DNA of 64,000 nt from Arthrobacter sp. Y-9 (GTDB lineage: Bacteria > Actinomycetota > Actinomycetes > Actinomycetales > Micrococcaceae). Shown piece by piece: positions 1 through 64,000 of this stretch. The first letter of the stretch is position 1; every line of letters begins with the position of its first letter. The position numbers were made by a program, and so were the translations under genes. Location of the stretch: assembly GCF_029690065.1 (NCBI RefSeq), contig NZ_CP121463.1, positions 248,001 through 312,000 on the forward strand, written 5' to 3'. The notes under the pieces were generated by a model. That model saw only the letters and a list, made by a program, of their open reading frames with translations. It had not been told where the DNA came from and ran no database searches.

Positions 1-724
1 TGTGGGACACGAAGCGGTCCCAGGAGGGCGTGAGGGTGCTCGGCAGGATTCCGATCTCGGCGAGGCCGATCAGGATGCCGTAGCGCTGGTACTTGTCGGT
101 CCCGGGCACGATCTTGGCGCGGGCCACCGCTTTCTCGAGTTCGCCCACTCTCGTCCCGGCGGGCTGCGCCGCCGCCACGTCGAGCAGAGCGCGCAGGCGC
201 TCCCGGTCCTCCGCCGTCGGCGACGGCAGACCGGCCGTAACGGCCGTTTCGAGATCGGGCAGGTACCGCTGCGGCAGTTCGTTCCAGGCCCAGCCGAGCG
301 CGAGCCGCAGGAGCACTTCGGTGACGTCGACGTCGAATCCGTCGCCGTCGCGAGGGACGAGGCCGCAGTCCGGAAGGGCGTCGCCGTCCCGGGGAGCCGA
401 CGACAGATGCCGCGCCCACGCGAAGGAGATCGCGATCTGACGTGCGGACGGAGCACTCCCGAGTCCGGCGACGAACGCTCCCAGGACGGCGTCCTCCTCG
501 AGGGCAGCCGCGGCGGAGACCGACCGTTCGAAGATCTCGGCGGCCGTGATGTGCTCGGCCTCGCGAATCGGCCAGCCGTGCGTCCCGGCAGTCGTCAGAT
601 CCTCCGGAGCCGTGCTTGCCTCGGCGCCTGCGACCCCGCCTGTGCGGGTGAAACGGTAGCCGTAGAGCCGCATCAGCACGTCGAGTTCGGGACCTGCGGG
701 GATTCGGCGCGGCGCGGCAGTCAT
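1..724 (-). CDS. hypothetical protein, 3' end outside window
   Basis: The reading frame starts at the ATG at 724-722 and is open for 241 codons down to base 1, so its C-terminus is missing. The product begins MTAAPRRIPAGPELDVLMRL and is Ala/Leu-rich with many charged residues. I see no signal peptide, membrane segment or catalytic motif, and I do not recognise the family. It lies 37 bases downstream of the GAP-family gene on the same strand, so co-transcription is likely. Its codon use is strongly GC-rich like its neighbours. An overlapping plus-strand frame is an antisense shadow. Confidence 0.6.
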   Translation of the reverse strand, partial: MTAAPRRIPAGPELDVLMRLYGYRFTRTGGVAGAEASTAPEDLTTAGTHGWPIREAEHITAAEIFERSVSAAAALEEDAVLGAFVAGLGSAPSARQIAISFAWARHLSSAPRDGDALPDCGLVPRDGDGFDVDVTEVLLRLALGWAWNELPQRYLPDLETAVTAGLPSPTAEDRERLRALLDVAAAQPAGTRVGELEKAVARAKIVPGTDKYQRYGILIGLAEIGILPSTLTPSWDRFVSH

Positions 725-761
725 GACATGAGACTAGCGGTCGTGCAGCACCGGCCGGGCC

Positions 762-1487
762 TCACGCCACCCAGCCGAGCGCCTTGGCGGCGTGCACGGC
801 GAGCAGGAACCCGACGATTCCGATGATCCAGAGCGTGGTGGAGCGTGCGCTGCGCGTGAGCCAGGCATCGAGTCGCCTCAAGGGCGCCTCGACGAGCCGC
901 CGCGCGAACAGCCGGCCCGCGGTGAGCACCAGCGCGGGCGCGATAATCACCAGGCAGTAGAGCGCCAGGACCAGGAGCGCCGTCGGCTGGTCCGCCGTCT
1001 GCGTCGTGATGATGCCGGTGGCCGCCAGATACGGCAGCATCGACGCGATCTCGACGACGACGGCGCTCACCGCGAGCCCCATGAGCGCGGCGGCCCCGCT
1101 GTCCGCACCCATGGCCTGGTCGCGCCAGCGCCGCAGCCTCCCGGACTGCGCCCCGCGCTCCGCGGCCCGTGCCCTCGCGGCCTTGGTGTCCAGCGCGAAA
1201 CTGAGGACCAGCAGCGTCACGCCGAGGAGGAGCTGGAGGAATTGCGCCGGGGTGGAGTCGAGCAGACCGGAGGCGTTCTTCAGCAGCAGACCGCCGCCCG
1301 TCATGAGCACGACACCCACGGCGAAGTACGCGACCGCCACCGTCCCCAGGTACAGCGCGATCCGTCCAGGTCGCATCCGTCCTGGCGCCATGAGCAGCCA
1401 CACCGGCACCAGGAGTGTGCCGAAGCTGAGGGAATCCGTGAGGGCGAGCAGGAGCAGTGCCCCCGCTGCTTCGCCGGGAATGATCAT
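762..1487 (-). CDS. GAP-family membrane protein (Sap / sulfolipid-1-addressing-like)
   Basis: A 241-residue integral membrane protein with about six hydrophobic segments. The first is at residues 8-32, followed by a basic loop with RMRPGR. A long Arg-rich cytoplasmic loop (about 105-128) precedes the second half, and the C-terminus is another hydrophobic segment. This topology and length match the GAP/Sap family, whose mycobacterial members help lipid or glycopeptidolipid export. The substrate here cannot be told. It is divergent from the TetR gene at 1587, and a perfect palindrome between them is a likely shared operator, so expression is probably controlled by that TetR. The family call rests on overall pattern, not on a catalytic motif. 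Confidence 0.65.
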   Translation of the reverse strand: MIIPGEAAGALLLLALTDSLSFGTLLVPVWLLMAPGRMRPGRIALYLGTVAVAYFAVGVVLMTGGGLLLKNASGLLDSTPAQFLQLLLGVTLLVLSFALDTKAARARAAERGAQSGRLRRWRDQAMGADSGAAALMGLAVSAVVVEIASMLPYLAATGIITTQTADQPTALLVLALYCLVIIAPALVLTAGRLFARRLVEAPLRRLDAWLTRSARSTTLWIIGIVGFLLAVHAAKALGWVA

Positions 1488-1533
1488 CGGGTCTCCTCTT
1501 TCGCTTCACAGCATCAGGCGCTCTTCGACACTC

Positions 1534-1553
1534 GTTGGTACAGTCGTACCAAC
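1534..1553. promoter_or_regulatory. probable TetR operator
   Basis: A perfect inverted repeat with arms GTTGGTAC (1534-1541) and GTACCAAC (1546-1553) and a 4-base spacer. It lies midway in the 99-base gap between the divergent GAP-family gene and the TetR gene. Size and position fit a TetR-type operator controlling both promoters. Binding is inferred. Confidence 0.6.
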
Positions 1554-1586
1554 TTGAGGCTGGCACGAGCGTACTAGAATGACGGG

Positions 1587-2183
1587 GTGGGATACACGCC
1601 GCGCGAGGAGCGCAAAGCACGACTGGCCGAGGCGGTCTGGGAGATCGTCCTGGACCAAGGCATCAGCGCCGTGTCGGTCCGAACGGTCGCGGCCCGGGCC
1701 GGGGTGGCCGTCGGTTCCTTGCGGCACTTGTTCCCGACGCAGTCCGAGCTGCTGGAGTTCTCCGCCGAACTCATGGTGGAGCGCGCCACGGAGCGGGTTT
1801 CGGCCTTGGTCCCGGGCACGGACCTAGTGGAGTACGTCCTCGCCGTGATCAGCGAACTCCTGCCGCTCACCCCGGACACCCGCCGCGAATTCGAACTCAA
1901 CATGGCCCTGATCGCGGAGACCCCGGGTCACCCCGGACTCGCCCGCGCCCGCGACGACGCCCATGCCCGCCTCCTGGACCTGTTCATCCGGCTGGCCGGG
2001 TTCCTGCGGGACGAGGACCCGTCCGGGGAGGGCTCGCGCCATGACGGACGGCGCCTGCTCGCCCTTTGTGACGGCCTGGGACTCCATCTGCTGCATCAGC
2101 CGGCCGACGCGGACACCGGGTGGGCCGTCGTCCTGATCCGTGAGGAGCTCGACCGGATCCGGGGCGCCGATCGGGTCCGCTGA
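1587..2183 (+). CDS. TetR/AcrR family transcriptional regulator
   Basis: A 198-residue regulator starting at GTG. The N-terminal 60 residues form a typical TetR helix-turn-helix: a first helix with [15 protein letters not shown], then [20 protein letters not shown], in which the recognition helix and the phosphate-contact Arg-His are clear. Residues 60-198 are a helical ligand/dimer domain with no recognisable ligand signature. It is divergent from the GAP-family membrane protein at 1487 and a palindromic operator lies between them, so the usual arrangement of a repressor controlling an adjacent exporter-like gene is likely. The downstream LLM monooxygenase starts 109 bases later and may or may not be in the regulon. 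Confidence 0.88.
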
Positions 2184-2292
2184 ACCGTCCTGTGCGGCAC
2201 GCGGCGGACCTCACAGGAATGCCCGGCCGCGCGTCGTCGTTGTCGCCCATGGGGCCGGTGATCCCGGCCCGCACCGTCGACGAAAGGCAGTC

Positions 2293-3279
2293 ATGACCCT
2301 CAAGCTCTCCATCCTGGACCTCGCCACGATCGGCCCCGGCCAGAGTGTGAAGGAGAGCCTGGATGGCAGTGTGGCCCTGGCGCAGCTCGCGGAGGACGCC
2401 GGCTACAGCCGCGTCTGGTACGCCGAGCATCACAACATGGCCAGCATCGCGTCGTCGGCCACAAGCGTGCTGATCGCGCATGTCGCCGCCCACACGAAGA
2501 CCATCCGCCTCGGCGCCGGTGGCATCATGCTGCCGAACCACTCGCCGCTGACCATCGCGGAGCAGTTCGGCACCCTCGAATCACTGCATCCCGGACGCAT
2601 CGACCTCGGCCTGGGCCGCGCCCCCGGCAGCGACCAGAACACCATGCGGGCCCTCCGCCGCGACCCGATGGCCGCCGACACCTTCCCGCAGGACGTTCAG
2701 GAACTCCAGGCCTTCCTGGGTGACAGCACCCTGATCCCGGGCGTCGAGGCCACTCCGGGCAAGGGCACGCACGTGCCGCTGTACATCCTCGGATCCTCGC
2801 TGTTCGGCGCCAAGCTCGCTGCCGCGCTCGGTCTCCCGTACGCGTTCGCGTCCCATTTCGCCCCCGCCGCTTTGCAGGACGCGGTCCGCATCTACCGCGA
2901 GCAGTTCAAGCCCTCCGCGCAGCTGGCCGAGCCCTATGTGATCGCCGGCGTCAACGTCGTGGCCGCGGACTCCACGGCGCAGGCTCAGGATCTCCTCCGC
3001 GACGCGCTCCGCCAGCGCGTGCAGACCTTCTTCGGCCGCGGTCACACGTTCACGGACGAAGAGGCCGATCTGGTGCTCGATGCCCCGCAGGGCCAGCACC
3101 TGCGGGAGATGGTGAAGTACTCCGCCGTGGGCGAGCCCGCAGCTGTTCTGGAGTACCTCGAGGGCTTCGCGAAGCACGCCGACGCCGACGAGCTGATCGT
3201 CGCCCACCAGGCCCCGGGCACCGAGGCCAAGCTGCGCTCCGCCGAACTGCTGGGCCAGATCGCGCTCGGCCAGGGCTGA
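2293..3279 (+). CDS. LLM class flavin-dependent oxidoreductase
   Basis: A 328-residue luciferase-like monooxygenase, a single-domain TIM barrel using FMN or F420. The start is the ATG at 2293 preceded by GAAAGG; a longer open frame upstream is ignored because family homology begins at [10 protein letters not shown]. Visible family features are [15 protein letters not shown] near residue 39, the strand [15 protein letters not shown] (about 75), [15 protein letters not shown] (about 103), and a C-terminal helical region. These are characteristic of the MsnO8/YhbW-like subgroup. The substrate is unknown. The acylphosphatase gene follows on the same strand after 69 bases. Confidence 0.88.
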
Positions 3280-3348
3280 GCAGGGCTCAACCGCATCGAC
3301 GTGGGGCCGCGTCTCGCCAACGGCCGCGCCGCGGGTCATCATGAGGAC

Positions 3349-3624
3349 ATGGAGCGGATTCGACTGTTGATCACGGGGCGGGTCCAGGCCGTGGGCTACC
3401 GCTTCGCCATGTGCCAGGCGGCCGAGGAGATCGGCGTGAGCGGCTGGGTGCGGAACCGTGCCGATGGCTCCGTCGAGGCCGAAGCCGAGGGCGATCAGAA
3501 GCGCCTCGCCGACCTCGTGGCGTGGGCGCACCACGGGCCTCGCTGGGCCCGGGTCGATGCGGTCCGGTCCGAGCCGGTGCCGCCGACCGGGGGAACCGGC
3601 TTCGACGTCCTGCCGGACGCGTGA
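3349..3624 (+). CDS. acyP: acylphosphatase
   Basis: A 91-residue protein of typical acylphosphatase length (EC 3.6.1.7), which hydrolyses carboxyl-phosphate bonds. The phosphate-binding loop GRVQAVGYR is at residues 9-17 with its catalytic Arg, and the second signature GWVRNRADGSVEAEAEG around 32-48 supplies the catalytic Asn. The ATG at 3349 was chosen because it places the alpha/beta ferredoxin-like fold in register; an in-frame start at 3301 would add a non-family extension. It is on the same strand as the LLM gene and convergent with the LysR gene that ends at 3652. Confidence 0.9.
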   Translation: MERIRLLITGRVQAVGYRFAMCQAAEEIGVSGWVRNRADGSVEAEAEGDQKRLADLVAWAHHGPRWARVDAVRSEPVPPTGGTGFDVLPDA

Positions 3625-3651
3625 GGTGCGGCGGGGGACCGCCGTCGTCGG

Positions 3652-4530
3652 TCAGGGCGTGCGCAGTTCCGCGACGAGTTCCGTGAACGCGCGCGCCGCC
3701 GGACTCGGGTGCAGCCGGTCCCAGATGAGGATCTCGTGCCGCACGGTCTCCTCGACGAGCGGCACCACGACGACGCCGGGCATCGCCGCCGCGTACCGGC
3801 TCGGCAGGAGCGCCACGGCGAGGCCGCTGACGATCAGTTCGCGGGTCAGGTCCATGGAGCCCAGCTCGTAGGCCACTTGGCGTTCGACGCCGGCCCGCGC
3901 GAACGCCGCGTCGCTCTGTTTGCGCCCCGCGGAGGTACGCGGGAAGTCGGCGAACGGCTCCTCCGCGAGTTCGGCGAGGGAGAGCCTGTCCCGTGTGGCG
4001 AGGGGGTGCTCCGGAGCGAGGGTCGCCGCCAGGGTGTCCCGTGTCAGGACACGCTGCGCCACGCCCTCCACGCGCGTGCCGTCAAGGAGTCCCAGGAAGC
4101 CGATGTCCAGGGTCCCGGCCCGGACCTCCTCGATCATCTCCTCGCTGTTCGCGACCCGTGCCGCGAGCACGAGTTCCGGAAAACGCGTCCGGCATTCCCG
4201 CAGCACGGCGGGGAGGTCCACGGCCGTGACGGTCGGGATCACGCCGATCCGGAGGGTGCCGCGGACCACGCCCTGGGCCGCCGCCGCCTCGTTCCGGGCC
4301 CGGTCCGCGGCATCGAGTGCGGCACGGGCATGGGGGAGGAACGCCTCGCCGGCCTCCGTGAGCCGGACCTGGCGGCTGGAGCGCACGAACAACTGTACGC
4401 CGAGTTCGCGTTCCAACGCCGCCACCTGGTGACTCAGGGCCGATTGCACCACGAAGTTCCGGGCCGCGGCGCGGGTGAAGCTCCCGGTCTCCGCAATGCC
4501 GACGACGTACCGCATCTGCTGCAAGTCCAT
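3652..4530 (-). CDS. LysR family transcriptional regulator
   Basis: A 292-residue LTTR. The N-terminal winged helix-turn-helix reads MDLQQMRYVVGIAETGSFTR, then AAARNFVVQSALSHQVAALE. The linker helix follows to about residue 90, and the periplasmic-binding-protein-like effector domain runs to the end, with GTLRIGVIPTV opening it and GLAVALLP in the second lobe. It is divergently transcribed from the EamA transporter at 4606, the classic LTTR layout, with an inverted repeat between them. It most likely activates or represses that transporter and itself. The effector is not predictable. Confidence 0.9.
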   Translation of the reverse strand: MDLQQMRYVVGIAETGSFTRAAARNFVVQSALSHQVAALERELGVQLFVRSSRQVRLTEAGEAFLPHARAALDAADRARNEAAAAQGVVRGTLRIGVIPTVTAVDLPAVLRECRTRFPELVLAARVANSEEMIEEVRAGTLDIGFLGLLDGTRVEGVAQRVLTRDTLAATLAPEHPLATRDRLSLAELAEEPFADFPRTSAGRKQSDAAFARAGVERQVAYELGSMDLTRELIVSGLAVALLPSRYAAAMPGVVVVPLVEETVRHEILIWDRLHPSPAARAFTELVAELRTP

Positions 4531-4542
4531 GCATCAAGAATA

Positions 4543-4559
4543 TTCATGGTCGGCATGAA
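4543..4559. promoter_or_regulatory. probable LysR operator
   Basis: An inverted repeat TTCATG (4543-4548), 5-base spacer, CATGAA (4554-4559), in the 75-base gap between the divergent LysR and EamA genes. The dyad fits the T-N11-A type of site used by LysR regulators. Function is inferred from position and symmetry. Confidence 0.5.
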
Positions 4560-4605
4560 ATCCATGTGTTGGACTCATCAATGGGTTCGGGGCGAGGGTG
4601 GAGGC

Positions 4606-5580
4606 ATGACCACTTCACCAGCTCTGGAAACGCCCGTCGGACCCGGTGCGCCGAACGCCGGCGTGCCCCGCTCGACCGGCACCCCCGCCTCCGGCCCGGC
4701 TTCGCGGCGTCGTGCGCTGCCCCTGGCACTCGTGACCGTGCTCGCGGCGCTGGCGCCTCTGTCCTGGGGCACCACCTACCTGGTGACCACCGACTTCCTG
4801 CCCGCCGGTCACCCGCTGTTCGCGGGGCTGGCCCGCGCGCTGCCCGCCGGGCTGGTGGCGCTCGCCCTCGGCCGCGCGCTGCCGCATGGCGTGTGGTGGT
4901 TCCGGGCGGCCGTCCTGGGGCTGCTGAACATCGGCTTCTTCTTCCCGCTCCTGTTCATCTCCGCCGCGCATCTGCCGGGTGGGGTGGCCGCGACGCTCGG
5001 TGCCGCGCAGCCCCTGCTCGTGGCCTTCCTCGCGGTCGCGGTGCTCCAGGAGAAGCTGGTCTTCTGGCGGCTCGCGTGGGCCGTGGTGGGTGCGGTCGGC
5101 GTGGGCTTCGTGGTCCTGGGGCGGTCCGCCGGGCTCGACGCCGTGGGAGTCCTCGCGGGTCTCGCGGGCACCGCTTCGATGGGCCTGGGCGTGGTGCTGA
5201 CCAAGAAGTGGGGGCGTCCGGCAGGCGTCCGACCGCTCGCGATGACCGGCTGGCAGCTGACCGCCGGCGGACTCTTCCTCCTCCCGCTCACGCTGCTGGT
5301 GGAGGGCCTGCCCGCCGACGTCGGCCCCCGCGCCCTGGGCGGCTACCTCTGGCTGGGGCTCGTCGGCGGACTGCTGGCCTACGCGCTGTGGTTCTGGGCC
5401 ATCGGGAAACTGCCGGTCACGCGGGCCTCGCTCCTCGGCTTCCTCTCGCCCCTCATGGCGGCCGGGCTGGGGGTCCTGGTCAAGGGTGAGACGTTCGGGC
5501 CGCTGCAGGTGGTCGGGCTGATCCTGGCCTTTGGGGCGATGCTGCTCGGACAGCTGGGAGGGTGGCGTCTCCGTCGCTGA
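4606..5580 (+). CDS. EamA/DMT family transporter
   Basis: A 324-residue drug/metabolite-superfamily permease with two EamA repeats of five hydrophobic helices each. A Pro/Ser-rich N-terminal tail of about 37 residues comes first. APLSWGTTYLVTTDFLPAGH opens the first repeat, and a second set begins at about residue 180. The start at 4606 follows GTGGAGG; longer in-frame starts run through the divergent LysR gene and are rejected. Family members export amino acids or other small metabolites; the substrate is unknown. The divergent LysR gene is the probable regulator. The C-terminus is short and basic (GWRLRR), as usual for inner-membrane permeases. Confidence 0.88.
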   Translation: MTTSPALETPVGPGAPNAGVPRSTGTPASGPASRRRALPLALVTVLAALAPLSWGTTYLVTTDFLPAGHPLFAGLARALPAGLVALALGRALPHGVWWFRAAVLGLLNIGFFFPLLFISAAHLPGGVAATLGAAQPLLVAFLAVAVLQEKLVFWRLAWAVVGAVGVGFVVLGRSAGLDAVGVLAGLAGTASMGLGVVLTKKWGRPAGVRPLAMTGWQLTAGGLFLLPLTLLVEGLPADVGPRALGGYLWLGLVGGLLAYALWFWAIGKLPVTRASLLGFLSPLMAAGLGVLVKGETFGPLQVVGLILAFGAMLLGQLGGWRLRR

Positions 5581-5615
5581 GACGTTCCAGGCTGCCCTGG
5601 CTTTCCAGGGCCGTC

Positions 5616-5653
5616 CGGTCATTCCCCGGCGCTGAAGACGTGGGGAATGACCG
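5616..5653. terminator. hairpin between convergent genes
   Basis: Perfect 12-base inverted arms at 5616-5627 and 5642-5653 around a 14-base loop, in the 123-base gap between the convergent EamA and AEC genes. There is no clear T-run on either side, so intrinsic termination is only likely; bidirectional use is inferred from position. Confidence 0.5.
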
Positions 5654-5703
5654 TACGGCCGGGGAAAGCCGAGGCGGGGGTCAGGCCCCAGCGTCCCGTG
5701 ACC

Positions 5704-6639
5704 TCAGTGCAGGAATGCGGCGATCACGAGCATGGCCGGGACGGCGATGATCGTGGTGATCAGCACCGTGTCCTTGGCTACCGTCACGCCTTGCTGGTAG
5801 CGGTTCGCCGCGACGAACACGTTCTGCGCGGTGGGCAGTGCCCCGGCGATCGTGGCTGCGAACAGGGCGTGGCCGTCGAGGCCCAGGATGAAGTGCGCCG
5901 CCAGGAACGCGAGCACCGGGTGGAGCAGCAGCTTGAAGGACGACGCCACCAGGATGTCCGTGCGGCGCCCGCTTGCGGCTGACAGCGGCCGGTTCCCGTT
6001 CAGGGACATGCCGAACGACATGAGCATCGCGGGGACAGCCGCGCCGCCGATGAAGTGGATCGGCTGCAGCACCAGATCCGGGAGCCGGAGGTGCAGTGCG
6101 GAGAGCGCCAGGGCGAGGGCCGACGCCACGATCACCGGGTTCCTGAGGATGATCAGGAAGAACTTGAGCACGGGGTTCTGCCGCGTGCTGCGCCCGCCGA
6201 GCGTCGCATCCAGGAGCATCAGGTTCAGCGGGTTGTAGAAGGCCAGCTGGAAGATCAGCAGGGGAGCGACGTACGAGGCGTCGCCGAGCACGTAGACCGC
6301 GATCGGGATGCCGAGGTTGGCGCTGTTCGCCTGGCTGGCGCTCATCGCGCCGATGATGCTCTCCGGGCTGTCGCGCTTCAGGAGAAGCTTGCTGACCAGG
6401 AGGTACGCGATCCCGACGGCGGTGCCGCTGATGGCCGCCACCGCGAGCTGGGGTCCGAGCACGTCCTCGAGGCGCGCCTTGGACAGGGTCTCGAACAGCA
6501 GTGCGGGGCTGGCGACGAAAAAGGCGAGCCGACTGAGGGTCTGGCCGGCGTTCGGACCGAGGATCCCGCGTCGGCCGACGAACCAGCCCACCCCGATGAT
6601 GGCCCAGACCACGAAGAAACCGGCGAGAACTCCCAACAC
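5704..6639 (-). CDS. AEC (auxin efflux carrier) family transporter
   Basis: A 311-residue membrane protein with about ten hydrophobic segments in two halves. It shows typical AEC features: an N-terminal GWFVGRRGILGP loop, PALLFETL near residue 46, ANSANLGIPIAVYVLGD in the unwound helix of the first half, and GALPTAQNVFVAANRYQ in the second half. Bacterial AEC proteins carry malate, malonate or other organic anions; the substrate here is unknown. A 17-base palindrome lies just upstream of the start. This gene is the left boundary of the island-like segment: everything upstream of it in its own direction is lower in GC and full of remnants. Confidence 0.9.
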   Translation of the reverse strand: MLGVLAGFFVVWAIIGVGWFVGRRGILGPNAGQTLSRLAFFVASPALLFETLSKARLEDVLGPQLAVAAISGTAVGIAYLLVSKLLLKRDSPESIIGAMSASQANSANLGIPIAVYVLGDASYVAPLLIFQLAFYNPLNLMLLDATLGGRSTRQNPVLKFFLIILRNPVIVASALALALSALHLRLPDLVLQPIHFIGGAAVPAMLMSFGMSLNGNRPLSAASGRRTDILVASSFKLLLHPVLAFLAAHFILGLDGHALFAATIAGALPTAQNVFVAANRYQQGVTVAKDTVLITTIIAVPAMLVIAAFLH

Positions 6640-6657
6640 GCTCCCAGCGTAGCCCGA

Positions 6658-6674
6658 AGTCCAAACTGTGGACT
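6658..6674. promoter_or_regulatory. palindromic operator-like site upstream of the AEC gene
   Basis: AGTCCA (6658-6663) and TGGACT (6669-6674) form a perfect dyad with a 5-base centre. It lies 19-35 bases upstream of the AEC start codon. Position and symmetry suggest a repressor site (GntR- or IclR-like spacing), but no adjacent regulator gene is present. Confidence 0.4.
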
Positions 6675-6686
6675 ATTTTGTCTCAT

Positions 6687-6869
6687 TTATTGGGCGGCTG
6701 TGGTTCCGTTGAGTTCTAGCTGGCGTGGATGGAGATTGCCGCGGATCCGGCCCGCACGGCTGCTCCGGAGCCTCCAGGGCTGTCGCGTAGTCGTCGCCTT
6801 CGCCTCGACGTACTGGATGATCTTGGGGACCTCTTGGTCTCTACCTGTGAGCCATACCTGCAGGGACAT
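6687..6869 (-). CDS. small ORF after the broken umuC, doubtful
   Basis: A 60-codon frame whose ATG overlaps the TGA that ends the umuC remnant (TGATG). The product starts MSLQVWLTGRDQEVPK and is basic at its end. I recognise no domain. The overlap could mean coupled translation in the ancestral SOS operon, but because umuC itself is disrupted and truncated here, this may equally be a by-product of the rearrangement. Confidence 0.25.
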   Translation of the reverse strand: MSLQVWLTGRDQEVPKIIQYVEAKATTTRQPWRLRSSRAGRIRGNLHPRQLELNGTTAAQ

Positions 6870-7971
6870 CAGTCTTTCTTCTCAGCTGGCTCGCGCGCCG
6901 GGCGCAGGTCGGTGAGCATCACGCCGGCGCGAACGAACTTCGCCCCGGGCTGGATCCTGGACAGGAGCCGGTGCGCGGCCCGGGTAAGCTCCACCGGGTC
7001 CGACCTCGGAGCCGGCAGTGGCACAGTGACTGGGGGCACTGCACCGGAGCGGATGCGAGCGGCGACGTCCCGGCCCAGGCTGTGAGGACCTTCGCGAGCT
7101 GCTCATGCTTGACCAGGCGCGCTGCGGCCTGGGAGGCGTAGACGGAGAGGACCTGGCGCATGTCCTTGGTCGTGGTCAGAGGATCCGAGACGGACCTGGA
7201 GAAGATCAGCTGGTCTTTGCCCTTGCGTTCCTCCTCGAGCTGCACGGCCTGCACGCCCTGGAGATCCAGCACGGTCCGCATCCGCACCACCGAGAACCGT
7301 TCCTGAACCCGGACCGGGTTCGCGGCGGCTAGCTCGCCGGCGGTGTAGATCCCGAGCGCGTTCATGCGCTTCTCCAACCGCCCGGCAACGCCTCAGAGCT
7401 CTGAGACGGGGAGGCGTTCGAGCAGCTGCTCACGCCACAGCGGGGGAGTGCCCTCCCACACGCACACCCCGCCGAACACCTCAGCCTTCTTCGCCCACTT
7501 GTTCGCCAGCTTCGCCAGGGTCACGGTGGGTGCGATCCCCACACAGACCGGCACCCCGACCAGACGGCGGATCTCGTCCTTCACCCGGTGCCCGAATGCG
7601 ACCAGATCCTGCTCCGCGGACCGCGCCCCCAGCAGCAGGAACGCCTCATCAATGCTGTATTGGCTCGTGGGAGCGTGCCGGTTCAGCACCTCCATGACCC
7701 TGGCGCTCATCGACCCATACAACTCGTAATTGCTGGACACGGCCGCGAGATCGAGCTTCTTGGCGACTGGGCGCAGCTGGAACCATGGCGTGCCCAGCTC
7801 CACCCCCAGTTTCTTCGCCTCGGAGCTGAGCGCGACGGCGCATCCGTCGTTGTTGGACAGCACCGCCAGCGGCACGCCCTCCACACTGGGCGTCAATACC
7901 CGTTCGAAGGAGGCGTAGGCGGAGTTGACGTCGACGTGGCAGTAGAGGCGCGGGTGGGGGTCAACCGGCAT
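6869..7971 (-). pseudogene. umuC: broken umuC-type Y-family DNA polymerase
   Basis: The N-terminal 192 codons encode a clear Y-family polymerase palm/finger region: [15 protein letters not shown] with the first catalytic Asp, [13 protein letters not shown], and [10 protein letters not shown] with the Asp-Glu catalytic pair. At 7395-7393 a TGA interrupts the frame exactly where a Trp codon is expected (SEL-stop-GVAGRLEKRMNALG). The frame then stays open through the little-finger region (QVLSVYASQAAARLVKHEQ) until a one-base frameshift near 7035-7045. After it, the protein sense continues in another frame (SDPVELTRAAHRLL, KFVRAGVMLTDLRPA) and stops at 6869. The usual end of the protein is absent. 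Together with the broken umuD upstream this was an SOS mutagenesis operon. Error-prone synthesis from it should be lost. Confidence 0.85.
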
Positions 7972-8023
7972 GGCGGAGGACCCTCTGATGCCCGAGCTGG
8001 TGCAGGCAGACCGTGGCTACACC

Positions 8024-8450
8024 TCAGATCAGAAAGTCTGACTCCACACTGACCGGAAACGAGGGATAGGAGGGGTTGTCTGCCTGCAGCATGACGCTGT
8101 GGCCGGTGATCGCCAGGCGCTTCAGGGTGAGCTCGCCGTCCAGGACGGCCACCACGACGTCGCCATGCCGAGGCGTCACTGAACGGTCCACGATCACCAC
8201 GTCCCCGTCCGAGATGCCGGCTCCCTCCATGGATTCCCCGGCCACTCGCAGGAAGAACGTCGCCGCCCGGTCCTTCACGAGCACCTGGTCAAGGCTGACC
8301 TCGCCGTCGAAGTAATCCTGCGCCGGCGGGTTTCCCGTCCCCGGCGCAGGATTACTTCGACGGCGACGGGAAGCCGGCCGGCACCGAAACGGGGGCCATG
8401 GGCAAAAGGCCGGCTATCGTCGCAACGCGCCCCAGGACAGTCACGCTCAT
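8024..8450 (-). pseudogene. umuD: broken umuD-type S24 peptidase / LexA-like mutagenesis protein
   Basis: Codons from the ATG at 8450 encode MSVTVLGRVATIAGLLPMAP, which leads to an Ala-Gly FPSP cleavage-site region. The frame then hits a stop inside a 26-base perfect inverted repeat. Past it, the correct sense resumes in another frame (AQDYFDGEVSLDQVLVKDRA) and carries the catalytic Ser in GESMEG and the Lys in LTLKRL to the natural end FLI-stop. Comparing the two halves implies a snap-back insertion of about 37 bases, which adds a stop and a frameshift. A SOS-box-like site lies 65 bases upstream, and umuC follows after 52 bases. The intact C-terminal part could be made from an internal GTG, but the N-terminal self-cleavage region is separated. 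Confidence 0.85.
8301..8366. repeat. 26-base perfect inverted repeat inside umuD
   Basis: Arms at 8301-8326 and 8341-8366 are exact reverse complements with a 14-base loop. The right arm is a backwards copy of the umuD codons around AQDYFDGE. This is the signature of a template-switch or snap-back replication error, and it is the lesion that disrupts umuD. Confidence 0.9.
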
Positions 8451-8514
8451 GGTCCACACTCCGATTGTCAGTAGTACACCGGTTCTAGCAACTCGCCCAA
8501 CTGCCCCTACCGAA

Positions 8515-8528
8515 CGAACATATTTTCG
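8515..8528 (-). promoter_or_regulatory. SOS (LexA) box upstream of umuD
   Basis: CGAAC-ATAT-TTTCG matches the actinobacterial LexA consensus CGAAC-N4-GTTCG with one mismatch. It lies 65 bases upstream of the umuD start, as expected for the SOS operon that once stood here. Confidence 0.6.
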
Positions 8529-8530
8529 AT

Positions 8531-9442
8531 GCCAAGCTTAGACCGGAACCACGGACATCGATGACCGAATGCGGCCAGTCACGGGCGCGCCGCTCAGGCG
8601 ATCGGGTGCTCCTTCAGCGCCGCCGCAGGCCAGCCGTCGACGTCGACCATTCGCACCAGGCGCAGCCTCAAGGACGCGGCGACGTCGAACGCCATCACGG
8701 AAGGCGACCTCGAACTCGAAGGCTTCGAAAGGTAGGCCCGAAACCCGCCAGTCTGCGCGGAGCTATCGACCGCATTTCACCTAGCCTGTGCGGTCGCAGT
8801 GTCACAAACGGATGAAATCCGTCCTTCCGGCGTCACAAAATCGCCCATGAGCACTTCTTGAAGCTGAGAGGACGGGGCCTTGTCGTCAGGATGGACGCCA
8901 CAGATGTCACGGCTGGTCGCGTAGACGGGTTCCCTCCACTCGCGGAGAAGTGAGCACTGGTGACCCCCCCAGTGATCTCGGCTTCGCAGGGTTGTGCCAA
9001 GCAACGGGATGCCCCCCACTCCGTCGCTTGGCGCAACCCCCATTTGTTCGCACGACGGTGCCGAAGCCGTAGGTGGCTGCACCTCCAAAGCGGCTGGTGG
9101 GGAAGTGGCAGCCTAGAGCGTTACCTCTGCCGCTTTCACTCGTTGGCCCCCGGACCTGACTGTCCGTTCACAGTGGGGCGCAGCAACTGCGGAGTTCCGC
9201 CGCATCGCGCCGAGCTCATGTGAATGAGAAGTCCCGGGCTCGTGTGCCCACCGTGTTCACTGTCATCAAGCGCCACGGCGTCTTTGACTCATGCCGAAAT
9301 GAGGTGCGAGCACCGTCACTTTCTTCGAATTCACTCCTTCTTGTTCGTGAAGCCGTCCTTTCAGTCGGGAAGGGCTCGGAGCGTGGAGCTCCTTGATGGC
9401 GTCTCGTTCCCCGTCCCCAAAAAAGCACTACACGGAGGCTCT
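8531..9442. other. long stretch without a confident gene
   Basis: No frame here looks like a complete gene. On the minus strand, 8740 down to 8594 reads like the end of a coding region (VMAFDVAASLRLRLVRMVDV, then DGWPAAALKEHPIA and a TGA) but I cannot name it; it may be a remnant. A hairpin lies at 8989-9039: 14-base arms with one T/G wobble and a 23-base loop. The remainder shows neither codon bias nor repeats. Confidence 0.4.
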
Positions 9443-9745
9443 GTGAGTCTGATCGGCGAGTTTCTCATCGTCCTGTGTCTGATGGTTGTGCCGGCAGGGG
9501 CTTTTGCCTTGTGCGTGCATGTGTCAAGTAGAAGGGATGCCACAAGGAGGGCTTGGGCGTATAGCATCAAGAATGTCACTGACGATCAGTTGCGCCGGTG
9601 GCCCCAAGAGCAATTGCAGCAGACACGATCATTCCTGCGCGTCCGAATTGCCTTAGAAGATCTCTCTACAGCAGAACGGGTCGATGCCGCATTCGACCTT
9701 ATGAGGCTCGAAGACGCCATAGCAGGAACTACAGTCGACCGCTGA
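9443..9745 (+). CDS. small membrane protein of unknown function
   Basis: A 100-residue product from GTG at 9443, preceded by GGAGG at 9434-9438, which decides the start over a longer in-frame extension with no ribosome site. Residues 1-25 form one hydrophobic helix (SLIGEFLIVLCLMVVPAGAF). It is followed by a cytoplasmic helical tail rich in Arg, Gln and Glu, ending RVDAAFDLMRLEDAIAGTTV. No family recognised. Neighbours give no functional hint: remnant DNA upstream and a YciI-like gene on the other strand downstream. Confidence 0.55.
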   Translation: MSLIGEFLIVLCLMVVPAGAFALCVHVSSRRDATRRAWAYSIKNVTDDQLRRWPQEQLQQTRSFLRVRIALEDLSTAERVDAAFDLMRLEDAIAGTTVDR

Positions 9746-9854
9746 TTGACGCGGCACAGGGCACGAAAGAGTCTTGGTTCTGCCGATGTGCAGCATGATG
9801 TGCCCGATGCATCAAGCATGTCGGGGGTAGCAAGTCCCTCACCCCTTGTTGCGT

Positions 9855-10151
9855 CTATGCCGAGGTCGAGGGTGAGAATTCGAAAATCTCGATCGTACCG
9901 ATAGCTCGATGTGGGTGTTCTTTCAGAAGGGTGTCCAGTTCGACGTGGTCCTTAGCCTCCACGATAGAGAACCCGCCCAGTGAGCTGTCCTCTCCCGCCA
10001 CGGGGGAGCCTCCGTCAAGGATGGCTGGGCCCGCAGAGGCGAACCATTCCACCCACCCGACTGTGCCGTGGCTGTTCTGTTCCACAGGCGAGGACGAATG
10101 AGCGTCGCGGGCCGCAGCTGACAAACGGTACAAGAGTAGGTACCTGGCCAT
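9855..10151 (-). CDS. YciI-like (YCII-related domain) protein
   Basis: A 98-residue protein with the small ferredoxin-like fold pattern of YCII-related/DGPF proteins: MARYLLLYRLS strand, a helix ending WVEWFASAGPAILDGG, then LGGFSIVEAKDHVELDTLLK and a last strand TIEIFEFSP. GAGGACATT just before the ATG is a good ribosome site. Family members are often called by genomic context and some bind or dehalogenate small molecules; a specific role here is not supported. It stands alone between unassigned stretches. Confidence 0.7.
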   Translation of the reverse strand: MARYLLLYRLSAAARDAHSSSPVEQNSHGTVGWVEWFASAGPAILDGGSPVAGEDSSLGGFSIVEAKDHVELDTLLKEHPHRAIGTIEIFEFSPSTSA

Positions 10152-10595
10152 AATGTCCTCTTCAGACGCTTATCAGACTGCCCGATGCTCAGAGAAGTCT
10201 GTGGTGCCGGTGCCGTTTGCGCATCACGACGGAGGCGAATCAAGGGTTTCGCTGAAGAAATCGCTAACGGCTCTTACCTGACAAGTAGTTGACTTCTCCG
10301 AGATTGTGACGTCTCCACCGTTGCCTCTTGTCCCCGCTGGACACCGAGTGGCTGGCGAGGACGAAAGAGAGCGAAGAACTGGGTGGCACGCAGGCATTCT
10401 GCGATGCCACCCAGCTCTTGTCGTTGTCCCCTGTGTGGGCCGAGAGCAGCTCGGGTCTGTCCTGGTTCTACTGCCGAACAATCACAAGAGGTCTATGCCA
10501 CGGAGACACATGGGGGTCTGCGGCCCCGTGACATCTTGTAGTAGTGAGGAAGGTTACTTCTGTGACGCGGTAGCGGGCCTAGATCGGGCCGTTCG
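10152..10595. other. intergenic stretch, no gene seen
   Basis: This 444-base stretch between the sortase gene end and the YciI gene start has short open frames on both strands but none with a ribosome site or recognisable protein. Its one clear structure is the hairpin at 10374-10419. Confidence 0.5.
10374..10419 (-). terminator. possible terminator downstream of the pilus operon
   Basis: Arms at 10374-10388 and 10405-10419 (15 bases, one mismatch; core CTGGGTGGCA / TGCCACCCAG) enclose a 16-base loop. Read on the minus strand the stem is followed by a pyrimidine-rich run. It lies about 180 bases beyond the sortase stop, so it could end the pilus transcript. Confidence 0.4.
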
Positions 10596-11576
10596 TCATT
10601 GCGACTCTAAGGGTGGTTCGGGGGAGGTCGGCTCTTGTGAACCCTTGAGCTGTCGAGCCTGGGCGCGGGAGCCGCGGCGATTCCAATATCGAGCGCCAAT
10701 ATAGAAGGCGAGGAGCCCTGCGACGTACAGGAGAGCCCAATAGGGGAAAGCGAGGGTGCTTTGCCGGCCGGCCAGCGTCTGCTGTTGCGGATCGTCTTGG
10801 GGGAGGTCTGCAATACGTGAGGCGTGGAGGAGGAGTCTGTTGGAGTTGACTCCGATCGGGGTGCAGGTGATCAGGGTCACCTGATCCTTGCCGGGGACGA
10901 CTTTGAGGGAGGAGATGTCGTCTGGTTGGACCACTTCGATCTTCTCGACCTGGTAGACGAAAGTGCGGTCAAGAACCTTGATGTAGAAGACTTGCCCCTC
11001 TTTGGCCTGGTGCAGAGGAGTGAAGAGTTCCGCATTCGGGATTCCCGAATGCGAGGTCAGGACACTGTGCGTTCCTGGCCCTCCGACGGGAAGCGACGAC
11101 CCGAACAGGTGCCCGACGCCCTTTCCCAGAACATCATCGCCGGTGCCGTGATAAATGGCGAGGTCGATGTTCAGGGCAGGGTAGCTGAGCTGCCCGATGA
11201 CCCCGTCGTTATTGACATTCAACTGCTGTTCGTACTGGTCGTGTTGGGCGCCCGAGGGCGCCGAGGCTGCTGCCTGCGAATAAGGATCCAGCAACTGGCC
11301 GACAGGAATTTTCGAGTTGTATTCGCGAGCGTCGTTGAGCAGCCGGCTTCGAACGGAAGGCTCCAGGTTGTTCACATCTTGGGAGTATCCGGAGAGCTGA
11401 GTGTTGTGCGAGATGGTGCTGAACCAGTCTCCGGCTTGGGGGTAGATCAGCAGGGCGAGTCCAAGGGCTGCGATGATCATCATCGCTAGGAGCTTGGAGT
11501 CACGTCGACGGCGCCGCCGGCTGTGTTCCGGCGGCAGGGACAGCCCAGCTGGGGTGTCTTCAACCGTGTGAGTCAT
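10596..11576 (-). CDS. srtC: class C sortase (pilus polymerising)
   Basis: A 326-residue membrane transpeptidase. A cytoplasmic basic N-terminus (RRRRRRDSK) precedes a membrane helix (about 29-46). The pilus-sortase lid motif LLDPYSQ comes next. The beta-barrel catalytic domain has TSHSGIPNAELFTPL (catalytic His) and VTLITCTPIGVNSNRLLLHA (catalytic Cys and Arg). A second membrane helix is at about 280-298, and the tail is basic and Pro-rich. Lid plus C-terminal helix are hallmarks of class C enzymes, which link pilin subunits through a Lys in the pilin motif. It is the last gene of the tip-pilin-sortase operon and follows a hairpin after the pilin stop. Confidence 0.93.
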   Translation of the reverse strand: MTHTVEDTPAGLSLPPEHSRRRRRRDSKLLAMMIIAALGLALLIYPQAGDWFSTISHNTQLSGYSQDVNNLEPSVRSRLLNDAREYNSKIPVGQLLDPYSQAAASAPSGAQHDQYEQQLNVNNDGVIGQLSYPALNIDLAIYHGTGDDVLGKGVGHLFGSSLPVGGPGTHSVLTSHSGIPNAELFTPLHQAKEGQVFYIKVLDRTFVYQVEKIEVVQPDDISSLKVVPGKDQVTLITCTPIGVNSNRLLLHASRIADLPQDDPQQQTLAGRQSTLAFPYWALLYVAGLLAFYIGARYWNRRGSRAQARQLKGSQEPTSPEPPLESQ

Positions 11577-11603
11577 GGGGAGGAGCCTTTGTGACCGATT
11601 ACG

Positions 11604-11649
11604 CCTGTGGACGGGGCCTCCGACGGGGTGTCGTGGCCCCGTCCACAGG
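11604..11649 (-). terminator. hairpin between pilin and sortase genes
   Basis: Perfect 15-base arms at 11604-11618 and 11635-11649 with a 16-base loop, in the 103-base gap between the pilin stop and the sortase start. No T-run follows, so it is more likely a leaky terminator, attenuator or mRNA-stabilising stem that lets pilin be made in excess over sortase (inference). Confidence 0.6.
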
Positions 11650-11679
11650 GGTGAGGTGGAAGTGGCGGGTCAGCCGGTC

Positions 11680-13167
11680 TTAGGCGACTTCGGCTTCCTT
11701 GGCTTCCGCGGCGTTCTTGCGACGGTTAGCGAACACGAAGAACAGGACCGCGCCGGTGAGCAGGAGGATCCCACCGCCGGTCAGAGCCCAGGTGCCGGGG
11801 CCACCAGTGAAGGGCAGCTGGAATCCGGCGTTGTGCGGCACGTTATCGATGGTCACGGTCACCACGGACGGGTCCGAGCTCGTCACCGTGGTCTCCACAG
11901 GCTGGGCCAGGAGCTCGTAACCGGTCGGGGCCTGAGTTTCTACGAGCCAGTAGGACTGGTATCCGGGATCCCCCGGGTTCACGGCCGCACCGTTGACCCA
12001 GTTGGAGTACCGGAGACCGGAGATGACCAGGTTGCCGCTGGCATCGGTGGTCCAGGAGCTCACACCATTAATAGTGATTGCGTTGGTGCCTGCCTGAGCA
12101 TCGGCCTGGGTCGGGTAGACCTGGAAGGTCGCACCGGCCAGGCTGGCCTGGGTCTTGGAGTCCTGCTTGTGCAGCACGATGTCGCCCCACTTGGTGACGA
12201 CCGGCGGGGTGACGATCGGGCCCCCGGGCTGGCCCGGGGTGACGTTGAAGCTGGCCGCGTTCGGGTAGACGACAGCGGTGTTGGAGATCTCGCCCACCGT
12301 GTTGACCGTGGTGTTGACGTCGACGACGACCTGAGCAGTGGCGTTAGCGGTCAGGATCGCCAGGCCACTGGTGGTGAAGTTCACCGTCAGCGTGTGCGTG
12401 GTGGAGTCGTAGACCACGGTGTAGTCCGTACCGGAGGTCAGGGCTGCCCCGTTGCTCAGCGACACCGTTGCGCTGCTGTAGGTCAGCTTGGTGTCCAGCT
12501 GGTCGGTGATCTTGTAACCGTCCACCGGGTTCCCATCGGGGATGTCCGCCTTGATGGTCCAGCTCACCGGATCGCCGAGTTTGATGGCGTTGGCGTCGTT
12601 GACCGTCTTCGTTGCGGTCGTTACCGAGTTCTTCGGGTAGACGTTCACGTTGTACAGCCAGCTGCTGGTGTCCGTCGGGTTCGTCAGAGGCAGCGTCACC
12701 AGGAACGGAGCCGACGGGGTCACACCCGCCGGGTAGCTGGTTTCAGTGACCAGGTAGAGGCCCAGAGGCAGACCCGAGAGAGTGGCATTACCTGAGGCAT
12801 CCGTCGTGACGGTGGTGCCGGCGCCTGCCTGCGCTGCGGCTGTCGTCGGGGTCAGAGCCGCCGCCGCCGTCCACCCGGCATTGGTGGTCAGATCAATCCC
12901 GTTGATGGGCTGCACCGTGAACGTCACACCCGGCATCGGGGTCAGGGCCGCCAGCTGCGCCGGGGTGAGGGCAGTGCCGTCGTTGGGCAGACCCGTCGGC
13001 GTGCTGGGCGTCTCGAACTTGTGGATCGAGAGCGTCGCGGTCTGGTTCGGGTCGATGTTGGAGATGTTGGCCGCGTTCGCGCCTCCGAGACCGAAGGCAA
13101 ACATTCCTGCGGTGGCTATTGCGGCCAGCGAAGCCAGGATGGCCCGCCTTGCCTTCGATGGTTTCAT
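11680..13167 (-). CDS. LPXTG major pilin (SpaH/EbpB-like, isopeptide-forming)
   Basis: A 495-residue pilus backbone subunit. The start is the ATG at 13167 with AAAGGA upstream; the longer frame to 13233 overlaps the previous gene and lacks a ribosome site. The signal peptide is residues 1-32 (MKPSKARRAILASLAAIATA, ending ANAA). An N-terminal domain ends in a pilin motif, NVNVYPKNSV, whose Lys would be the polymerising residue. A middle Ig-like domain follows with GDPVSWTIKADIP. A Cna-B/SpaA domain begins VVTKWGDIVLHKQDSKTQAS and carries the E-box YWLVETQAPTGYELL. The C-terminus is a sorting signal LPFTGGPG, a hydrophobic helix and the basic tail RRKN. It is polymerised by the downstream class C sortase. 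Confidence 0.92.
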   Translation of the reverse strand: MKPSKARRAILASLAAIATAGMFAFGLGGANAANISNIDPNQTATLSIHKFETPSTPTGLPNDGTALTPAQLAALTPMPGVTFTVQPINGIDLTTNAGWTAAAALTPTTAAAQAGAGTTVTTDASGNATLSGLPLGLYLVTETSYPAGVTPSAPFLVTLPLTNPTDTSSWLYNVNVYPKNSVTTATKTVNDANAIKLGDPVSWTIKADIPDGNPVDGYKITDQLDTKLTYSSATVSLSNGAALTSGTDYTVVYDSTTHTLTVNFTTSGLAILTANATAQVVVDVNTTVNTVGEISNTAVVYPNAASFNVTPGQPGGPIVTPPVVTKWGDIVLHKQDSKTQASLAGATFQVYPTQADAQAGTNAITINGVSSWTTDASGNLVISGLRYSNWVNGAAVNPGDPGYQSYWLVETQAPTGYELLAQPVETTVTSSDPSVVTVTIDNVPHNAGFQLPFTGGPGTWALTGGGILLLTGAVLFFVFANRRKNAAEAKEAEVA

Positions 13168-13229
13168 CGTTTTCCTTTCATAGTGTTCCCCTGAGAAGTG
13201 GCCGGCGACATTGCCCGGCCTCTTCGTAT

Positions 13230-16200
13230 TCATGAGGTCTTTTCTTCCCGCCGAGACCGGATCACCAGGAGCGCGGCCAGCAGCAGCAGGAGGACCCCGC
13301 CGATACTGGTCCCGATCAGGCCCACCATTCCGGGGCCTCCAGCGAAGGGCAGCTTTACGGCCGGCAGGTCATTGACGGTGATGGTCTGATTCGAAGCGGT
13401 CACCGACGGACCCGCCGAGGAGGCGTCGACGGTGACCGTCCCGGTGCTGCTGAGGGTGAACTTCACCGGGGCAGCGAGCAGGGTGTAGCCGGAAGGTGCC
13501 TTGGTCTCCAGCAGCCAGTAGGTGCCCGGCACCAGCTGGCGGACCTCCACCAGACCGGTGGAACCGGACACGGCGCTGACCTGACCGGTGGCGGTCGGAC
13601 TCATCTGGCCCGAAACATCGGCGTGGACTTCGAAGACGGCACCGCCCAGCGGAACCGTGGACCCCGCGGTTGCGCCGGGGCCGGTCTTCTGCACGAACAT
13701 GTGCCCGCTAGTCGGGTGCGTCACCACACAGGCGGGATCTACGGGCCCCGTCCCGCCAGTGACGCACCGCTGCGGGGGAACCGTGCCGTTGCCGGTCACG
13801 CTATTGGTCAGGGTGACCAGCCAGGCCGTGGAGTTCACGGTCACCGAATACGTCAGTACCGCCGTGCCATTCGCCGGAAGCGTGAACGCACTCGTGGTCA
13901 GCTTCTGACCCACCGGGTTCGGTACCGCCGTAGGCGAGCCGCCGTTGATGACCAAGGAGGCCGAACCGGAGGTGAACGTGGCGTTGTTGAGGACCTGCGA
14001 CAGGTCGTCGGTCAGCACCACACCGGAGACAGGATTCGCCGTCAGGTTTGTCGCGGTGACCGTGTAGGTGATCAGCCGGGATCCTGCCGGGTCGCCGGGA
14101 TTGATGACCGTACCTGAGGCCGGGTTCGCCGTCTTCGACAGCGTCCAGGAACCGACAGGATTGACCGTGCACGTCGTGGATCCTGACGGACACGTCGTGG
14201 GGGGCGTGACGATCGTGGACGGGGTGAGGTAGTTCTCCAGCAACGCATCTGCCAGATGTGCGGCGTCGTTGACCTTCACCTGGTACGTCACCACGCTCTT
14301 CGCCCCCGCTGCGACCGCCCCCGTGATACCCAGGGTCTGCGGAGTCGCCGCAGAGTTGTTGGTCACAACCAGAGCCGTACCCGAAGTAGTCGTGGAAGTG
14401 ACCGAACCCGACACGAAGGATGAAGCATCCAGCACATCGCCCAGCCAGTCCGTATAGGCGACTGGAGCTACCGCGGTGCCACTGGTGTTGTCAAAAGTCA
14501 GCGTATAGGTCAGAACCTGCCCTGGCTGCACCATCGTTCCCGCCACCGGAGAGACCGACTTGCTGGCCACCAACTGCGGCGCCCCAGTGGAGGGCAGGTG
14601 CGCCTCAGCGGTAGCAGAGACCGCACCGTTGGGCGAGGTCGCAGTAACCCGTGCGTAGTTATCCACCTTCTTGCCGGTCGTGGAGTACGCGTCGATATCA
14701 CCCTGGGTGGGGACGTAAGTGGCCGTACAGGTCATCGTTGCGCCAGGAGCCAAGGACGAGCCCTGGGCCGGGTTGCAGTTGGTCACTACTGGAGCGATGC
14801 CCAAACCATTGAAGGAAGTCTCCGCGATCACAACATTGCTCAAGGTGGTGGTGCCGGTGTTCTTGGCCACGAAGGTGTACGTGACCGTCTGCCCGGCCAC
14901 CAACGACGAGGTGTTGGGGGTCTTGGTCAGCGAAATGCTGGACTTCTGGTCGGTCTGGAACGTCGCCGGATCCGTGGCCGTGACATTCGGCAAGGAATAG
15001 GGCGGCTTGCCCGTCACCGTAGCCGTGTTCGTGATCAGGCCGCCATTGGTATCCACGTTGGCCTGGGTGATCGTATACGGCGCCGAGGTACAGGTCATGG
15101 AGGCACCCGGGTTGAGGGAGGTCTGGGGGCACGTGATTGCCACTCCTGCGCCGGCGAGCATCGGATCCGAGAGCGTGACCGGGTTGAGGATCACGTTGCT
15201 CGTATTGGTCACCACGAACTGGTACCTGATCGTGTCGCCGGCGTCTTTGAGCTGATCGTTGTTGACATCGGTCCAGCTATTGGCGACAACATCCTTGGCC
15301 AGGGTGATCGAGGCCGCTGCCGGAACGATAGTGTGCGTGTCCGTGTTGTCCGTGGGGTCAGATTCAGCCTCGTTGCCGAGGACCTTTGCGGTATTGGTCA
15401 GGCTCGTCGTCGTTCCTGCGGCAACCAGCACTGTGACGGTGTAGGACGTGCTGGCTCCTGAAGCCAGCTGTCCCGAGGCGCAGTTCACGGTACTGCCACT
15501 GGCCACACAGGTCGGGTTCGATGAAGACACATAGGTAGTACCGGCGGGGAGAGTATCGGTGACTACCGACCCTGAACTGAGCCCCGGCCCATCATTGAAT
15601 ACGGTGATGGTGTAGGTGAACTGCTGCCCGGCGGCATACCCGGAGGCAGGGTCCTGCCCGATCGGGTAGGAGTGCAGTGGGGTGTTGGAACCGGTTGGGA
15701 ACGTACAGGTCCCCTGTCCGGGACCGCACTTGCCAACGACGAGGTCGGTCGGCGCGCCGAGTGAACTGGCGGCATCGTTGTTGTTGCTCGAGACCGCTTG
15801 GCCCATGTAATAGGACTGGTAGGCCGTGGTGGAAATGTCGATCTGGTAGGCCTTGCCGGTGCCGTTGTCGATGAATACGAAGTTGCCGTTGCCCAGGGAG
15901 AAGCCGCCACCGTAGGCGGTGGGAGTCCCTGTCGCAGCCGGGACGACGTTGGTCTTGACGGTCGTGACGACGCCCGTGGTGGGGTCGATCTTGATCAGGC
16001 TTCCCGCAGCATTGACCGTCCAGAGAGCCCCGGCTTGGTACACGAAGTCGGCGATACCGCTGTTGGTGAGGGTCTGCGAGAGATTGATGGTGGTCACAGC
16101 GCCCGTTGCCAGGTTCACCTTGGTCAGAGTCGACATGTTGTTGTTGTTGCCTGAGAGGTACATTGTCCCGGTGGCAGGGTCGATGGCACCGTCAATAAAT

Positions 16201-16643
16201 GCCTGGATGCCGGTGATGTTTGGCACTGCATCTGGGAGGGTCGCGACGTTGTTGTTCACGACGACCCCGCCTTGGCCGATCTTGATCACCTTGTTAACCC
16301 CACCGATAGTGGCGGCAGCGTACAGGTAACCGTCGAGCGGGTTGAAAGCCAGGGCGTTGTAGGTGATGGAGGCAGTACCTTCAGCGACGAATGAGATCGT
16401 TCCATCGGAGTTGATCACGATGTCGTACAGGGTGCTGGGCTGGCCCGCCATCTGCCACTGCATCGGCACTGTCGGGTCGAATGGGTCGCCTGCAGCGGCA
16501 ACCGACTTGGTGGGGGAGACAAGAGGAACAATTCCAAGCAAGGCGATCGTCAGCACGGCTACCAGGGCGCGCACGAACCAAGGTGACCGCTGCTGGCGAT
16601 GGCGTGCTCTGCGATGCAGGACGGGGATCGATCGCGTGGTCAT
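13230..16643 (-). CDS. large LPXTG-type pilus tip / adhesin protein
   Basis: A 1137-residue first gene of the pilus operon, starting at the ATG at 16643. A long signal peptide (to about 51, ending SVAAAG) is followed by a propeller-like region with repeats such as YNALAFNPLDGYLYAAA and GAIDPATGTMYLSGNNN, resembling the DUF6923/NHL-type fold. Then come about five DUF11/DUF7507-type Ig repeats (ITLAKDVV, ISLTKTPNTSS, LVASKSVSPV, WTLSKTANP). One SpaA/Cna-B domain follows (GHMFVQKTGPGATAGST, E-box YWLLETKAPSGYTLL), and the sorting signal LPFAGGPG with helix and RRE tail ends it. Position and size suggest the tip or minor pilin. The ligand is unknown; the propeller is the best candidate binding module. 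The pilin starts 62 bases after its stop. Confidence 0.85.
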   Translation of the reverse strand: MTTRSIPVLHRRARHRQQRSPWFVRALVAVLTIALLGIVPLVSPTKSVAAAGDPFDPTVPMQWQMAGQPSTLYDIVINSDGTISFVAEGTASITYNALAFNPLDGYLYAAATIGGVNKVIKIGQGGVVVNNNVATLPDAVPNITGIQAFIDGAIDPATGTMYLSGNNNNMSTLTKVNLATGAVTTINLSQTLTNSGIADFVYQAGALWTVNAAGSLIKIDPTTGVVTTVKTNVVPAATGTPTAYGGGFSLGNGNFVFIDNGTGKAYQIDISTTAYQSYYMGQAVSSNNNDAASSLGAPTDLVVGKCGPGQGTCTFPTGSNTPLHSYPIGQDPASGYAAGQQFTYTITVFNDGPGLSSGSVVTDTLPAGTTYVSSSNPTCVASGSTVNCASGQLASGASTSYTVTVLVAAGTTTSLTNTAKVLGNEAESDPTDNTDTHTIVPAAASITLAKDVVANSWTDVNNDQLKDAGDTIRYQFVVTNTSNVILNPVTLSDPMLAGAGVAITCPQTSLNPGASMTCTSAPYTITQANVDTNGGLITNTATVTGKPPYSLPNVTATDPATFQTDQKSSISLTKTPNTSSLVAGQTVTYTFVAKNTGTTTLSNVVIAETSFNGLGIAPVVTNCNPAQGSSLAPGATMTCTATYVPTQGDIDAYSTTGKKVDNYARVTATSPNGAVSATAEAHLPSTGAPQLVASKSVSPVAGTMVQPGQVLTYTLTFDNTSGTAVAPVAYTDWLGDVLDASSFVSGSVTSTTTSGTALVVTNNSAATPQTLGITGAVAAGAKSVVTYQVKVNDAAHLADALLENYLTPSTIVTPPTTCPSGSTTCTVNPVGSWTLSKTANPASGTVINPGDPAGSRLITYTVTATNLTANPVSGVVLTDDLSQVLNNATFTSGSASLVINGGSPTAVPNPVGQKLTTSAFTLPANGTAVLTYSVTVNSTAWLVTLTNSVTGNGTVPPQRCVTGGTGPVDPACVVTHPTSGHMFVQKTGPGATAGSTVPLGGAVFEVHADVSGQMSPTATGQVSAVSGSTGLVEVRQLVPGTYWLLETKAPSGYTLLAAPVKFTLSSTGTVTVDASSAGPSVTASNQTITVNDLPAVKLPFAGGPGMVGLIGTSIGGVLLLLLAALLVIRSRREEKTS

Positions 16644-16728
16644 TGGTAGGCCCCCTGTGAGCTGGATTCGATGTCTGGTCTTCAAATTTCTTGGTACTGC
16701 GTGACGAGGTTCCCGTCCGGATCTCCTC

Positions 16729-16830
16729 GGGGGCTTCTCAGCCCCCAAGTCTGCCCACCAGGCCCCGTCTCTCGTTGGCAGAGGACGAGACGCCAGGTCC
16801 GTCGTCGCCGGACCATGGTGATGGTCCGGC
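16729..16830 (-). promoter_or_regulatory. structured 5' leader of the pilus operon
   Basis: Upstream of the tip gene are two perfect stems, 16807-16816 with 16821-16830 (GCCGGACCAT, 4-base loop) and 16729-16734 with 16741-16746 (GGGGGC, 6-base loop). Between them is an imperfect stem pairing CGTCTC at about 16767 with GAGACG at about 16787. Such a folded leader may carry a cis-regulatory function, but it matches no riboswitch I know. The rest of 16644-17285 holds no gene. Confidence 0.4.
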
Positions 16831-17285
16831 TACCAGGAAGAAGGCGAGATCATGCACTTCTCGACGCTGAATTTGAAAATTGTTTTTCTCTCCCCCAACT
16901 GCATGCAGGGTCTTGCACACCTTGAGGCGGGACCCCTCCGCGCAAGGTGGGCGGTGTCGAGGAGGGGCCCCGCTGGCCCGGCAGGCGCGAGCCTGTGGCT
17001 CCGGGCCCGTCCCCAACTCAGGTGTCAGGGAACCACACCAGATGGTGGGCATCATCTGAGCTGAGGGGCCAGATGCGGAGAGAACATGCCAAGCCAAAAT
17101 TCCCTCCGCGCTGATCAGTAGGGATGCGATCAGGGATAGTGACGTCCGTTACTGCTCGTTTTTGGGATTGCACCGTCCTGAGTGAGATTGCCGTCGCGCG
17201 TCAGCGTGGGGAGGGTCCTGCTCCTCGTGTCTCGTGACGGACGCGAATCCTTTCCTCAAGGGGTTCGGGGCTGGTTCAATCAGGT

Positions 17286-17963
17286 ATGGATATTGCTGTT
17301 CTAGGAACGGGAACCGTGGGCAGGACCTTGGCCTCCGCCTTCGCCGACTTGGGTTATACGGTGACGGTCGGCACACGAGATCGTGCCAGGACTCTGGCCG
17401 ATTCTGAGCGCGGAGAATGGCTGAAAGATGATCCCCGGATCAGGCTGGCCTCTTTCGCCGAGGCCGCCCAGAGCGGCCGAGACCTAGTCGTCCTGGCCAC
17501 CTCAGGGTTTGCGGCAGCCGACGTGCTCGCGCAAGCTGGCGAAGCTCTGGCAGGCAAGGTAGTGCTCGATGTGACCAATCCGCTGGATTTCAGCCAGGGA
17601 TTCCCTCCAACCCTGTTCGTCAAGGACGAGGACTCGCTGGCGGAAGTCCTACAACGGGCCCACCCAGAAGCACGGATCGTGAAGGCACTGAACACCTTGA
17701 CGGCCTCGCTCATGGCGGCGCCGGGACGACTGCCGGAGCCTGGAACGATTTTCCTCTGCGGAGATGATGCCGAGGCGAAACAGGTGGTGACGGTGATCCT
17801 AAGCGAACTAGGCCACCGCGACGTCCTAGACCTTGGCGCGTTGAGTGCTGCCCGAGGCACGGAGATGCTCCTGCCTCTGTGGTTGCGTGTCATGGCTGCT
17901 TTGGGAACAGCTGAGTTTACTTTCAAGGTGGTTCGCCACCTCGAAGGAGAAGCCCTCAGCTAA
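17286..17963 (+). CDS. NADPH-dependent F420 reductase-like oxidoreductase
   Basis: A 225-residue Rossmann protein of the F420/NADP oxidoreductase-like family. The dinucleotide-binding loop is MDIAVLGTGTVGRTLASAFA with GTRD after the second strand, typical of NADP(H) preference. LVVLATSGFAAADVL and KVVLDVTNPLDF follow, then VKALNTLTASLMAAPGRLP and a helical C-terminal half with GARGTEMLLPLW-type contacts. The substrate is unknown; true F420 reduction is not shown. It converges with the epimerase gene, overlapping its end by 8 bases. A second member of this family is at 25640. Confidence 0.85.
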   Translation: MDIAVLGTGTVGRTLASAFADLGYTVTVGTRDRARTLADSERGEWLKDDPRIRLASFAEAAQSGRDLVVLATSGFAAADVLAQAGEALAGKVVLDVTNPLDFSQGFPPTLFVKDEDSLAEVLQRAHPEARIVKALNTLTASLMAAPGRLPEPGTIFLCGDDAEAKQVVTVILSELGHRDVLDLGALSAARGTEMLLPLWLRVMAALGTAEFTFKVVRHLEGEALS

Positions 17964-19182
17964 GGGCAGAGGAGACACTAGATGACTTTTGGCATTGCCA
18001 CGCTGGCGTCGTCTGATCTCGTAGAAGCTGGTGGGGGCGCAGGAAGGGGTGGGTCTGCTCGACCTCGGCGATCGCCTCGGACGCGGAGGCGCCTGCCGCC
18101 AGTTGGAGCGCTAGCAGGGCGACCCTCTCGCTGGCCTTGCCATCCCCGTAAGGTGAGGTCAGCTGGCTCAAGCGCAGATGAGGTCGTGCCGTGAGCAGAG
18201 CGTTGGCAGCAGCCGCTGGATCTCGATCTGGCGTTAACAGGCACGCGAAACCGGCATCGATGCTCTCAGGGCGGTCAGTGCTCCTTCGCAGGACGAGGCA
18301 CGGTGTCTTGACGACTGTGCATTCTTCTTGGATGGTTCCGGAATCCGAAATTACCAGGGCCGCTGCTCGGGCCAACCTCACAAATTCGTAGTGCTCCACG
18401 GGGTCGATCATGGGGATGAAACGAGAGTAGTTTTCCAAGCCGAAGGCGTTGAGGGCCTCACGGGTGCGGGGGTGCAGCACCATCAGCACGGGTGCTGCGA
18501 TGCCGGCGAGTCCTTCCAGGAGACGCTTGAATTGGGGAGCAGAGCCCACGTTTTCAGGCCGGTTAACGCTGACCAGGACGAGATCTTGCACCTCGGCCCA
18601 GTCTTCCAGGACCGGGCTGTGATCACCTGGAAGGGTCTCCGCCAGCGACAGGGCTGAGCTGACCGCTTCGACGCTGGTACTGCCCGTGACCGCGATGGTG
18701 CGCGTGTCGACATATTCTCCGATGAGGTTGTACAGGTTATTGGAGGTCGCCGCACAATGAAGATCGGTTACGGCTGTGAGGATCAGTCTGTTGATCTCCT
18801 CTGGGCTGGACCGGTCGTAGGATCGGATTCCCGACTCGGCATGAAGGACGGGGATAGCTGAGAAACTTGCTGCTTGTGCCGCCGCTACAGCACTATTGCT
18901 GGCACCGCAGACAATGAGGACACTGGGGCGGCGCCGTGTGAACTCTTGGGTAAAGGTATGCAGCAGGTTGCTGATTTGGGTGCCGCGGTCCGATCCTGTG
19001 CAGCGGAAAGTCACGGTCGTTGGCGCCAGCCCCAAGTGGGCCAGGGGGTGGTCCGTCGGGTCGTTCGTTTGGCTGATGTCGTATAGGACTCGTGCGTGCT
19101 CACCGAGCGCGGCGATCACGTGTGCGAGCTTGATCGCTTCTGATGGGGTGCCCAAGACGACGGCGATGTCGGCGGTGTTCAT
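17956..19182 (-). CDS. UDP-N-acetylglucosamine 2-epimerase family protein
   Basis: A 408-residue GT-B-fold enzyme related to WecB/MnaA, which interconvert UDP-GlcNAc and UDP-ManNAc. Visible family features are HAESGIRSYDRSSPEEINRL (nucleotide-sugar site), TGSTSVEAV, LVLVSVNRPENVGS (usually H-R-E-N, here N-R-P-E-N), LVISDSGTIQEECTVVKTPC, and RRSTDRPESIDAG. The Ser-Gly and Glu-Glu residues of the UDP site are present. The changed HRxEN motif could alter activity. GGAG nine bases before the ATG fixes the start. It may feed ManNAc-type sugars to the glycan operon at 33.7-41.0 kb (inference). Confidence 0.85.
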   Translation of the reverse strand: MNTADIAVVLGTPSEAIKLAHVIAALGEHARVLYDISQTNDPTDHPLAHLGLAPTTVTFRCTGSDRGTQISNLLHTFTQEFTRRRPSVLIVCGASNSAVAAAQAASFSAIPVLHAESGIRSYDRSSPEEINRLILTAVTDLHCAATSNNLYNLIGEYVDTRTIAVTGSTSVEAVSSALSLAETLPGDHSPVLEDWAEVQDLVLVSVNRPENVGSAPQFKRLLEGLAGIAAPVLMVLHPRTREALNAFGLENYSRFIPMIDPVEHYEFVRLARAAALVISDSGTIQEECTVVKTPCLVLRRSTDRPESIDAGFACLLTPDRDPAAAANALLTARPHLRLSQLTSPYGDGKASERVALLALQLAAGASASEAIAEVEQTHPFLRPHQLLRDQTTPAWQCQKSSSVSSALS

Positions 19183-19653
19183 CCGATGGCTCCTTTCTAC
19201 TAGTACCGACGCTCGGCGTAGGCGTCATCCTGGCTCTGCTTTGACCAGGGATGTGTGATGACGAGTCGACGGTTTGCTCTCGAGGGTGGTCAGGGTTTGC
19301 GAGGGAGCCTGACGAGGTTTCGAGCGGTTGCCCACACTCGGCAGAGAGCTCGCCAGCGCGCGCGGCGATGACACCCTTCGGTGCTGCCATGACCGTTGGA
19401 GCCTGAGCGAAACGAGGCGCCGGATGCGGATACACACACCGGACGAGGCGGATCTTTGATCTGTGCGGGGCGTGTTTTTTCACGCAAGGCCAGCGCCGCG
19501 GCCACGATCGCGTCGGTGCGGGCTACCTCCACCCGTTCAGGGGATGTCATCGGCTCAGCTCCAAGTCCCTCGTGGCCCTGTCCTTTTCGGGCTCTTCTCT
19601 GACCTTTAGTAGCTCGGCGGAGTCCTAAAGGGACGGTGGGAGGTGTAAATTTT
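19183..19653. other. intergenic stretch with a possible gene remnant
   Basis: On the minus strand, an ATG at 19550 with GGAG upstream opens a frame starting MTSPERVEVARTDAIVAAAL that looks coding for about 30 codons and then decays. It may be a remnant, or the frame may be shifted. Nothing else is seen in this stretch. Confidence 0.3.
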
Positions 19654-20946
19654 TCACGCCCTCAGGCAGGGGCTCGGCCATTTGGTGGTGGCTGGTTCTC
19701 TGAGATGGTTGTTTTGGGTGAGGGTGAAATCTGCTCCGGCCACGCAGGGCTTCCTGCCAAGGGTGAGATGGAACTGAGCCTGCCGCGCATCGTCGGCTTC
19801 TGCATCGCGGATGCACCGCCAAGTTCCGCTTTCTGTGGCCTGACAGCTCCAAAAGTCGGGCGGGTCTACGGCGATAATCTGACTCGTTGCCCCCGGGTCG
19901 AGGGTGACATCCAGGGGTGTCAGGGACCTGGTCGGGAAGCTCAGATCTGCGCTTGCGATTCTTCCATGGTGAGAGGTGATAGTGAATTGTGGTCCCACCC
20001 CAGCGGAAGGAAGCGAGGTCACTGTCATGCTGGGCCCCGGAGCCACTGCTAATTGGGTGACAACTGCGATGAGTAGGAGCGCCACTCCGATCGCTAGTGC
20101 GGTGGCGCCGGCGGCCAGGGTGGAGACGGTGCGTGAATGTGTGGGACTTCCGAGGTTGTTGTGGCCTTGGCCTGGATAGATCTGGGCGAGGGGCAAGAGG
20201 GCCAGTGCGGGCAGAATCATGCGTTGAAAAGGCCCAACCTCTTGTACTTGCATCAAGATGGAGGGGCAGGTTTTGCACGTGCGCAAGTGCTCTTCTAGGA
20301 GCTCTGCGCGGCTCTTGCGCAAGCTCCCTCGCACATAGGGCGGGATGTCGCGGATGAACACGCGGCACTGCTCGGGGCCCTGTGCTGTGACGTGCTCATA
20401 CAGATAGCCAAGGCGCAGCGCTTCCTTGGCCCTCCGATGCAGCGCAACGGTCGCGTTCGGGGAGAGCCCCAGCAAAGGGGCGGCCTCTCGTGGGGGCATG
20501 CCCTCGACGTCGAGGTACCAAATAACTTCCCGCCACCGGTCCGCAAGTTGCCGGAAGGCGTTGCGGGCGGCGGCGTCGTCGAACTCGGCGACGACGCGAT
20601 TGGCGTCGGCCACTTCTGAATCCAGGACTTCAGTGTCCATGACGGGGACCTCCCGCATGGCTTTTCGGTTCATCCGGTACATGGAGCGGGAGACGCTAGA
20701 GATCAGGTATGGCCCGAATACATCGACGGGGCCCTTCCCGGCCTGAATCGCGGTCAGCACCGTGGTGAACGCATCGTTCACCGCGTCCTCAGCGAGGGTG
20801 TAATCCGGGGTGAGACGCCGGGCCACCCGAAGGGCAGAGGCGTGGTGGCGTCGAAACAGCTCCCCATAAGCGTCGAGCTCTCCAGCCCGAACTTGCTCAA
20901 GCAGCTCACCGTCAGTGGGCAGAATGACGTCGGATGCGTCGCTCAT
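19654..20946 (-). CDS. ECF sigma factor fused to zinc-finger anti-sigma domain, membrane segments and C-terminal domain
   Basis: A 430-residue chimera. Residues 14-95 are sigma region 2 (VRAGELDAYGELFRRHH, LAEDAVNDAFTTVL). About 125-185 is region 4 (WREVIWYLDVEGMPPREAAP, LLGLSPNATVALHRRAKEAL). Residues 194-227 form a ZAS/zf-HC2 motif with Cys194, His220, Cys224 and Cys227. Hydrophobic segments lie at 240-256 and 277-301, followed by a 125-residue tail with FWSCQATESGTWRC resembling DUF11/Ig domains. Fused sigma/anti-sigma ECFs are known in Actinobacteria. If only the second segment spans the membrane, the tail is outside; if both do, it is inside. The ATG at 20946 overlaps the surface protein stop (ATGA), so expression should be coupled to it. 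Confidence 0.85.
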   Translation of the reverse strand: MSDASDVILPTDGELLEQVRAGELDAYGELFRRHHASALRVARRLTPDYTLAEDAVNDAFTTVLTAIQAGKGPVDVFGPYLISSVSRSMYRMNRKAMREVPVMDTEVLDSEVADANRVVAEFDDAAARNAFRQLADRWREVIWYLDVEGMPPREAAPLLGLSPNATVALHRRAKEALRLGYLYEHVTAQGPEQCRVFIRDIPPYVRGSLRKSRAELLEEHLRTCKTCPSILMQVQEVGPFQRMILPALALLPLAQIYPGQGHNNLGSPTHSRTVSTLAAGATALAIGVALLLIAVVTQLAVAPGPSMTVTSLPSAGVGPQFTITSHHGRIASADLSFPTRSLTPLDVTLDPGATSQIIAVDPPDFWSCQATESGTWRCIRDAEADDARQAQFHLTLGRKPCVAGADFTLTQNNHLREPATTKWPSPCLRA

Positions 20947-23030
20947 CGCCGACCACCCCACACAGGGCGGACCGCGGCCAATAGCAAGGCTGCGATGAAG
21001 ATGAGCGTCAGACCGCCCATCACGAGGGACCAACGAACGTTCACGACGTGGCTGAGCACCGGGACGGAGAAGACGGAGAGGGTAGGGGCAGCGTGGGCGG
21101 TGGTGATCGTGGCTTGACACGACGAGCTCGCTGCTGCGGGACAGTTTTCCCCGCCGACGACTCGCCCGATTAGGGTGCCGCCGCTGGTGCCAGTGGTGAC
21201 GGAAAAGGTGAAGGACCTGCGCCCCTGTGGGGGGAGCGAGACCTGCCAGAGCAGACGAGATTCCTGATACGCCACCGTGGCTGGTGCATCCCCGCGATAA
21301 GTGGCTCCGGGGAGGATTCCTGAGAGATCAATGACGGCAGTCCCGGAGGCCGGGCCTTTTCCAGAGTTGACTGCGTCCACCGTGAAAGTCGCCGTATTCT
21401 GTGCTTCGGCCTGTGCAGGTCCTGAGATCATGAGGGTGAACGCTGACACCGGGTGGGCCGCGCACGCGCTGCCAGAACGGCATTGAGCCGGCTTTGCTCC
21501 GGCGGGATGGGTGCCGCCGGCCGTGAAGGCGGCGACCAGGGTGTGGTCGCCAGCGGGGGAGGGGTGAACTTTCACCGCGAAGCTGACCTGTTTGCTTTCC
21601 CCTGGTGCGAGAGTTCCGAGAACATCCAGCGTCGTAGCACTGGCGTGAACCTCCCAGTTTTCCGGTGCTGTCTGAAGGGCGGGTAGGTAGACGGCATCGT
21701 CGAGGACCCCGCGGAGGTCTATGCCCTGGGCGATGTGAACCGGCGTGATGGCGGAATTGGTGAAGGTCGCCGTGTAGTGGACCGTTTGCTCGGCCTTCAC
21801 CGAGGTGCCGCTGGGCGGATCGGCATGGAAGGTGGTGTCTACACAGTCGGCCACGCACGAGTCCATCGGTGGTTGCGGAACGGGCAGAGGGCGTGTCGTG
21901 ATGCTGGGGGCTGGGGTCGGCTCGCTGGGGGCCGGGGTCGGTCGGTTAGGGGTTTGGCTTGGTGTTCCTGGGCTGGGTTGGGTGGCTTCATTGCCGAACG
22001 TGCACCGAATTGCGGCATCCCCGGTCAGGTATCTCGGTGCGATGCTGATGGTCGTGCCGCGCAGCGTGAAGGGCACGTTGCTGGGGTTGCCGCTTAACGT
22101 CGAATTGGAGTCAATGCAGGACACCTGGCTAAGGCCGAAACCTTTCGGCGTCAGCTGCGTCACGGACGCAGCTTGAGCATAGTTAAGGACTGTGCTGGGC
22201 GTTGCCGTCGTAGCCAAGCCCGATTCTCGGGTGGTGATCGATTGAGCCGCATGGCTCAGGTTGCTGGTGGTGAAGCGAAACATTCCGGCTTGGCCTTCGG
22301 CCGATACGCCCACCTGTACTGTGGCCGGTGCGGGAACGAAGGCGAGGTCTAGCCAGAAGACATCACGGTTGGTGCCGGTGCCGGCATAACCGAAATTGAA
22401 GGCGATCTGGGAGACCGTACGCTGCTGCAGTTGCAGGTCGAAGGTGCCGCAGCCGAAGTTCGAGCAGCTTCCCGGGGGAGCCGCTTTCGCGCCGATGAAT
22501 TGCCGCGGATTGAGCACCCCAAGGGTCCTGTTTGAATTCCACAGGCCCAGATCAGGGGTGGCGTTCACCGGGATAAAGGAAGCGTCGCGAACAGTGATCG
22601 GGTGATCGTGATAGGCCGTGATGATGCGCGAGGGGTTTACCCTGGCAGCTCCGATATCTGCCACCGTCAGTCGCGGCGTCGCCACCGGCGCCGAGAACGT
22701 GTACGTAAGAGCGCCGCACGCGGCGGTGCATCCGGTCAGGTCGATTCTCAGTCGATGCGATTCCGAACTCAATTTTCCGGGGCCCGAGTATGACGCCGAA
22801 ACGGTCACCCCCTCCGCTGTGCGCCCTATGGCGGTGGTACCGGCAACGGTCCAGGCCTGAGGTTCAACGAGCTGCTGTGGGGCAGCTGAAGCCTTTGAGA
22901 TGCCGGCACCGCCTTGGAACACAAGCACCAACAGGGTGGGTAACAAAAGCATCAAGCCTGCCAGAGTCCGGCGATGTCCTCCATGGGTGGTAGTTCGATC
23001 CTGCTTAGTTGAGAGCGAGGATTCGCTCAT
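20943..23030 (-). CDS. secreted, membrane-anchored DUF11/Ig-type surface protein
   Basis: A 695-residue product from the ATG at 23030 (GAGGGG upstream). It has a signal sequence (RRTLAGLMLLLPTLLVLVFQ, ending SKASAA) and an N-terminal beta-rich region of about 330 residues with paired Cys (GCTAACG, GSCSNFGCG). A Pro/Thr linker (PSPGTPSQTPNRPTPAPSEP and on) separates this from two DUF11-like repeats (VKAEQTVHYTATFTNSAITP; AEAQNTATFTVDAVNSGKGP). The C-terminus is one membrane helix and the basic tail RPVWGGRR. There is no LPXTG, so it is anchored by the helix. It precedes the fused sigma factor with a 4-base overlap. It could be the partner that is sensed, or a cargo made with the sigma factor (inference). 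Confidence 0.75.
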   Translation of the reverse strand: MSESSLSTKQDRTTTHGGHRRTLAGLMLLLPTLLVLVFQGGAGISKASAAPQQLVEPQAWTVAGTTAIGRTAEGVTVSASYSGPGKLSSESHRLRIDLTGCTAACGALTYTFSAPVATPRLTVADIGAARVNPSRIITAYHDHPITVRDASFIPVNATPDLGLWNSNRTLGVLNPRQFIGAKAAPPGSCSNFGCGTFDLQLQQRTVSQIAFNFGYAGTGTNRDVFWLDLAFVPAPATVQVGVSAEGQAGMFRFTTSNLSHAAQSITTRESGLATTATPSTVLNYAQAASVTQLTPKGFGLSQVSCIDSNSTLSGNPSNVPFTLRGTTISIAPRYLTGDAAIRCTFGNEATQPSPGTPSQTPNRPTPAPSEPTPAPSITTRPLPVPQPPMDSCVADCVDTTFHADPPSGTSVKAEQTVHYTATFTNSAITPVHIAQGIDLRGVLDDAVYLPALQTAPENWEVHASATTLDVLGTLAPGESKQVSFAVKVHPSPAGDHTLVAAFTAGGTHPAGAKPAQCRSGSACAAHPVSAFTLMISGPAQAEAQNTATFTVDAVNSGKGPASGTAVIDLSGILPGATYRGDAPATVAYQESRLLWQVSLPPQGRRSFTFSVTTGTSGGTLIGRVVGGENCPAAASSSCQATITTAHAAPTLSVFSVPVLSHVVNVRWSLVMGGLTLIFIAALLLAAVRPVWGGRR

Positions 23031-23646
23031 CGTGTGCCCCTCATCCAACATTGAGTCACACCGAAGCACGGCACCGGGCGACCCAAAAACTGCGCCCAAG
23101 AGACGCCACCTCACAACGCAAGCCTGTTGCCGGGATGCCGCCATCAGGTCGAACATCATGTTCTCCGCTGACCCCTGGCGCAACCACCTACCCCGCTGTC
23201 CAGGGGGAGCGCTTCGTCCGTATCACGGCACGAGAAGAAGCATGGGCAGCGAGCACAACTCCCTTGTCGACCCGAGTAGGCATCTCCTGTTCCACCAGGT
23301 GAAGGCCACCCGGCATTTCGGAGATAGTTCGCTGCTCGCCGATAGTGATGGAGAACGGTGGAGAATATTTCTCCACCTCAACGGCCGTTCCAGGCAGCCT
23401 CGACTCCCCAATGCGAGGTTGGACCGGCGCGGGGCCCTCGCACGCTTGCCCGGTCGTGGCGGCGCCGAAGCCATTGACTCCTGAGTCCACAACTGGGCCT
23501 GGGTCTCTTCCCGGATCGTTAATAGCCAAAAATAACTTGGAAATTTGACCGCAGTGGAAGCCCACGTCGTGCGAAGGTGGTTACCTAGAGCGCTAAGTTA
23601 TTTTTGGGGAAGGCAGCAGGTGAGGGACGATTTACGAGCAGAGATC
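23031..23646. other. intergenic region between surface-protein gene and nrdH-like gene
   Basis: No gene seen. The promoter of the surface protein/sigma operon should be at its left end. The right end holds the 13-base inverted repeat at 23526-23607. Short open frames here lack ribosome sites and recognisable products. Confidence 0.4.
23526..23607. promoter_or_regulatory. pair of inverted 13-base AT-rich boxes
   Basis: CCAAAAATAACTT at 23526-23538 and its exact reverse complement at 23595-23607, separated by 56 bases, in front of the NrdH-like gene. The AT-rich boxes stand out against GC-rich surroundings. They could be two copies of an operator in opposite orientation or a looping repressor site. 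I cannot match them to a known regulator. Confidence 0.45.
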
Positions 23647-23883
23647 ATGGTGTATACCAGCCCGGACTGCCTTCAGTGTGATGCCACCTGCGAGGCGTTG
23701 ATGATGCAGGGGCTTTCTTACCGCCGAATTGACATCTCCGATGACCCCGCGGCTCGGCGGTTTCTTGAAAGCTTTGGGTTCTCAAGGATGCCGGTCGTGG
23801 TAACGCCACATGAAAGTTGGAGCGGGTTTCGCCCGGACAAGCTGGCGGCACTGAAGTCCCGGATTTGTTCCGATCTCAACTGA
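23647..23883 (+). CDS. nrdH: NrdH-like glutaredoxin / thioredoxin-fold redox protein
   Basis: A 78-residue redoxin. MVYTSPDCLQCDATCEAL carries the C-x2-C active site (CLQC; NrdH proteins usually have CxQC). The central part is SYRRIDISDDPAARRFLESFG, then MPVVVTPHESWSGFRPDKLA with the cis-Pro and the W-S-G-F-R-P-D signature typical of NrdH. NrdH reduces class Ib ribonucleotide reductase and takes electrons from thioredoxin reductase. The ATG at 23647 gives the family's usual length; an in-frame extension to 23545 would add 34 untypical residues. No nrdI/nrdE/nrdF genes are nearby, so this is a stand-alone, probably accessory copy. Confidence 0.8.
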   Translation: MVYTSPDCLQCDATCEALMMQGLSYRRIDISDDPAARRFLESFGFSRMPVVVTPHESWSGFRPDKLAALKSRICSDLN

Positions 23884-23919
23884 GCTCAGCGTTACCTGCA
23901 TCTCTCGATCCAGATAGCG

Positions 23920-24798
23920 TCACCATGGACGTAGCCCGGGCTCCGCTGAATATCCCGGGGGGCATGGAGTGTTGCCGCAGAGTAGAGCGTCTGGATCGTT
24001 GCTGTCCAGACCGCCGCTGCGCGCTGATTTGGGTTCACCAACGACGTGGGGGGTCTTCGACTTTGGTGTCCACAAGAGCTGCAATTGGTCCACGCGGGCT
24101 ACGCAGTCAGGGCATCGGGCCATGTGAGCGACCAGAGCATGGGTCTTAGTCTCACTTAGCGTCCCGTGAACGAAAGCAGGAATCGAGGGGATCGCCTTTC
24201 GGCAGGCCGAGGGAAGATTCGTTGGCTGACTCAGGTGAGCGGCGAGGTAGCCGAGGCGAAGTGCCTCCTTGGCGCGGCGATGCAGGGCTACGGTCGCATT
24301 TGGCGAGAGGCCCAGGATCTTGCCGGCCTCCCGAGGCTTGAGCTGCTCAATGTCCAACAGCCAGATTACTTCCTTGAACCTCGTCCGCAACTGCCGGAAG
24401 GCGTGGCGGGCCGCGGGGCCCTCAAAAAGGGCCAAGATGTGATCCGAGTCGGGAAGGTGCGGCTCCTGGCCCCGATCATCCAGGCCAGGGCTTTCCCGCT
24501 GCGCGGCTCGATTCATGCGGTGCATGGCGCGCGAGACGCTCGAGTACAGGTAGGGCCAGAAGAGCCCGGTGGGACCGTGCCCGGATCTCAGCGCGATGAG
24601 GATAGCTGCGAAGGCTTCGTTGACGGCATCCTCAGCCAAGTTCTTATCGGGAGTCAGTCGCCGTGCAATGGCAAGAGCCCGCTGGCGGTGACGGGAATAG
24701 AGTTCGCCGTAGGCGACCATATCGCCGGCACGGACGGCTTGGATAAGTTCTGCGTCGGACGGGAAGGGGGGATTGGCGTCGTCGTCGAGCACGCTCAC
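23920..24798 (-). CDS. ECF sigma factor fused to zinc-finger domain, no membrane part
   Basis: A 292-residue relative of the sigma factor at 19654. Region 2 (VRAGDMVAYGELYSRHRQRA, LAEDAVNEAFAAIL) and region 4 (FKEVIWLLDIEQLKPREAGK, ILGLSPNATVALHRRAKEAL) are nearly superimposable on it. The zinc-finger motif is Cys199, His225, Cys229, Cys232, with the same C-x25-H-x3-C-x2-C spacing. After it only 60 hydrophilic residues remain, with no membrane helix, so it is either a cytoplasmic version (redox or zinc sensing) or a truncated copy. The start is uncertain; GTG at 24798 is preferred because homology begins soon after, but the frame is open to 24978. Confidence 0.75.
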   Translation of the reverse strand: MSVLDDDANPPFPSDAELIQAVRAGDMVAYGELYSRHRQRALAIARRLTPDKNLAEDAVNEAFAAILIALRSGHGPTGLFWPYLYSSVSRAMHRMNRAAQRESPGLDDRGQEPHLPDSDHILALFEGPAARHAFRQLRTRFKEVIWLLDIEQLKPREAGKILGLSPNATVALHRRAKEALRLGYLAAHLSQPTNLPSACRKAIPSIPAFVHGTLSETKTHALVAHMARCPDCVARVDQLQLLWTPKSKTPHVVGEPKSARSGGLDSNDPDALLCGNTPCPPGYSAEPGLRPW

Positions 24799-25639
24799 GG
24801 TTATACAAGCTCCGACCGAGTTCGCGTTCCCGCTGGTGCGGAACGGTGGTGGCAAATCGCCCTGTGGAGACTGAGCCCCATACATGCCCCCTTGCATTTG
24901 GCGGGCCCGGATGACACCGGCAGTGTCGTCCAGACCTACATGATCAACATAGCGCGATCCTGTCAACATCGTCATCAACCAGATGGTCGACTCTCATTTT
25001 CGCTCACGGATCGCTCGGTTGCCTAGGGGTCCCAAAAACAGCACAAACGTTTGAATCTTCAAGTTAATTGGAGTTCCGGACAGATACGACAGTCGATTTC
25101 CTTGGTAATTCAACAGAATCGTCTATCGTCTATCGTCTTCGCCGCGTAGCCGAGTTTGCGGGTGCCGATGCGGCTGATTTTGCGTGGTCTTTGCTGAACT
25201 GTGACCAGTTTTGTTGCATCCACCCCTCGATTTTTGTCGTGCCGGAGGATACCGAGGGTTGCGTGTCCAGTGGCGCTTGCGCTGGCTGCAGCGGTGAAGG
25301 ATCGAACCGGGTTGTCTCCAGAGGGGAATCGCCTTGGTCCGTGGAACGGCGTCGATATTTTCCGAGGAGATGCTATTTAGGTGTGTCAGAGGTTCCCTAA
25401 GCCTCTGGTGAAGGCTGCGCTGATAGGACGCTATCGAGGAGGCGTGGCCGGTCGGGCGGGCTGAATCGGGGGATGAGGCCTGCCCGACCCAACAACCGGT
25501 CCCCAGAGATGACGAGACCGTCGAGAGGAGCGCGAGTGGCTCAACTGAGTGGTGAGATGGCCGGCGAGCGTCACAGATCACGCGCCCCGCAGAAGGGCAT
25601 CGATGGTGACGTGTGCTGTTCAGTGCGAAGGTTGGGACA
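24799..25639. other. long stretch without a confident gene
   Basis: About 840 bases between the second sigma gene and the second F420 reductase-like gene. Open frames exist on both strands (25068-25400 plus, 25581-25123 minus) but none has a ribosome site or recognisable domain. It likely contains the sigma-gene promoter and decayed DNA. Confidence 0.4.
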
Positions 25640-26257
25640 ATGAGTCACCACGTACTGATTGTTGGTGCAGGAAGGGTGGGCCGTGCCCTGGGATCCAACC
25701 TCACCAGGAACGGGTACGAGGTTCGTTTCGCCGTGCGGACCCCGGAACTGGCCAGCGTCGGCATTGAATATGCCGTGCCCGTTGAAGGGGCCGCGATTGG
25801 ATATCGACGCGTTATCCTGGCCGTGCCCTTTTCGGCCGTGCCCGAGGCGGTGCCGCTGTTAGGCCTGGAAGACGGAGCGGTCCTGATCGATGCGACCAAT
25901 CCATTTGGAATGAAACTCCCACCCGGATTCGCCAGCGGCGCCGCAGTTGTCGCTTCCACGGCTGGGCCTGCAGTCACAGTAGTTAAGGCGTTCAACGTCC
26001 TGGGCGCCGAACATATGGAATCCCCCGCCTTACCGGACGGGCGCCGACCAGTTCTTCCCGTCGCCAGTGACGACTCATGGGCGCTGGCCCGAACCGTTCA
26101 GCTCGCCACCAAGATGGGCTTTGACGCGCTCTCCGTGGGTGGCCTGTCAGCGGCAGCCACGATGGAAGAAGCCGCACGCTATTGGGGTTTGATAGCGGTG
26201 ACCGGTGGTCGAGGCCGCAGGACGGTGCTGGTCGCCGACCAACGCCCTTCCCCATGA
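25640..26257 (+). CDS. NADPH-dependent F420 reductase-like oxidoreductase, second copy
   Basis: A 205-residue Rossmann protein. HVLIVGAGRVGRALGSNLTR is the nucleotide-binding loop and FAVRTPEL follows the second strand. RVILAVPFSAV and AVLIDATNPFGMKLPPGF are next, then VTVVKAFNVLGAEHMESP and GFDALSVGGLSAAATMEEAA. It is the same family as the gene at 17286 but diverged. The ATG at 25640 was chosen because the fold begins three residues later. The substrate is unknown. It stands alone, with an unassigned stretch upstream and a convergent VOC gene downstream. Confidence 0.8.
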   Translation: MSHHVLIVGAGRVGRALGSNLTRNGYEVRFAVRTPELASVGIEYAVPVEGAAIGYRRVILAVPFSAVPEAVPLLGLEDGAVLIDATNPFGMKLPPGFASGAAVVASTAGPAVTVVKAFNVLGAEHMESPALPDGRRPVLPVASDDSWALARTVQLATKMGFDALSVGGLSAAATMEEAARYWGLIAVTGGRGRRTVLVADQRPSP

Positions 26258-26438
26258 GCTCACGGCAGAGAGCTGACAAAGGTGCCGGCAAAGGCCTGGC
26301 CTCATACAGCAAGGCTGCGACGGCTAAGCCTGGCAGAGAAGACGACGAAATCCGTCGTGGAACAGAATCGTCGCCTTGCTCCGTTGTGGGGAGGCACCCC
26401 CCCCCAATGGCGCCGCCCCACAGCTACTTCCTGTGTTT

Positions 26439-27221
26439 TCAGTGGCTTTCAGGCGGGGCCGCGATGAGACCGAATGTCTCGCCTTGGGGCCCGCGCGCTA
26501 TGGCCATACGCCCGAACGGAGAATCTGACGGTTCCAACAGGACCGATCCTCCCAGTGCAAGCGCTGTGGCAATACTGGCGTCGACGTCGTTGGAGGCAAA
26601 CCAGGCAAGCCAGTAGGCAGGGCCTGCCTCGGGCAAACGATCATCTTGGAGCATTCCGGCGACTTCTTCGCCGTCCGAGGCCCGTCGGAACGTCGAGTAG
26701 ACGAAGCTCTCTTCAGAGATATCGCTGACCTCTCCCCCGAAGACCTTGGGGTAGAACTCACGTGCGGAGTTGTACTCAGGGGTGTGCAGTTCGGTCCAGC
26801 ACAGTGCCCCGTGCTCATTGAATCGCTCAGCACCGATATGGCTTCCCGCCTGCCAGATGCCAAAGACAGCTCCCGCGGAGTCAGACGCGATGGCCATGCG
26901 CCCTGAATCCATCACACCGAATGGCGGGGCGACTACGTGCCCGCCGGACTCCGTCACTTTCTCTGCGGTGGCGTCGACATCGTCAGAGCCAAAATAGCTC
27001 GTCCACACGGTGGGCATCTGTTGGTCTTGCTTCGGTCCAATACCCGCTACGGCTTTGCCATCGAGTACCGCGAGCAGATACCCACCCGCTTCTTGACCTC
27101 CTGAAACGTAATCCCAGCCAAAAAGGCCGGAGTAAAAGGCCTTGGCACCCTCGAGGTCCTCACTGCCCAGATCAATCCAGGTGGGGGTCCCTTCGGGCCA
27201 CGGTTCGCTACGAGTGGGCAT
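26439..27221 (-). CDS. VOC family protein with two glyoxalase domains
   Basis: A 260-residue protein with two tandem vicinal-oxygen-chelate modules. The first (about 12-125) opens TWIDLGSEDLEGAKAFYSGL and ends AGAVFGIWQ. The second (about 138-255) opens LCWTELHTPEYNSAREFYPK and ends GETFGLI. Both show the strand-helix pattern of glyoxalase/bleomycin-resistance folds. Metal ligands cannot be confirmed by eye. AGAAGGAGCC before the ATG is a good ribosome site. Stand-alone gene, convergent with the oxidoreductase at 25640. Substrate unknown. Confidence 0.85.
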   Translation of the reverse strand: MPTRSEPWPEGTPTWIDLGSEDLEGAKAFYSGLFGWDYVSGGQEAGGYLLAVLDGKAVAGIGPKQDQQMPTVWTSYFGSDDVDATAEKVTESGGHVVAPPFGVMDSGRMAIASDSAGAVFGIWQAGSHIGAERFNEHGALCWTELHTPEYNSAREFYPKVFGGEVSDISEESFVYSTFRRASDGEEVAGMLQDDRLPEAGPAYWLAWFASNDVDASIATALALGGSVLLEPSDSPFGRMAIARGPQGETFGLIAAPPESH

Positions 27222-27491
27222 ACAGGCTCCTTCTAACTAGGGCGGCGCCTCCCGCCGCTATCTCTTAGTAGGGCTAGTTGTTGAGACAGTGACGGCGTTT
27301 GGCTCGGTGAGCAGAGGCCGTGTCTGGACGCGAAGAATGCTTGCCTTCTCACCACTAACGGGGGGAACGGATTTCGCGATCCATGTCCGATCTCCGGTGC
27401 TGCCGGCGATGGCCTGTCTTGAGGGGGGAGGAACGCCTGCGGTGTTCTCGGGTTTCGGTCATTTCGGGGTTGGGCACCTCACACTAGGGAG

Positions 27492-28130
27492 ATGAATGAT
27501 CTCTGGGCGCCCACTGTTGCCGGTATCGCCGCTGGGCTTGGTGTCGCAATGCCGGTCGGCGCGATTGCCGCGATGCTTTTGCGAGAGGGCTTGGTCAACG
27601 GTTTCAAGGTCGGGGCAGCTGCCGCGATGGGTGTTGCCACGGTTGACGTGATTTATTGCGTGGTGGCAACGGCCACCAGTAGGTTGCTGGTCCAGGCAAT
27701 CGAAAGCCACCGAGGGATCTTTCTGCTCATCTCGGGTGCACTGGTGATTGCTATTGGAGCTTGGCAATTACATCAGGGCTCCCGGCAGCACGCCGAAGGA
27801 CCTGCGGTGGGCGATCCGAGCACGGCTCGCACGGCGTACTTTCGCTTCGTCGCCTTGACTGCCTTCAACCCTCTGACCTTGGTCTACTTCGTCGCGCTGG
27901 GTGGGGCTGTGACGGCACCAGGAACAACATGGGTGGTAGCTGGGGTTTTTGTGGCATCGGCAGGTCTTGCATCGCTTGCGTGGCAGCTTGTGCTGGTCTC
28001 GGCGGGGGCCTTCTTCCGCCGGGCGCTCACGCCTCGAATTGTCCATGCGATCGGGATCATGGCGTCACTGCTCATCCTCGCGCTCGGCTTTGTCATCCTC
28101 GTCAGCGGTGTCCAGTCGATCTTGACCTGA
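27492..28130 (+). CDS. LysE/RhtB family amino-acid exporter
   Basis: A 212-residue membrane protein with six hydrophobic segments. The family signature near the N-terminus is GVAMPVGAIAAMLLREGLVN followed by GFKVGAAAAMGVATVDVIYC. A central charged loop (HQGSRQHAEGPAVGDPSTAR) precedes ALTAFNPLTLVYFVALGG, the second family motif with N-P. The protein ends in two more helices. Such proteins export basic or neutral amino acids by proton antiport. No LysG-type regulator is adjacent. Confidence 0.88.
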   Translation: MNDLWAPTVAGIAAGLGVAMPVGAIAAMLLREGLVNGFKVGAAAAMGVATVDVIYCVVATATSRLLVQAIESHRGIFLLISGALVIAIGAWQLHQGSRQHAEGPAVGDPSTARTAYFRFVALTAFNPLTLVYFVALGGAVTAPGTTWVVAGVFVASAGLASLAWQLVLVSAGAFFRRALTPRIVHAIGIMASLLILALGFVILVSGVQSILT

Positions 28131-28230
28131 GCTGCGGCGCCCCGCAGCCCATCTGGTGTTGTCGATGGTGGGGTCCGTGGTGCCGAACTCATGCGCTTGC
28201 CTACGTACTGGCCGGAGTGAAAACTATGGG

Positions 28231-28929
28231 CTACTGTCCCGAAATCGTGTTCAGGGCCAGGACGATGATGAATCCGTTGAAGAAGAAGCTGAGCACCGAG
28301 TGCCAGGTGACCAGCCAGCGTCCGCGGGAGTCCAGCACTTCACAGTCGGAGGCCGCGAACGTGGTCCCCACGGTGAAGGCGAAATAGACGAAATCCACCA
28401 TCCGTGGGGTCGTGGTTCCCGGCACGCGAAGGAGCGGGCCGGTCTTCCCGTAGTGCCGCTGGAAGTAGATCTGGGCGAATCCCCACTGCATGAGCGCCCA
28501 GGACAGCAGCATGCTCCACACACCCACCATTTTGGAGAGGATCCGGATCCCCTCATCCGCTGAGCTGGATGTTAGAAGGACCTGCGCTGCGGCCGTCACT
28601 CCGATCATGCTGGCCAACGCAGTCGCGACGATGGTCAGGACCCGGACTGCGGGCGCGAGCTCGGCTGCCGTCGGGCCTACCAAAGGCTTCGGGCGGACTG
28701 AGCGGGCCTCGCGGCCGAGCTGGAGGATCATCACAAACGAGTAGATCGATCCGAGCAGGCACCACAGTGCCAGCAGTTCGATGATGCTCGTGTTTTTCTC
28801 GGCGACCATGACGGGGAAGAACCCCAATACACACAGCGCCAGTTGGGCAATCAAGTGAACCCCGAACCCGACGTTCGAGGCCCGCCGAAGCTCGACCCCG
28901 GGACTTGGTTCCGCTGCTTCTGGACTCAT
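28231..28929 (-). CDS. DUF1345 family membrane protein
   Basis: A 232-residue protein with about five hydrophobic segments. The second half holds the typical DUF1345 core: WALMQWGFAQIYFQRHYGK, then RMVDFVYFAFTVGTTFAASD and VTWHSVLSFFFNGFIIVLAL. The family is widespread in bacteria with unknown function. The ATG at 28929 (MSPEAAEPSPGVELRRASNV) is preferred over an open frame running to 29244 that overlaps the integrase remnant. Nothing in the neighbours suggests its role. Confidence 0.8.
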   Translation of the reverse strand: MSPEAAEPSPGVELRRASNVGFGVHLIAQLALCVLGFFPVMVAEKNTSIIELLALWCLLGSIYSFVMILQLGREARSVRPKPLVGPTAAELAPAVRVLTIVATALASMIGVTAAAQVLLTSSSADEGIRILSKMVGVWSMLLSWALMQWGFAQIYFQRHYGKTGPLLRVPGTTTPRMVDFVYFAFTVGTTFAASDCEVLDSRGRWLVTWHSVLSFFFNGFIIVLALNTISGQ

Positions 28930-29194
28930 ACCGGCAATGGTAAAGGTCGGCGGCCGATAAGTCCGCGATTCCCCGTGTTCCAGGTCCGCGGTTCTGCGAA
29001 GTGAAGTACCTCCAATCCTGTCGCTGCGCTTGACTGAGGACAGACGCGGACGCCCTTCACTCTCAGACCGGACCTCGTTGCGCCCCTCATCCCCGGGCTG
29101 CCGGGGTAGCGTGGATCGGGCCGGGCCGGGCCTCGGTGGCTTGGTCCAGGGTGTGTTTCGCCTGTCCGGCGGTGGGGCTCTGAAGGTTGCCTTA

Positions 29195-30001
29195 CTACTC
29201 AGATACACCGGGCCGATGTGGGGATGCGAGTCGGAAATGCGCAAGATGTAGGGTCGGAGAGTACTTCAGCAGAGCTTCGCGAGCGCCCGCGTAGCCGAGC
29301 CGGAGGCGACCTGATTCGGAATCGATGTCGCGATCAGCGACCTCATCAAGATACAGAGACTTCCTCGGGCGAGTGGTCAGGAAAAGCGGCCCAACTGTAC
29401 GGTGACCGATGAACTGGGGGAGAAGACGGTCGGTGCTTGCGCCCCACTGGATCCATGGGGCCTTATCGCTGCTCAAATGGGTAGAGGCGCGTCTGCGGGC
29501 CAAGTCGAGATCTTCGATGTTCAGGGCCAGGACGGTGCTGGTTCGAGCTTTGCTCTCGTAAAGCATCCACCACAGAGTCCTTTCACGCAGCGGCAGGTCT
29601 GGACGGATCAGGAGCTCATCGATGTGGGACCGAGCGCTGGCTCTGTTGGCTGCAGCGTCCTCCTGGCGTCGCATCAGATCGGCTGGGAACTCTGGAGCCG
29701 ACCAAGCCTTGTCCTGTCGACACCAGTTCAACCAGGCACGGACGATGCGACGGCGATGATTCCAAGTCGTAGGCGCCGTGGATCCCCAGGCCTGTGCCAG
29801 GACTAACGAGATTTCCGCCGAGCGGACCCCCGCGAGAGGCCGGTGTGGTCCCAACTCGTGAACGATTCGCCCAAGCACGCTAGCGTACGAGTGCTGAGTG
29901 TTTAACTGCTTGTCGCTTTTCGCAGCGGCAAGAAAGGTATCGACGGCTGTCCGAAGGTCTGGATCAGAGGATACCAATGCCGTGTCGGAAACCGCGCCCA
30001 T
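29195..30001 (-). pseudogene. tyrosine-recombinase/integrase, C-terminally degraded
   Basis: A 268-residue frame. The N-terminal part (DLRTAVDTFLAAAKSDKQLN, YASVLGRIVHELG) is a SAM-like core-binding domain. ERTLWWMLYESKARTSTVLA carries the position of the first catalytic Arg, and NIEDLDLARRR, FLTTRPR and SGRLRLGYAGAREALLKY follow typical integrase order. Where H-x2-R-H should stand the sequence reads TLHLAHFRLAS, lacking the Arg, and the frame ends without the distal His and the Tyr nucleophile. The enzyme should be inactive. It is evidence that the surrounding region once held an integrating or plasmid element. Confidence 0.75.
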
Positions 30002-30200
30002 CGAGCCTTAGTTGCCCTTCTAGTAGAGTGAGACACCCATGATTTCCGGGGGCGGGGCTGCGAAAAGTACTCGTCTTGCTGCCGCGACGAAGCCGCGTCC
30101 GCAGGTATCCCTTACCCGGTCATCCTGTTCCAGCAGCCACTCGTGTTGTGAGAGCTATATGGTTGGAGCCTTCTTGACATGAGGGAGTAGTGCACGGGTC

Positions 30201-30311
30201 GTGAGAATCGACGTTATTTCCACGCTCTTAATCGAGTCAGGGCATCTCGCAGAACGGGCAGAGCTCACTACTGCGGTGGAAACCGCCCGAGCAGCAGGGC
30301 ACAGCGCATGA
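30201..30311 (+). pseudogene. sbcD: possible sbcD 3' remnant
   Basis: The 36 codons before the SbcC-like start read like the C-terminus of a protein (HLAERAELTTAVETARAAGH) and the TGA overlaps the ATG of the next frame (ATGA), the usual sbcD-sbcC arrangement. The catalytic nuclease domain is missing upstream. Identity rests on context and is tentative. Confidence 0.4.
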
Positions 30312-31740
30312 AACTCTCCCGCCTCGAACTCGAAGCATTCGGACCCTTCGCCGGCCACGAGGTCGTCGACTTCGACGCCCTCGCACCCCACGGGCTCTTC
30401 CTGCTCAACGGCGCCACCGGCTCCGGGAAAACCTCCGTGCTGGACGCCATCTGCTATGCCCTCTACGGCCAGGTCCCCGGGCAACGCGCCGGCCAGAACC
30501 TGCGCAGCGACCACGCCGACACCGAAACCGGCCCGTGGGTGAGCCTGGAGTTCACCACCAAGGGCCGACGTCTGAAGATCCGCCGCAACCTCCCCTGGGA
30601 ACGCCCCAAACAACGCGGCACCGGCACCACGCCCGAACGGGCCAAAGCTCTCCTGCAAGAACACCCAGACGGCCAATGGCAGAGCTCAGCCGCAAAGCCG
30701 CCGAAGAAGTCGCCGAGATCCGCAACGACCTGGCACACCTGAGCGCCCTCGCCGCCGCCGAAACCTCACACGAGAACGCCTCCAACTCGGGCGAGGTCGA
30801 CCAAGAGGGCGCAGCGCATGAGGATCCCTGGGCCGGACTCTTCGACACTGCCGCGGCGGCCGCCCAGGCCGCCCACGAGCAAACCCAGAGGGCCCGGACG
30901 CCCTCCGCGAGGCCCGTACAGCAGCGGAGGGTGCCGCGGCCCGCCGGCGCCGGCACCAGACACTGGACGAACTGCGAGGCCGCCAAGAAGCGCACGAGCG
31001 CCACCGGGCGGCCGCCAAGCAAGCCCAGCACCTCTCCTGGCCCGCCACGCACAAGTCCAGACGCTGGCAGTGCCCTTGAACGCCTACCACACCGCCTCAC
31101 AAGCACACGCCGCCGCACAGTCCTCCCTGGACACTGCCCTGGACGCACTGGGCGAGCAGAGGCTCCCAGGGCAGGAACTGGCCGACCGGCGGGCCACGGT
31201 CCACCAAACCGTGGCCACCCTCGCCGCCCGTCTCATCAACGAAACACAACTACAACATCTACAACATCGCCGGACGATCGCCGCACAGGCCCGCGAGCAC
31301 ATGGACGCCCTGGAACAGCAGATCGAGCGGACACGAACCGAAATCGGCGCGCGCAAGAACGAGCCGCCACAACGCAGTCACTGGCGCTCCACCACCAGCT
31401 TGCCGAGGCCCGGGACGCCAGAACAGCGCCGCAGCCCTCTTCGCTGCGACCCTGCGCAGCGGACAGCCTTCCCTCGTCTGCGGCGCGGTGGAACGCTCCA
31501 GCCCAGCAACCGGTCAGCAGAGTAGCACCGAGGAGTTCCAGGCCCTCGAGGACGCCGCCGAGGCGGCCCTAGTCACGCAGCGGGAGAGCATCAAGTTCCT
31601 GCGGCAGCAATGCGCCCCGGTCGACGGGCATACCCCCAGCAGCAGTATGATCACGCCATCGGCCAGCGCGAGCACCACCAGAAGAGGTTCTCCCGCTCAC
31701 CCAAGCTGCGCCTCAGGCCTGGACCAGCACGCCATGGGGG
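30308..31740 (+). pseudogene. sbcC: fragmented sbcC-like SMC-type ATPase
   Basis: The first 115 codons encode an intact SbcC N-terminus: MKLSRLELEAFGPFAGHEVV and the Walker A loop LFLLNGATGSGKTSVLDAIC with ALYGQ after it, then LRSDHADTETGPWVSLEFTT. After about 30680 the frame breaks, the region usually carrying the FxxxxLLPQGxF stretch is gone, and coiled-coil-like pieces (AQAAHEQTQRARTP; HAQVQTLAVPLNAYHTASQA; LADRRATVHQTVATLAARLI) lie in different frames to about 31.7 kb. No signature or Walker B motif is found. The intact gene would pair with SbcD as a DNA hairpin nuclease. The end coordinate is approximate. Confidence 0.7.
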
Positions 31741-31761
31741 CCAGGTTCTCCGTGCAACTCG

Positions 31762-33111
31762 TTATTCATGCTGCTCAGGCTCATTCGCGCGCCGCGCCCA
31801 CGCCCCGGCCGACTCCGACGAGAGCGCGATAAGTGCGAGGCTGAGCAGCGTGGCTGATAACACGGGGCTGTTGAGACCTAGAGCTGCCGCACCGCTCAGA
31901 AAGTCTGATGCAACGGTGAGAATTCCGAGCAGGAGCGCGATCATCAAGACGATTCGAGATCGGCGTCCACCCCGTAATACGAACCACGCCAGTACGATCT
32001 GGACCACAGTGAGCAGTCCAGATACGACAGCGACGACGAGGAAAGCGCTCCTGGTCGCATCATGATCCTGATCCAGCTCGGCGGTGAGTGAATCCTGATT
32101 GGAAAGCACCCCGAACAGGTCCAGCAGGGCGCTGATTACTATACAGACGACTGCGACCACGGTACTGAGAGGTGCGCTTCGAGCGGTGGCACGAGCGTCA
32201 GGGATCGCGTGGTGCCCGAGCGCGGCGGGAGTATCGAGGAGCGATTCTACGCTGATCTTCGATACGTCGATGATCGGTAGATCACCATCGGTGATGAATC
32301 GGTCTCCTCCACCGTTACGCGAGTGGTATCCGGTGGTGAAGTCTTTCAACACTCGCAACCCGGCGTTTGGGTTCGATGATTTAACACTGGTGACGACGTA
32401 ATCCCGCTCCTCGTCGGTGTTTTCGTCGATTCGATGTGTGACTTGCAAGGTGAAGAGCGAGAACCCGATGTCAGTGTCGTAGGTAGCTGCTCCCATCCAG
32501 TCAGCGTGTGCGCCGCCGGGGAGTAGCCATCCCGGGGGGCAATGCCAGAACCGCACGTGGTGTCTTTGTTTCGGGTTTCCTTCGATTTCCTGCTGGTAGG
32601 CGAGGTCGTGCCGACGGCCGAACAACATGAGTGGTGACACCGGGGCAGTGGGATAGCTACGCCGCGTGATCGTCGACGTGATGATTCGCCATGTTGAAGG
32701 AGCTGTGATCTCATCTGCGCGGCTCCACCCGCTTGCCGTCATGGCTGTGTCTAACTGTGCTGCGTCACCGTCGACACCTAGGTTTACAGGGTCACCCAGT
32801 AGGCCATCGGCAGTGCGGGTTCGTCCAAAAAAGTAGTCCGGCACATACAGGTCTGAAAGGAGCCTGTGAAGTCTCGGGAGGACAAGGTAGGCGATGATCG
32901 CCCATACGGGGATGAACAGCCAAATGGACCACAGAGATCCAAGCCCTTGAAGTGAGATCAAGGCGCCCAGCCACACCGCCGATAACGTACCCAGAAGAAA
33001 CGCGATGCGGTCAACGATCGTCGCCCTTGGCAGGGGCTGCTGCATCTGGAATGGCAACCGACGTGGAGAGACGTGGTCTCTCCACGTGGCGGCTTCGGCG
33101 GTGCGCTTCAT
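31762..33111 (-). CDS. LssY C-terminal-domain membrane protein
   Basis: A 449-residue protein. Two N-terminal membrane helices (about 33-80) are followed by a soluble domain of about 200 residues with the LssY-C pattern: DYFFGRTRTADGLLGDPVNL, GWSRADEITAPSTWRIITST, SYPTAPVSPLMLFGRRHDLA, NPKQRHHVRFWHCPPGWLLP, and TQVTHRID-type strands with DEERDYVVTSVKSS. Four further membrane helices fill the last 140 residues. In other bacteria this domain is found with PAP2/DedA-type envelope proteins; its biochemical role is unknown. GAGGAGTT before the ATG is a good ribosome site. Confidence 0.82.
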   Translation of the reverse strand: MKRTAEAATWRDHVSPRRLPFQMQQPLPRATIVDRIAFLLGTLSAVWLGALISLQGLGSLWSIWLFIPVWAIIAYLVLPRLHRLLSDLYVPDYFFGRTRTADGLLGDPVNLGVDGDAAQLDTAMTASGWSRADEITAPSTWRIITSTITRRSYPTAPVSPLMLFGRRHDLAYQQEIEGNPKQRHHVRFWHCPPGWLLPGGAHADWMGAATYDTDIGFSLFTLQVTHRIDENTDEERDYVVTSVKSSNPNAGLRVLKDFTTGYHSRNGGGDRFITDGDLPIIDVSKISVESLLDTPAALGHHAIPDARATARSAPLSTVVAVVCIVISALLDLFGVLSNQDSLTAELDQDHDATRSAFLVVAVVSGLLTVVQIVLAWFVLRGGRRSRIVLMIALLLGILTVASDFLSGAAALGLNSPVLSATLLSLALIALSSESAGAWARRANEPEQHE

Positions 33112-33746
33112 TGCGAACTCCTCGCATCCTTGACCGCCTGGTGCGACGATCGTAAACAGAGTCTAAGCGTCTGGTCGCGTGCCACTGCCTCCGTTGCCAC
33201 CGGAGTTCTACGTAGCCGTGACCTCCTCACTCGCCAACCACGCCGAACACGTACTGTCCCGCATCTCATCCTTTCCCGGGGTACTCAGCGTCCGCAGCCA
33301 ATTGTGCACTCGGATGCATTCTGGTGGAAGCTCGTGGCGGTTCTCTGCATTGACCCCCCTATCGCGTGCCGCTGGCTCGCCAACGTTCCAGCGGGCCGCC
33401 ATGCTGAATTGGCCGCCGTGCCAGCGGTCAACGAACTGTGCGCCTGGTTGCTTCCACCACTGGGGAGACCAATTTCCTCATCATCATGTGGTTACGCACC
33501 GTGGCGGACGTCTTGACGGCGGAGTTCTGCATTCAGAAACGTCTTCCGGAAGTCAAGTTTGTGCAGAGCACGGTTGTGATGCGCAGTGCCAAGCGCATGG
33601 GCTTCATGCTTGACGCCGAAAGGAGGCAACAGGTGAGGTCGTGGCCAGCTCTGGCTTCTCCTGACCAGCAACTACCCTGGGAGAGCGGCTGGTGGTCAGT
33701 ATTGCCTTCGAAGGTCCTCACCTGTTGGTTACTCAGAGTCCACCGC
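33112..33746. other. stretch without a recognisable gene
   Basis: About 635 bases between the LssY-type gene and the end of the glycan operon. Plus-strand open frames (33179-33613, 33438-33755) have unlikely composition and no ribosome sites. Probably decayed DNA. Confidence 0.4.
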
Positions 33747-34565
33747 TCAGATTGACTCGTAGACGGCGTTACCAGGTCCAGGTACGAAGTAGGTCTCCGG
33801 CTTCAGCGGGATTGCGCCGCCAGGGAATAGAGCGTCGACTTGGGTGATGTACTCCTTGATCCGCCGAGACTTGGTTTCGAGGCCTGAACCCCAAGTGAAG
33901 CGCAAGAGTCCCATCTCGGAGAGATGATCTTCATCCGGTTCAGAGGCTAAATCGTAGGGAAAGTCTGAGTACATTACTAGCTTTTCCGGATACTCCTCGC
34001 CGACACCCCGGGTAATCATGTGGTCCACGTGCTTTCCCACCCCTGCTGGACAGAACAGCAGCTCGGAGTTGGTCTGATGCAGAAGTTCGGCAACGCTGCC
34101 CTGAAGGTGACGGATAAGCTCCCGATCTCCCCGCGCAATCCTGCCCAAGGCGATGTCGAACCGGAAGGTAGGGTAGCGGTGGGTCAGCTCAGGGAGGAGC
34201 GCATCCCACACGCCGCGCCTTAGCTTCGCCGGCCTGCGTCTGCCTCGGAAAAGGGCATCCACTGCGCCCAGATGGACAGATTGAACCCCCATTGCTTTAA
34301 GTACAGCCCGATCCTCGGCCTGCCGGGCTTGGAACAAACTCCCGGCGTCCATGACGGAGCATTGGCGCATGAAGGAGCGTGCGGCGCGGGTGTGGGGCGC
34401 AGGCATTGCCTCGGTGAACAACGTTGCTACGGTGATCTCTCGTTGGCGGGTTTGCGCCTCGATAAGTGCACCACAGGACAGCACAGCGTCATCAAGGTGG
34501 GGTGAAAGGAATAGCCAGGGAGCGTTGCCCTCCAAGGAACGCTCGAATGTTGTTTGATTCGACAT
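33747..34565 (-). CDS. PIG-L family deacetylase
   Basis: A 272-residue LmbE/PIG-L-type zinc-dependent N-deacetylase. LFLSPHLDDAVLSCGALIEA carries the H-x-D-D zinc motif near residue 22, and FCPAGVGKHVDHMITR has the second histidine pair (H-V-D-H). The family removes acetyl groups from GlcNAc-type sugars or related conjugates. It is the last gene of the glycan operon, and its ATG directly follows the TAA of the GT4 gene with no gap, so translation is coupled. It probably deacetylates a GlcNAc-like residue of the glycan made by the operon. Confidence 0.88.
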   Translation of the reverse strand: MSNQTTFERSLEGNAPWLFLSPHLDDAVLSCGALIEAQTRQREITVATLFTEAMPAPHTRAARSFMRQCSVMDAGSLFQARQAEDRAVLKAMGVQSVHLGAVDALFRGRRRPAKLRRGVWDALLPELTHRYPTFRFDIALGRIARGDRELIRHLQGSVAELLHQTNSELLFCPAGVGKHVDHMITRGVGEEYPEKLVMYSDFPYDLASEPDEDHLSEMGLLRFTWGSGLETKSRRIKEYITQVDALFPGGAIPLKPETYFVPGPGNAVYESI

Positions 34566-35711
34566 TTATCCCCTATCCCCCTGGTTGTTCACTTGGAGCC
34601 GGGCTGTGCTGTTACCCAGAGCGGCCAGAGAATCTTGGTAGGAGCGCGCCTGCATCCTGGCAAGCGCATCCCAGTTGTACCGTGCTGCAAATTGGCGTCT
34701 GAGGACGCTGTCCTCTTCTAGTCCGGGTTGGAGATACCGGCGGGTTATCTCTTCGGCGAGTGCGTTGGTGTCGAATGGTTCAACGAGCCAGCCTGCGCCG
34801 GTTGGGATGATCTCCCGGAGGCAGGGGATGTTGAAGGCGATGACGGGCGTGCCTGTTGCGAGTGCGTCGATTGCGACGAGTCCGAATGTTTCATTGCGGG
34901 AAGGGACTATTACTAGGCGGGCGTCGCTTAGTGCTTGGAATTTCTTGGGTCCGGAGAGCCATCCGAGCATATGTACTCGGTCGGTGAGTCCGAGGGTGTG
35001 GATTGTTGTGCGGATTTTGGCTTCGTCCGGGCCGGTTCCTGCGATGAGGAGGTTGGCGGTTAGGTGCTGGGAGCTTCGTGCCCAGGCTTGCAAGAGTAGG
35101 TCGAGGCCTTTGTCGCTGTATTCAAGGCGTCCTATGAAGAGAACGTCGTGTCCAAGGTGGGGTTGTGGGTTCCAGGCTTCGGGGTCGACTCCGTTTCCTA
35201 TGACGTCCACGTGCGCTGTGGGGTTCTGTGCACTCAGGCGTTCGGCGATACCGTGGGAGACGGTGATGAGTCTGTGGTGTTTTCGTACGCCCCAGCGTTC
35301 GATCCAGTACAGCGGGAGTTTGTACTGGCGTGCTTTGTCTTTAGCATTTAGCCATTGGACGACGCCGATGGTGGGGCGCCTGGTCCAAAGTGGTGCGGCC
35401 ATGGTGGAGAAGGGAGCGAAGAAGTCTTCTACGACTAGATCAGTTGTTCCGCGGCGTTTTTGCACTTCGAAGGGGAGCCGTATCACGTAGGCCAGGAGTC
35501 GGGTCATTCTGTTCTTGCCGGTGCCGATGCCGATGGGTACGTAGTGCACGCCGTCTTGGACCCGTTCTTTCCACCCTGGGTACCGGGTGGTCAGTACTGT
35601 TATGTGGAAGCCTTCTGCCGCCAGCCGGCGGTTGATTTCGTGGGTTCTTACGGAGCCTCCGCCTGCTCCTGGCATGCGGGGGTCTTCGAAGCCTAGATGT
35701 AAGACTCTCAT
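34566..35711 (-). CDS. GT4 family glycosyltransferase
   Basis: A 381-residue GT-B retaining glycosyltransferase. The start at 35711 (MRVLHLGFEDPRMPGAGGGS) carries the acceptor-side Gly-rich loop. The C-terminal donor domain shows DVLFIGRLEYSDKGLDLLLQ, LLIAGTGPDEAKIRTTIHTL, and SRNETFGLVAIDALATGTPV with the E-x7-E nucleotide-sugar motif. No membrane helices, so it acts at the cytoplasmic face. It starts 2 bases after the fusion gene's stop and abuts the PIG-L gene, indicating one operon. Confidence 0.9.
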   Translation of the reverse strand: MRVLHLGFEDPRMPGAGGGSVRTHEINRRLAAEGFHITVLTTRYPGWKERVQDGVHYVPIGIGTGKNRMTRLLAYVIRLPFEVQKRRGTTDLVVEDFFAPFSTMAAPLWTRRPTIGVVQWLNAKDKARQYKLPLYWIERWGVRKHHRLITVSHGIAERLSAQNPTAHVDVIGNGVDPEAWNPQPHLGHDVLFIGRLEYSDKGLDLLLQAWARSSQHLTANLLIAGTGPDEAKIRTTIHTLGLTDRVHMLGWLSGPKKFQALSDARLVIVPSRNETFGLVAIDALATGTPVIAFNIPCLREIIPTGAGWLVEPFDTNALAEEITRRYLQPGLEEDSVLRRQFAARYNWDALARMQARSYQDSLAALGNSTARLQVNNQGDRG

Positions 35712-35713
35712 CG

Positions 35714-38700
35714 TTACTTTTCCGTTCCGTACGCCTTTGAGGGCTCCCCGACGTTGGCTGCGGCTGCTGTGTCGAGTTTCAGGGGATCGACGAACCATAT
35801 GGTGGTGTCACCGTTGGTGGGGCCGGCCGTGGTGATCAGGGGGGTTGCGTGGGTTTTTAGCCAGGTGAGCATGGTTGGGTTGGCGTAGCCATATCCCTGG
35901 CTGGTGGGAGTTGACTGGGTCATGATGTAGCTGACTTTGTTTTGTTTCATCAGTGGGGCCGATGGCCAAATGCCGAACCTGGGATCGTCCATGTAGGCGA
36001 AATAGGTGGTGCTGTTGGTGACGCTGATGCGCGCGTTGGCGGGCAGGTTGGCCTTGACCCAGTCGTTGGCCCTGGCAAATCCATTGTCCGTGGTCAGTTC
36101 GGTGCGGAGTCCGAGGGCAATGGTTAGTGCGATGTAGCTGGTGCTGATGACGATGAGGGTCTTGCGGGCCTTGGGGTATCTTTCGTGGAGCTCCACTACT
36201 GCCAGGACTGAACACAGTGCCCCGGCCACCATGACGCCGTATCCGTATTGTTCTTCGAACGTGCCGAATATTGCGCTGTAGGCGCCTGCTGTTCCGAGGG
36301 AGAGCCCGGTCAGCCCAATGAGACGTCTCTTGGCATGTTGGCTGAAGCACACGAGCAATCCGGCAACGGGGCAAAGGCCCAGCAGGAGGTAACTTGTCCC
36401 GAAGTGCCCGCTCTGCTCGATGAGCCGGGAGATGAGACTTGGTGACCCTTCTGCGGTGAATCCGGTGGTTTTCTCGACACCGGACATGCGGAGCAGTCCG
36501 TTGCTTTTTGCCCATACCCAAGCCGGAAGATTGCCGTCGGTGGTCACCAGCAGCAGGTAGATCGAGTAGGGCAGGGACCCGAACCCTATGATGACGAGGG
36601 CTTTACGCCAGGTGAGGGTCCTCCTCCATGCGACGGCTGCTATTACCGGCGCAACGGTGCAGACGAGGAAGAAGTCTTTGCACAGGACGGAGTACCCCAG
36701 TAGCAGTCCAACTGTTGCCAGTTTCAGGAAGGAACGTGCCTTGCCCTGTGGGTCGCGGGTTCCCAGGAGGATGAGCAATCCTGCCAGCGCCGGCAGCATG
36801 GCCGAGGTTTCAAGGAAGTCGTGGCTGTTGTTGCGCAGGATGAATGGCTCGAAAGCGAGGAGAACGGCTGTGAACCAAGCGGCGGTGCTGGTTGCCAGCT
36901 TGCGTACCAGGAGGAAGCCAAGTCCTACGGTGATGGCCCCTAGGACGGCGTTGAGCCAGCGTAGCTGAAGTGTCATCTCGATGATTTCGCCGGAGATGCC
37001 GAAGAGCTTGATGGCTCCGGCTTCGAGCAGGAAGTATCCGGGCGGGTGAAGGAAGAACGGCCCGTCAGGCAATGTGGGGAATTGGCCGGTGCTGATTGAT
37101 TCCCCTAGTCGGACGTACAACATTTCGTCCACCCACAGTTCAAATCCTCGTTCGAGGCCTAAGGCTCGGACTCCGAACGCCGCGGCAACCACTGCGATAA
37201 ATGCGGTCAGATTGCGTGAGAGTGTCCATGCTCCCCATGCCACCAGTGGGCTGGTGGAGTGGGGTCCTGCTTTGGACCGGCGGCCCGTGCCCTTTCTCGC
37301 GGCCCCCGTTAGGTGCCGTCGAAACTTACTGAGGTCCTTTCGGCTCGGCAAAGACTCGCGCTGGTGGGCGAGAACGGCGATGCCGGCGACGGCGGCCAAA
37401 AGAAGCCAAACAATGGGGTTCAGGATGCTTGCTACCGCAAGGACCACGACGAGGGCGACAGCGTAGAGAGCATACCGGCCGGCAACTCTTCCTGGGTTCG
37501 CCGTAAGGAGGATGGGCCGCGCCAAGACGACTAAAACCAGTGCGGCCAACATGGCCCCGATGGCGCATCCCACAGCCATACCGGTGACTGCGTTCATCCT
37601 CCAGCCGACCCAGAGACCTCCGCCAACGAGCAGGCACGCACAGGCCAGTCCTACTTGACAACGGCGATAAGCGCGCAAGGCCAGAAGGATGGTGGAAAGT
37701 CCCATCAGTACTGCGTAGCTGAGGCCGGAGGCTGCCAGCCATGGCAGAAAGTCGAGTGAGTCATGGTACTTCTGGGGAATAGCCAGCCCGACCAGCAGGT
37801 GTGGTGCGGTGGCGATGATGGCGAACGCCATCACAGCGAGTTGCCCGAAAGCGGCGAAAGCATCGCGGAGAACCGCGCCCACGTTGACGCCAGGTGTTCG
37901 CAGTAACGGGAAGGCCACCAAGGCGGTCCCGGCTGCCACATAGACGGGGCCCTTAGCGATCGTGGAGAGCGCCTGGAAACCTGCTGCGGCGGCTGACCCA
38001 CCGTCGAGGAAGCCCACCATTACGACGTCGATGCCCACCAGTACAGAGACCACGCAGAGAACAGACGCAATATCGCTGGTTTCGGCCCACCGCCACTTCT
38101 CGCGCAAGACCTGGGGTCGCCAGCGGACGTCCCGGTAGAACGCCCGAGGCACGAGGAGCCCGCCCAAGGCTCCCACCACGAAGCCTGTGACGGCGCCTCC
38201 GGCACCCCATGCCATCGCAAGCACCAACAGGCTGAAGAATAGCCTCAGGGTGACCTCGCCGATAGTTCGCAAGGCATACCACGTGAATCGCAGCTCGCCC
38301 TGAAGCCATCCAGCCGGTGCGGTCACGATAAAAATAGCGAAGGAGCCCAGCGCCACTGCCACAGCCAAGGTGGGGGTGGCAAGCAACAGGGTCAGCCCGC
38401 CAGTCAGGGCTGCTGCCGCAATGCCGGCAATGCATGACACAAAGACCGAGAAGGCTATGCCATCCCGACGGCCTTTGGAACCTTCGGGATGAACTGCCAC
38501 AACGTGGGACAGCGGAAGAGGGACCAAAGCCGCCGCCACAACGCCGACGATACCGATCAACATTGCAGCAGCAGCGAACATCGTGTAATCCGGTGTCTCC
38601 AACATGTTGGCCATCAGCAGGGAGCAGGCGTAACTCACCATGCCCACGACGCCCGCGGACACTGCGAGGAAACTGCTGCTGTGACCCACTCTCAGGTCTT

Positions 38701-38746
38701 GGTCCGGTGACTTTTCCCTGCGCTCGGCCTCAGGTTTATCCCGCAT
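35714..38746 (-). CDS. fusion of polysaccharide flippase and GT-C (PMT/ArnT-like) glycosyltransferase
   Basis: About 1010 residues with two membrane modules. The N-terminal half (to about 430) has some twelve hydrophobic segments in the pattern of a Wzx/MATE-type lipid-linked sugar flippase (SFLAVSAGVVGMVSYACSLL; WLQGELRFTWYALRTIGEVT). A basic linker (RRHLTGAARKGTGRRSKAG) joins a GT-C module whose first external loop, GFELWVDEMLYVRLGESIST, has the catalytic Asp-Glu. LHPPGYFLLEAGAIKLFG and LRNNSHDFLETSAMLPALAG are typical of GT39/ArnT-like enzymes. These use polyprenyl-phosphate sugars outside the membrane. One chain thus could flip and transfer glycan. The start is uncertain: ATG 38746, GTG 38776 and TTG 38842 are all in frame, and the last two crowd or overlap the GT4 gene. 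Confidence 0.82.
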   Translation of the reverse strand: MRDKPEAERREKSPDQDLRVGHSSSFLAVSAGVVGMVSYACSLLMANMLETPDYTMFAAAAMLIGIVGVVAAALVPLPLSHVVAVHPEGSKGRRDGIAFSVFVSCIAGIAAAALTGGLTLLLATPTLAVAVALGSFAIFIVTAPAGWLQGELRFTWYALRTIGEVTLRLFFSLLVLAMAWGAGGAVTGFVVGALGGLLVPRAFYRDVRWRPQVLREKWRWAETSDIASVLCVVSVLVGIDVVMVGFLDGGSAAAAGFQALSTIAKGPVYVAAGTALVAFPLLRTPGVNVGAVLRDAFAAFGQLAVMAFAIIATAPHLLVGLAIPQKYHDSLDFLPWLAASGLSYAVLMGLSTILLALRAYRRCQVGLACACLLVGGGLWVGWRMNAVTGMAVGCAIGAMLAALVLVVLARPILLTANPGRVAGRYALYAVALVVVLAVASILNPIVWLLLAAVAGIAVLAHQRESLPSRKDLSKFRRHLTGAARKGTGRRSKAGPHSTSPLVAWGAWTLSRNLTAFIAVVAAAFGVRALGLERGFELWVDEMLYVRLGESISTGQFPTLPDGPFFLHPPGYFLLEAGAIKLFGISGEIIEMTLQLRWLNAVLGAITVGLGFLLVRKLATSTAAWFTAVLLAFEPFILRNNSHDFLETSAMLPALAGLLILLGTRDPQGKARSFLKLATVGLLLGYSVLCKDFFLVCTVAPVIAAVAWRRTLTWRKALVIIGFGSLPYSIYLLLVTTDGNLPAWVWAKSNGLLRMSGVEKTTGFTAEGSPSLISRLIEQSGHFGTSYLLLGLCPVAGLLVCFSQHAKRRLIGLTGLSLGTAGAYSAIFGTFEEQYGYGVMVAGALCSVLAVVELHERYPKARKTLIVISTSYIALTIALGLRTELTTDNGFARANDWVKANLPANARISVTNSTTYFAYMDDPRFGIWPSAPLMKQNKVSYIMTQSTPTSQGYGYANPTMLTWLKTHATPLITTAGPTNGDTTIWFVDPLKLDTAAAANVGEPSKAYGTEK

Positions 38747-38783
38747 ATCGGGGGCAAGCTCTTCGAATACCTCCACAGAAGAA

Positions 38784-40229
38784 CTACCGCAACTGACCGT
38801 CGACGAAATCTGCCGAGGCAAAGGTGTGTCTTGGTCCAGCAAGAAGGGTATGAGGACTGGTGTGGCGGACCTCCGCGCCGGCTATCGAGATACCCTTCAT
38901 GGCTGAGCGGGCTTCGAATTCGTCTCGGCCTTTCATGAGAACTGACACGAGTCCATCATCAGTTAGGGCAACTTCGTCCGTAGGACGCAGGATGGCACCC
39001 AGATCGGCCTCTGCCGGCAACTTGAACCGCACCATCGTCGACAGATCCGAGTGGTGGGCACGGGGATCCCCTCCCTCGTGCCGCAGCTTCCTTTCCTCCA
39101 CAAGCACCCCAGTGAGCAGTTCCGTGGTGCGTTCCCACGTAAAACAGCGGGCCCACTCGCGGCACTCGGACGAGATGTCTCTGGCAGTGTTCGGGTCAGA
39201 AATGGTCGTGAACGCATCAACTAAGGCGGCGCCGAACTCTTTAACGGAATCAACCAACCAGCCGGTACTGCCATCAACCACCGAGTCTCGAATACCCGGA
39301 ACACGTAGAGCCACGCACGGCACACCCCAAGCTGCCGCTTCGATGACCGAACAGCCCCAGCCTTCGGCTGCAGACGTGGAGGCGGTCAGCCAGGCACGAC
39401 TCAACAACGCGTCACGGACCTCGTTAGGCTGGTAGCCATGGAAAGTTACGGTGTCGTCTAGGCCGAGGTCCATCGCGAGCTGCCGTAAGCGAGCCCGTTC
39501 CGGCCCGTCACCAACAATGTCCATTCGCAGCATTGGAACACTTCGAGCCGCCACAGCGAACCGGCCCAGCAGCAAGTCCAGTCTTTTGTGAGGCACCAAT
39601 CTGCTGACGACCGCGATCGTAGGCTCGGAGGCGCGGGCGGCCACACTCCGGGGAATCTCACTACCGCCGTTCGGCACCACGTGGATGGGTCCGTTAAACC
39701 CAAGCTTGCGAAGTTCCAGCCGAGTGGAGGGCGACACGGCCACTAGAGAGCGCGTCCCGTACACCACCTTGGCTCCGGAGCTTTCCAGGAATCGGCCTAC
39801 AGCCGCCAACCATGGCGAGAACCTGGTGCGGAACTGCTCCTGATGAACGTGGTGGACCAATTGGACGATCGGGACCGCCTTCTGTAGGAATAAGGGAGAA
39901 AAGAACGGAATTCCGTTTTGACAATCCACCACGGCATCAAATTCATCACTCGTCCGTAGAAGCCTGAATGCTGTATGTCCATAGAGCGATAACGGGCCGC
40001 CGCCGCGCACAATCCGGATGCCATCAATGACATCTTCAGCCGCTTGGTCGGTATCACGCCCCGTATACCACGTGACGCGAACTCCATTGCGCACCCAGAT
40101 GCGGGAAATTTCGTGCATATACTGCTCGGCGCCGCCAGCCTGGGAGTGCTTGATATCCCGCCAGTTGAGAACCAGCACGTGTTGTCCCGCAAGTCGGGTT
40201 GGGGAGTTGAGGTCATTTCGAGAATCCAT
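38784..40229 (-). CDS. GT4 family glycosyltransferase with C-terminal extension
   Basis: A 481-residue protein. The GT-B fold is clear: VLVLNWRDIKHSQAGGAEQY (acceptor loop), IHVVPNGGSEIPR, IAVVSRLVPHKRLDLLLGRF, MDIVGDGPERARLRQLAMDL, and TSAAEGWGCSVIEAAAWGVP with the E-x7-E motif. The last 90 residues (from about DLSTMVRFKLPAEAD) are an extra domain of unknown role, beyond the usual 380-400 residues. Its ATG overlaps the stop of the GT2 gene by one base (TGATG). It would add a sugar to the lipid-linked glycan in the cytoplasm. Confidence 0.9.
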   Translation of the reverse strand: MDSRNDLNSPTRLAGQHVLVLNWRDIKHSQAGGAEQYMHEISRIWVRNGVRVTWYTGRDTDQAAEDVIDGIRIVRGGGPLSLYGHTAFRLLRTSDEFDAVVDCQNGIPFFSPLFLQKAVPIVQLVHHVHQEQFRTRFSPWLAAVGRFLESSGAKVVYGTRSLVAVSPSTRLELRKLGFNGPIHVVPNGGSEIPRSVAARASEPTIAVVSRLVPHKRLDLLLGRFAVAARSVPMLRMDIVGDGPERARLRQLAMDLGLDDTVTFHGYQPNEVRDALLSRAWLTASTSAAEGWGCSVIEAAAWGVPCVALRVPGIRDSVVDGSTGWLVDSVKEFGAALVDAFTTISDPNTARDISSECREWARCFTWERTTELLTGVLVEERKLRHEGGDPRAHHSDLSTMVRFKLPAEADLGAILRPTDEVALTDDGLVSVLMKGRDEFEARSAMKGISIAGAEVRHTSPHTLLAGPRHTFASADFVDGQLR

Positions 40230-41026
40230 CAAATCGCGGCTTTCTGAAGTTGGAGCACGGAGGCGAAGCTGGCGACTCCGTCTTGGAGGGGGCGGAACGT
40301 GGACTCTGGTCCGTCTGTCCATGCCACCGGTAACTCGATAATGCTGACCCCGCTATCCTGAAGCCGAAGGAGGAGCTCAACGTCGAAGGCAAATCCCGTG
40401 CTTCGGCACTGCACCATGGCGGCAGTCAGTGCATCCCGTTCGAAGAACTTGAATCCGCACTGAGTGTCCTGGATGCCTTTGACCTTGGACCTTGTCAACA
40501 CCCGGAAAAACGCACCGCCCGCCCTGCGCCCAAGGGTTTGGGGCCGGACGAAGGTGGAACCACGGGTGTGGCGAGACGCGATGACCGCTGAGGCGCCATC
40601 CGAGAGGTGCGACATAGCTTTGGTGAGGGTTTCCAGCGGCGTGGCGAGATCTGCGTCAAAGAACCCTGTGAACCTGGACGTCCCGCTCAGGAGCCCCCTA
40701 CGCACGGCCGCTCCCTTCCCCCTGCGGGAGCACCCGACCATGGCAGTTTGGACCACGCCGGCTTTCTCGCGGCAGATTCGTCGAACTATCGTTGGTGTTT
40801 CGTCAACACTGCCGTTGTCCACCACTACAACACGCGAGGACCACGGTTGAAGTTTCAGGAACTCGATCGTCTTCCTCAGAGTTTCGGGAATCCTGGTGGC
40901 CTCGTTATAGACCGGTATGACAATTTCGAGATCTACGTACGAACGACGCAAGGAAATCGGCTGAGGACGTGTTTGAAGGGCCTCCCTCGCGCCGGTGATG
41001 ACACAGTCCGATTGTGACAGAACCAT
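40229..41026 (-). CDS. GT2 family glycosyltransferase (polyprenyl-phosphate type)
   Basis: A 265-residue GT-A glycosyltransferase resembling dolichyl-phosphate glucose synthases. VDLEIVIPVYNEATRIPETL is the nucleotide-sugar strand, VVVVDNGSVDETPTIVRRIC follows, and GFFDADLATPLETLTKAMSH carries the D-x-D metal site. GIQDTQCGFKFFERDALTAA is the family's conserved acceptor loop. There is no membrane helix. The start ATG at 41026 is fixed by GGAGG five bases upstream. It is the first gene of the five-gene glycan operon and may charge polyprenyl phosphate for the GT-C partner (inference). Confidence 0.9.
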   Translation of the reverse strand: MVLSQSDCVITGAREALQTRPQPISLRRSYVDLEIVIPVYNEATRIPETLRKTIEFLKLQPWSSRVVVVDNGSVDETPTIVRRICREKAGVVQTAMVGCSRRGKGAAVRRGLLSGTSRFTGFFDADLATPLETLTKAMSHLSDGASAVIASRHTRGSTFVRPQTLGRRAGGAFFRVLTRSKVKGIQDTQCGFKFFERDALTAAMVQCRSTGFAFDVELLLRLQDSGVSIIELPVAWTDGPESTFRPLQDGVASFASVLQLQKAAI

Positions 41027-41316
41027 ATGAACCTCCAAATACTCTGCAACGGCACGAAAATCATGCTCGCCTATATGTAGTGGAGGATGCGCGGAGGTTA
41101 TGACGCGCGCATCTAAATTAGGTTGCTTAACTCCGTTGCCACGTCCCCAGCGTCACACCGAACCGATCGCTTGATGGTGCGTCTTTGACCAGTGTGGCTG
41201 TCATGCCCAATTAGAAACGATATGCTGGCTCGCGGGATCCTGCCGGGAGCGTCGCCCTCCGACGAGAGTGGCAGGGGTCGGAGAATGTTATGTCCCGGCA
41301 TCGACACTGAGCCAAT
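41027..41316. promoter_or_regulatory. promoter region of the glycan operon
   Basis: 290 bases between the end of the LANTG surface-protein gene and the GT2 start, both on the minus strand. No gene seen. The low-GC part (41039-41130) is the probable promoter region for the glycan operon; I cannot pick a certain -10 or -35. Confidence 0.35.
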
Positions 41317-42609
41317 TCAGTGGACACGCCGCTTTACTGATTTCCGCGTTGCAAGCAATGCGAGCAGTGTGCCGGCTCCAAGCAGGATCAGCGCGATCGG
41401 TAGGACTGCCGTTCCACCGGCGCCCGTGTTGGCCAGAGTATCTGTCGGCCGCGGTGTCGATGGGGTTTCGGAAGGCCGAACTGCTGCCGGAGCGGTGCTC
41501 GTGGTGGCACTGCTGGTGGCTGGTGGGGGAGTCATAGATCCGGTGGATGGTTTGTCAGTGGGGGTTGGGCTGGCCGTGCTGGTCGGAGCCGTGTTTGTCG
41601 GAGTTGGTGATGGCAGAGCAGACCCGTTTGCGGTTCCGCTGGCGGTGGTTCGGCGAACCTCAACAATTACCGGTGTGTCGGTTCCGGCGATGGTGACATG
41701 GCCTGAGTTTGTGTAGGAGTCCAGCGTAGGGTCGGTGACCTGGGTGACGACAAAGAGCTGAATCAGTTCGCCTTTGGGCAGGCCAGTCCAGGTGGCGGCT
41801 AGCAGCGAAGGCGTGCACGTTATGGCCGCGGGGTAGGTTTCGTCATCGCCAGGAGTGGCGATGTTGCCGTCCTGATCCAGGGTCGTTCCTACGCGAGCAA
41901 CGATCCGGCTGCAGTCGATCTTGGTGCCCGGTCCGGGTGTGTCTGTGATGGTGACATCGCTGGATGCCAAGGTGGTGGCCGGCAGATGGAACGTCGAGCT
42001 CAACTCTGTCTGGGCGGAATCTATCCACCACATGTCTTTTTCCGGCGAGACCGGCGGTTTGGGAGCACAGTCCTGTTGGCACGGGTCGTCGACTGAGACG
42101 GGGACGCGGATGGCCGTGGAGCCCACCTGGAAGTCAAGCTGTGTTGACCCACCTGACGGGGGAACCTGAGTGTAGAGGGTGCTGAAATTACACGTACCTT
42201 GGACATTCTGAGGGTGCGAGGCAACAAAGTCGCTGAGGGTGAAGATTACGAGTCCGGAGTCAGACGCGTGAGCCGTGGCTACTGTCTGTCCTGCAGGATT
42301 CTTGAGTGTGAAGTCTGCCTGACCGAACCAGCGCAGTTGTGAGGGAAGCTGGAGGGTGAAGGTGTCGCCCGGCTGGGACCCATCGGGGACAGCCCACTGG
42401 CAGGTGAAGTCCACCTGAGACCCCTGCCCTCCAACGGTGGAGTCGGTACTGATGGAGGTTATCGCGTTCGGAATGACTGCGGCTTGAGCTGCCTGGGCAG
42501 ACCAAGAGAGTCCAAGAATGGACAGTGCAGCCGCCAGCAGCGCCCCCAGTAATGCCCGTGGCGGAGCCGTGATCTTGGTTGGGTTCCTGGGATGGAGGTG
42601 GTTGCTCAT
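41317..42609 (-). CDS. LANTG-anchored Ig-like surface protein
   Basis: A 430-residue wall protein. AAAGGA before the ATG at 42609 sets the start. A signal peptide (PPRALLGALLAAALSILGLS, ending AQAA) is followed by an MSCRAMM/SdrC-type adhesin-like region (ISTDSTVGGQGSQVDFTCQW, FTLQLPSQLRWFGQADFTLK). A second beta domain begins after the CQQDC disulphide-like cluster. A Ser/Thr/Pro-rich wall spanner (SPTPTNTAPTSTASPTPTDK) leads to LANTGAGG, a hydrophobic helix and KSVKRRVH. LAxTG is the signal used by class E sortases of high-GC bacteria; none is encoded in this window. It is divergent from the third fused sigma factor at 43212. Confidence 0.85.
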   Translation of the reverse strand: MSNHLHPRNPTKITAPPRALLGALLAAALSILGLSWSAQAAQAAVIPNAITSISTDSTVGGQGSQVDFTCQWAVPDGSQPGDTFTLQLPSQLRWFGQADFTLKNPAGQTVATAHASDSGLVIFTLSDFVASHPQNVQGTCNFSTLYTQVPPSGGSTQLDFQVGSTAIRVPVSVDDPCQQDCAPKPPVSPEKDMWWIDSAQTELSSTFHLPATTLASSDVTITDTPGPGTKIDCSRIVARVGTTLDQDGNIATPGDDETYPAAITCTPSLLAATWTGLPKGELIQLFVVTQVTDPTLDSYTNSGHVTIAGTDTPVIVEVRRTTASGTANGSALPSPTPTNTAPTSTASPTPTDKPSTGSMTPPPATSSATTSTAPAAVRPSETPSTPRPTDTLANTGAGGTAVLPIALILLGAGTLLALLATRKSVKRRVH

Positions 42610-43211
42610 ACGAGTCCTTTCGATCCCCATGGTTGGGTACATGAAGGTTCAGTGCAGCCAACTGCCGGTTTATGACGGCGACTAGAGGAATGTCCGCGTT
42701 TTCAGAGGAGACGTGCAAGAGCCACTATCAGTAGGTCGAAGCGACAGTTCGCCGGCTCTGGAGTGTAGATCTTCACCCACCACGCGCCCCAGAGCTCCCT
42801 AAATCGCCTCGTGCCCTGTACCTCACGAGGGAAAATACGTCGGATGGACGGCGCTCCACGCTCAGTAAGACCATGGCCCGGCTAACGGCCCATCCAGACG
42901 CCTCGTCTATCTACTCCCAGGACGGCGCATTACCTGACCGTCCACGTGAAACCGCCGCCCGATCCCAAGATCGGTCAAGGATCGCTTCCGATGACGGATG
43001 CATCGTTCACGGCAGCGACCGGCCGGGCCTTGGAGAAGACGAGGTCTGCAGCACAAGCATCTGCCATCTTCCCTGGTCACAGGCGGGGACCGATGACCGC
43101 TGTGCCGAGGCGTGGCAGGTCTGATGATTACGGTGGGGTCCGCGCGTAATATTTGGCGTCCAGAGGCCACTTAGTACATGGACTGGAATCTAAACGTAGC
43201 AGGGGAGAATC
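42610..43211. promoter_or_regulatory. divergent promoter region, surface protein / sigma factor
   Basis: About 600 bases between the LANTG surface-protein gene and the third fused sigma factor, which point away from each other. No gene recognised. Both promoters must lie here; a shared ECF-type promoter cannot be picked out with confidence. Confidence 0.35.
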
Positions 43212-44768
43212 ATGGCGCGCCGTTCCGCACAGAGATCAGCAACAAGTGACAGTGAACTGATCGCGATGGTCCGTGCCGGGGACGTGGAAGCCTACGGGCA
43301 GCTGTACGAGCGCCACGTATCCATCGCCATGTCGGTGGCCTGGAAGAACGTGGACAACTCAGCTGACGCCGAGGATGTCGTTGCGGATGCGTTCCAGTCT
43401 GCACTTCAGGGCCTCGTTGCAGGGCAGGGCCCGAAGGAATTCTTCCGCGCCTATTTGCTTTCCGCGGTCACAAGGTTGGCCCACCACGCCAATAGGAAGG
43501 CGCTACGGACCGCGCCGACCGACATCGAGAAGACCTTTGAACAGGATGTTGGGTCCGACGACCCAGTGATGCACGAATTTGAAACAGAGACGATCACGCG
43601 GGCCTACCGTGCGTTGCCGGAACGCTGGCAGGCGGTACTTTGGTACCTCGATGTGGAGCGGATGAAGCCAGCAGCTCTTGCCCCGATTCTGGGACTTAGT
43701 CCCAACGCCGTGTCAGCACTCGCATTCAGAGCACGTGAAGGGTTGCGCCGCGCATACCTGCAGGCCCACTTGAATGACGCGGAGCGCGGCGACTGCACGG
43801 AGTTTGCCTCCCAGCTGGGTGCATACGTCCGCGGCGGACTCACTGGCAAAATTGAAGCTAGCCTGCGCAACCACCTGGATGGCTGCCCCGCCTGCACGGC
43901 GGCCCTCGTCGAGCTCAGGGACGTCCGCGGAACAACCCGGGCGGTACTACTACCACTGCTCACCGGGATCCCCTTGGCAGCCTGGACTCAGGCGTCCACA
44001 AAATCCGCGACTACCGGACTCCTGCTGAAAGGTTCAACCACGTCGACGCTTGCCAAACCATGGTTTGTGCTGATGGCTTCTGGGATTGCGGCAGCGGTGG
44101 TCATTGGCGGAGCAAGCGACGCCCCCGTCTTGGCCCAACAGAGCCAGATCGACCCCTTCATCGCTGCCACCCAGCAACCTGAAGCGCATGAGATGCCCGC
44201 GCGGCCCGCACCGACGATGGCACCCTCCGAGCCTCCTGCGACCCAACTCACTCCAACGCAGTCGGCTGTTCCAGCGCCGACGAAGGCGCCCAACCCCACG
44301 GCTGTTCCAGCGCCGACGAAGGCGCCCAACCCCACGGCTGTTCCAGCGCCGACGAAGGCGCCCAACCCCACGGCTCTGCCGGCACAAAACCCCATACCGA
44401 AACCCGTCTCCGCCAAGGTCCGGGGGCGTGCGTTCAGCTCAGCTATCCACGGCGACCCCAGGGCCCAGAGGGTGGCCGTCAAGTTCTCCGTCCCCCGAGG
44501 CCAGGATCTTGGCCAATCAGTCGCCGAATTCTCGTTCTCAAAGCATGCATCCATCGATCTCAGAACAGTCAACGCCCCCGCCGGATGGTCCTGCAACAAC
44601 AGCAGAACAAATCCGGGTGGAGTCACCTGCAGAACCGATACCTTGAAAGGCGGGACGACCACGTTCCGTTTTGTTGTCACTCGTAACCCCTGGGGCCACA
44701 ACAACGCATTGCTCTATACGCTCCAGGGCCTCGCCTTGAGAGAAAACCTCTTTGCGCATGGATTCTGA
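43212..44768 (+). CDS. ECF sigma factor fused to zinc-finger anti-sigma domain, membrane segment, repeat linker and C-terminal domain
   Basis: A 518-residue chimera; AGGGGAGA precedes the ATG. Sigma region 2 is residues 14-95 (VRAGDVEAYGQLYERHVSIA, AEDVVADAFQSAL). Region 4 is about 128-190 (WQAVLWYLDVERMKPAALAP, ILGLSPNAVSALAFRAREGL). The zinc finger is Cys195, His221, Cys225, Cys228. Hydrophobic segments lie at 244-258 and 284-302. A Pro/Ala/Thr linker with three 12-residue repeats (AVPAPTKAPNPT, 352-387) leads to a tail of about 120 residues with GWSCNNSRTNPGGVTC, a DUF11-like disulphide pattern. The linker resembles wall-spanning regions, arguing the tail lies outside. It is divergent from the LANTG surface protein, its likely target or partner. 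Confidence 0.85.
   Translation: MARRSAQRSATSDSELIAMVRAGDVEAYGQLYERHVSIAMSVAWKNVDNSADAEDVVADAFQSALQGLVAGQGPKEFFRAYLLSAVTRLAHHANRKALRTAPTDIEKTFEQDVGSDDPVMHEFETETITRAYRALPERWQAVLWYLDVERMKPAALAPILGLSPNAVSALAFRAREGLRRAYLQAHLNDAERGDCTEFASQLGAYVRGGLTGKIEASLRNHLDGCPACTAALVELRDVRGTTRAVLLPLLTGIPLAAWTQASTKSATTGLLLKGSTTSTLAKPWFVLMASGIAAAVVIGGASDAPVLAQQSQIDPFIAATQQPEAHEMPARPAPTMAPSEPPATQLTPTQSAVPAPTKAPNPTAVPAPTKAPNPTAVPAPTKAPNPTALPAQNPIPKPVSAKVRGRAFSSAIHGDPRAQRVAVKFSVPRGQDLGQSVAEFSFSKHASIDLRTVNAPAGWSCNNSRTNPGGVTCRTDTLKGGTTTFRFVVTRNPWGHNNALLYTLQGLALRENLFAHGF
44265..44372 (+). repeat. three tandem 36-base repeats in the sigma-factor linker
   Basis: Copies at 44265-44300, 44301-44336 and 44337-44372 are identical, each encoding AVPAPTKAPNPT. 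The identity indicates recent expansion, and copy number may vary between strains. Confidence 0.9.
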
Positions 44769-45132
44769 GCAGAGCCGTCCATCACGACCACCCGCGAAAT
44801 GGCGAGAAGCCCAACGGATTCCCACCCAGTCTGCAGATGGCGACCTAGCTGACCGATCATGCAACACCATCGCCAACCCCCTTCCAGATTGACGAAGTGG
44901 ACGCTTGAAACATCGATACACCGGTTCAGCGCGGGGCCGACAGATTTCACGGCAACCATTCGGGCGGCGACCAGAAGATAATCAGGACAACACCAGATCT
45001 TATCTGCAAGAAGACGAAGGGAAATTCGAAAGCGCGCGTCCCCCGGATGAATCAAGACGAAGAACCGAAAATAAGCTACGAATGAAAGCTGCGCCGCGAA
45101 CGTTGCCAATGCTCATGCGAAGGAGATGAAGG
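44769..45132. other. intergenic stretch, nothing recognised
   Basis: 364 bases after the third sigma gene, rather low in GC toward the right. Open frames here lack codon bias. GGAGATGAAG at the right end is the ribosome site of the next gene. Confidence 0.4.
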
Positions 45133-45579
45133 GTGAGAACAATCTTGAGTCCATACTTGAGTTTTCGCGATAACGCCGCGGAAGCGATGCGCTTCTACCA
45201 GTCAGTCTTCGGAGGGAACTTAACACTGAAATCCTTTGAAATTTTCCATTCAGGCAATGACGGGTTGTTGGAACAGTCAAAGACAATTCATTCAGTGCTG
45301 GTTACCGATTCTGGACTGGTCTTGATGGCGTCGGACACGCCTAGCGCTATGGAATATGTTCCTGGAACTAACCACTCGATCTCCCTAAGTTGCGAATGCA
45401 ACCGAGAACTCCGCACCTATTGGAGGAAGCTTTCCAAATCGGGCCGGGTGGTTGTTCCATTGGCCACCTCGCCGGACACCGGGACCTTTGGGACCTGCAT
45501 CGACCGGTTCGGCATCGTATGGCTTCTCGGAATTCAAATGACCGGCCACGGCGCGGACCAGACTCCTGCCAACCCCTGA
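45133..45579 (+). CDS. VOC family protein (PhnB-like)
   Basis: A 148-residue protein from GTG at 45133 with GGAGATGAAG upstream. LSPYLSFRDNAAEAMRFYQS followed by VFGGNLTLKSFEIF is the opening strand-helix of PhnB-type glyoxalase-fold proteins. VLVTDSGLVLMASDTPSAME and NHSISLSCECNRELRTYWRK follow, and the last part FGTCIDRFGIVWLLGIQM is the closing strand. PhnB-like proteins are of unknown biochemical function despite the name. Lower GC than the flanking core genes. Stand-alone. Confidence 0.85.
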   Translation: MRTILSPYLSFRDNAAEAMRFYQSVFGGNLTLKSFEIFHSGNDGLLEQSKTIHSVLVTDSGLVLMASDTPSAMEYVPGTNHSISLSCECNRELRTYWRKLSKSGRVVVPLATSPDTGTFGTCIDRFGIVWLLGIQMTGHGADQTPANP

Positions 45580-45761
45580 GTGCTCGGCGCCTAGTGAGAA
45601 AATTCCTATCGAGACAACGCGTGGGGCCCTCAAAGGTTTGTGCCACTCGTGGAGCCAGGTTGGCTGCTCACGATTTATATGCTCGACTGCTCCTAAACAT
45701 AGGCCTTCAGACGCACTTGCATGGCTGGAGAGCACGGCGCCGGCCTGGTTTGGAAATGTAC

Positions 45762-46511
45762 TCAGATGTGTCTTCTTAGCTGGGAAACCAAGGCCATGGT
45801 TTCTTCATCGCTTCCAGGTAATGGGCGGTATTGCAGGTCACCGCGGCCTAGCGCGCCGTCCCTAATCGATTCAAGTCGGCTTCGGCAGCGGACCGCGCTA
45901 GCTCGACCTGCAGCCGTGGCAGTGGTGAGAAAGTGCAGACTGTCATGACGGAACAGTTGCAGGCCGGGGTCTCTGCTGAACTCCCGCGCGCAGATGTGCC
46001 CTATTTCAGCGAACAGCGTCCAGTCGGCTTCGAGTCGACGATCCATGTGGGGAAATTGAATCCTTCCGACTACAAGTCCAGAGGACGACGTAGACGTCCG
46101 TCGCGCATCGTCAAGAACGCGTTCGAAGTGGGCTAGGGTGGCAAGGCCAGTGCTGATGTCGGTGCATGAGGAGGGTTGTTGATCCGTTTCTCCTGCCTCG
46201 ATCCACCCGACAACGGTCTCCTGCAGCGCGGTGTGGTCCACCTCGAGTCCGGAGGCGATGAACAATGAGCGAAGGTCGGTCATGGTTTCGGCGATCCCTA
46301 CACCACGGGAAGCCCTGGCCGCGCCAAGCCTCCGAGCTGCACTGCCAATCGGGGCTTTGTTCATCAAGGCGTTGACCACGTCTTCAGCCTCGGGCACAAA
46401 CCAGTCGCGAACGAACCTCCACCCGTCACAAAGACTTTGATCCCGCCAACGGGCCAGCAACAGCCAGGCCCCGCTCGTCACCGGCATTTCAGGTGCTGTG
46501 TGGATCTTCAT
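45762..46511 (-). CDS. protein with a degenerate GGDEF-like domain
   Basis: A 249-residue product. The N-terminal 110 residues are helical with no recognised family. From about residue 118 (DISTGLATLAHFERVLDDAR) the order of elements resembles the start of a GGDEF diguanylate-cyclase domain. ADWTLFAEIGHICAREFSRD and LQLFRHDSLHFLTTATAAGR follow where RxGGDEF should be, so the catalytic motif is absent. If the relation is real, this is an inactive sensor or effector version. Its start lies inside the degraded end of the ABC remnant at 46489. Confidence in the domain call is low. Confidence 0.5.
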   Translation of the reverse strand: MKIHTAPEMPVTSGAWLLLARWRDQSLCDGWRFVRDWFVPEAEDVVNALMNKAPIGSAARRLGAARASRGVGIAETMTDLRSLFIASGLEVDHTALQETVVGWIEAGETDQQPSSCTDISTGLATLAHFERVLDDARRTSTSSSGLVVGRIQFPHMDRRLEADWTLFAEIGHICAREFSRDPGLQLFRHDSLHFLTTATAAGRASAVRCRSRLESIRDGALGRGDLQYRPLPGSDEETMALVSQLRRHI

Positions 46512-47230
46512 GTCTATTAGTAGCCCTTGACGCTATTTCATGTCGTGAAAATGGGAAGGAAATCCGGTGTTCTAGGCCCGTCAGCGCAGGCCAGCAACAC
46601 GGTGAACAGGGGTCGCAAGCCCATCGCGGGTTCGGACAGTCCCATTCATTTCTGGTCAGGGGGACATGAATATGCCCGGCCGTCATGGTGATGCGAGGGC
46701 AGAGCCAGGTCTGAACCGCAGCTTGACCGGGAAGGCTGGTGTGAGCCTGATCTGATTCTTCGGGCGTTAACAGGTGATGGCACGCCACGAGAGGGTCACC
46801 GTGCAGTGTAGGAAGTTGCAGACAAGCGTCGTCCGCGAGTGGGCAGCGGTTACGGCAGGGACATCCGGCAGTCGCTGGCGCGAGCGAGGAGGTCGAGTTC
46901 TCAGCTGGGACTCTGCCCCAGAGTGACGGAACCGACGACAACAGGCGTGCCGTGTAGGGGTGGGCAGGGTTTTGGAGAACCTCCTCGGTGGCACCTGACT
47001 CGACCACTCGGCCGTTGTACAGAACGACGGTGTGTTCGGTCAGACGACTGGCCAAGCCGATGTTGAGCGTGATGAGGATGAGGCGTAGACCCTTGTCTCG
47101 TTTAGTCCTTTCCAAAAGTGCGATGATCTTGTCCTGAACGGTGACGTCAAGTGCGCTCGTGGGCTCATCGAGGATGAGGAGCTTTGGAGTCGTTGCCAGG
47201 GCTCTCGCGGCCAGGAACAACGCGAAAGGG
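46489..47230 (-). pseudogene. truncated oligopeptide-type ABC transporter ATPase
   Basis: Only the second half of a Dpp/Opp-type ATPase is present: ARALATTPKLLILDEPTSAL (Walker B), DVTVQDKIIALLERTKRDKG, LILITLNIGLASRLTEHTVV, then NPAHPYTARLLSSVP and a Cys-rich oligo_HPY tail (GCPCRNRCPLADDAC). Walker A and most of the signature loop are missing. The H-loop His is replaced (LITLN for an expected ITHN-type). After about 46770 the frame runs into non-family sequence. The 5' end abuts the ParB-like remnant on the opposite strand at about 47.24 kb, so two decayed genes are joined there. Confidence 0.8.
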
Positions 47231-47244
47231 CAGCGTCGCGCTGG

Positions 47245-47760
47245 ACGTTGGCCGCGCCCTATATCAGGCACTCGCTCTGATCGAATTCGACGACGACGAC
47301 GAGTACGGCCTCTCTCAGCTCGAGGAAATCATCGAACGCCGACCTGAGCAGTGCCAGCAACGGCTCGCCCAGCTCCGCAACGAACGAGCACTGAGCGAGA
47401 AGAGGGCCGAGGCCGGCGCGCCTTACGTGGAACGTGGCTGACCGTGGGCGACAGCATCGGGAGCTACCCCCCGGCGCCAGCGACGTGTTGTACCTGAGCG
47501 CCCTGGAGGACGCTGAGGGAATCCATCCCGGGGGAGATGTCGCCGACTCTGTGCATATGCGGCTGTGGCACGTCGATGAGGACGCCCGAGTGGATCTGGG
47601 AATCAAGGATTGGGGGCAAGGCCCTCAAAGCACGTCACCGCTCCGACGGCGCGAACTCCGGCCCGATGACCGAGGAACAGAAGGCCGTGCGGAAGTAACT
47701 GATCGCCGACAACAAGGCCGCCGACGTCTCATTTTGTTGGGATTTTGCGGAGTGGCGAGG
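47245..47760 (+). pseudogene. ParB-like nuclease/partition protein remnant
   Basis: Pieces of a ParB-family protein typical of actinobacterial plasmids lie in order but in changing frames. ALIEFDDDDEYGLSQLEEII and RLAQLRNERALSEKRAEAGA come first. LSALEDAEGIHPGGDVADSV and RLWHVDEDARVDLGIKDW are next. KARHRSDGANSGPMTEEQKA follows, then VRK-stop-LIADNKAADVSF. At least two frame changes and an in-frame TAA mean it is dead. The N-terminal ParB nuclease domain is missing at the junction with the ABC remnant. It marks the right edge of the island-like segment and points to a plasmid origin for part of it. Confidence 0.65.
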
Positions 47761-47818
47761 GCTGCCCGTCCTCTCGACAGCGCCCTTAGGATGAAGGGGA
47801 CCATGTCAGGGGGAACAC

Positions 47819-48892
47819 ATGACATCACCGTCTCAGCGCCTGCCCGTGCCCGATGTCCTGCGCGGAATCGCGATCATCGCCATGCTCATCGCCCATGCGG
47901 CGAGATTCCATCCCACCGCGCCCAAAGCGGTGGAATTCGCGGTCGGCAATATCAATGATCTCGCCTCGCCGCTGTTCGCCCTCGTCATGGGGATGTCCGC
48001 GCAGCTCACGTGGAACACCGCGTCCCGTGCGGGGCGCACGTACCTTCAGCAGGTGCTCCGCGGGCTGATCCTGATCGCGCTCGGTCTCTGGATGGCGACC
48101 TGGGGCACCTGGGTCATGGTGGTGCTCGCCTATCTCGGGCTGCTCCTGATCATCGGTGTGCCGTTGCTCCGTCTCCGGACCGCGTGGGTGGCCGCGGTGG
48201 CGCTCGTCGTGGTGCTGGCGAGCGACCCGCTCAACGCCTTCGCCCGTACCCAGACCTGGATCTACACCGCGGATCCGGTGACCCGCTTCTTCGCGGACAT
48301 GGTGGCGCTCGGGGGTTCGTACCGGCTGACGAACCTCCTGCCGTTCTTCCTGCTCGGTGGCCTGCTCATCCGCCATGGTCTGCGCCGTGGTCCGCTGCTG
48401 TGGGCTATGGCCGCCGCCGCGCCTCTCGCGTACGCGGCGCGGCCTCTCGCCGAGAAGCTCACGGGGCGCGAGCTTCGCATCTCCGGCAGCTACGTCGACA
48501 CCCTGCACGACGCCGGCCTGGTCTTCGCGGTGACCGTCGCCGTCGTGCTGCTGGCGACGTCGTCCGGCGCGCTGCGGACGGTGAGCGACCGCGTCTTCGC
48601 CCCCCTCAAGGTCTGGGGCCGGCACGCCCTGAGCCTGTATCTGCTGCACGTCGGCCTGATCGCCTGGTGGGTTGCGACGCACGAACGGGTGCTGCCGTCG
48701 CACTTCGACCCGCTAGGCTGGGCGATGGTGGTCGTCCTGCCGTTGGTGCTGTCCTGGTGCTGGGACCGCTGGGTCGGCACCGGGCCGGTGGAGTGGCTGA
48801 TGGGCCGCGTGACGCTGCGCCCCAAGCCGCTCCGCCCGACCGTGAGCAGCACGGGCGCCCCGGGGACCGCGCCCGCTGAGCCCGTCCGCTGA
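47819..48892 (+). CDS. acyltransferase-type membrane protein (DUF418/heparan N-acetyltransferase-like)
   Basis: A 357-residue protein with about ten hydrophobic segments. The N-terminus RLPVPDVLRGIAIIAMLIAH has the D-x-L-R-G-I opening typical of DUF1624/DUF418 and acyltransferase-3-like membrane proteins. FFLLGGLLIRHGLRRGPLLW and VWGRHALSLYLLHVGLIAWW are the other conserved blocks. Such proteins are thought to move acyl groups across the membrane; the acceptor is unknown. AGGGGGA before the ATG is a good ribosome site. The strong GC bias marks the return to core-like DNA. Confidence 0.78.
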   Translation: MTSPSQRLPVPDVLRGIAIIAMLIAHAARFHPTAPKAVEFAVGNINDLASPLFALVMGMSAQLTWNTASRAGRTYLQQVLRGLILIALGLWMATWGTWVMVVLAYLGLLLIIGVPLLRLRTAWVAAVALVVVLASDPLNAFARTQTWIYTADPVTRFFADMVALGGSYRLTNLLPFFLLGGLLIRHGLRRGPLLWAMAAAAPLAYAARPLAEKLTGRELRISGSYVDTLHDAGLVFAVTVAVVLLATSSGALRTVSDRVFAPLKVWGRHALSLYLLHVGLIAWWVATHERVLPSHFDPLGWAMVVVLPLVLSWCWDRWVGTGPVEWLMGRVTLRPKPLRPTVSSTGAPGTAPAEPVR

Positions 48893-48983
48893 GCCCGTCC
48901 GCTGACGTCAGACCGTGCTTTGCGGCCGGGCCCGGTGGCCGATGTGACTTTGCCGAGCGCGCTGCGGACCGTAGCTTGACCCT

Positions 48984-50288
48984 GTGACCTCCGCTCCTTC
49001 CGTCCAGGCATCCAGCACCCCGGCCGTGTCCACCGCACGTCTCCTGAGCGCGCGCCGGTGGATGACCGCCGGCCTGATCGTCTCGATTCTCGGAACGCGC
49101 CTCGTCGAAGGCGGGTCCGATGGCCTCGTGGCTCTCGGGGTGTTGCCGCTCCTGTGGGTCTCGGTCCTGACCACCTTCGGTGAACTGGTGTCCTTCGCGT
49201 CGCCACTCATCGCCCGGCTGACCGCCCGCTTCAGCCCGGCCCGCGTCCTGGTGGCCTCTGACCTCGCGGAAGCCCTGCTCAGCGGTGTCGCGCTGGTGGC
49301 GCTGCTGACCGTTCCGGGCGGAACGCTGCCGGTGCTCATCGTGTACCTGCTGCTCGCCGCCGTCTTCCCGGCCGTGACCGATGTGGTCGAGGAGTTCTAC
49401 GGGCAGCAGCTCGCTCAGGTCGATGTGAAGCAGGCTCTGACCTTCAACGCCTCGGTCTATTCCGCGCTCGCGTTCGTCGGGATCGTCATCGCGATGCCGT
49501 TGGGCAACCTCCTCGCGGGTGTGTCGATCACCGTGCTGATCGCAGGGAACCTCGTCCTGTCGGCGCTGGGCACGCTGCTGCGTCTGGTGAGTTCCCGCAC
49601 CGTGGTGACGGCGCCGGCGATCGATCAGGATCTCGAGGACTTCGGTGTGCTGGGAGAGCGGATGACCGTTCGCGCCTTCCTGAGGGATCTGTGGGCCACC
49701 GGGGCGGCGTCGCCGCTGTTCAGTTTCCTCCTGCAGGTCGGCGGGACCATCGGAGGTGTCTTCGTCTACCTCGCCATCGCGCAGAAGGCGCCGGTCGATC
49801 CGTCCGTCGCCCTGGCCTCGGTGATCGCGATGTTCGGCATCGGCGCGACCATCGGGCCGTGGGTGGGGCGGGCCCTCAGCTCGCGCGGCGACATCAGGCG
49901 CCTCGTCTGGCTCGTGCTGGTGGCGACCGTGGCGTTCCTGCTCGTCGTCGCGGGTCTGCTGAGCGTGGTCGATGCGGCCGCCTTGTGGTGGACCGGCCTG
50001 GCGTACGCGCTGGTGCTCGGAATCCTGTCGCGCACCCGGGCGGTCCTGACCACCACGCTTCGCCAGCAGGATTACCGCGGCACCCGGTTCGCGCGGATCA
50101 TGAGCTGGTCCTTCGCCGCCACGGCTCTCGGCGCAGTGGCGGGAAGCTGGCTCGCGCTGGGGCTCAAGCCCACGCAGCACCCGTCGCTCGCACTGCTCGT
50201 CCAGGCCGGGTTCATCGTCCTCGCTCTGGTGCTGCTCGCGGTGCGGGTGCCCACGGACTCGGCCCCGGAGAACGCGCCCGCCCGCTGA
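48984..50288 (+). CDS. MFS transporter
   Basis: A 434-residue major-facilitator protein from GTG at 48984, with about twelve hydrophobic segments and an N-terminal Ser/Ala-rich tail. SARRWMTAGLIVSILGTRLV opens the first half, and a cytoplasmic loop of about 35 residues (VVTAPAIDQDLEDFGVLGER) separates the halves. It resembles small-molecule exporters (EntS-like), and the siderophore operon lies convergent just downstream, so a siderophore-related role is possible but unproven. It lies 91 bases after the acyltransferase gene. Confidence 0.82.
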   Translation: MTSAPSVQASSTPAVSTARLLSARRWMTAGLIVSILGTRLVEGGSDGLVALGVLPLLWVSVLTTFGELVSFASPLIARLTARFSPARVLVASDLAEALLSGVALVALLTVPGGTLPVLIVYLLLAAVFPAVTDVVEEFYGQQLAQVDVKQALTFNASVYSALAFVGIVIAMPLGNLLAGVSITVLIAGNLVLSALGTLLRLVSSRTVVTAPAIDQDLEDFGVLGERMTVRAFLRDLWATGAASPLFSFLLQVGGTIGGVFVYLAIAQKAPVDPSVALASVIAMFGIGATIGPWVGRALSSRGDIRRLVWLVLVATVAFLLVVAGLLSVVDAAALWWTGLAYALVLGILSRTRAVLTTTLRQQDYRGTRFARIMSWSFAATALGAVAGSWLALGLKPTQHPSLALLVQAGFIVLALVLLAVRVPTDSAPENAPAR

Positions 50289-50335
50289 CGCCAGACCGTC
50301 GGCGCCGGCGCGCCTCCTCAAGCCGGCCCCGGCCC

Positions 50336-51094
50336 TCAGTGCGTGTAGACCGCCGTCGGGTAGCAGCCGATCGTGTGGACCGTGACCGGGGTGTCGAAAA
50401 CGCTGGTCAGGACCTCGGCGGTCATGGTCTCCTCGACGGTCCCTTCGTGCACCAGCAGCCCGTCCCTGAGCGCGACGATCCGGTCCGAGTAGGCCGCCGC
50501 GAAGTTCACGTCGTGGATGACGAGCACCACGGTCTTGCCCAGCTCGTCGGCGGCGCGGCGGAGCTGCTTCATCATGAGGACCGAGTGCTTCATGTCGAGA
50601 TTGTTGAGCGGCTCGTCCAGCAGGATGTAGTCCGTGTCCTGGGCCAGCACCATCGCCACGAACGCCCGCTGCCGCTGCCCGCCGGAGAGCTGATCCAGGA
50701 AACGGTCCTGCAAGGCGGTCAGGTTCAGGAACTCCAGCGCGGACTCGACGGCGGTCACGCACTCCGCGGTCAGCCGTCCCCGGGAGTGCGGGAACCGCCC
50801 GAGCGCCACGAGGTCCCGCACGGTCAGCCGGGCTGAGAGGTGATTCTCCTGACGCAGGATCGCGACCTTCCGGGCCAGTTCGGCGCTCTTCGCCCGGCGC
50901 ACGTCCAGCCCGCCGATGGACACGGAGCCCGCATCGGCCTCGATGAGCCGGCCCATGATGGTCAGAAGCGTGGACTTCCCGGCGCCGTTCGGCCCGATCA
51001 GGCTGGTGATACCGCCTTCCGGGATGGTGGCGGTGACCGGCCCGAGGACCCGGGTGTCGCCGTAGTTCTTGGTCACATCCGAAAAAGAGATCAC
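50336..51094 (-). CDS. iron-siderophore ABC transporter ATPase
   Basis: A 252-residue FepC/FecE-type ATPase. Walker A is SLIGPNGAGKSTLLTIMGRL, the Q-loop is VAILRQENHLSARLTVRDLV, the signature is LDQLSGGQRQRAFVAMVLAQ, Walker B is DTDYILLDEPLNNLDMKHSV, and the H-loop is VVLVIHDVNFAAAYSDRIVA. All catalytic residues are present. It starts at GTG 51094 and overlaps the upstream permease stop by four bases (GTGA). It powers ferric-siderophore uptake with the two permeases and lipoprotein of the same operon, which has a DtxR/IdeR-type box. Confidence 0.93.
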   Translation of the reverse strand: MISFSDVTKNYGDTRVLGPVTATIPEGGITSLIGPNGAGKSTLLTIMGRLIEADAGSVSIGGLDVRRAKSAELARKVAILRQENHLSARLTVRDLVALGRFPHSRGRLTAECVTAVESALEFLNLTALQDRFLDQLSGGQRQRAFVAMVLAQDTDYILLDEPLNNLDMKHSVLMMKQLRRAADELGKTVVLVIHDVNFAAAYSDRIVALRDGLLVHEGTVEETMTAEVLTSVFDTPVTVHTIGCYPTAVYTH

Positions 51095-52104
51095 ACTCTG
51101 CCCTTCCGCAGGAGCAGCACCAGGAACAGGATGCCGCCCAGGAATTCGATGATGACGGTCAGGAAGCCTGCCGCGTAGAAGACGTGCTGCATGATGAACT
51201 GCCCCACCACCAGGGTGAGCAGGCCCAGCAGGAAGGCCATGGGCATCACGTACCGATGCTGGTGACTGCCGGTCACCTGATAGGCGAGCGTGGCGACCAC
51301 GAAGCCGAAGAACGTCATGGGGCCGACCAGGGCGGTGGAGAACGCCACCATGACCGCCACGAGCACCAGCATGAGCGTCAGTTCGCGCTTGTGGTCGACG
51401 CCGAGACTCTGGGCGCTGTCGCGGCCCAGCAGCAGCACATCGAGCCGGTACCGCCGCTGCCACAGGATCACCCCGACCGCCGCGCAGACGGCGAACGCCA
51501 CGGGCAGATGGGAGACATTGACGTCGCCCATCCGGCCGAACAGTCTGGCGGACAGGAGGTCGTAATCGGTGGGGTTCAGCATGCGCTGCACGAACACGGC
51601 GATCGAATCGAACGCCAGCCCGAACACCACCCCGACCAGGAGCAGGATGTAGAGGCTGCCGTTGCGGCCGGAGAACAGCCAGCGGTACAGGATCGTCGCG
51701 AACACCACCATGAGAGCGGTCTGTGCCAGGACCTTCCCGATCCCCTCCTGCTGCGCGACCGCGGCCCCGCCGAACACGAACACCATGAGCGTCTGAGACA
51801 GCGTGTACATCGAGTCCAGGCCCATGATGGACGGCGTCAGGATCCGGTTGCCGGTCACCGTGTGGAACACCACCGTGCCCACACCCTGAGTGAACGCGGC
51901 GATCACCATGGCCGCGAGCATCGAGAGCCGCGCGTCCAGCGCGAACCAGAACGCGCCCCGGATGAACAGGAACAGGAAGCCGACGACGGCGAGCAGCACC
52001 GCCGCCGTCGTGAGCAGGATGCGCGCGCGGGGACTCAGCGGCGCTCGCCGGACGCGCTTCTCGGCGGTCGGCGCCGTGGTGACGGGGGAGACGGTCGTGG
52101 TCAT
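51091..52104 (-). CDS. iron-siderophore ABC permease (FecCD family), second subunit
   Basis: A 337-residue FecCD-type permease with about nine hydrophobic segments. LTPSIMGLDSMYTLSQTLMV, VGVVFGLAFDSIAVFVQRML, LLSARLFGRMGDVNVSHLPV, LGRDSAQSLGVDHKRELTLM, and ALVGPMTFFGFVVATLAYQV (the cytoplasmic coupling-loop region) are typical. It starts at ATG 52104, overlapping the preceding permease stop by four bases (ATGA), and overlaps the ATPase start. It would form a heterodimer with the other permease. Confidence 0.92.
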   Translation of the reverse strand: MTTTVSPVTTAPTAEKRVRRAPLSPRARILLTTAAVLLAVVGFLFLFIRGAFWFALDARLSMLAAMVIAAFTQGVGTVVFHTVTGNRILTPSIMGLDSMYTLSQTLMVFVFGGAAVAQQEGIGKVLAQTALMVVFATILYRWLFSGRNGSLYILLLVGVVFGLAFDSIAVFVQRMLNPTDYDLLSARLFGRMGDVNVSHLPVAFAVCAAVGVILWQRRYRLDVLLLGRDSAQSLGVDHKRELTLMLVLVAVMVAFSTALVGPMTFFGFVVATLAYQVTGSHQHRYVMPMAFLLGLLTLVVGQFIMQHVFYAAGFLTVIIEFLGGILFLVLLLRKGRV

Positions 52105-53093
52105 GCGCGCTCCCTCGACAGCGACGGGCCCGCCGCGGACGCCCGTTGGGTCCGCAGCAGGATGATGATGAAGGCGACCGCGCCCAGGGCTCCGAGGATC
52201 ACCGACGCGGGGATCTCCATGGGCGCCACCACCACGCGGCCCACCAGGTCGCAGGCGAGCAGCAGCGCGACACCCGTGGCCACGACCCACGGCAGGTTCC
52301 GCCGCAGATCATCGCCCAGAATCATGGACACCATGTTCGGCACGATCAGGCCGAGGAACGGAATGAACCCCACCACCACGCTGGTCACACCCGTCGCCAG
52401 GGCCACCATGATGACCCCGAGGAACACGACCCGGCGGTAGTTCAGCCCGAGCCCGGTCGCCATGTCCTGGCCGAGGCCCGCGACCGTGAAACGGTCCGCC
52501 ACGAGGAACGCGGCCACCGCGATCCCGGCCACGATCCAGAGCGGTTCGTAGAAGCCCTGCACGATTCCACTGAAACCCCCGGAACGCCAGGCCGTGAGGG
52601 CCTGCATGAGGTTGAAGGTCCCGGCGAGGAACGTGGTGGCGGCGCCGACCACGGCGCCGAGCATGATGCCCACCAGCGGGACCACCACGGAGGAGCGCAC
52701 GCGGACCCGGTCCAGCACGGCGAGGAACAGCCACGTCCCCAGGAATGCGAAGCCGGTGGCCACCACCATCTTCACCATGGGGGTCGCCTCAGGCGCCACC
52801 AGCAGGATGACCAGCATGCCCAGCCCGGCCCATTGGCTGGTGCCGGCGGTGCTGGGCTCCACGAACTTGTTCTGAGTGATGAGCTGCATGATCACCCCCG
52901 AGATGCTCATGGCGGCCGCGGCGAACACGAGCGCGAGCGTGCGCGGCACCCGGGAGAGCCAGAACATCTCCTGGGCCGCGGGGTCGCTGAAGAGCTTGTC
53001 GAGGGAGATGTCGTAGCCGCCCACCAGGAGGGAGACGAGCAGCAGGATGGCGACGGCGGCTGCCGTCGCCATCCTGAAGAGGCGCGAGATCAC
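52101..53093 (-). CDS. iron-siderophore ABC permease (FecCD family), first subunit
   Basis: A 330-residue FecCD permease from GTG 53093. WLSRVPRTLALVFAAAAMSI, FVEPSTAGTSQWAGLGMLVI (a variant of the usual LAxPxxLG region), VVVPLVGIMLGAVVGAATTF, GLGLNYRRVVFLGVIMVALA and GFIPFLGLIVPNMVSMILGD are the conserved blocks in order. It is the second gene of the operon, 25 bases after the binding protein, and is linked to the next permease by an ATGA overlap. Confidence 0.92.
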   Translation of the reverse strand: MISRLFRMATAAAVAILLLVSLLVGGYDISLDKLFSDPAAQEMFWLSRVPRTLALVFAAAAMSISGVIMQLITQNKFVEPSTAGTSQWAGLGMLVILLVAPEATPMVKMVVATGFAFLGTWLFLAVLDRVRVRSSVVVPLVGIMLGAVVGAATTFLAGTFNLMQALTAWRSGGFSGIVQGFYEPLWIVAGIAVAAFLVADRFTVAGLGQDMATGLGLNYRRVVFLGVIMVALATGVTSVVVGFIPFLGLIVPNMVSMILGDDLRRNLPWVVATGVALLLACDLVGRVVVAPMEIPASVILGALGAVAFIIILLRTQRASAAGPSLSRERA

Positions 53094-53118
53094 GATGCGG
53101 TGTTGCCCGGGGTGAGGG

Positions 53119-54120
53119 CTACTTGGCAGTGCTGGACTTGGCGGTGAAGTCCTTGGCGATGGTCTTGAAGACGTCGGTGTACGCCTGGATGCCTTCAGTC
53201 AGGTAGAAGTCGGAGGGCATGTAGACGATCTGGTCCTTGGCGTAGAACGGCACGTCCTTCCACACCTTGCCGAGGCCTTCGACGACGGCCTTGGCCGGCT
53301 TGAACTCCTTGCCCTCCTCGGTGACGGCCGCATCGCGGTCCATCACGATCATCCACTCGGGCTTGGCGGCCGCGACGGTTTCGGGGGAGAGGCCGGAGTT
53401 GTTGTGCACGGAGTCGGACTTCAGCTTCGCGTCGTCCTGGGCGAAGACGTCCTTGAGGTTCACGCCTTCGAGGATGCGGCCGATGCGGCCTGCGCCGTTG
53501 TCGATCTTGCCGCCGGAGGAGTTGGCGAGGAAGACGGTCTGGCCGTTGGTGGCCTTCTTGGCGTCGGCGATGGCGGCGTCGAGGTCGGCGACGATCTTCT
53601 TCGCCTCGTCCTTCTTGTCGAAGATGTCGCCGAGTGTGAGGGTCTGCTTCTTCAGGCCTTCGAGGTAGCTGGAACCCTTCTCATCGCTCGGGGCGATGTC
53701 CACCACGGGTGCGATCTTGCTCAGCTTCTCCGTCTGGCTCGCGAAGCGGTAGCCGCCGATGATCAGATCGGGCTGTGCCTCGCTGATGTCCTCCATCTTC
53801 GGCTCGCGGTGGCTGCCCGCGTCCTTGATGTTCGTGTTGTTGATCCAGTCCTGGTAGCCGTCCTTGGGCAGGAGCGGTTTGGGGATCGCGACGGGCTCGA
53901 CGCCGAGGGCCTTGATGGTGGCCATGGACGTGTTGTCGAGGGCGGCCACGCGGGCCGGCTTGGTCTTGACCTCCATGGAACCGGTGTTCGTCTGGATGGT
54001 GATGGTGGAGCTCGCGTTCTCGGCGGCCTTGGTGTCACCGGATTGCCCGCAGGCGGTGATGCCGAAGAGTGCTGCGGCGACGGCGGTGCCGGCGGCCAGG
54101 GTCTTGAAACGCGAGGTCAT
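53119..54120 (-). CDS. siderophore-binding lipoprotein
   Basis: A 333-residue periplasmic-binding-type protein. The signal peptide ends in the lipobox LFGITACG, so it is lipidated on Cys24 and held outside the membrane. The class III fold shows KPARVAALDNTSMATIKALG, QPDLIIGGYRFASQTEKLSK, the long connecting helix region, and AAKPEWMIVMDRDAAV. This is the order of FepB/FhuD/CeuE-type proteins. CeuE-like members bind catechol siderophores; which one is bound here cannot be told. It is the first gene of the operon, behind the DtxR/IdeR-type box. Confidence 0.92.
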   Translation of the reverse strand: MTSRFKTLAAGTAVAAALFGITACGQSGDTKAAENASSTITIQTNTGSMEVKTKPARVAALDNTSMATIKALGVEPVAIPKPLLPKDGYQDWINNTNIKDAGSHREPKMEDISEAQPDLIIGGYRFASQTEKLSKIAPVVDIAPSDEKGSSYLEGLKKQTLTLGDIFDKKDEAKKIVADLDAAIADAKKATNGQTVFLANSSGGKIDNGAGRIGRILEGVNLKDVFAQDDAKLKSDSVHNNSGLSPETVAAAKPEWMIVMDRDAAVTEEGKEFKPAKAVVEGLGKVWKDVPFYAKDQIVYMPSDFYLTEGIQAYTDVFKTIAKDFTAKSSTAK

Positions 54121-54191
54121 GCTTCCTCCAGAGATGCGGGTGAAATAGCAAATAAAAACGTGTCGTTATTTACCGAAAACACACGCTATAG

Positions 54192-54210
54192 GAAGGTAAG
54201 CCTTACCTCA
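54192..54210 (-). promoter_or_regulatory. DtxR/IdeR-type iron box
   Basis: A 7-1-7 palindrome AGGTAAG-C-CTTACCT at 54194-54208 lies about 75 bases upstream of the siderophore-binding gene start. It matches the TTAGGTTAGCCTAACCTAA consensus of DtxR/IdeR well. It predicts iron-dependent repression of the uptake operon. Confidence 0.8.
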
Positions 54211-54321
54211 ACTTAAGTGACCGGCGTCATGAGGATGTGACGGTTCCATGAACCTGGCGATGACGTGCACTTGGTGCCGTTCGAGCTCGATGAGGTGCCG
54301 CTGCCCGATGCCGTGGGCGTT

Positions 54322-54774
54322 TCAGGTGGTGTGCGACGCTCGGGTGACGATCGCCGTGATCTTCCAGTGCTGCCTGACCTTGGCCAGATGGACGGATTGC
54401 ACGTGCGTGGTGTGGGCGCCGTCGTCGTGCGCGGTCTCGCACCAGATGCGGGCGAGGTCGCCGGTGACGTCCGTTCGTCCCAGGCGCAGCGAGGCGCCTT
54501 CGTCGGGGATGACCTTCTGGAGGTATTCGCGGCAGGACGCCGTGTTCAGTTCATCGACGGCGTCGGTCCGATGAGCCTGGCTGCCGAGGCGCACCAGCAC
54601 CGCCTCGGGGAGGGCGATGCTCCTGAGGATGCGGTGGTGCTGAAGTGGTGGGAGGCCGGGGAGGTAGGCCTCGATGAGCCTCTCCCGGATGGTCGCGATC
54701 GACGCGGCGGCCGAGGCGGGAGGGGTGTCGTCGAGCGACCAGGGGCCGCAGAGAAGTGGAGCGTCGTTGGTCAC
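54322..54774 (-). CDS. hypothetical protein
   Basis: A 150-residue frame from GTG 54774. The product is soluble, with a helical first half (ASIATIRERLIEAYLPGLPP) and a second half reading like paired strands (CETAHDDGAHTTHVQSVHLA, QHWKITAIVTR). The strand ending W-K-I-T-A-I recalls NTF2/SnoaL-like or Rv3235-type small folds, but this is only a resemblance. It follows the small membrane protein at 54813 on the same strand after 38 bases, so the two may be co-transcribed from the promoter carrying the TGTCCGACA site. Confidence 0.5.
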   Translation of the reverse strand: MTNDAPLLCGPWSLDDTPPASAAASIATIRERLIEAYLPGLPPLQHHRILRSIALPEAVLVRLGSQAHRTDAVDELNTASCREYLQKVIPDEGASLRLGRTDVTGDLARIWCETAHDDGAHTTHVQSVHLAKVRQHWKITAIVTRASHTT

Positions 54775-54812
54775 TGTTCCCCCTGGGTGCGGTGCGGCGG
54801 TCTCGGTGGTCC

Positions 54813-54971
54813 TCAGCGGCGCCGCTGGGGCCGGGCGGGCGACGGTGCGGCGTCCTTCCGGAACAGCGGGGTGACCCCGATGCCGATGAAGACGATGAGC
54901 GAGACCGCCCCCAGCATCAGTCCGATCGCGAAAAGCCAGCTTGTGACGTCGTTCATGATGTCCCCGCCCAT
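54813..54971 (-). CDS. small single-pass membrane protein
   Basis: A 52-residue product with GAGGGAACACC before the ATG at 54971. NDVTSWLFAIGLMLGAVSLI continues into a hydrophobic helix (to about residue 35), followed by a cytoplasmic basic, Pro-rich tail ending RPQRRR. No family is recognised. It lies divergent from the large DUF11-type wall protein, and TGT-N3-ACA sites stand in front of both genes. Confidence 0.55.
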   Translation of the reverse strand: MGGDIMNDVTSWLFAIGLMLGAVSLIVFIGIGVTPLFRKDAAPSPARPQRRR

Positions 54972-55044
54972 GGTGTTCCCTCTCGTCATGCCGGCAAGCC
55001 CGCCGTCGTCGGTGTTCAAGTGCATTCCTTCGGCACTTCAGAAG

Positions 55045-55153
55045 TGTCCGACATCTGCATATGAAAGCTATATCATGCGTCCCACCTCGGGCGACACCCC
55101 GAGGATGGCTTGTGGGTGAACTTCTGTCATCTTCATCCACATAATGTCGGACA
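55045..55153. promoter_or_regulatory. two TGT-N3-ACA operator-like sites in a divergent promoter
   Basis: TGTCCGACA at 55045-55053 and TGTCGGACA at 55145-55153, exactly 100 bases apart. The second sits in a wider dyad AATGTC-G-GACATT (55143-55155). TGT-N3-ACA fits the core of FadR/GntR-type operators. They lie in front of the small membrane gene and the DUF11-type wall-protein gene. Confidence 0.55.
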
Positions 55154-55245
55154 TTTGACGCGACGTGCGTTTGGGGAAACCATGAAGGGACTGCAGCAAG
55201 ATTCTCGTTCGCATCTGAACGGCGGTTCGCCGTCAAGGAGGGGAA

Positions 55246-58200
55246 ATGTTCACTCGTACGTGGTCGCGCTCCAGGGGGAGCCGACGCCGATTGATGCCAG
55301 GTGGTGGGAAACCAGCGCCGGGACTGTTTCTGGGTGCCGGCGCCCACCGACTTCGGAGGATCACGGCGGCGATCACCGCCGTGATCCTGGGACTGGCGGC
55401 CACTCTCGCCGCGGTCACGCTGAGTGCGCCGGCGGCCGCCGCCGCGACCAATACCTCGTGCCACTTCTCAGCGTCGGGAACGGGAAAGTACGCCGACACC
55501 TTGTGCTGGCTCGACTTCTCCGGGCTCGACCCGGCGCAGGCGGCCAAGGGCCAGGATTTCGCGTTCACCATCGACGGCGGGAACACGCTGTACGCCACGG
55601 TCACCCGGAGCGGCGCGGCCGTCGGCCCGGCGGCCTTCCCCACGTGGGGCGGCGCCTACCTCGGCAATCGGGGCTTCTACTCGGGGACGGCCGGGAAGCC
55701 GGCCCTGTATCAGACGGATGCCGGGATGACAGGCCCGAAGACGACCCTGACCCTGAGCAACATGCGGGTCGTGACGCCTCAGGGGATGGAAGTGATGCAG
55801 TGGTCCATCGTCGGCGCGGACGCCGAATCCACCGATGTGAACGAATCGATCACCTGGAACTCCACGAACCCGATCACGTCCCTGACGGCCACTCGGACGG
55901 GCAACGGACTCGGCAACGCCTGCGCAGGCGGCTTCACCGGCGTCGGGAGCACGCAGGTCAAGTGCACCGGCGCCGGAACGGACATCAAGACCGGCACCGC
56001 GATCCTCGCCTCGCAGCGGCCCGTCACCTTCTCCCAGACCATGGTGGGGGGCGGCCGTGAGGGCGTGGCCTTCGGGGTCCTGATCTCCTCGGTCAAGATG
56101 AACAAGACCGTGGCCTCCCGCTTCCCGGGCGACGACTTCCAGGTGGACATCAGCAGTGATGCCGCCGACGTCGCCCATGGCTCCACGGGCCCGACCGGCA
56201 CCAGCGCCACGACCGGGAAGAACTCCGTGGTGACCCCCGTGCCGGGCATGCCGTTCCACTTCCGCGAGAGCGCGGTGACGGGTGATCTGAACAACTATTC
56301 GGCGTCGTGGAGGTGCACCAATTTCGATCAGGTGGACCCCTCGCTCCCGCAAGGGGACGCCGGGACGTCGCAGGACATCTTCGTCGCGATCGGTGACGAT
56401 GTCGAGTGCACCCTGACCAACACCGCGCTCAGCACAGGCATCTCGCTGACCAAGAAGGCCGGCGCGCCCGTGGACGCCAACAGCGACGGGATCACCGACG
56501 CCGGGGACACCATCGCGTACACATTCGATGTGACCAACACCGGCAAGACCACCCTCACGAACATCGCTGTCGATGACCCCAAGGTCGGGCCGGTGACCTG
56601 TCCGTCCGGAAATCTGGCGCCGGGGGCCTCCGCCACGTGCACTGCCCAGTACACGATCACGGCGGACGACGAGAACGCCGGCGAGGTGCACAATGTCGCG
56701 ACGGCGAGCGGCAATCCGCCCAGCAGCACCGCGACGGTGACGTCGGCCACGAGCGAGACCCGGACGCCGGTGACCAAGGCGTCCCCGGCCCTCACGCTGG
56801 TGAAGTCCGTGGACAAGAGCGAGCTCGTCGCAGGGGAGACCCTGACGTACTCCTTCGTCATCACCAACACGGGCAATGTGCCGCTGAACGACGTCGGCGT
56901 GGATGAGACCGCGTTCAGCGGCGCCGGCCAGAAGCCCGTGGTCAGCTGCCCGGCCGCGGCGTCGGCGCTCAAGCCGGGCGACCAGGTCACGTGCACCGCC
57001 ACCTACCAGGTCACCCAGGAGGACGTGGACCGGGGTTCGGTGGAGAACACTGCCACCGCCCACGGAACACCGCCGGGCAAGGAGCCTGTGACGAGTGATC
57101 CTTCCACCGTGAAGATCCCTGAGGATCCCAAGCCCGGTATCTCGATGACCAAGTCCGCGGACAAGACGGAGCTTGTGGCCGGTCAGACCGTCACGTACTC
57201 CTTTGCGGTGAAGAACACGGGCAATGTGACCCTGAAGGACATCCATATCAACGAAGGCGATTTCACGGGTTCGGGCGCGAAGCCACAGGTCTCCTGCCCG
57301 GATGCGGCGTCCTCGCTCGCGCCCGGTCAGCAGGTGACGTGCACGGCCACCTACCAGATCACCCAGGCCGATGTGGACCGTGGCTCGGTGGACAACACGG
57401 CGACCGCCTCCGGCCAGCCGCCCACCGGTGATCCGGCCACCTCGGACCCGTCGAAGGTGCGCATTCCGGCGCAGCAGAAGCCGGGTGTCTCGCTGACGAA
57501 GACCGCGGACAAGACCGAACTCGTGGCTGGTCAGACGATCACGTACTCCTTCGTCGTGAAGAACACGGGCAATGTGTCCTTGAACGAGGTGAAGGTCGAC
57601 GAAGGGTCCTTCACCGGTTCCGGGAAGCTCTCGGCGATCACCTGCCCGCAGTCGTCCCTCGCCCCCGGTGACTCGGAGACGTGCACCGCCACCTATCAGG
57701 TCACTCAGGCCGACGTCGACCGAGGCTCCGTTGAGAACAGCGCCACGGCCACCGGAACGCCGCCGAACGGCGCCGAACCGGTGACGTCAGACCCGTCGCA
57801 GGCCACAGTGCCGTCCGATCCGAAGCCGGCGCTCAGCCTGCAGAAGACCGCCTCGCCGTCCCGCGTCGGGGCAGTGGGTGACACCATCAGCTATTCGTTC
57901 GCGGTGACCAACACCGGGAACGTCACCCTGCGTGACGTGACGATCGCGGAAGGCGCCTTCACGGGAAGCGGCACGATGTCCGCCGTCGATTGTCCGGAGG
58001 CGGCCACATCGCTGACTCCCGGCGCCTCGGTGACCTGCACTGCCACGTACCAGGTCACCCAGGCCGACGTGGATCGCGGCTCCGTGCAGAACACGGCTAC
58101 CGCGGAGGGCACGCCGCCCATGGGTTCTCCCGTGAAGTCCGCGCCGTCGTCGGCGACCGTTCCCGTGGATCAGCACCCTGGGATCTCACTGCACAAGAGC

Positions 58201-59355
58201 GCCAGCACAGCGGAACTCGTGGCGGGCCAGACGGTGACGTATTTCTTCGACGCCACCAACACCGGCGACGTCACGCTCCACGACGTGAAGATCACGGAAG
58301 GCGAGTTCACCGGCTCGGGGAAGCTTTCTGCGATCACCTGCACGGACGGCGCGAAGAGCCTGGCCCCAGGCGCCACGGTGCGCTGCACTGCGAGCTACAC
58401 CGTCACCCAGGCGGATGTGGACCGCGGCTCGGTGCACAACACCGCGACGGCGGGCGGTGGCGACCCCTCCGGCAAGCCGGTCGCGTCCTCTCCGTCCGAG
58501 GTCACGCTGCCGGGCGATCCGAAGCCGGGGCTGAGGATGGTCAAGTCCGCGGACAAGACCGAACTGAAGGCCGGTGAGACCATCACCTACTCCTTCAAGC
58601 TCACCAACACCGGCAATGTGACCCTGCACGATCTCAAGGTCACGGAAGGAACCTTCACGGGCTCCGGCACGCTGTCCGCGGCGACGTGCCCGAAGGAGCC
58701 GCTGGCCCCGGGAAGCAGTGCCACGTGCACGGCGACGTACCGGGTGACGCAGGCCGATGTGGACCGTGGCTCGGTGGACAACACCGCCACCGCCACGGGG
58801 ACGCCGTCCTCGGGTGGCCCGGTGACCTCTGATCCCTCCGAGGCGTCGGTGCCGCAGAAACCTGCTCCGGCTCTCCGCCTGGTGAAGTCGGCGGACCGCA
58901 CGGTCCTCAGCCACGTGGGGGAGCGCATCATCTACACGTTCACCCTCACGAACACCGGCAATGTCACCCTCAAGGACCTCGCCGTCCACGAGGGGGCCTT
59001 CTCGGGAAGCGGCAGGATGTCGCCGGTCTCCTGCCCGGCGGCCGGCCAGGGCCTCGTCCCCGGGGCATCGCTGAGGTGCACTGCGACCTACGTCGTGACG
59101 GCTGCCGATCTCGCCGCGGGGAAGCTCAGCAACACGGCGACCGCGTCTGCCACCACGCCGGGTGGCGCCCCGGTCGGTTCCCAGCCGTCGTCGGTGGCGC
59201 TCGAGGGAACTCCGCCGGCCCCGGCGCCTGGTCCGCCGTCGCTGGCCGAAACCGGCGCGGCAAGCGGCCCCGCCCTGGCACTAGGGGCTGCGGCCCTGGT
59301 GCTCGCGGGTGTGGTGATCTCCGCGGCAGTGCGACGCCGGGAAGGCCGGCGATAA
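55246..59355 (+). CDS. giant LAETG-anchored DUF11/DUF7507-repeat wall protein
   Basis: A 1369-residue surface protein with a near-perfect ribosome site (AAGGAGG, 55235-55241). An unusually long, basic N-terminus precedes the signal helix (about 38-70, ending APAAAAA). The head domain (about 70-397) has paired Cys and repeated Gly/Thr strands. Eight Ig-like repeats of about 115 residues follow, each starting like ISLTKKAG or ALSLQKTAS and carrying TYSFVVKNTGNVSLNEV and CTATYQVTQADVDRGSVENT. The C-terminus is LAETGAASG, a hydrophobic helix and RRREGRR. The LAxTG signal implies a class E sortase encoded elsewhere. Divergent from the small membrane gene. Function is probably adhesion or surface-layer spacing (inference). 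Confidence 0.9.
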   Translation: MFTRTWSRSRGSRRRLMPGGGKPAPGLFLGAGAHRLRRITAAITAVILGLAATLAAVTLSAPAAAAATNTSCHFSASGTGKYADTLCWLDFSGLDPAQAAKGQDFAFTIDGGNTLYATVTRSGAAVGPAAFPTWGGAYLGNRGFYSGTAGKPALYQTDAGMTGPKTTLTLSNMRVVTPQGMEVMQWSIVGADAESTDVNESITWNSTNPITSLTATRTGNGLGNACAGGFTGVGSTQVKCTGAGTDIKTGTAILASQRPVTFSQTMVGGGREGVAFGVLISSVKMNKTVASRFPGDDFQVDISSDAADVAHGSTGPTGTSATTGKNSVVTPVPGMPFHFRESAVTGDLNNYSASWRCTNFDQVDPSLPQGDAGTSQDIFVAIGDDVECTLTNTALSTGISLTKKAGAPVDANSDGITDAGDTIAYTFDVTNTGKTTLTNIAVDDPKVGPVTCPSGNLAPGASATCTAQYTITADDENAGEVHNVATASGNPPSSTATVTSATSETRTPVTKASPALTLVKSVDKSELVAGETLTYSFVITNTGNVPLNDVGVDETAFSGAGQKPVVSCPAAASALKPGDQVTCTATYQVTQEDVDRGSVENTATAHGTPPGKEPVTSDPSTVKIPEDPKPGISMTKSADKTELVAGQTVTYSFAVKNTGNVTLKDIHINEGDFTGSGAKPQVSCPDAASSLAPGQQVTCTATYQITQADVDRGSVDNTATASGQPPTGDPATSDPSKVRIPAQQKPGVSLTKTADKTELVAGQTITYSFVVKNTGNVSLNEVKVDEGSFTGSGKLSAITCPQSSLAPGDSETCTATYQVTQADVDRGSVENSATATGTPPNGAEPVTSDPSQATVPSDPKPALSLQKTASPSRVGAVGDTISYSFAVTNTGNVTLRDVTIAEGAFTGSGTMSAVDCPEAATSLTPGASVTCTATYQVTQADVDRGSVQNTATAEGTPPMGSPVKSAPSSATVPVDQHPGISLHKSASTAELVAGQTVTYFFDATNTGDVTLHDVKITEGEFTGSGKLSAITCTDGAKSLAPGATVRCTASYTVTQADVDRGSVHNTATAGGGDPSGKPVASSPSEVTLPGDPKPGLRMVKSADKTELKAGETITYSFKLTNTGNVTLHDLKVTEGTFTGSGTLSAATCPKEPLAPGSSATCTATYRVTQADVDRGSVDNTATATGTPSSGGPVTSDPSEASVPQKPAPALRLVKSADRTVLSHVGERIIYTFTLTNTGNVTLKDLAVHEGAFSGSGRMSPVSCPAAGQGLVPGASLRCTATYVVTAADLAAGKLSNTATASATTPGGAPVGSQPSSVALEGTPPAPAPGPPSLAETGAASGPALALGAAALVLAGVVISAAVRRREGRR
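56437..59200 (+). repeat. eight DUF11/DUF7507-type repeats (coding)
   Basis: Units of about 345-350 bases beginning near 56437, 56786, 57133, 57481, 57823, 58174, 58524 and 58863. Conserved blocks are near identical between units 3, 4 and 7 (TKSADKTELVAGQ-type openings), suggesting duplication or gene conversion. Confidence 0.85.
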
Positions 59356-59379
59356 GAATAGGGCGATAGGAAAAGGCTC

Positions 59380-59407
59380 GGCCGGCCGCTGACGCGGGCG
59401 GCCGGCC
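59380..59407. terminator. hairpin after the wall-protein gene
   Basis: Perfect 10-base arms GGCCGGCCGC / GCGGCCGGCC with an 8-base loop, 24 bases beyond the stop codon. There is no strong T-run; probably works together with the next stem. Confidence 0.6.
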
Positions 59408-59425
59408 CCTTCGCGGATGGTGACG

Positions 59426-59461
59426 ATGAGGCCCGACGGCGACAGCGCCGTCGGGCCTCAT
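59426..59461. terminator. strong bidirectional terminator
   Basis: Perfect 16-base arms at 59426-59441 and 59446-59461 with a 4-base loop, followed by CCTTTCCTCC. It lies between the convergent wall-protein and GntR genes and is the best intrinsic-type terminator in the window. Confidence 0.8.
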
Positions 59462-59559
59462 CCTTTCCTCCTATGCCGTGTCCTCACATGCCCTGTCCGT
59501 GGCGGCCGTGATGGCCGGTGGCGCGCCGCGGTGTGCGTGGGGTGATAGCCGGCCGGCCG

Positions 59560-60243
59560 TCAGCCGCGAGTGTCGCAGGTCTTCAGAAGGCTTTCGGCGA
59601 ACCGGGTCGCGGCGTCGCTCTCCTGGGCGCAAATCGCGGTGAGAAGCTCGGTTCTCGCCAGGATCTGATCATCCAGTGAAGGGCAGGGCTGGGGGCTCTT
59701 TTCGGCGTTTCCGAGATTCATCAGGCGGTCGTAGATCCGCAGCATCAGGCCGTTTCCTGCCCTCAGGACGACCTCGCGGTCGAAGGCCGCCAGGCTTTCC
59801 GTCGAGAAGCCCGTGACAGCTCGACCGAGTGCGAAGTCCAGGTGCTCCAGGTCTTCGGGAGTGGCCCGCGCGGAGAGGTGCCGAACGCATTGGCACAGGA
59901 GGGCATTGCGGGCCTCGCTCAGGGCGCGTACTCGATCCTCCGCGCTGTCGTGGGAGCGGTCGAGGTCGCTGGGTCCGCTGTCGGAACCGCGTGCTGAGGC
60001 CGGAGCTCGCGCTGTGAGGCGACCTGTCTCGGTGTCGAGCAGAAGAACACCCTGGGCGAGGAGGCCGTCGAGGACCTCCTGGATGCCGGCCATGTCCTGA
60101 TCGGCGAAGATCCGGCCGAGTTCGTGGACGCTCGGCAGTGTGGACCCTGCTGGCCACGCGCCGGAGGTGATCCAGTGTTCCAGGCGCTGCGCGAAGCTGT
60201 GGGAGGAGGCGACTGCCGGAGGAGTGGTGTGATCGACATTCAC
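59560..60243 (-). CDS. GntR-like regulator with FCD domain
   Basis: A 227-residue protein from GTG 60243. The N-terminal 75 residues resemble a GntR winged helix (FAQRLEHWITSGAWPAGSTL, then PSVHELGRIFADQDMAGIQE, LAQGVLLLDTETGRLTA). Its recognition helix is weaker than in the next gene. The rest is an FCD-type helical effector domain (SEARNALLCQCVRHLSARAT, FSTESLAAFDREVVLRAGNG). A TGTACGACA site lies nine bases upstream of the start codon, suggesting autoregulation by it or its neighbour. It is 72 bases after the second GntR gene on the same strand. Confidence 0.7.
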   Translation of the reverse strand: MNVDHTTPPAVASSHSFAQRLEHWITSGAWPAGSTLPSVHELGRIFADQDMAGIQEVLDGLLAQGVLLLDTETGRLTARAPASARGSDSGPSDLDRSHDSAEDRVRALSEARNALLCQCVRHLSARATPEDLEHLDFALGRAVTGFSTESLAAFDREVVLRAGNGLMLRIYDRLMNLGNAEKSPQPCPSLDDQILARTELLTAICAQESDAATRFAESLLKTCDTRG

Positions 60244-60251
60244 TTGGCAAG

Positions 60252-60260
60252 TGTACGACA
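60252..60260 (-). promoter_or_regulatory. TGT-N3-ACA operator-like site at the first GntR start
   Basis: TGTACGACA, within AAGTGTACGACAATT, overlaps the ribosome-site region of the gene starting at 60243. It matches the sites in front of the two wall-protein genes. Confidence 0.5.
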
Positions 60261-60315
60261 ATTGCGGAACTCCGAAACCTCCCCCGAGCGGCGTCTGGGA
60301 GTGGTCGCCCGGCTC

Positions 60316-60975
60316 CTACTTGAATCCGTCCACGATCGCCTGGGCAGCGGTGACGGCCGCATGTGCGTTGCCGCGCTTGAGTGCCTCCAGGAGGTCCCGA
60401 TGCTCCTGCTCGAGCGCCGCGGGATCCTCGATCTTGGGGTAGTTGCCGGCGTTCAGGAGGACGGCGGGTTCCAGCCCGTCATGGAGCTCCGCCATGAGGG
60501 GGTTGCCGGAGGCTTCCACGATGGCCCGGTGGAAACGGATGTCCGCCGCGAGGCGGTCCTCAGCGGTGTCCGCCGCTTCGCGGTCCCTCAGGTGGCCTGC
60601 CACCTGGTCGAGCTGGTCCTTCGTGATGCGCGTGGCGGCCAGGCGGGACGCCTGAACCTCCAGGCCGGCGCGGACCTCGAGGATCTCATCCGCGGTGTCA
60701 TCCTTGACGCGGCGGGCGAGCACGGCGCCGAGCTCGCTGGTGGAGCGAACGTAGGTTCCGTCGCCCGGGCGGGACTCCAGGAGGCCGAGGTGAACCAAAG
60801 CCCGCAGGGACTCCCGCACCGTGTTGCGGCTGGTTTCGAAGGTCTTCATGAGCTCGAATTCGCCCGGGACCTTGGTGCCGATGGGCCAGGTGCCGTCTTC
60901 GATGTTCTCCCGCAGCTGAGCCCCGATCTGAACCGAGAGAGGGACGTTTCGAGTGGCGGGGCGAAGAGAGGTCAC
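60316..60975 (-). CDS. GntR family regulator (FadR subfamily, FCD domain)
   Basis: A 219-residue regulator from GTG 60975. The winged helix is clear: LSVQIGAQLRENIEDGTWPI, GTKVPGEFELMKTFETSRNT and VRESLRALVHLGLLESRPGD, followed by GTYVRS. The FCD effector domain starts at about 85 (DEILEVRAGLEVQASRLAAT) and carries DIRFHRAIVEASGNPLMAEL, with the Asp and His residues that usually bind a metal and a carboxylate ligand. The ligand is unknown. It lies between the two wall-protein genes and is the best candidate to bind the TGT-N3-ACA sites. Confidence 0.9.
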   Translation of the reverse strand: MTSLRPATRNVPLSVQIGAQLRENIEDGTWPIGTKVPGEFELMKTFETSRNTVRESLRALVHLGLLESRPGDGTYVRSTSELGAVLARRVKDDTADEILEVRAGLEVQASRLAATRITKDQLDQVAGHLRDREAADTAEDRLAADIRFHRAIVEASGNPLMAELHDGLEPAVLLNAGNYPKIEDPAALEQEHRDLLEALKRGNAHAAVTAAQAIVDGFK

Positions 60976-61140
60976 GGTACCAAGCGTAGGTCACAGACAC
61001 TATGGAGCGCCTGCTGTCAACTGCAGGGGCAGTCGGACGTAGTGCGCGGAAGCCGGGGATGACCTGGGTTTCCACTCACCTCCGGTTCGCCGCATTCCGG
61101 TAGCACGACGCGGACATTCGCGATAACATGTCGGGGTAAC

Positions 61141-61149
61141 TGTCCTACA
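61141..61149 (+). promoter_or_regulatory. TGT-N3-ACA operator-like site before the SdrD_B protein gene
   Basis: TGTCCTACA, 90 bases upstream of the ATG at 61239, with a half-site ATGTCGG at 61128-61134. Matches the sites at 55045, 55145 and 60252. Confidence 0.45.
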
Positions 61150-61238
61150 TTTATCAATCCTACGTTTGGATGGTTTCTTCTCTTCTCAGTCCTTCCGGGG
61201 GCAGGGAAGGCCCCCTTTCGAAATGATCAGGAGCACCC

Positions 61239-64000
61239 ATGTCTCTAGGCTTGGCGCGGAAGACAGCTTCCGCAACCATGAGCGTGACGCTTGCTCTGGC
61301 AGGGCTGACGGGACTGGCAGGGCTTCAAGTCCTCGGTGCCGCCCCTGCCAACGCGGCGCAACAGAATGGCTACGTCTTCAACAACACTTGGCAGATCCAG
61401 GATTCCGGATCCCAGAACAGCCAATACACCCCGTCCGGCCTCGATGCCTCCACGCATGCCACGAGCTCGTTCCCGCTCAGCACCGGCGCGGTGAGCGTTG
61501 ACGCCCTGTTCCAGCAGAACAGCTCGCAGCTGAAGGGCACGAACTTCCTCACGGCGGGCGGGAACCAGGGATCGTATGGCGCCACGAGTTCCATGCTGAC
61601 CGGCTCGCCGGACCCGGCCTCCGTGCCCGCGCTCGGCGTCCTTTCCAACAGTTCGACGTGTGGCGGCGGTCTCGGCACCGCGGGCCACCAGAACGTCAGC
61701 ACCCTGTGCGAGAACACCGGCACTCTGACGCTGAAGTTCTCCAAGCCCGTGACCGACCCGGTCTTGGACCTCACCGGTATTGGCGGCGCGTCGATGCTCT
61801 ATCAGCACAAGGACAACCCCGGCGGTTACGACTACGCCCGCGGTTCTTTCAATAACACGCAGTGGCTCATCGCCACGGATGGTGTCTCCTTCGCCCAGCT
61901 CTCGTCCGGGTCCCGTAACCTTCAGGTGGGCCAGGGCGGCAAGCGGCTCCTGGTGAAGAACGCCAACGCCGACCCGCGCTGTGACAGCAATACCGTGTAC
62001 ACCCCCGGGACCAGCCATCAGGGCCCGACGGTGGACAATGCGGGCTGTGGCTCCATCACCCTGCAGGGAACCTTCTCGGAAGTGACTTTCCAGATTGATG
62101 CCAAGTCCACTCCCTTCTCAGAGTTCCCCTCTGCGCAGTACGGCACGGGCTCGGAGTTCTTCGCCAATGACGGCACGCAGTACGCCGATGGCGTGAATGG
62201 TGCGAACACCGTCGAGACTGAGCGTGTTCGCCTCCCGCGGGACGAAACCGATGCAACGAACTCGGATCTTCAGCGAATCTCGCTGCGCCTGCCGCAGAAC
62301 GGCTCCCTGGGCGACAAGGTCTGGCGCGACACCAACGGTGACGGCCTCCAGAGCGGCAGCGAGCCCGGTGTGGAGGGCGTCAAGGTTCAGTTGCTGGACG
62401 CGGACGGCAACCCCGTCAACGACGCGAACGGCAACCCGATCACGACCACCACGGACTCGAACGGCAACTACAAGTTCACCGATCTGCCGTTCGGCACCTA
62501 CAAGGTCAAGTTCACCGGTCTTCCGGCCGGCACATCGCTCACCAAGGCGAATCAGGGCACTGACGACGCCGTGGACTCCGACGCCGACCCGGCCACCGGA
62601 GTCACCGGTCCGGTCACGCTGAACAGCGAGGCGCCGGAGAACCTCACCCTGGATGCAGGCATCATCCCGACGGGCTCCCTGGGTGACAAGGTCTGGCGCG
62701 ACGACAACGGTGACGGCATCCAGGATCCGAACGAGCCCGGTGTGTCGGGTGTGAAGGTGGAGCTGCTGGATCAGGACGGCAACCCTGTCAAGGATGCCAA
62801 CGGCAACCCGATCACCACCACCACGGATGCGAACGGCAACTACAAGTTCAGCGATCTCCCGCTGGGCAGTTACAAGGTCAAGGTCGATCTGCCGGAAGGG
62901 TCGAAGGCCACGAGCGCGAACTCGGGTGATGACCGGTCCAAGGACTCGAACATCGACCCGAACGGTGTCTCCGACACCGTGACGCTGACCCCGGAGAACC
63001 CGGACAACATGACGGTCGACGCCGGCATCGTGAAGCTCGGTTCGCTGGGCGACAAGGTGTGGCGTGATGACAACGGTGACGGCATCCAGGATCCGAATGA
63101 GCCGGGCATCTCTGATGTGAAGGTCGAGCTGCTGGACAAGGACGGCAACCCCGTCAAGGACGGCAATGGCAACCCTGTCACCACGACCACGGACGCGAAC
63201 GGCAACTACAAGTTCACCGGCCTTCCGCTGGGCGACTACAAGGTGAAGTTCGACCTTCCGCAGGACAGCAAGTTCACCTCGGAGGGCTCCGGAACCGACC
63301 AGGCGAAGGATTCCAATGCCGATCCGGCCACCGGTGTGACCAGCGCGGTCAGCCTGACCGCCGACGCTCCGGACAACATGACCGTCGACGCAGGCATCGT
63401 GCCGCTCGGTTCGCTGGGCGACAAGGTCTGGCGCGATGACAACGGTGATGGCATCCAGGACTCTAACGAGCCTGGTGTCTCCGGCGTGAAGGTCGAGCTG
63501 CTGGACAAGGACGGCAACCCCGTCAAGGACGCCAACGGCAACCCCATCACCACCACGACCGATGCCAACGGCAACTACCTGTTCAAGGACCTGCCGATGG
63601 GTGATTACAAGGTCAAGGTCGACCTCCCGGCCGGGACCAAGGCCACCACGGCCGGCGCCGGTTCCGACCGCGGAACCGACTCGAACATCGACCCCAACGG
63701 TGTCTCCGACACGGTCTCGCTGACCCCGGACAACCGGAACCGTCGCGACGTCGACGCCGGGATCGTGCCCCTGGGTTCCCTGGGCGACAAGGTCTGGCGA
63801 GATGACAACGGTGACGGTGTGCAGGGCGATGACGAGCCCGGCATTTCCGATGTGAAGGTGGAGCTGCTGGACAAGGACGGCAACCCCGTCAAGGATGCCA
63901 ACGGCAACCCGATCACCACCACGACCGATGCGAACGGCAACTATAAGTTCAGCGATCTCCCGCTGGGCGATTACAAAGTGAAGTTCGACCTTCCGCAGGA
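61239..64000 (+). CDS. large SdrD_B-repeat surface protein, 3' end outside window
   Basis: Open from ATG 61239 (AGGAG upstream) to the window end, 920 codons seen. The signal peptide is residues 1-39 (MSLGLARKTASATMSVTLAL, ending APANAA). A head domain of about 310 residues follows, with Cys pairs (SSTCGGGLGTAGHQNVSTLC) and CsxA/choice-of-anchor-like strands (LTLKFSKPVTDPVLDLTGIG). From residue about 355, SdrD_B-type domains of about 122 residues repeat: GSLGDKVWRDDNGDGIQDPN (calcium-binding loop), PGVSGVKVELLDQDGNP, then TTTTDANGNYKFSDLPLG. Four full units and part of a fifth are present. A wall-anchor signal would be expected beyond 64000. Probably a rigid, calcium-stiffened adhesin stalk. 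Confidence 0.9.
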   Translation, partial: MSLGLARKTASATMSVTLALAGLTGLAGLQVLGAAPANAAQQNGYVFNNTWQIQDSGSQNSQYTPSGLDASTHATSSFPLSTGAVSVDALFQQNSSQLKGTNFLTAGGNQGSYGATSSMLTGSPDPASVPALGVLSNSSTCGGGLGTAGHQNVSTLCENTGTLTLKFSKPVTDPVLDLTGIGGASMLYQHKDNPGGYDYARGSFNNTQWLIATDGVSFAQLSSGSRNLQVGQGGKRLLVKNANADPRCDSNTVYTPGTSHQGPTVDNAGCGSITLQGTFSEVTFQIDAKSTPFSEFPSAQYGTGSEFFANDGTQYADGVNGANTVETERVRLPRDETDATNSDLQRISLRLPQNGSLGDKVWRDTNGDGLQSGSEPGVEGVKVQLLDADGNPVNDANGNPITTTTDSNGNYKFTDLPFGTYKVKFTGLPAGTSLTKANQGTDDAVDSDADPATGVTGPVTLNSEAPENLTLDAGIIPTGSLGDKVWRDDNGDGIQDPNEPGVSGVKVELLDQDGNPVKDANGNPITTTTDANGNYKFSDLPLGSYKVKVDLPEGSKATSANSGDDRSKDSNIDPNGVSDTVTLTPENPDNMTVDAGIVKLGSLGDKVWRDDNGDGIQDPNEPGISDVKVELLDKDGNPVKDGNGNPVTTTTDANGNYKFTGLPLGDYKVKFDLPQDSKFTSEGSGTDQAKDSNADPATGVTSAVSLTADAPDNMTVDAGIVPLGSLGDKVWRDDNGDGIQDSNEPGVSGVKVELLDKDGNPVKDANGNPITTTTDANGNYLFKDLPMGDYKVKVDLPAGTKATTAGAGSDRGTDSNIDPNGVSDTVSLTPDNRNRRDVDAGIVPLGSLGDKVWRDDNGDGVQGDDEPGISDVKVELLDKDGNPVKDANGNPITTTTDANGNYKFSDLPLGDYKVKFDLPQ
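62301..64000 (+). repeat. tandem SdrD_B repeats (coding)
   Basis: Units begin at 62301, 62673, 63039, 63408 and 63774, spaced 366-372 bases. The D-x-N-x-D-G calcium loops and the VELLDKDGNPVKDANGNPI block are nearly identical between units, so the array is recently homogenised. Confidence 0.9.

Follow-up and report, generated by a model that had tools for sequence, protein, structure and literature searches.

A predicted membrane-bound ECF sigma factor with a pilin-like outside domain, and a candidate promoter for surface genes in Arthrobacter

How Gram-positive bacteria sense and adjust their own pili and adhesins is poorly known. Several known regulators can be compared with the locus studied here. 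One is ECF52, whose Streptomyces coelicolor member SCO4117 is a single protein with a sigma domain, a zinc finger, a membrane helix, a segment rich in proline and an outside domain; the motif CSGYN-17-SRHA and autoregulation have been proposed for it (PMC5826349). ECF48 and ECF53, also from Actinobacteria, are fused at the C-terminus to a zinc-finger anti-sigma domain with one or two membrane helices, and activation by proteolysis is expected for them (PMC8999054). In IutY of Pseudomonas putida (ECF243), proteolysis frees the sigma factor from a membrane-bound anti-sigma part of the same protein (PMC8999054), and the RsgI-type anti-sigma factors of Clostridium are membrane proteins with an outside sensing domain that control genes for surface machinery (PMC10766802). 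The architecture of the chain itself is already known from ECF48, ECF52 and ECF53 in Actinobacteria.

We analyzed a window of 64,000 nucleotides from Arthrobacter sp. Y-9, to which all positions refer unless a locus is named. The genome (a 3.57-Mb contig) has five genes in which a sigma factor is fused to a zinc finger: three in the window, here called sigma1, sigma2 and sigma3 (Table 1), and two elsewhere.

Table 1. Features of the window discussed in the text
Feature	Position	Strand	Residues	Details and basis
sigma3	43212..44768	+		ECF sigma, zf-HC2, membrane helix, ectodomain; domain profiles, AlphaFold, charge topology
sigma3, ECF sigma domain			13-187	
sigma3, zf-HC2 zinc finger	43794..43895	+	195-228	C195, H221, C225, C228
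sigma3, membrane helix	44061..44117	+	284-302	
sigma3, ectodomain	44409..44765	+	400-518	beta-sandwich, pilin/adhesin-like; pLDDT mostly >90
sigma1	19654..20946	-		sigma, zf-HC2, membrane helix (residues 283-301), short outside tail
sigma2	23920..24798	-		sigma and zf-HC2, without membrane helix; 292 aa
Membrane-anchored surface protein	20943..23051	-		SpaA_4, DUF7927, DUF11; ATGA overlap with sigma1
Pilus operon	10596..16574	-		large DUF11/SpaA protein, SpaA-type pilin, sortase
Glycan operon	33747..41026	-		GT2, GT4, 1020-aa membrane protein, GT4, PIG-L deacetylase
LANTG surface protein	41317..42609	-		Big_8 / ALS-N-type adhesin domain; divergent from sigma3
Relative of divergent partner gene	45762..46511	-		degenerate GGDEF-like fold (predicted)
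Predicted ECF promoter, glycan operon	41079..41105	-		CGTCATAA-N15-CACT
Predicted ECF promoter, LANTG adhesin gene	42651..42677	-		CGTCATAA-N15-CACT, 42 nt before the gene
Weaker predicted ECF promoter, sigma3	43145..43171	+		CGTAATAT-N15-CACT, 2 mismatches, ~40 nt before the ATG

Domains, topology and fold

The three open reading frames lie where a preliminary description of this DNA had placed them, and its reading of each as a sigma factor joined to a zinc finger with one and the same C-x25-H-x3-C-x2-C spacing is borne out by profile searches. In all three proteins the Pfam models Sigma70_r2 and zf-HC2 score above their gathering scores (zf-HC2 at 25-33 bits against a cut-off of 22.2), and the NCBIfam sigma70-ECF superfamily model is above its cut-off. 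Sigma70_r4_2 is clear in each of them yet just below its own cut-off, and it is matched in 33 of the 34 homologues. The proteins thus have regions 2 and 4 and no region 3, as ECF sigma factors are defined, and their zinc fingers carry the H-x3-C-x2-C and the upstream C/H ligand of zf-HC2 (ZAS, class I) domains; sigma3 also has an NCBIfam antisigma match at E 3e-5, under the cut-off. The ten nearest homologues (paralogs and genus homologues) all show the C-x25-H-x3-C-x2-C spacing without change. Because 136 of 138 relatives have the zinc-finger motif, allowing C-x24-26-H, it is a feature of the family and not a product of chance.

Beyond the zinc finger the three proteins differ. As had been described, two of them, sigma1 and sigma3, continue into a hydrophobic segment and a tail, with one membrane helix each, which gives them the build of ECF48, ECF52 and ECF53: sigma factor, zinc finger and one or two membrane helices in one chain. 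sigma2 has no hydrophobic segment and is probably a soluble protein. In sigma3, a hydrophobic stretch (R-A-V-L-L-P-L...) follows immediately after the zinc finger, and the linker between helix and ectodomain is rich in proline and contains three 12-aa repeats. sigma1 has the same plan in a shorter form, and its outside tail has a conserved WxC...C pattern.

The position of the sigma3 tail outside the cell, in a positive-inside topology, is supported by the charges around the helix: in 30 of the 34 homologues the 30 aa in front of it have a higher net charge than the 30 aa behind it, and no homologue shows the opposite. In the AlphaFold model, built with the 34 homologues, the sigma domain, the zinc finger and the end domain are predicted with confidence, and the linker is not. 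The modeled ectodomain comes closest to pilin and adhesin domains, among them the basal pilin EbpB (VIA Z 13.2, rmsd 3.0, 114 residues), the LrpA shaft pilin (Z 12.7), the CLIPPER adhesin (12.3), the RrgB pilin (11.7) and Als adhesins. Similar scores are obtained for alpha-2-macroglobulin and integrin domains, so the likeness to pilins and adhesins is a statement on fold only: the model has an Ig-like pilin/adhesin fold, which is not proof of descent.

The tail had previously been called DUF11-like. That identity has to be given up at the Pfam level, since the tail matches neither DUF11 (PF01345) nor any other Pfam family in the 34 homologues and the model has a beta-sandwich instead; the NPCBM module is likewise absent among the 34 homologues by Pfam. 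The homologues share this outside domain, including two cysteines that hardly ever vary. Relatives in other families carry other tails, namely DUF11 in a Cellulomonas relative and NPCBM in Streptomyces-like relatives (E 1e-27 to 1e-30), and in the tree the proteins with NPCBM tails branch off on their own. Relatives from Cellulomonadaceae and Promicromonosporaceae (L032-L069) have tails about 1000 aa long; in L032, the single Cellulomonas tail that was scanned, there are DUF11 and DUF3344-like segments. To our knowledge, proteins with tails of this length are among the largest sigma factor proteins known.

A candidate promoter and the genes behind it

In more than 50 loci, from Micrococcaceae, Cellulomonadaceae, Promicromonosporaceae and Nocardiopsis, the adjacent sigma gene is divergent from a partner gene of about 250 aa. 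The partner protein has no Pfam match. Its model (pLDDT 91) has an N-terminal helical part and resembles diguanylate cyclases (DgcZ, E 2e-4); the GGDEF motif itself is missing, and the protein appears to have a degenerate GGDEF-like fold.

Counts of word pairs upstream of the sigma genes gave elements shared by 13 sequences, as against 4-5 in shuffles, which resolved to CGTCAYGA-N15-CACT facing outward in both directions between sigma and partner. The slightly wider pattern CGTCAYRA-N15-CACT occurs 56 times in the Micrococcaceae sigma loci, which total 1.02 Mb (a count that includes a few loci of the same genome under two names), none in 671 kb of same-genome controls and none in 970 kb of loci from other families. 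The spacing of the boxes is sharply defined, with 56 sites at 15 and 0-3 at each other spacing. Intergenic positions within 250 nt of a start account for 52 of the 56 sites; because genes were called with our own codon model, which missed some genes and starts, the sites classed as 'other' include such cases. Ten whole genomes contain 54 sites, compared with 7 for the reversed pattern, and the window has two exact sites where 0.02 are expected.

The sites fall within one clade of the sigma tree (support 0.99), with 27 of its 40 members having one and none of the 98 proteins outside it, a contrast for which the Fisher value is too small since members share ancestry. Near the other 13 members the motif is absent. 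The clade does not include sigma1, sigma2 or the soluble genus-core copy.

Both exact sites of the window precede surface functions (Table 1), the glycan operon behind one of them starting with an ATG preceded by GGAGG at about 41026. The genome has seven sites in all. Three are at the core locus, where they precede the partner gene, the pilus operon and a DUF1684 gene; the pilus site is about 350 nt before the tip pilin gene (L007:9405-9757), a stretch that could be a long leader RNA, and two sister species have a matching site. The remaining two (L265 ~4025(-) and L266 ~3858(+)) are matched by similar sequences in sister species, and no convincing target gene lies downstream of them. Elsewhere among the Micrococcaceae, sites precede LAxTG genes (L017, L020, L022, L024, L054, L126), other surface or pilus genes (L026-L029, L134), and the sigma and partner genes. 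In a Paenarthrobacter-like genome (G064), a site stands before a GT2-GT4 operon orthologous to that of the window (78% and 72% identity) and 2.7 Mb from the sigma gene, and in Psychromicrobium the sites precede a glycosyltransferase or flippase-like gene. These positions suggest that CGTCAYRA-N15-CACT is an ECF promoter for surface adhesins, pili and coat-sugar genes.

The preliminary description had expected one ECF promoter in front of the pilus, glycan and surface genes of the island. In our sequence search a predicted promoter of this kind stood before the LANTG adhesin gene and the glycan operon but not before the pilus operon of the window, which has no site within 2 mismatches. A promoter common to all three paralogs was also considered and rejected, as sigma1, sigma2 and their neighbors are preceded by no shared motif.

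Surface genes also lie close to the fused sigma genes. Within 6 kb, 16 of 49 family loci have a gene for a sortase signal, pilin, sortase or DUF11 protein, compared with 2 of 40 same-genome controls (Fisher p 0.001). The two arrangements first noted in the window are both present: the surface-protein gene and sigma1, on the minus strand, have positions 20943-20946 in common, and sigma3 is divergent from the LANTG gene, as its orthologues in Arthrobacter and Paenarthrobacter are from an LAxTG gene. In three species the genus-core sigma copy is directly upstream of a tip-pilin-sortase operon. Many copies have no surface gene next to them, including most Cellulomonadaceae copies; the suspected synteny is frequent and not universal. 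A general linkage to pili was dropped, pilin and sigma genes being far apart in many genomes.

Two observations stand apart from the above. Psychromicrobium silvestre (G128) has nine sigma-zinc finger fusion genes in a genome of 3.2 Mb (loci L131, L133, L135, L136, L140, L152, L160 and L161), several of them beside DUF11 or LAxTG genes and most without the motif; this is possibly an expansion of surface-matched switches. In the window, an iron-type ABC transporter has a lipoprotein gene (53119-54120) preceded by GGTAAGGCTTACC (at 54100-54260), which looks like a putative DtxR/IdeR iron box.

A proposed surface switch and its alternatives

We propose, with a probability of about 0.68, that sigma3 is a surface sensor and a transcription switch in one chain, acting at CGTCAYRA-N15-CACT promoters of surface genes. 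The domains, the topology, the fold and the promoter motif with its gene set, established from sequence or model, are the basis of the proposal, and the sigma-pilin fusion of Arthrobacter bambusae described below speaks for it as well. Points against it are the 13 clade members that lack the motif, the wide occurrence of the ectodomain fold, the many loci that have no surface gene close by, the two mismatches in the promoter of sigma3 itself, the long distance from the core pilus site to its gene and the absence of a site at the pilus operon of the window. At rest, the membrane would hold the ECF sigma domain, and the zinc-finger anti-sigma domain of the class I type in the same chain would mask it, while the single helix would span the membrane and the proline-rich stalk would carry the pilin/adhesin-like domain into the cell wall. 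On a change sensed by that domain, which might be surface contact, the assembly of pili or adhesins, or the state of the wall, proteolytic cleavage would free the sigma factor to transcribe its own gene, the degenerate-GGDEF gene, and those for sortase-anchored adhesins, pili and surface glycans. Masking by the zinc finger and release by proteolysis are suggested by analogy with ECF52 and IutY (PMC8999054, PMC5826349). We infer that sigma3 responds to the condition of the surface or the pili and that it recognizes the motif directly. The earlier view of all three proteins as membrane-tethered reporters on the surface is thus narrowed: it fits sigma3, with its helix, outside tail, ectodomain and promoter, but sigma2 has no helix, and both sigma1 and sigma2 are outside the motif clade.

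The same protein might instead monitor faulty secretion or pilus mis-assembly, that is, envelope stress, and not surface contact. A pilin-like ectodomain could bind pilins or compete for them, and the genus-core copy is placed immediately upstream of a pilus-sortase operon. However, adhesins and glycan genes make up many of the targets, the sites listed include no chaperone or protease, and we regard this explanation as unlikely.

It is less probable that the motif belongs to another regulator, for which the sigma gene is just one target. The motif is indeed unlike the one proposed for SCO4117 (PMC5826349), but it is asymmetric, has two boxes at a fixed, ECF-like spacing about 40-50 nt before starts, occurs in outward-facing pairs, and is limited to the loci of one sigma clade.

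A closer physical tie to the pilus is raised by Arthrobacter bambusae DP-A9 (L027:8942-11544), where one in-frame open reading frame joins the sigma-zinc finger-membrane part to a pilin. Its order is sigma region 2, zf-HC2, membrane helix, GramPos_pilinD1, pilin backbone, SpaA and LPLTG, and tip, pilin and sortase genes follow downstream, the tip gene behind a motif site. The fusion occurs once in the data set, in a draft genome; a search with the fusion region gave no second one, either among the loci or in a sample of 295 family genomes that apparently does not include A. bambusae. Its pilin half, which has YPKN, is just 84% identical in amino acids and 83% in nucleotides to the separate pilin of the pilus operon 4-5 kb downstream, and a copy made in assembly is therefore an unlikely origin. 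The sigma factor could, on this pattern, be a part of the pilus or adhesin, with its outside domain docked to the pilus base or, as the A. bambusae chimera suggests, covalently joined to it by sortase, so that completion, loss or tension of the pilus would free the transcription factor; we think this rather improbable.

Somewhat more doubtful still is a role of the zinc finger as the sensor, which would switch with redox state or zinc like that of RsrA, with the helix and tail serving only to position the protein. All zinc ligands are kept, and sigma2 and the relatives in L008, L011 and L013 retain sigma factor and zinc finger without a membrane part. Against this, the outside domain is conserved down to its cysteine pair, and its replacement by other surface domains (DUF11, NPCBM) in other families suits a sensor role for the outside part.

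That surface genes and sigma genes are close by chance, because islands collect both kinds, is very improbable: sortase-anchored genes are indeed not adjacent to most of the Cellulomonadaceae relatives or to many of the Micrococcaceae copies, but the excess over same-genome controls and a promoter common to surface targets, unlinked ones included, both argue against it.

Comparison with described systems

The proposed surface switch differs from each of its closest counterparts. The tails of ECF52 are NPCBM domains, which are absent from the window proteins, the SCO4117 motif is not the one found here, and its role is in development and antibiotics (PMC5826349). ECF48 and ECF53 were compared by description, and we found no link between them and pili, adhesins or a pilin-like ectodomain in the literature searched. 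IutY serves Gram-negative iron signaling, with another type of anti-sigma part and an outer-membrane receptor. Sigma-I and RsgI are two separate proteins, and the RsgI domains are carbohydrate-binding rather than pilin-like. In the open-licence literature we found no report of a fused ECF sigma factor tied to sortase pili or adhesins; nor did that literature describe this type of ectodomain, the promoter with its predicted surface regulon, a GGDEF-like partner or a fusion to a pilin. If the proposal is correct, a single protein would cover both sensing and transcription. Its promoter and its set of genes (adhesins, pili, glycans and the GGDEF-like partner) would be defined, nature would have supplied a sigma-pilin fusion, and a fused-sigma branch outside Streptomyces would have a first regulon.
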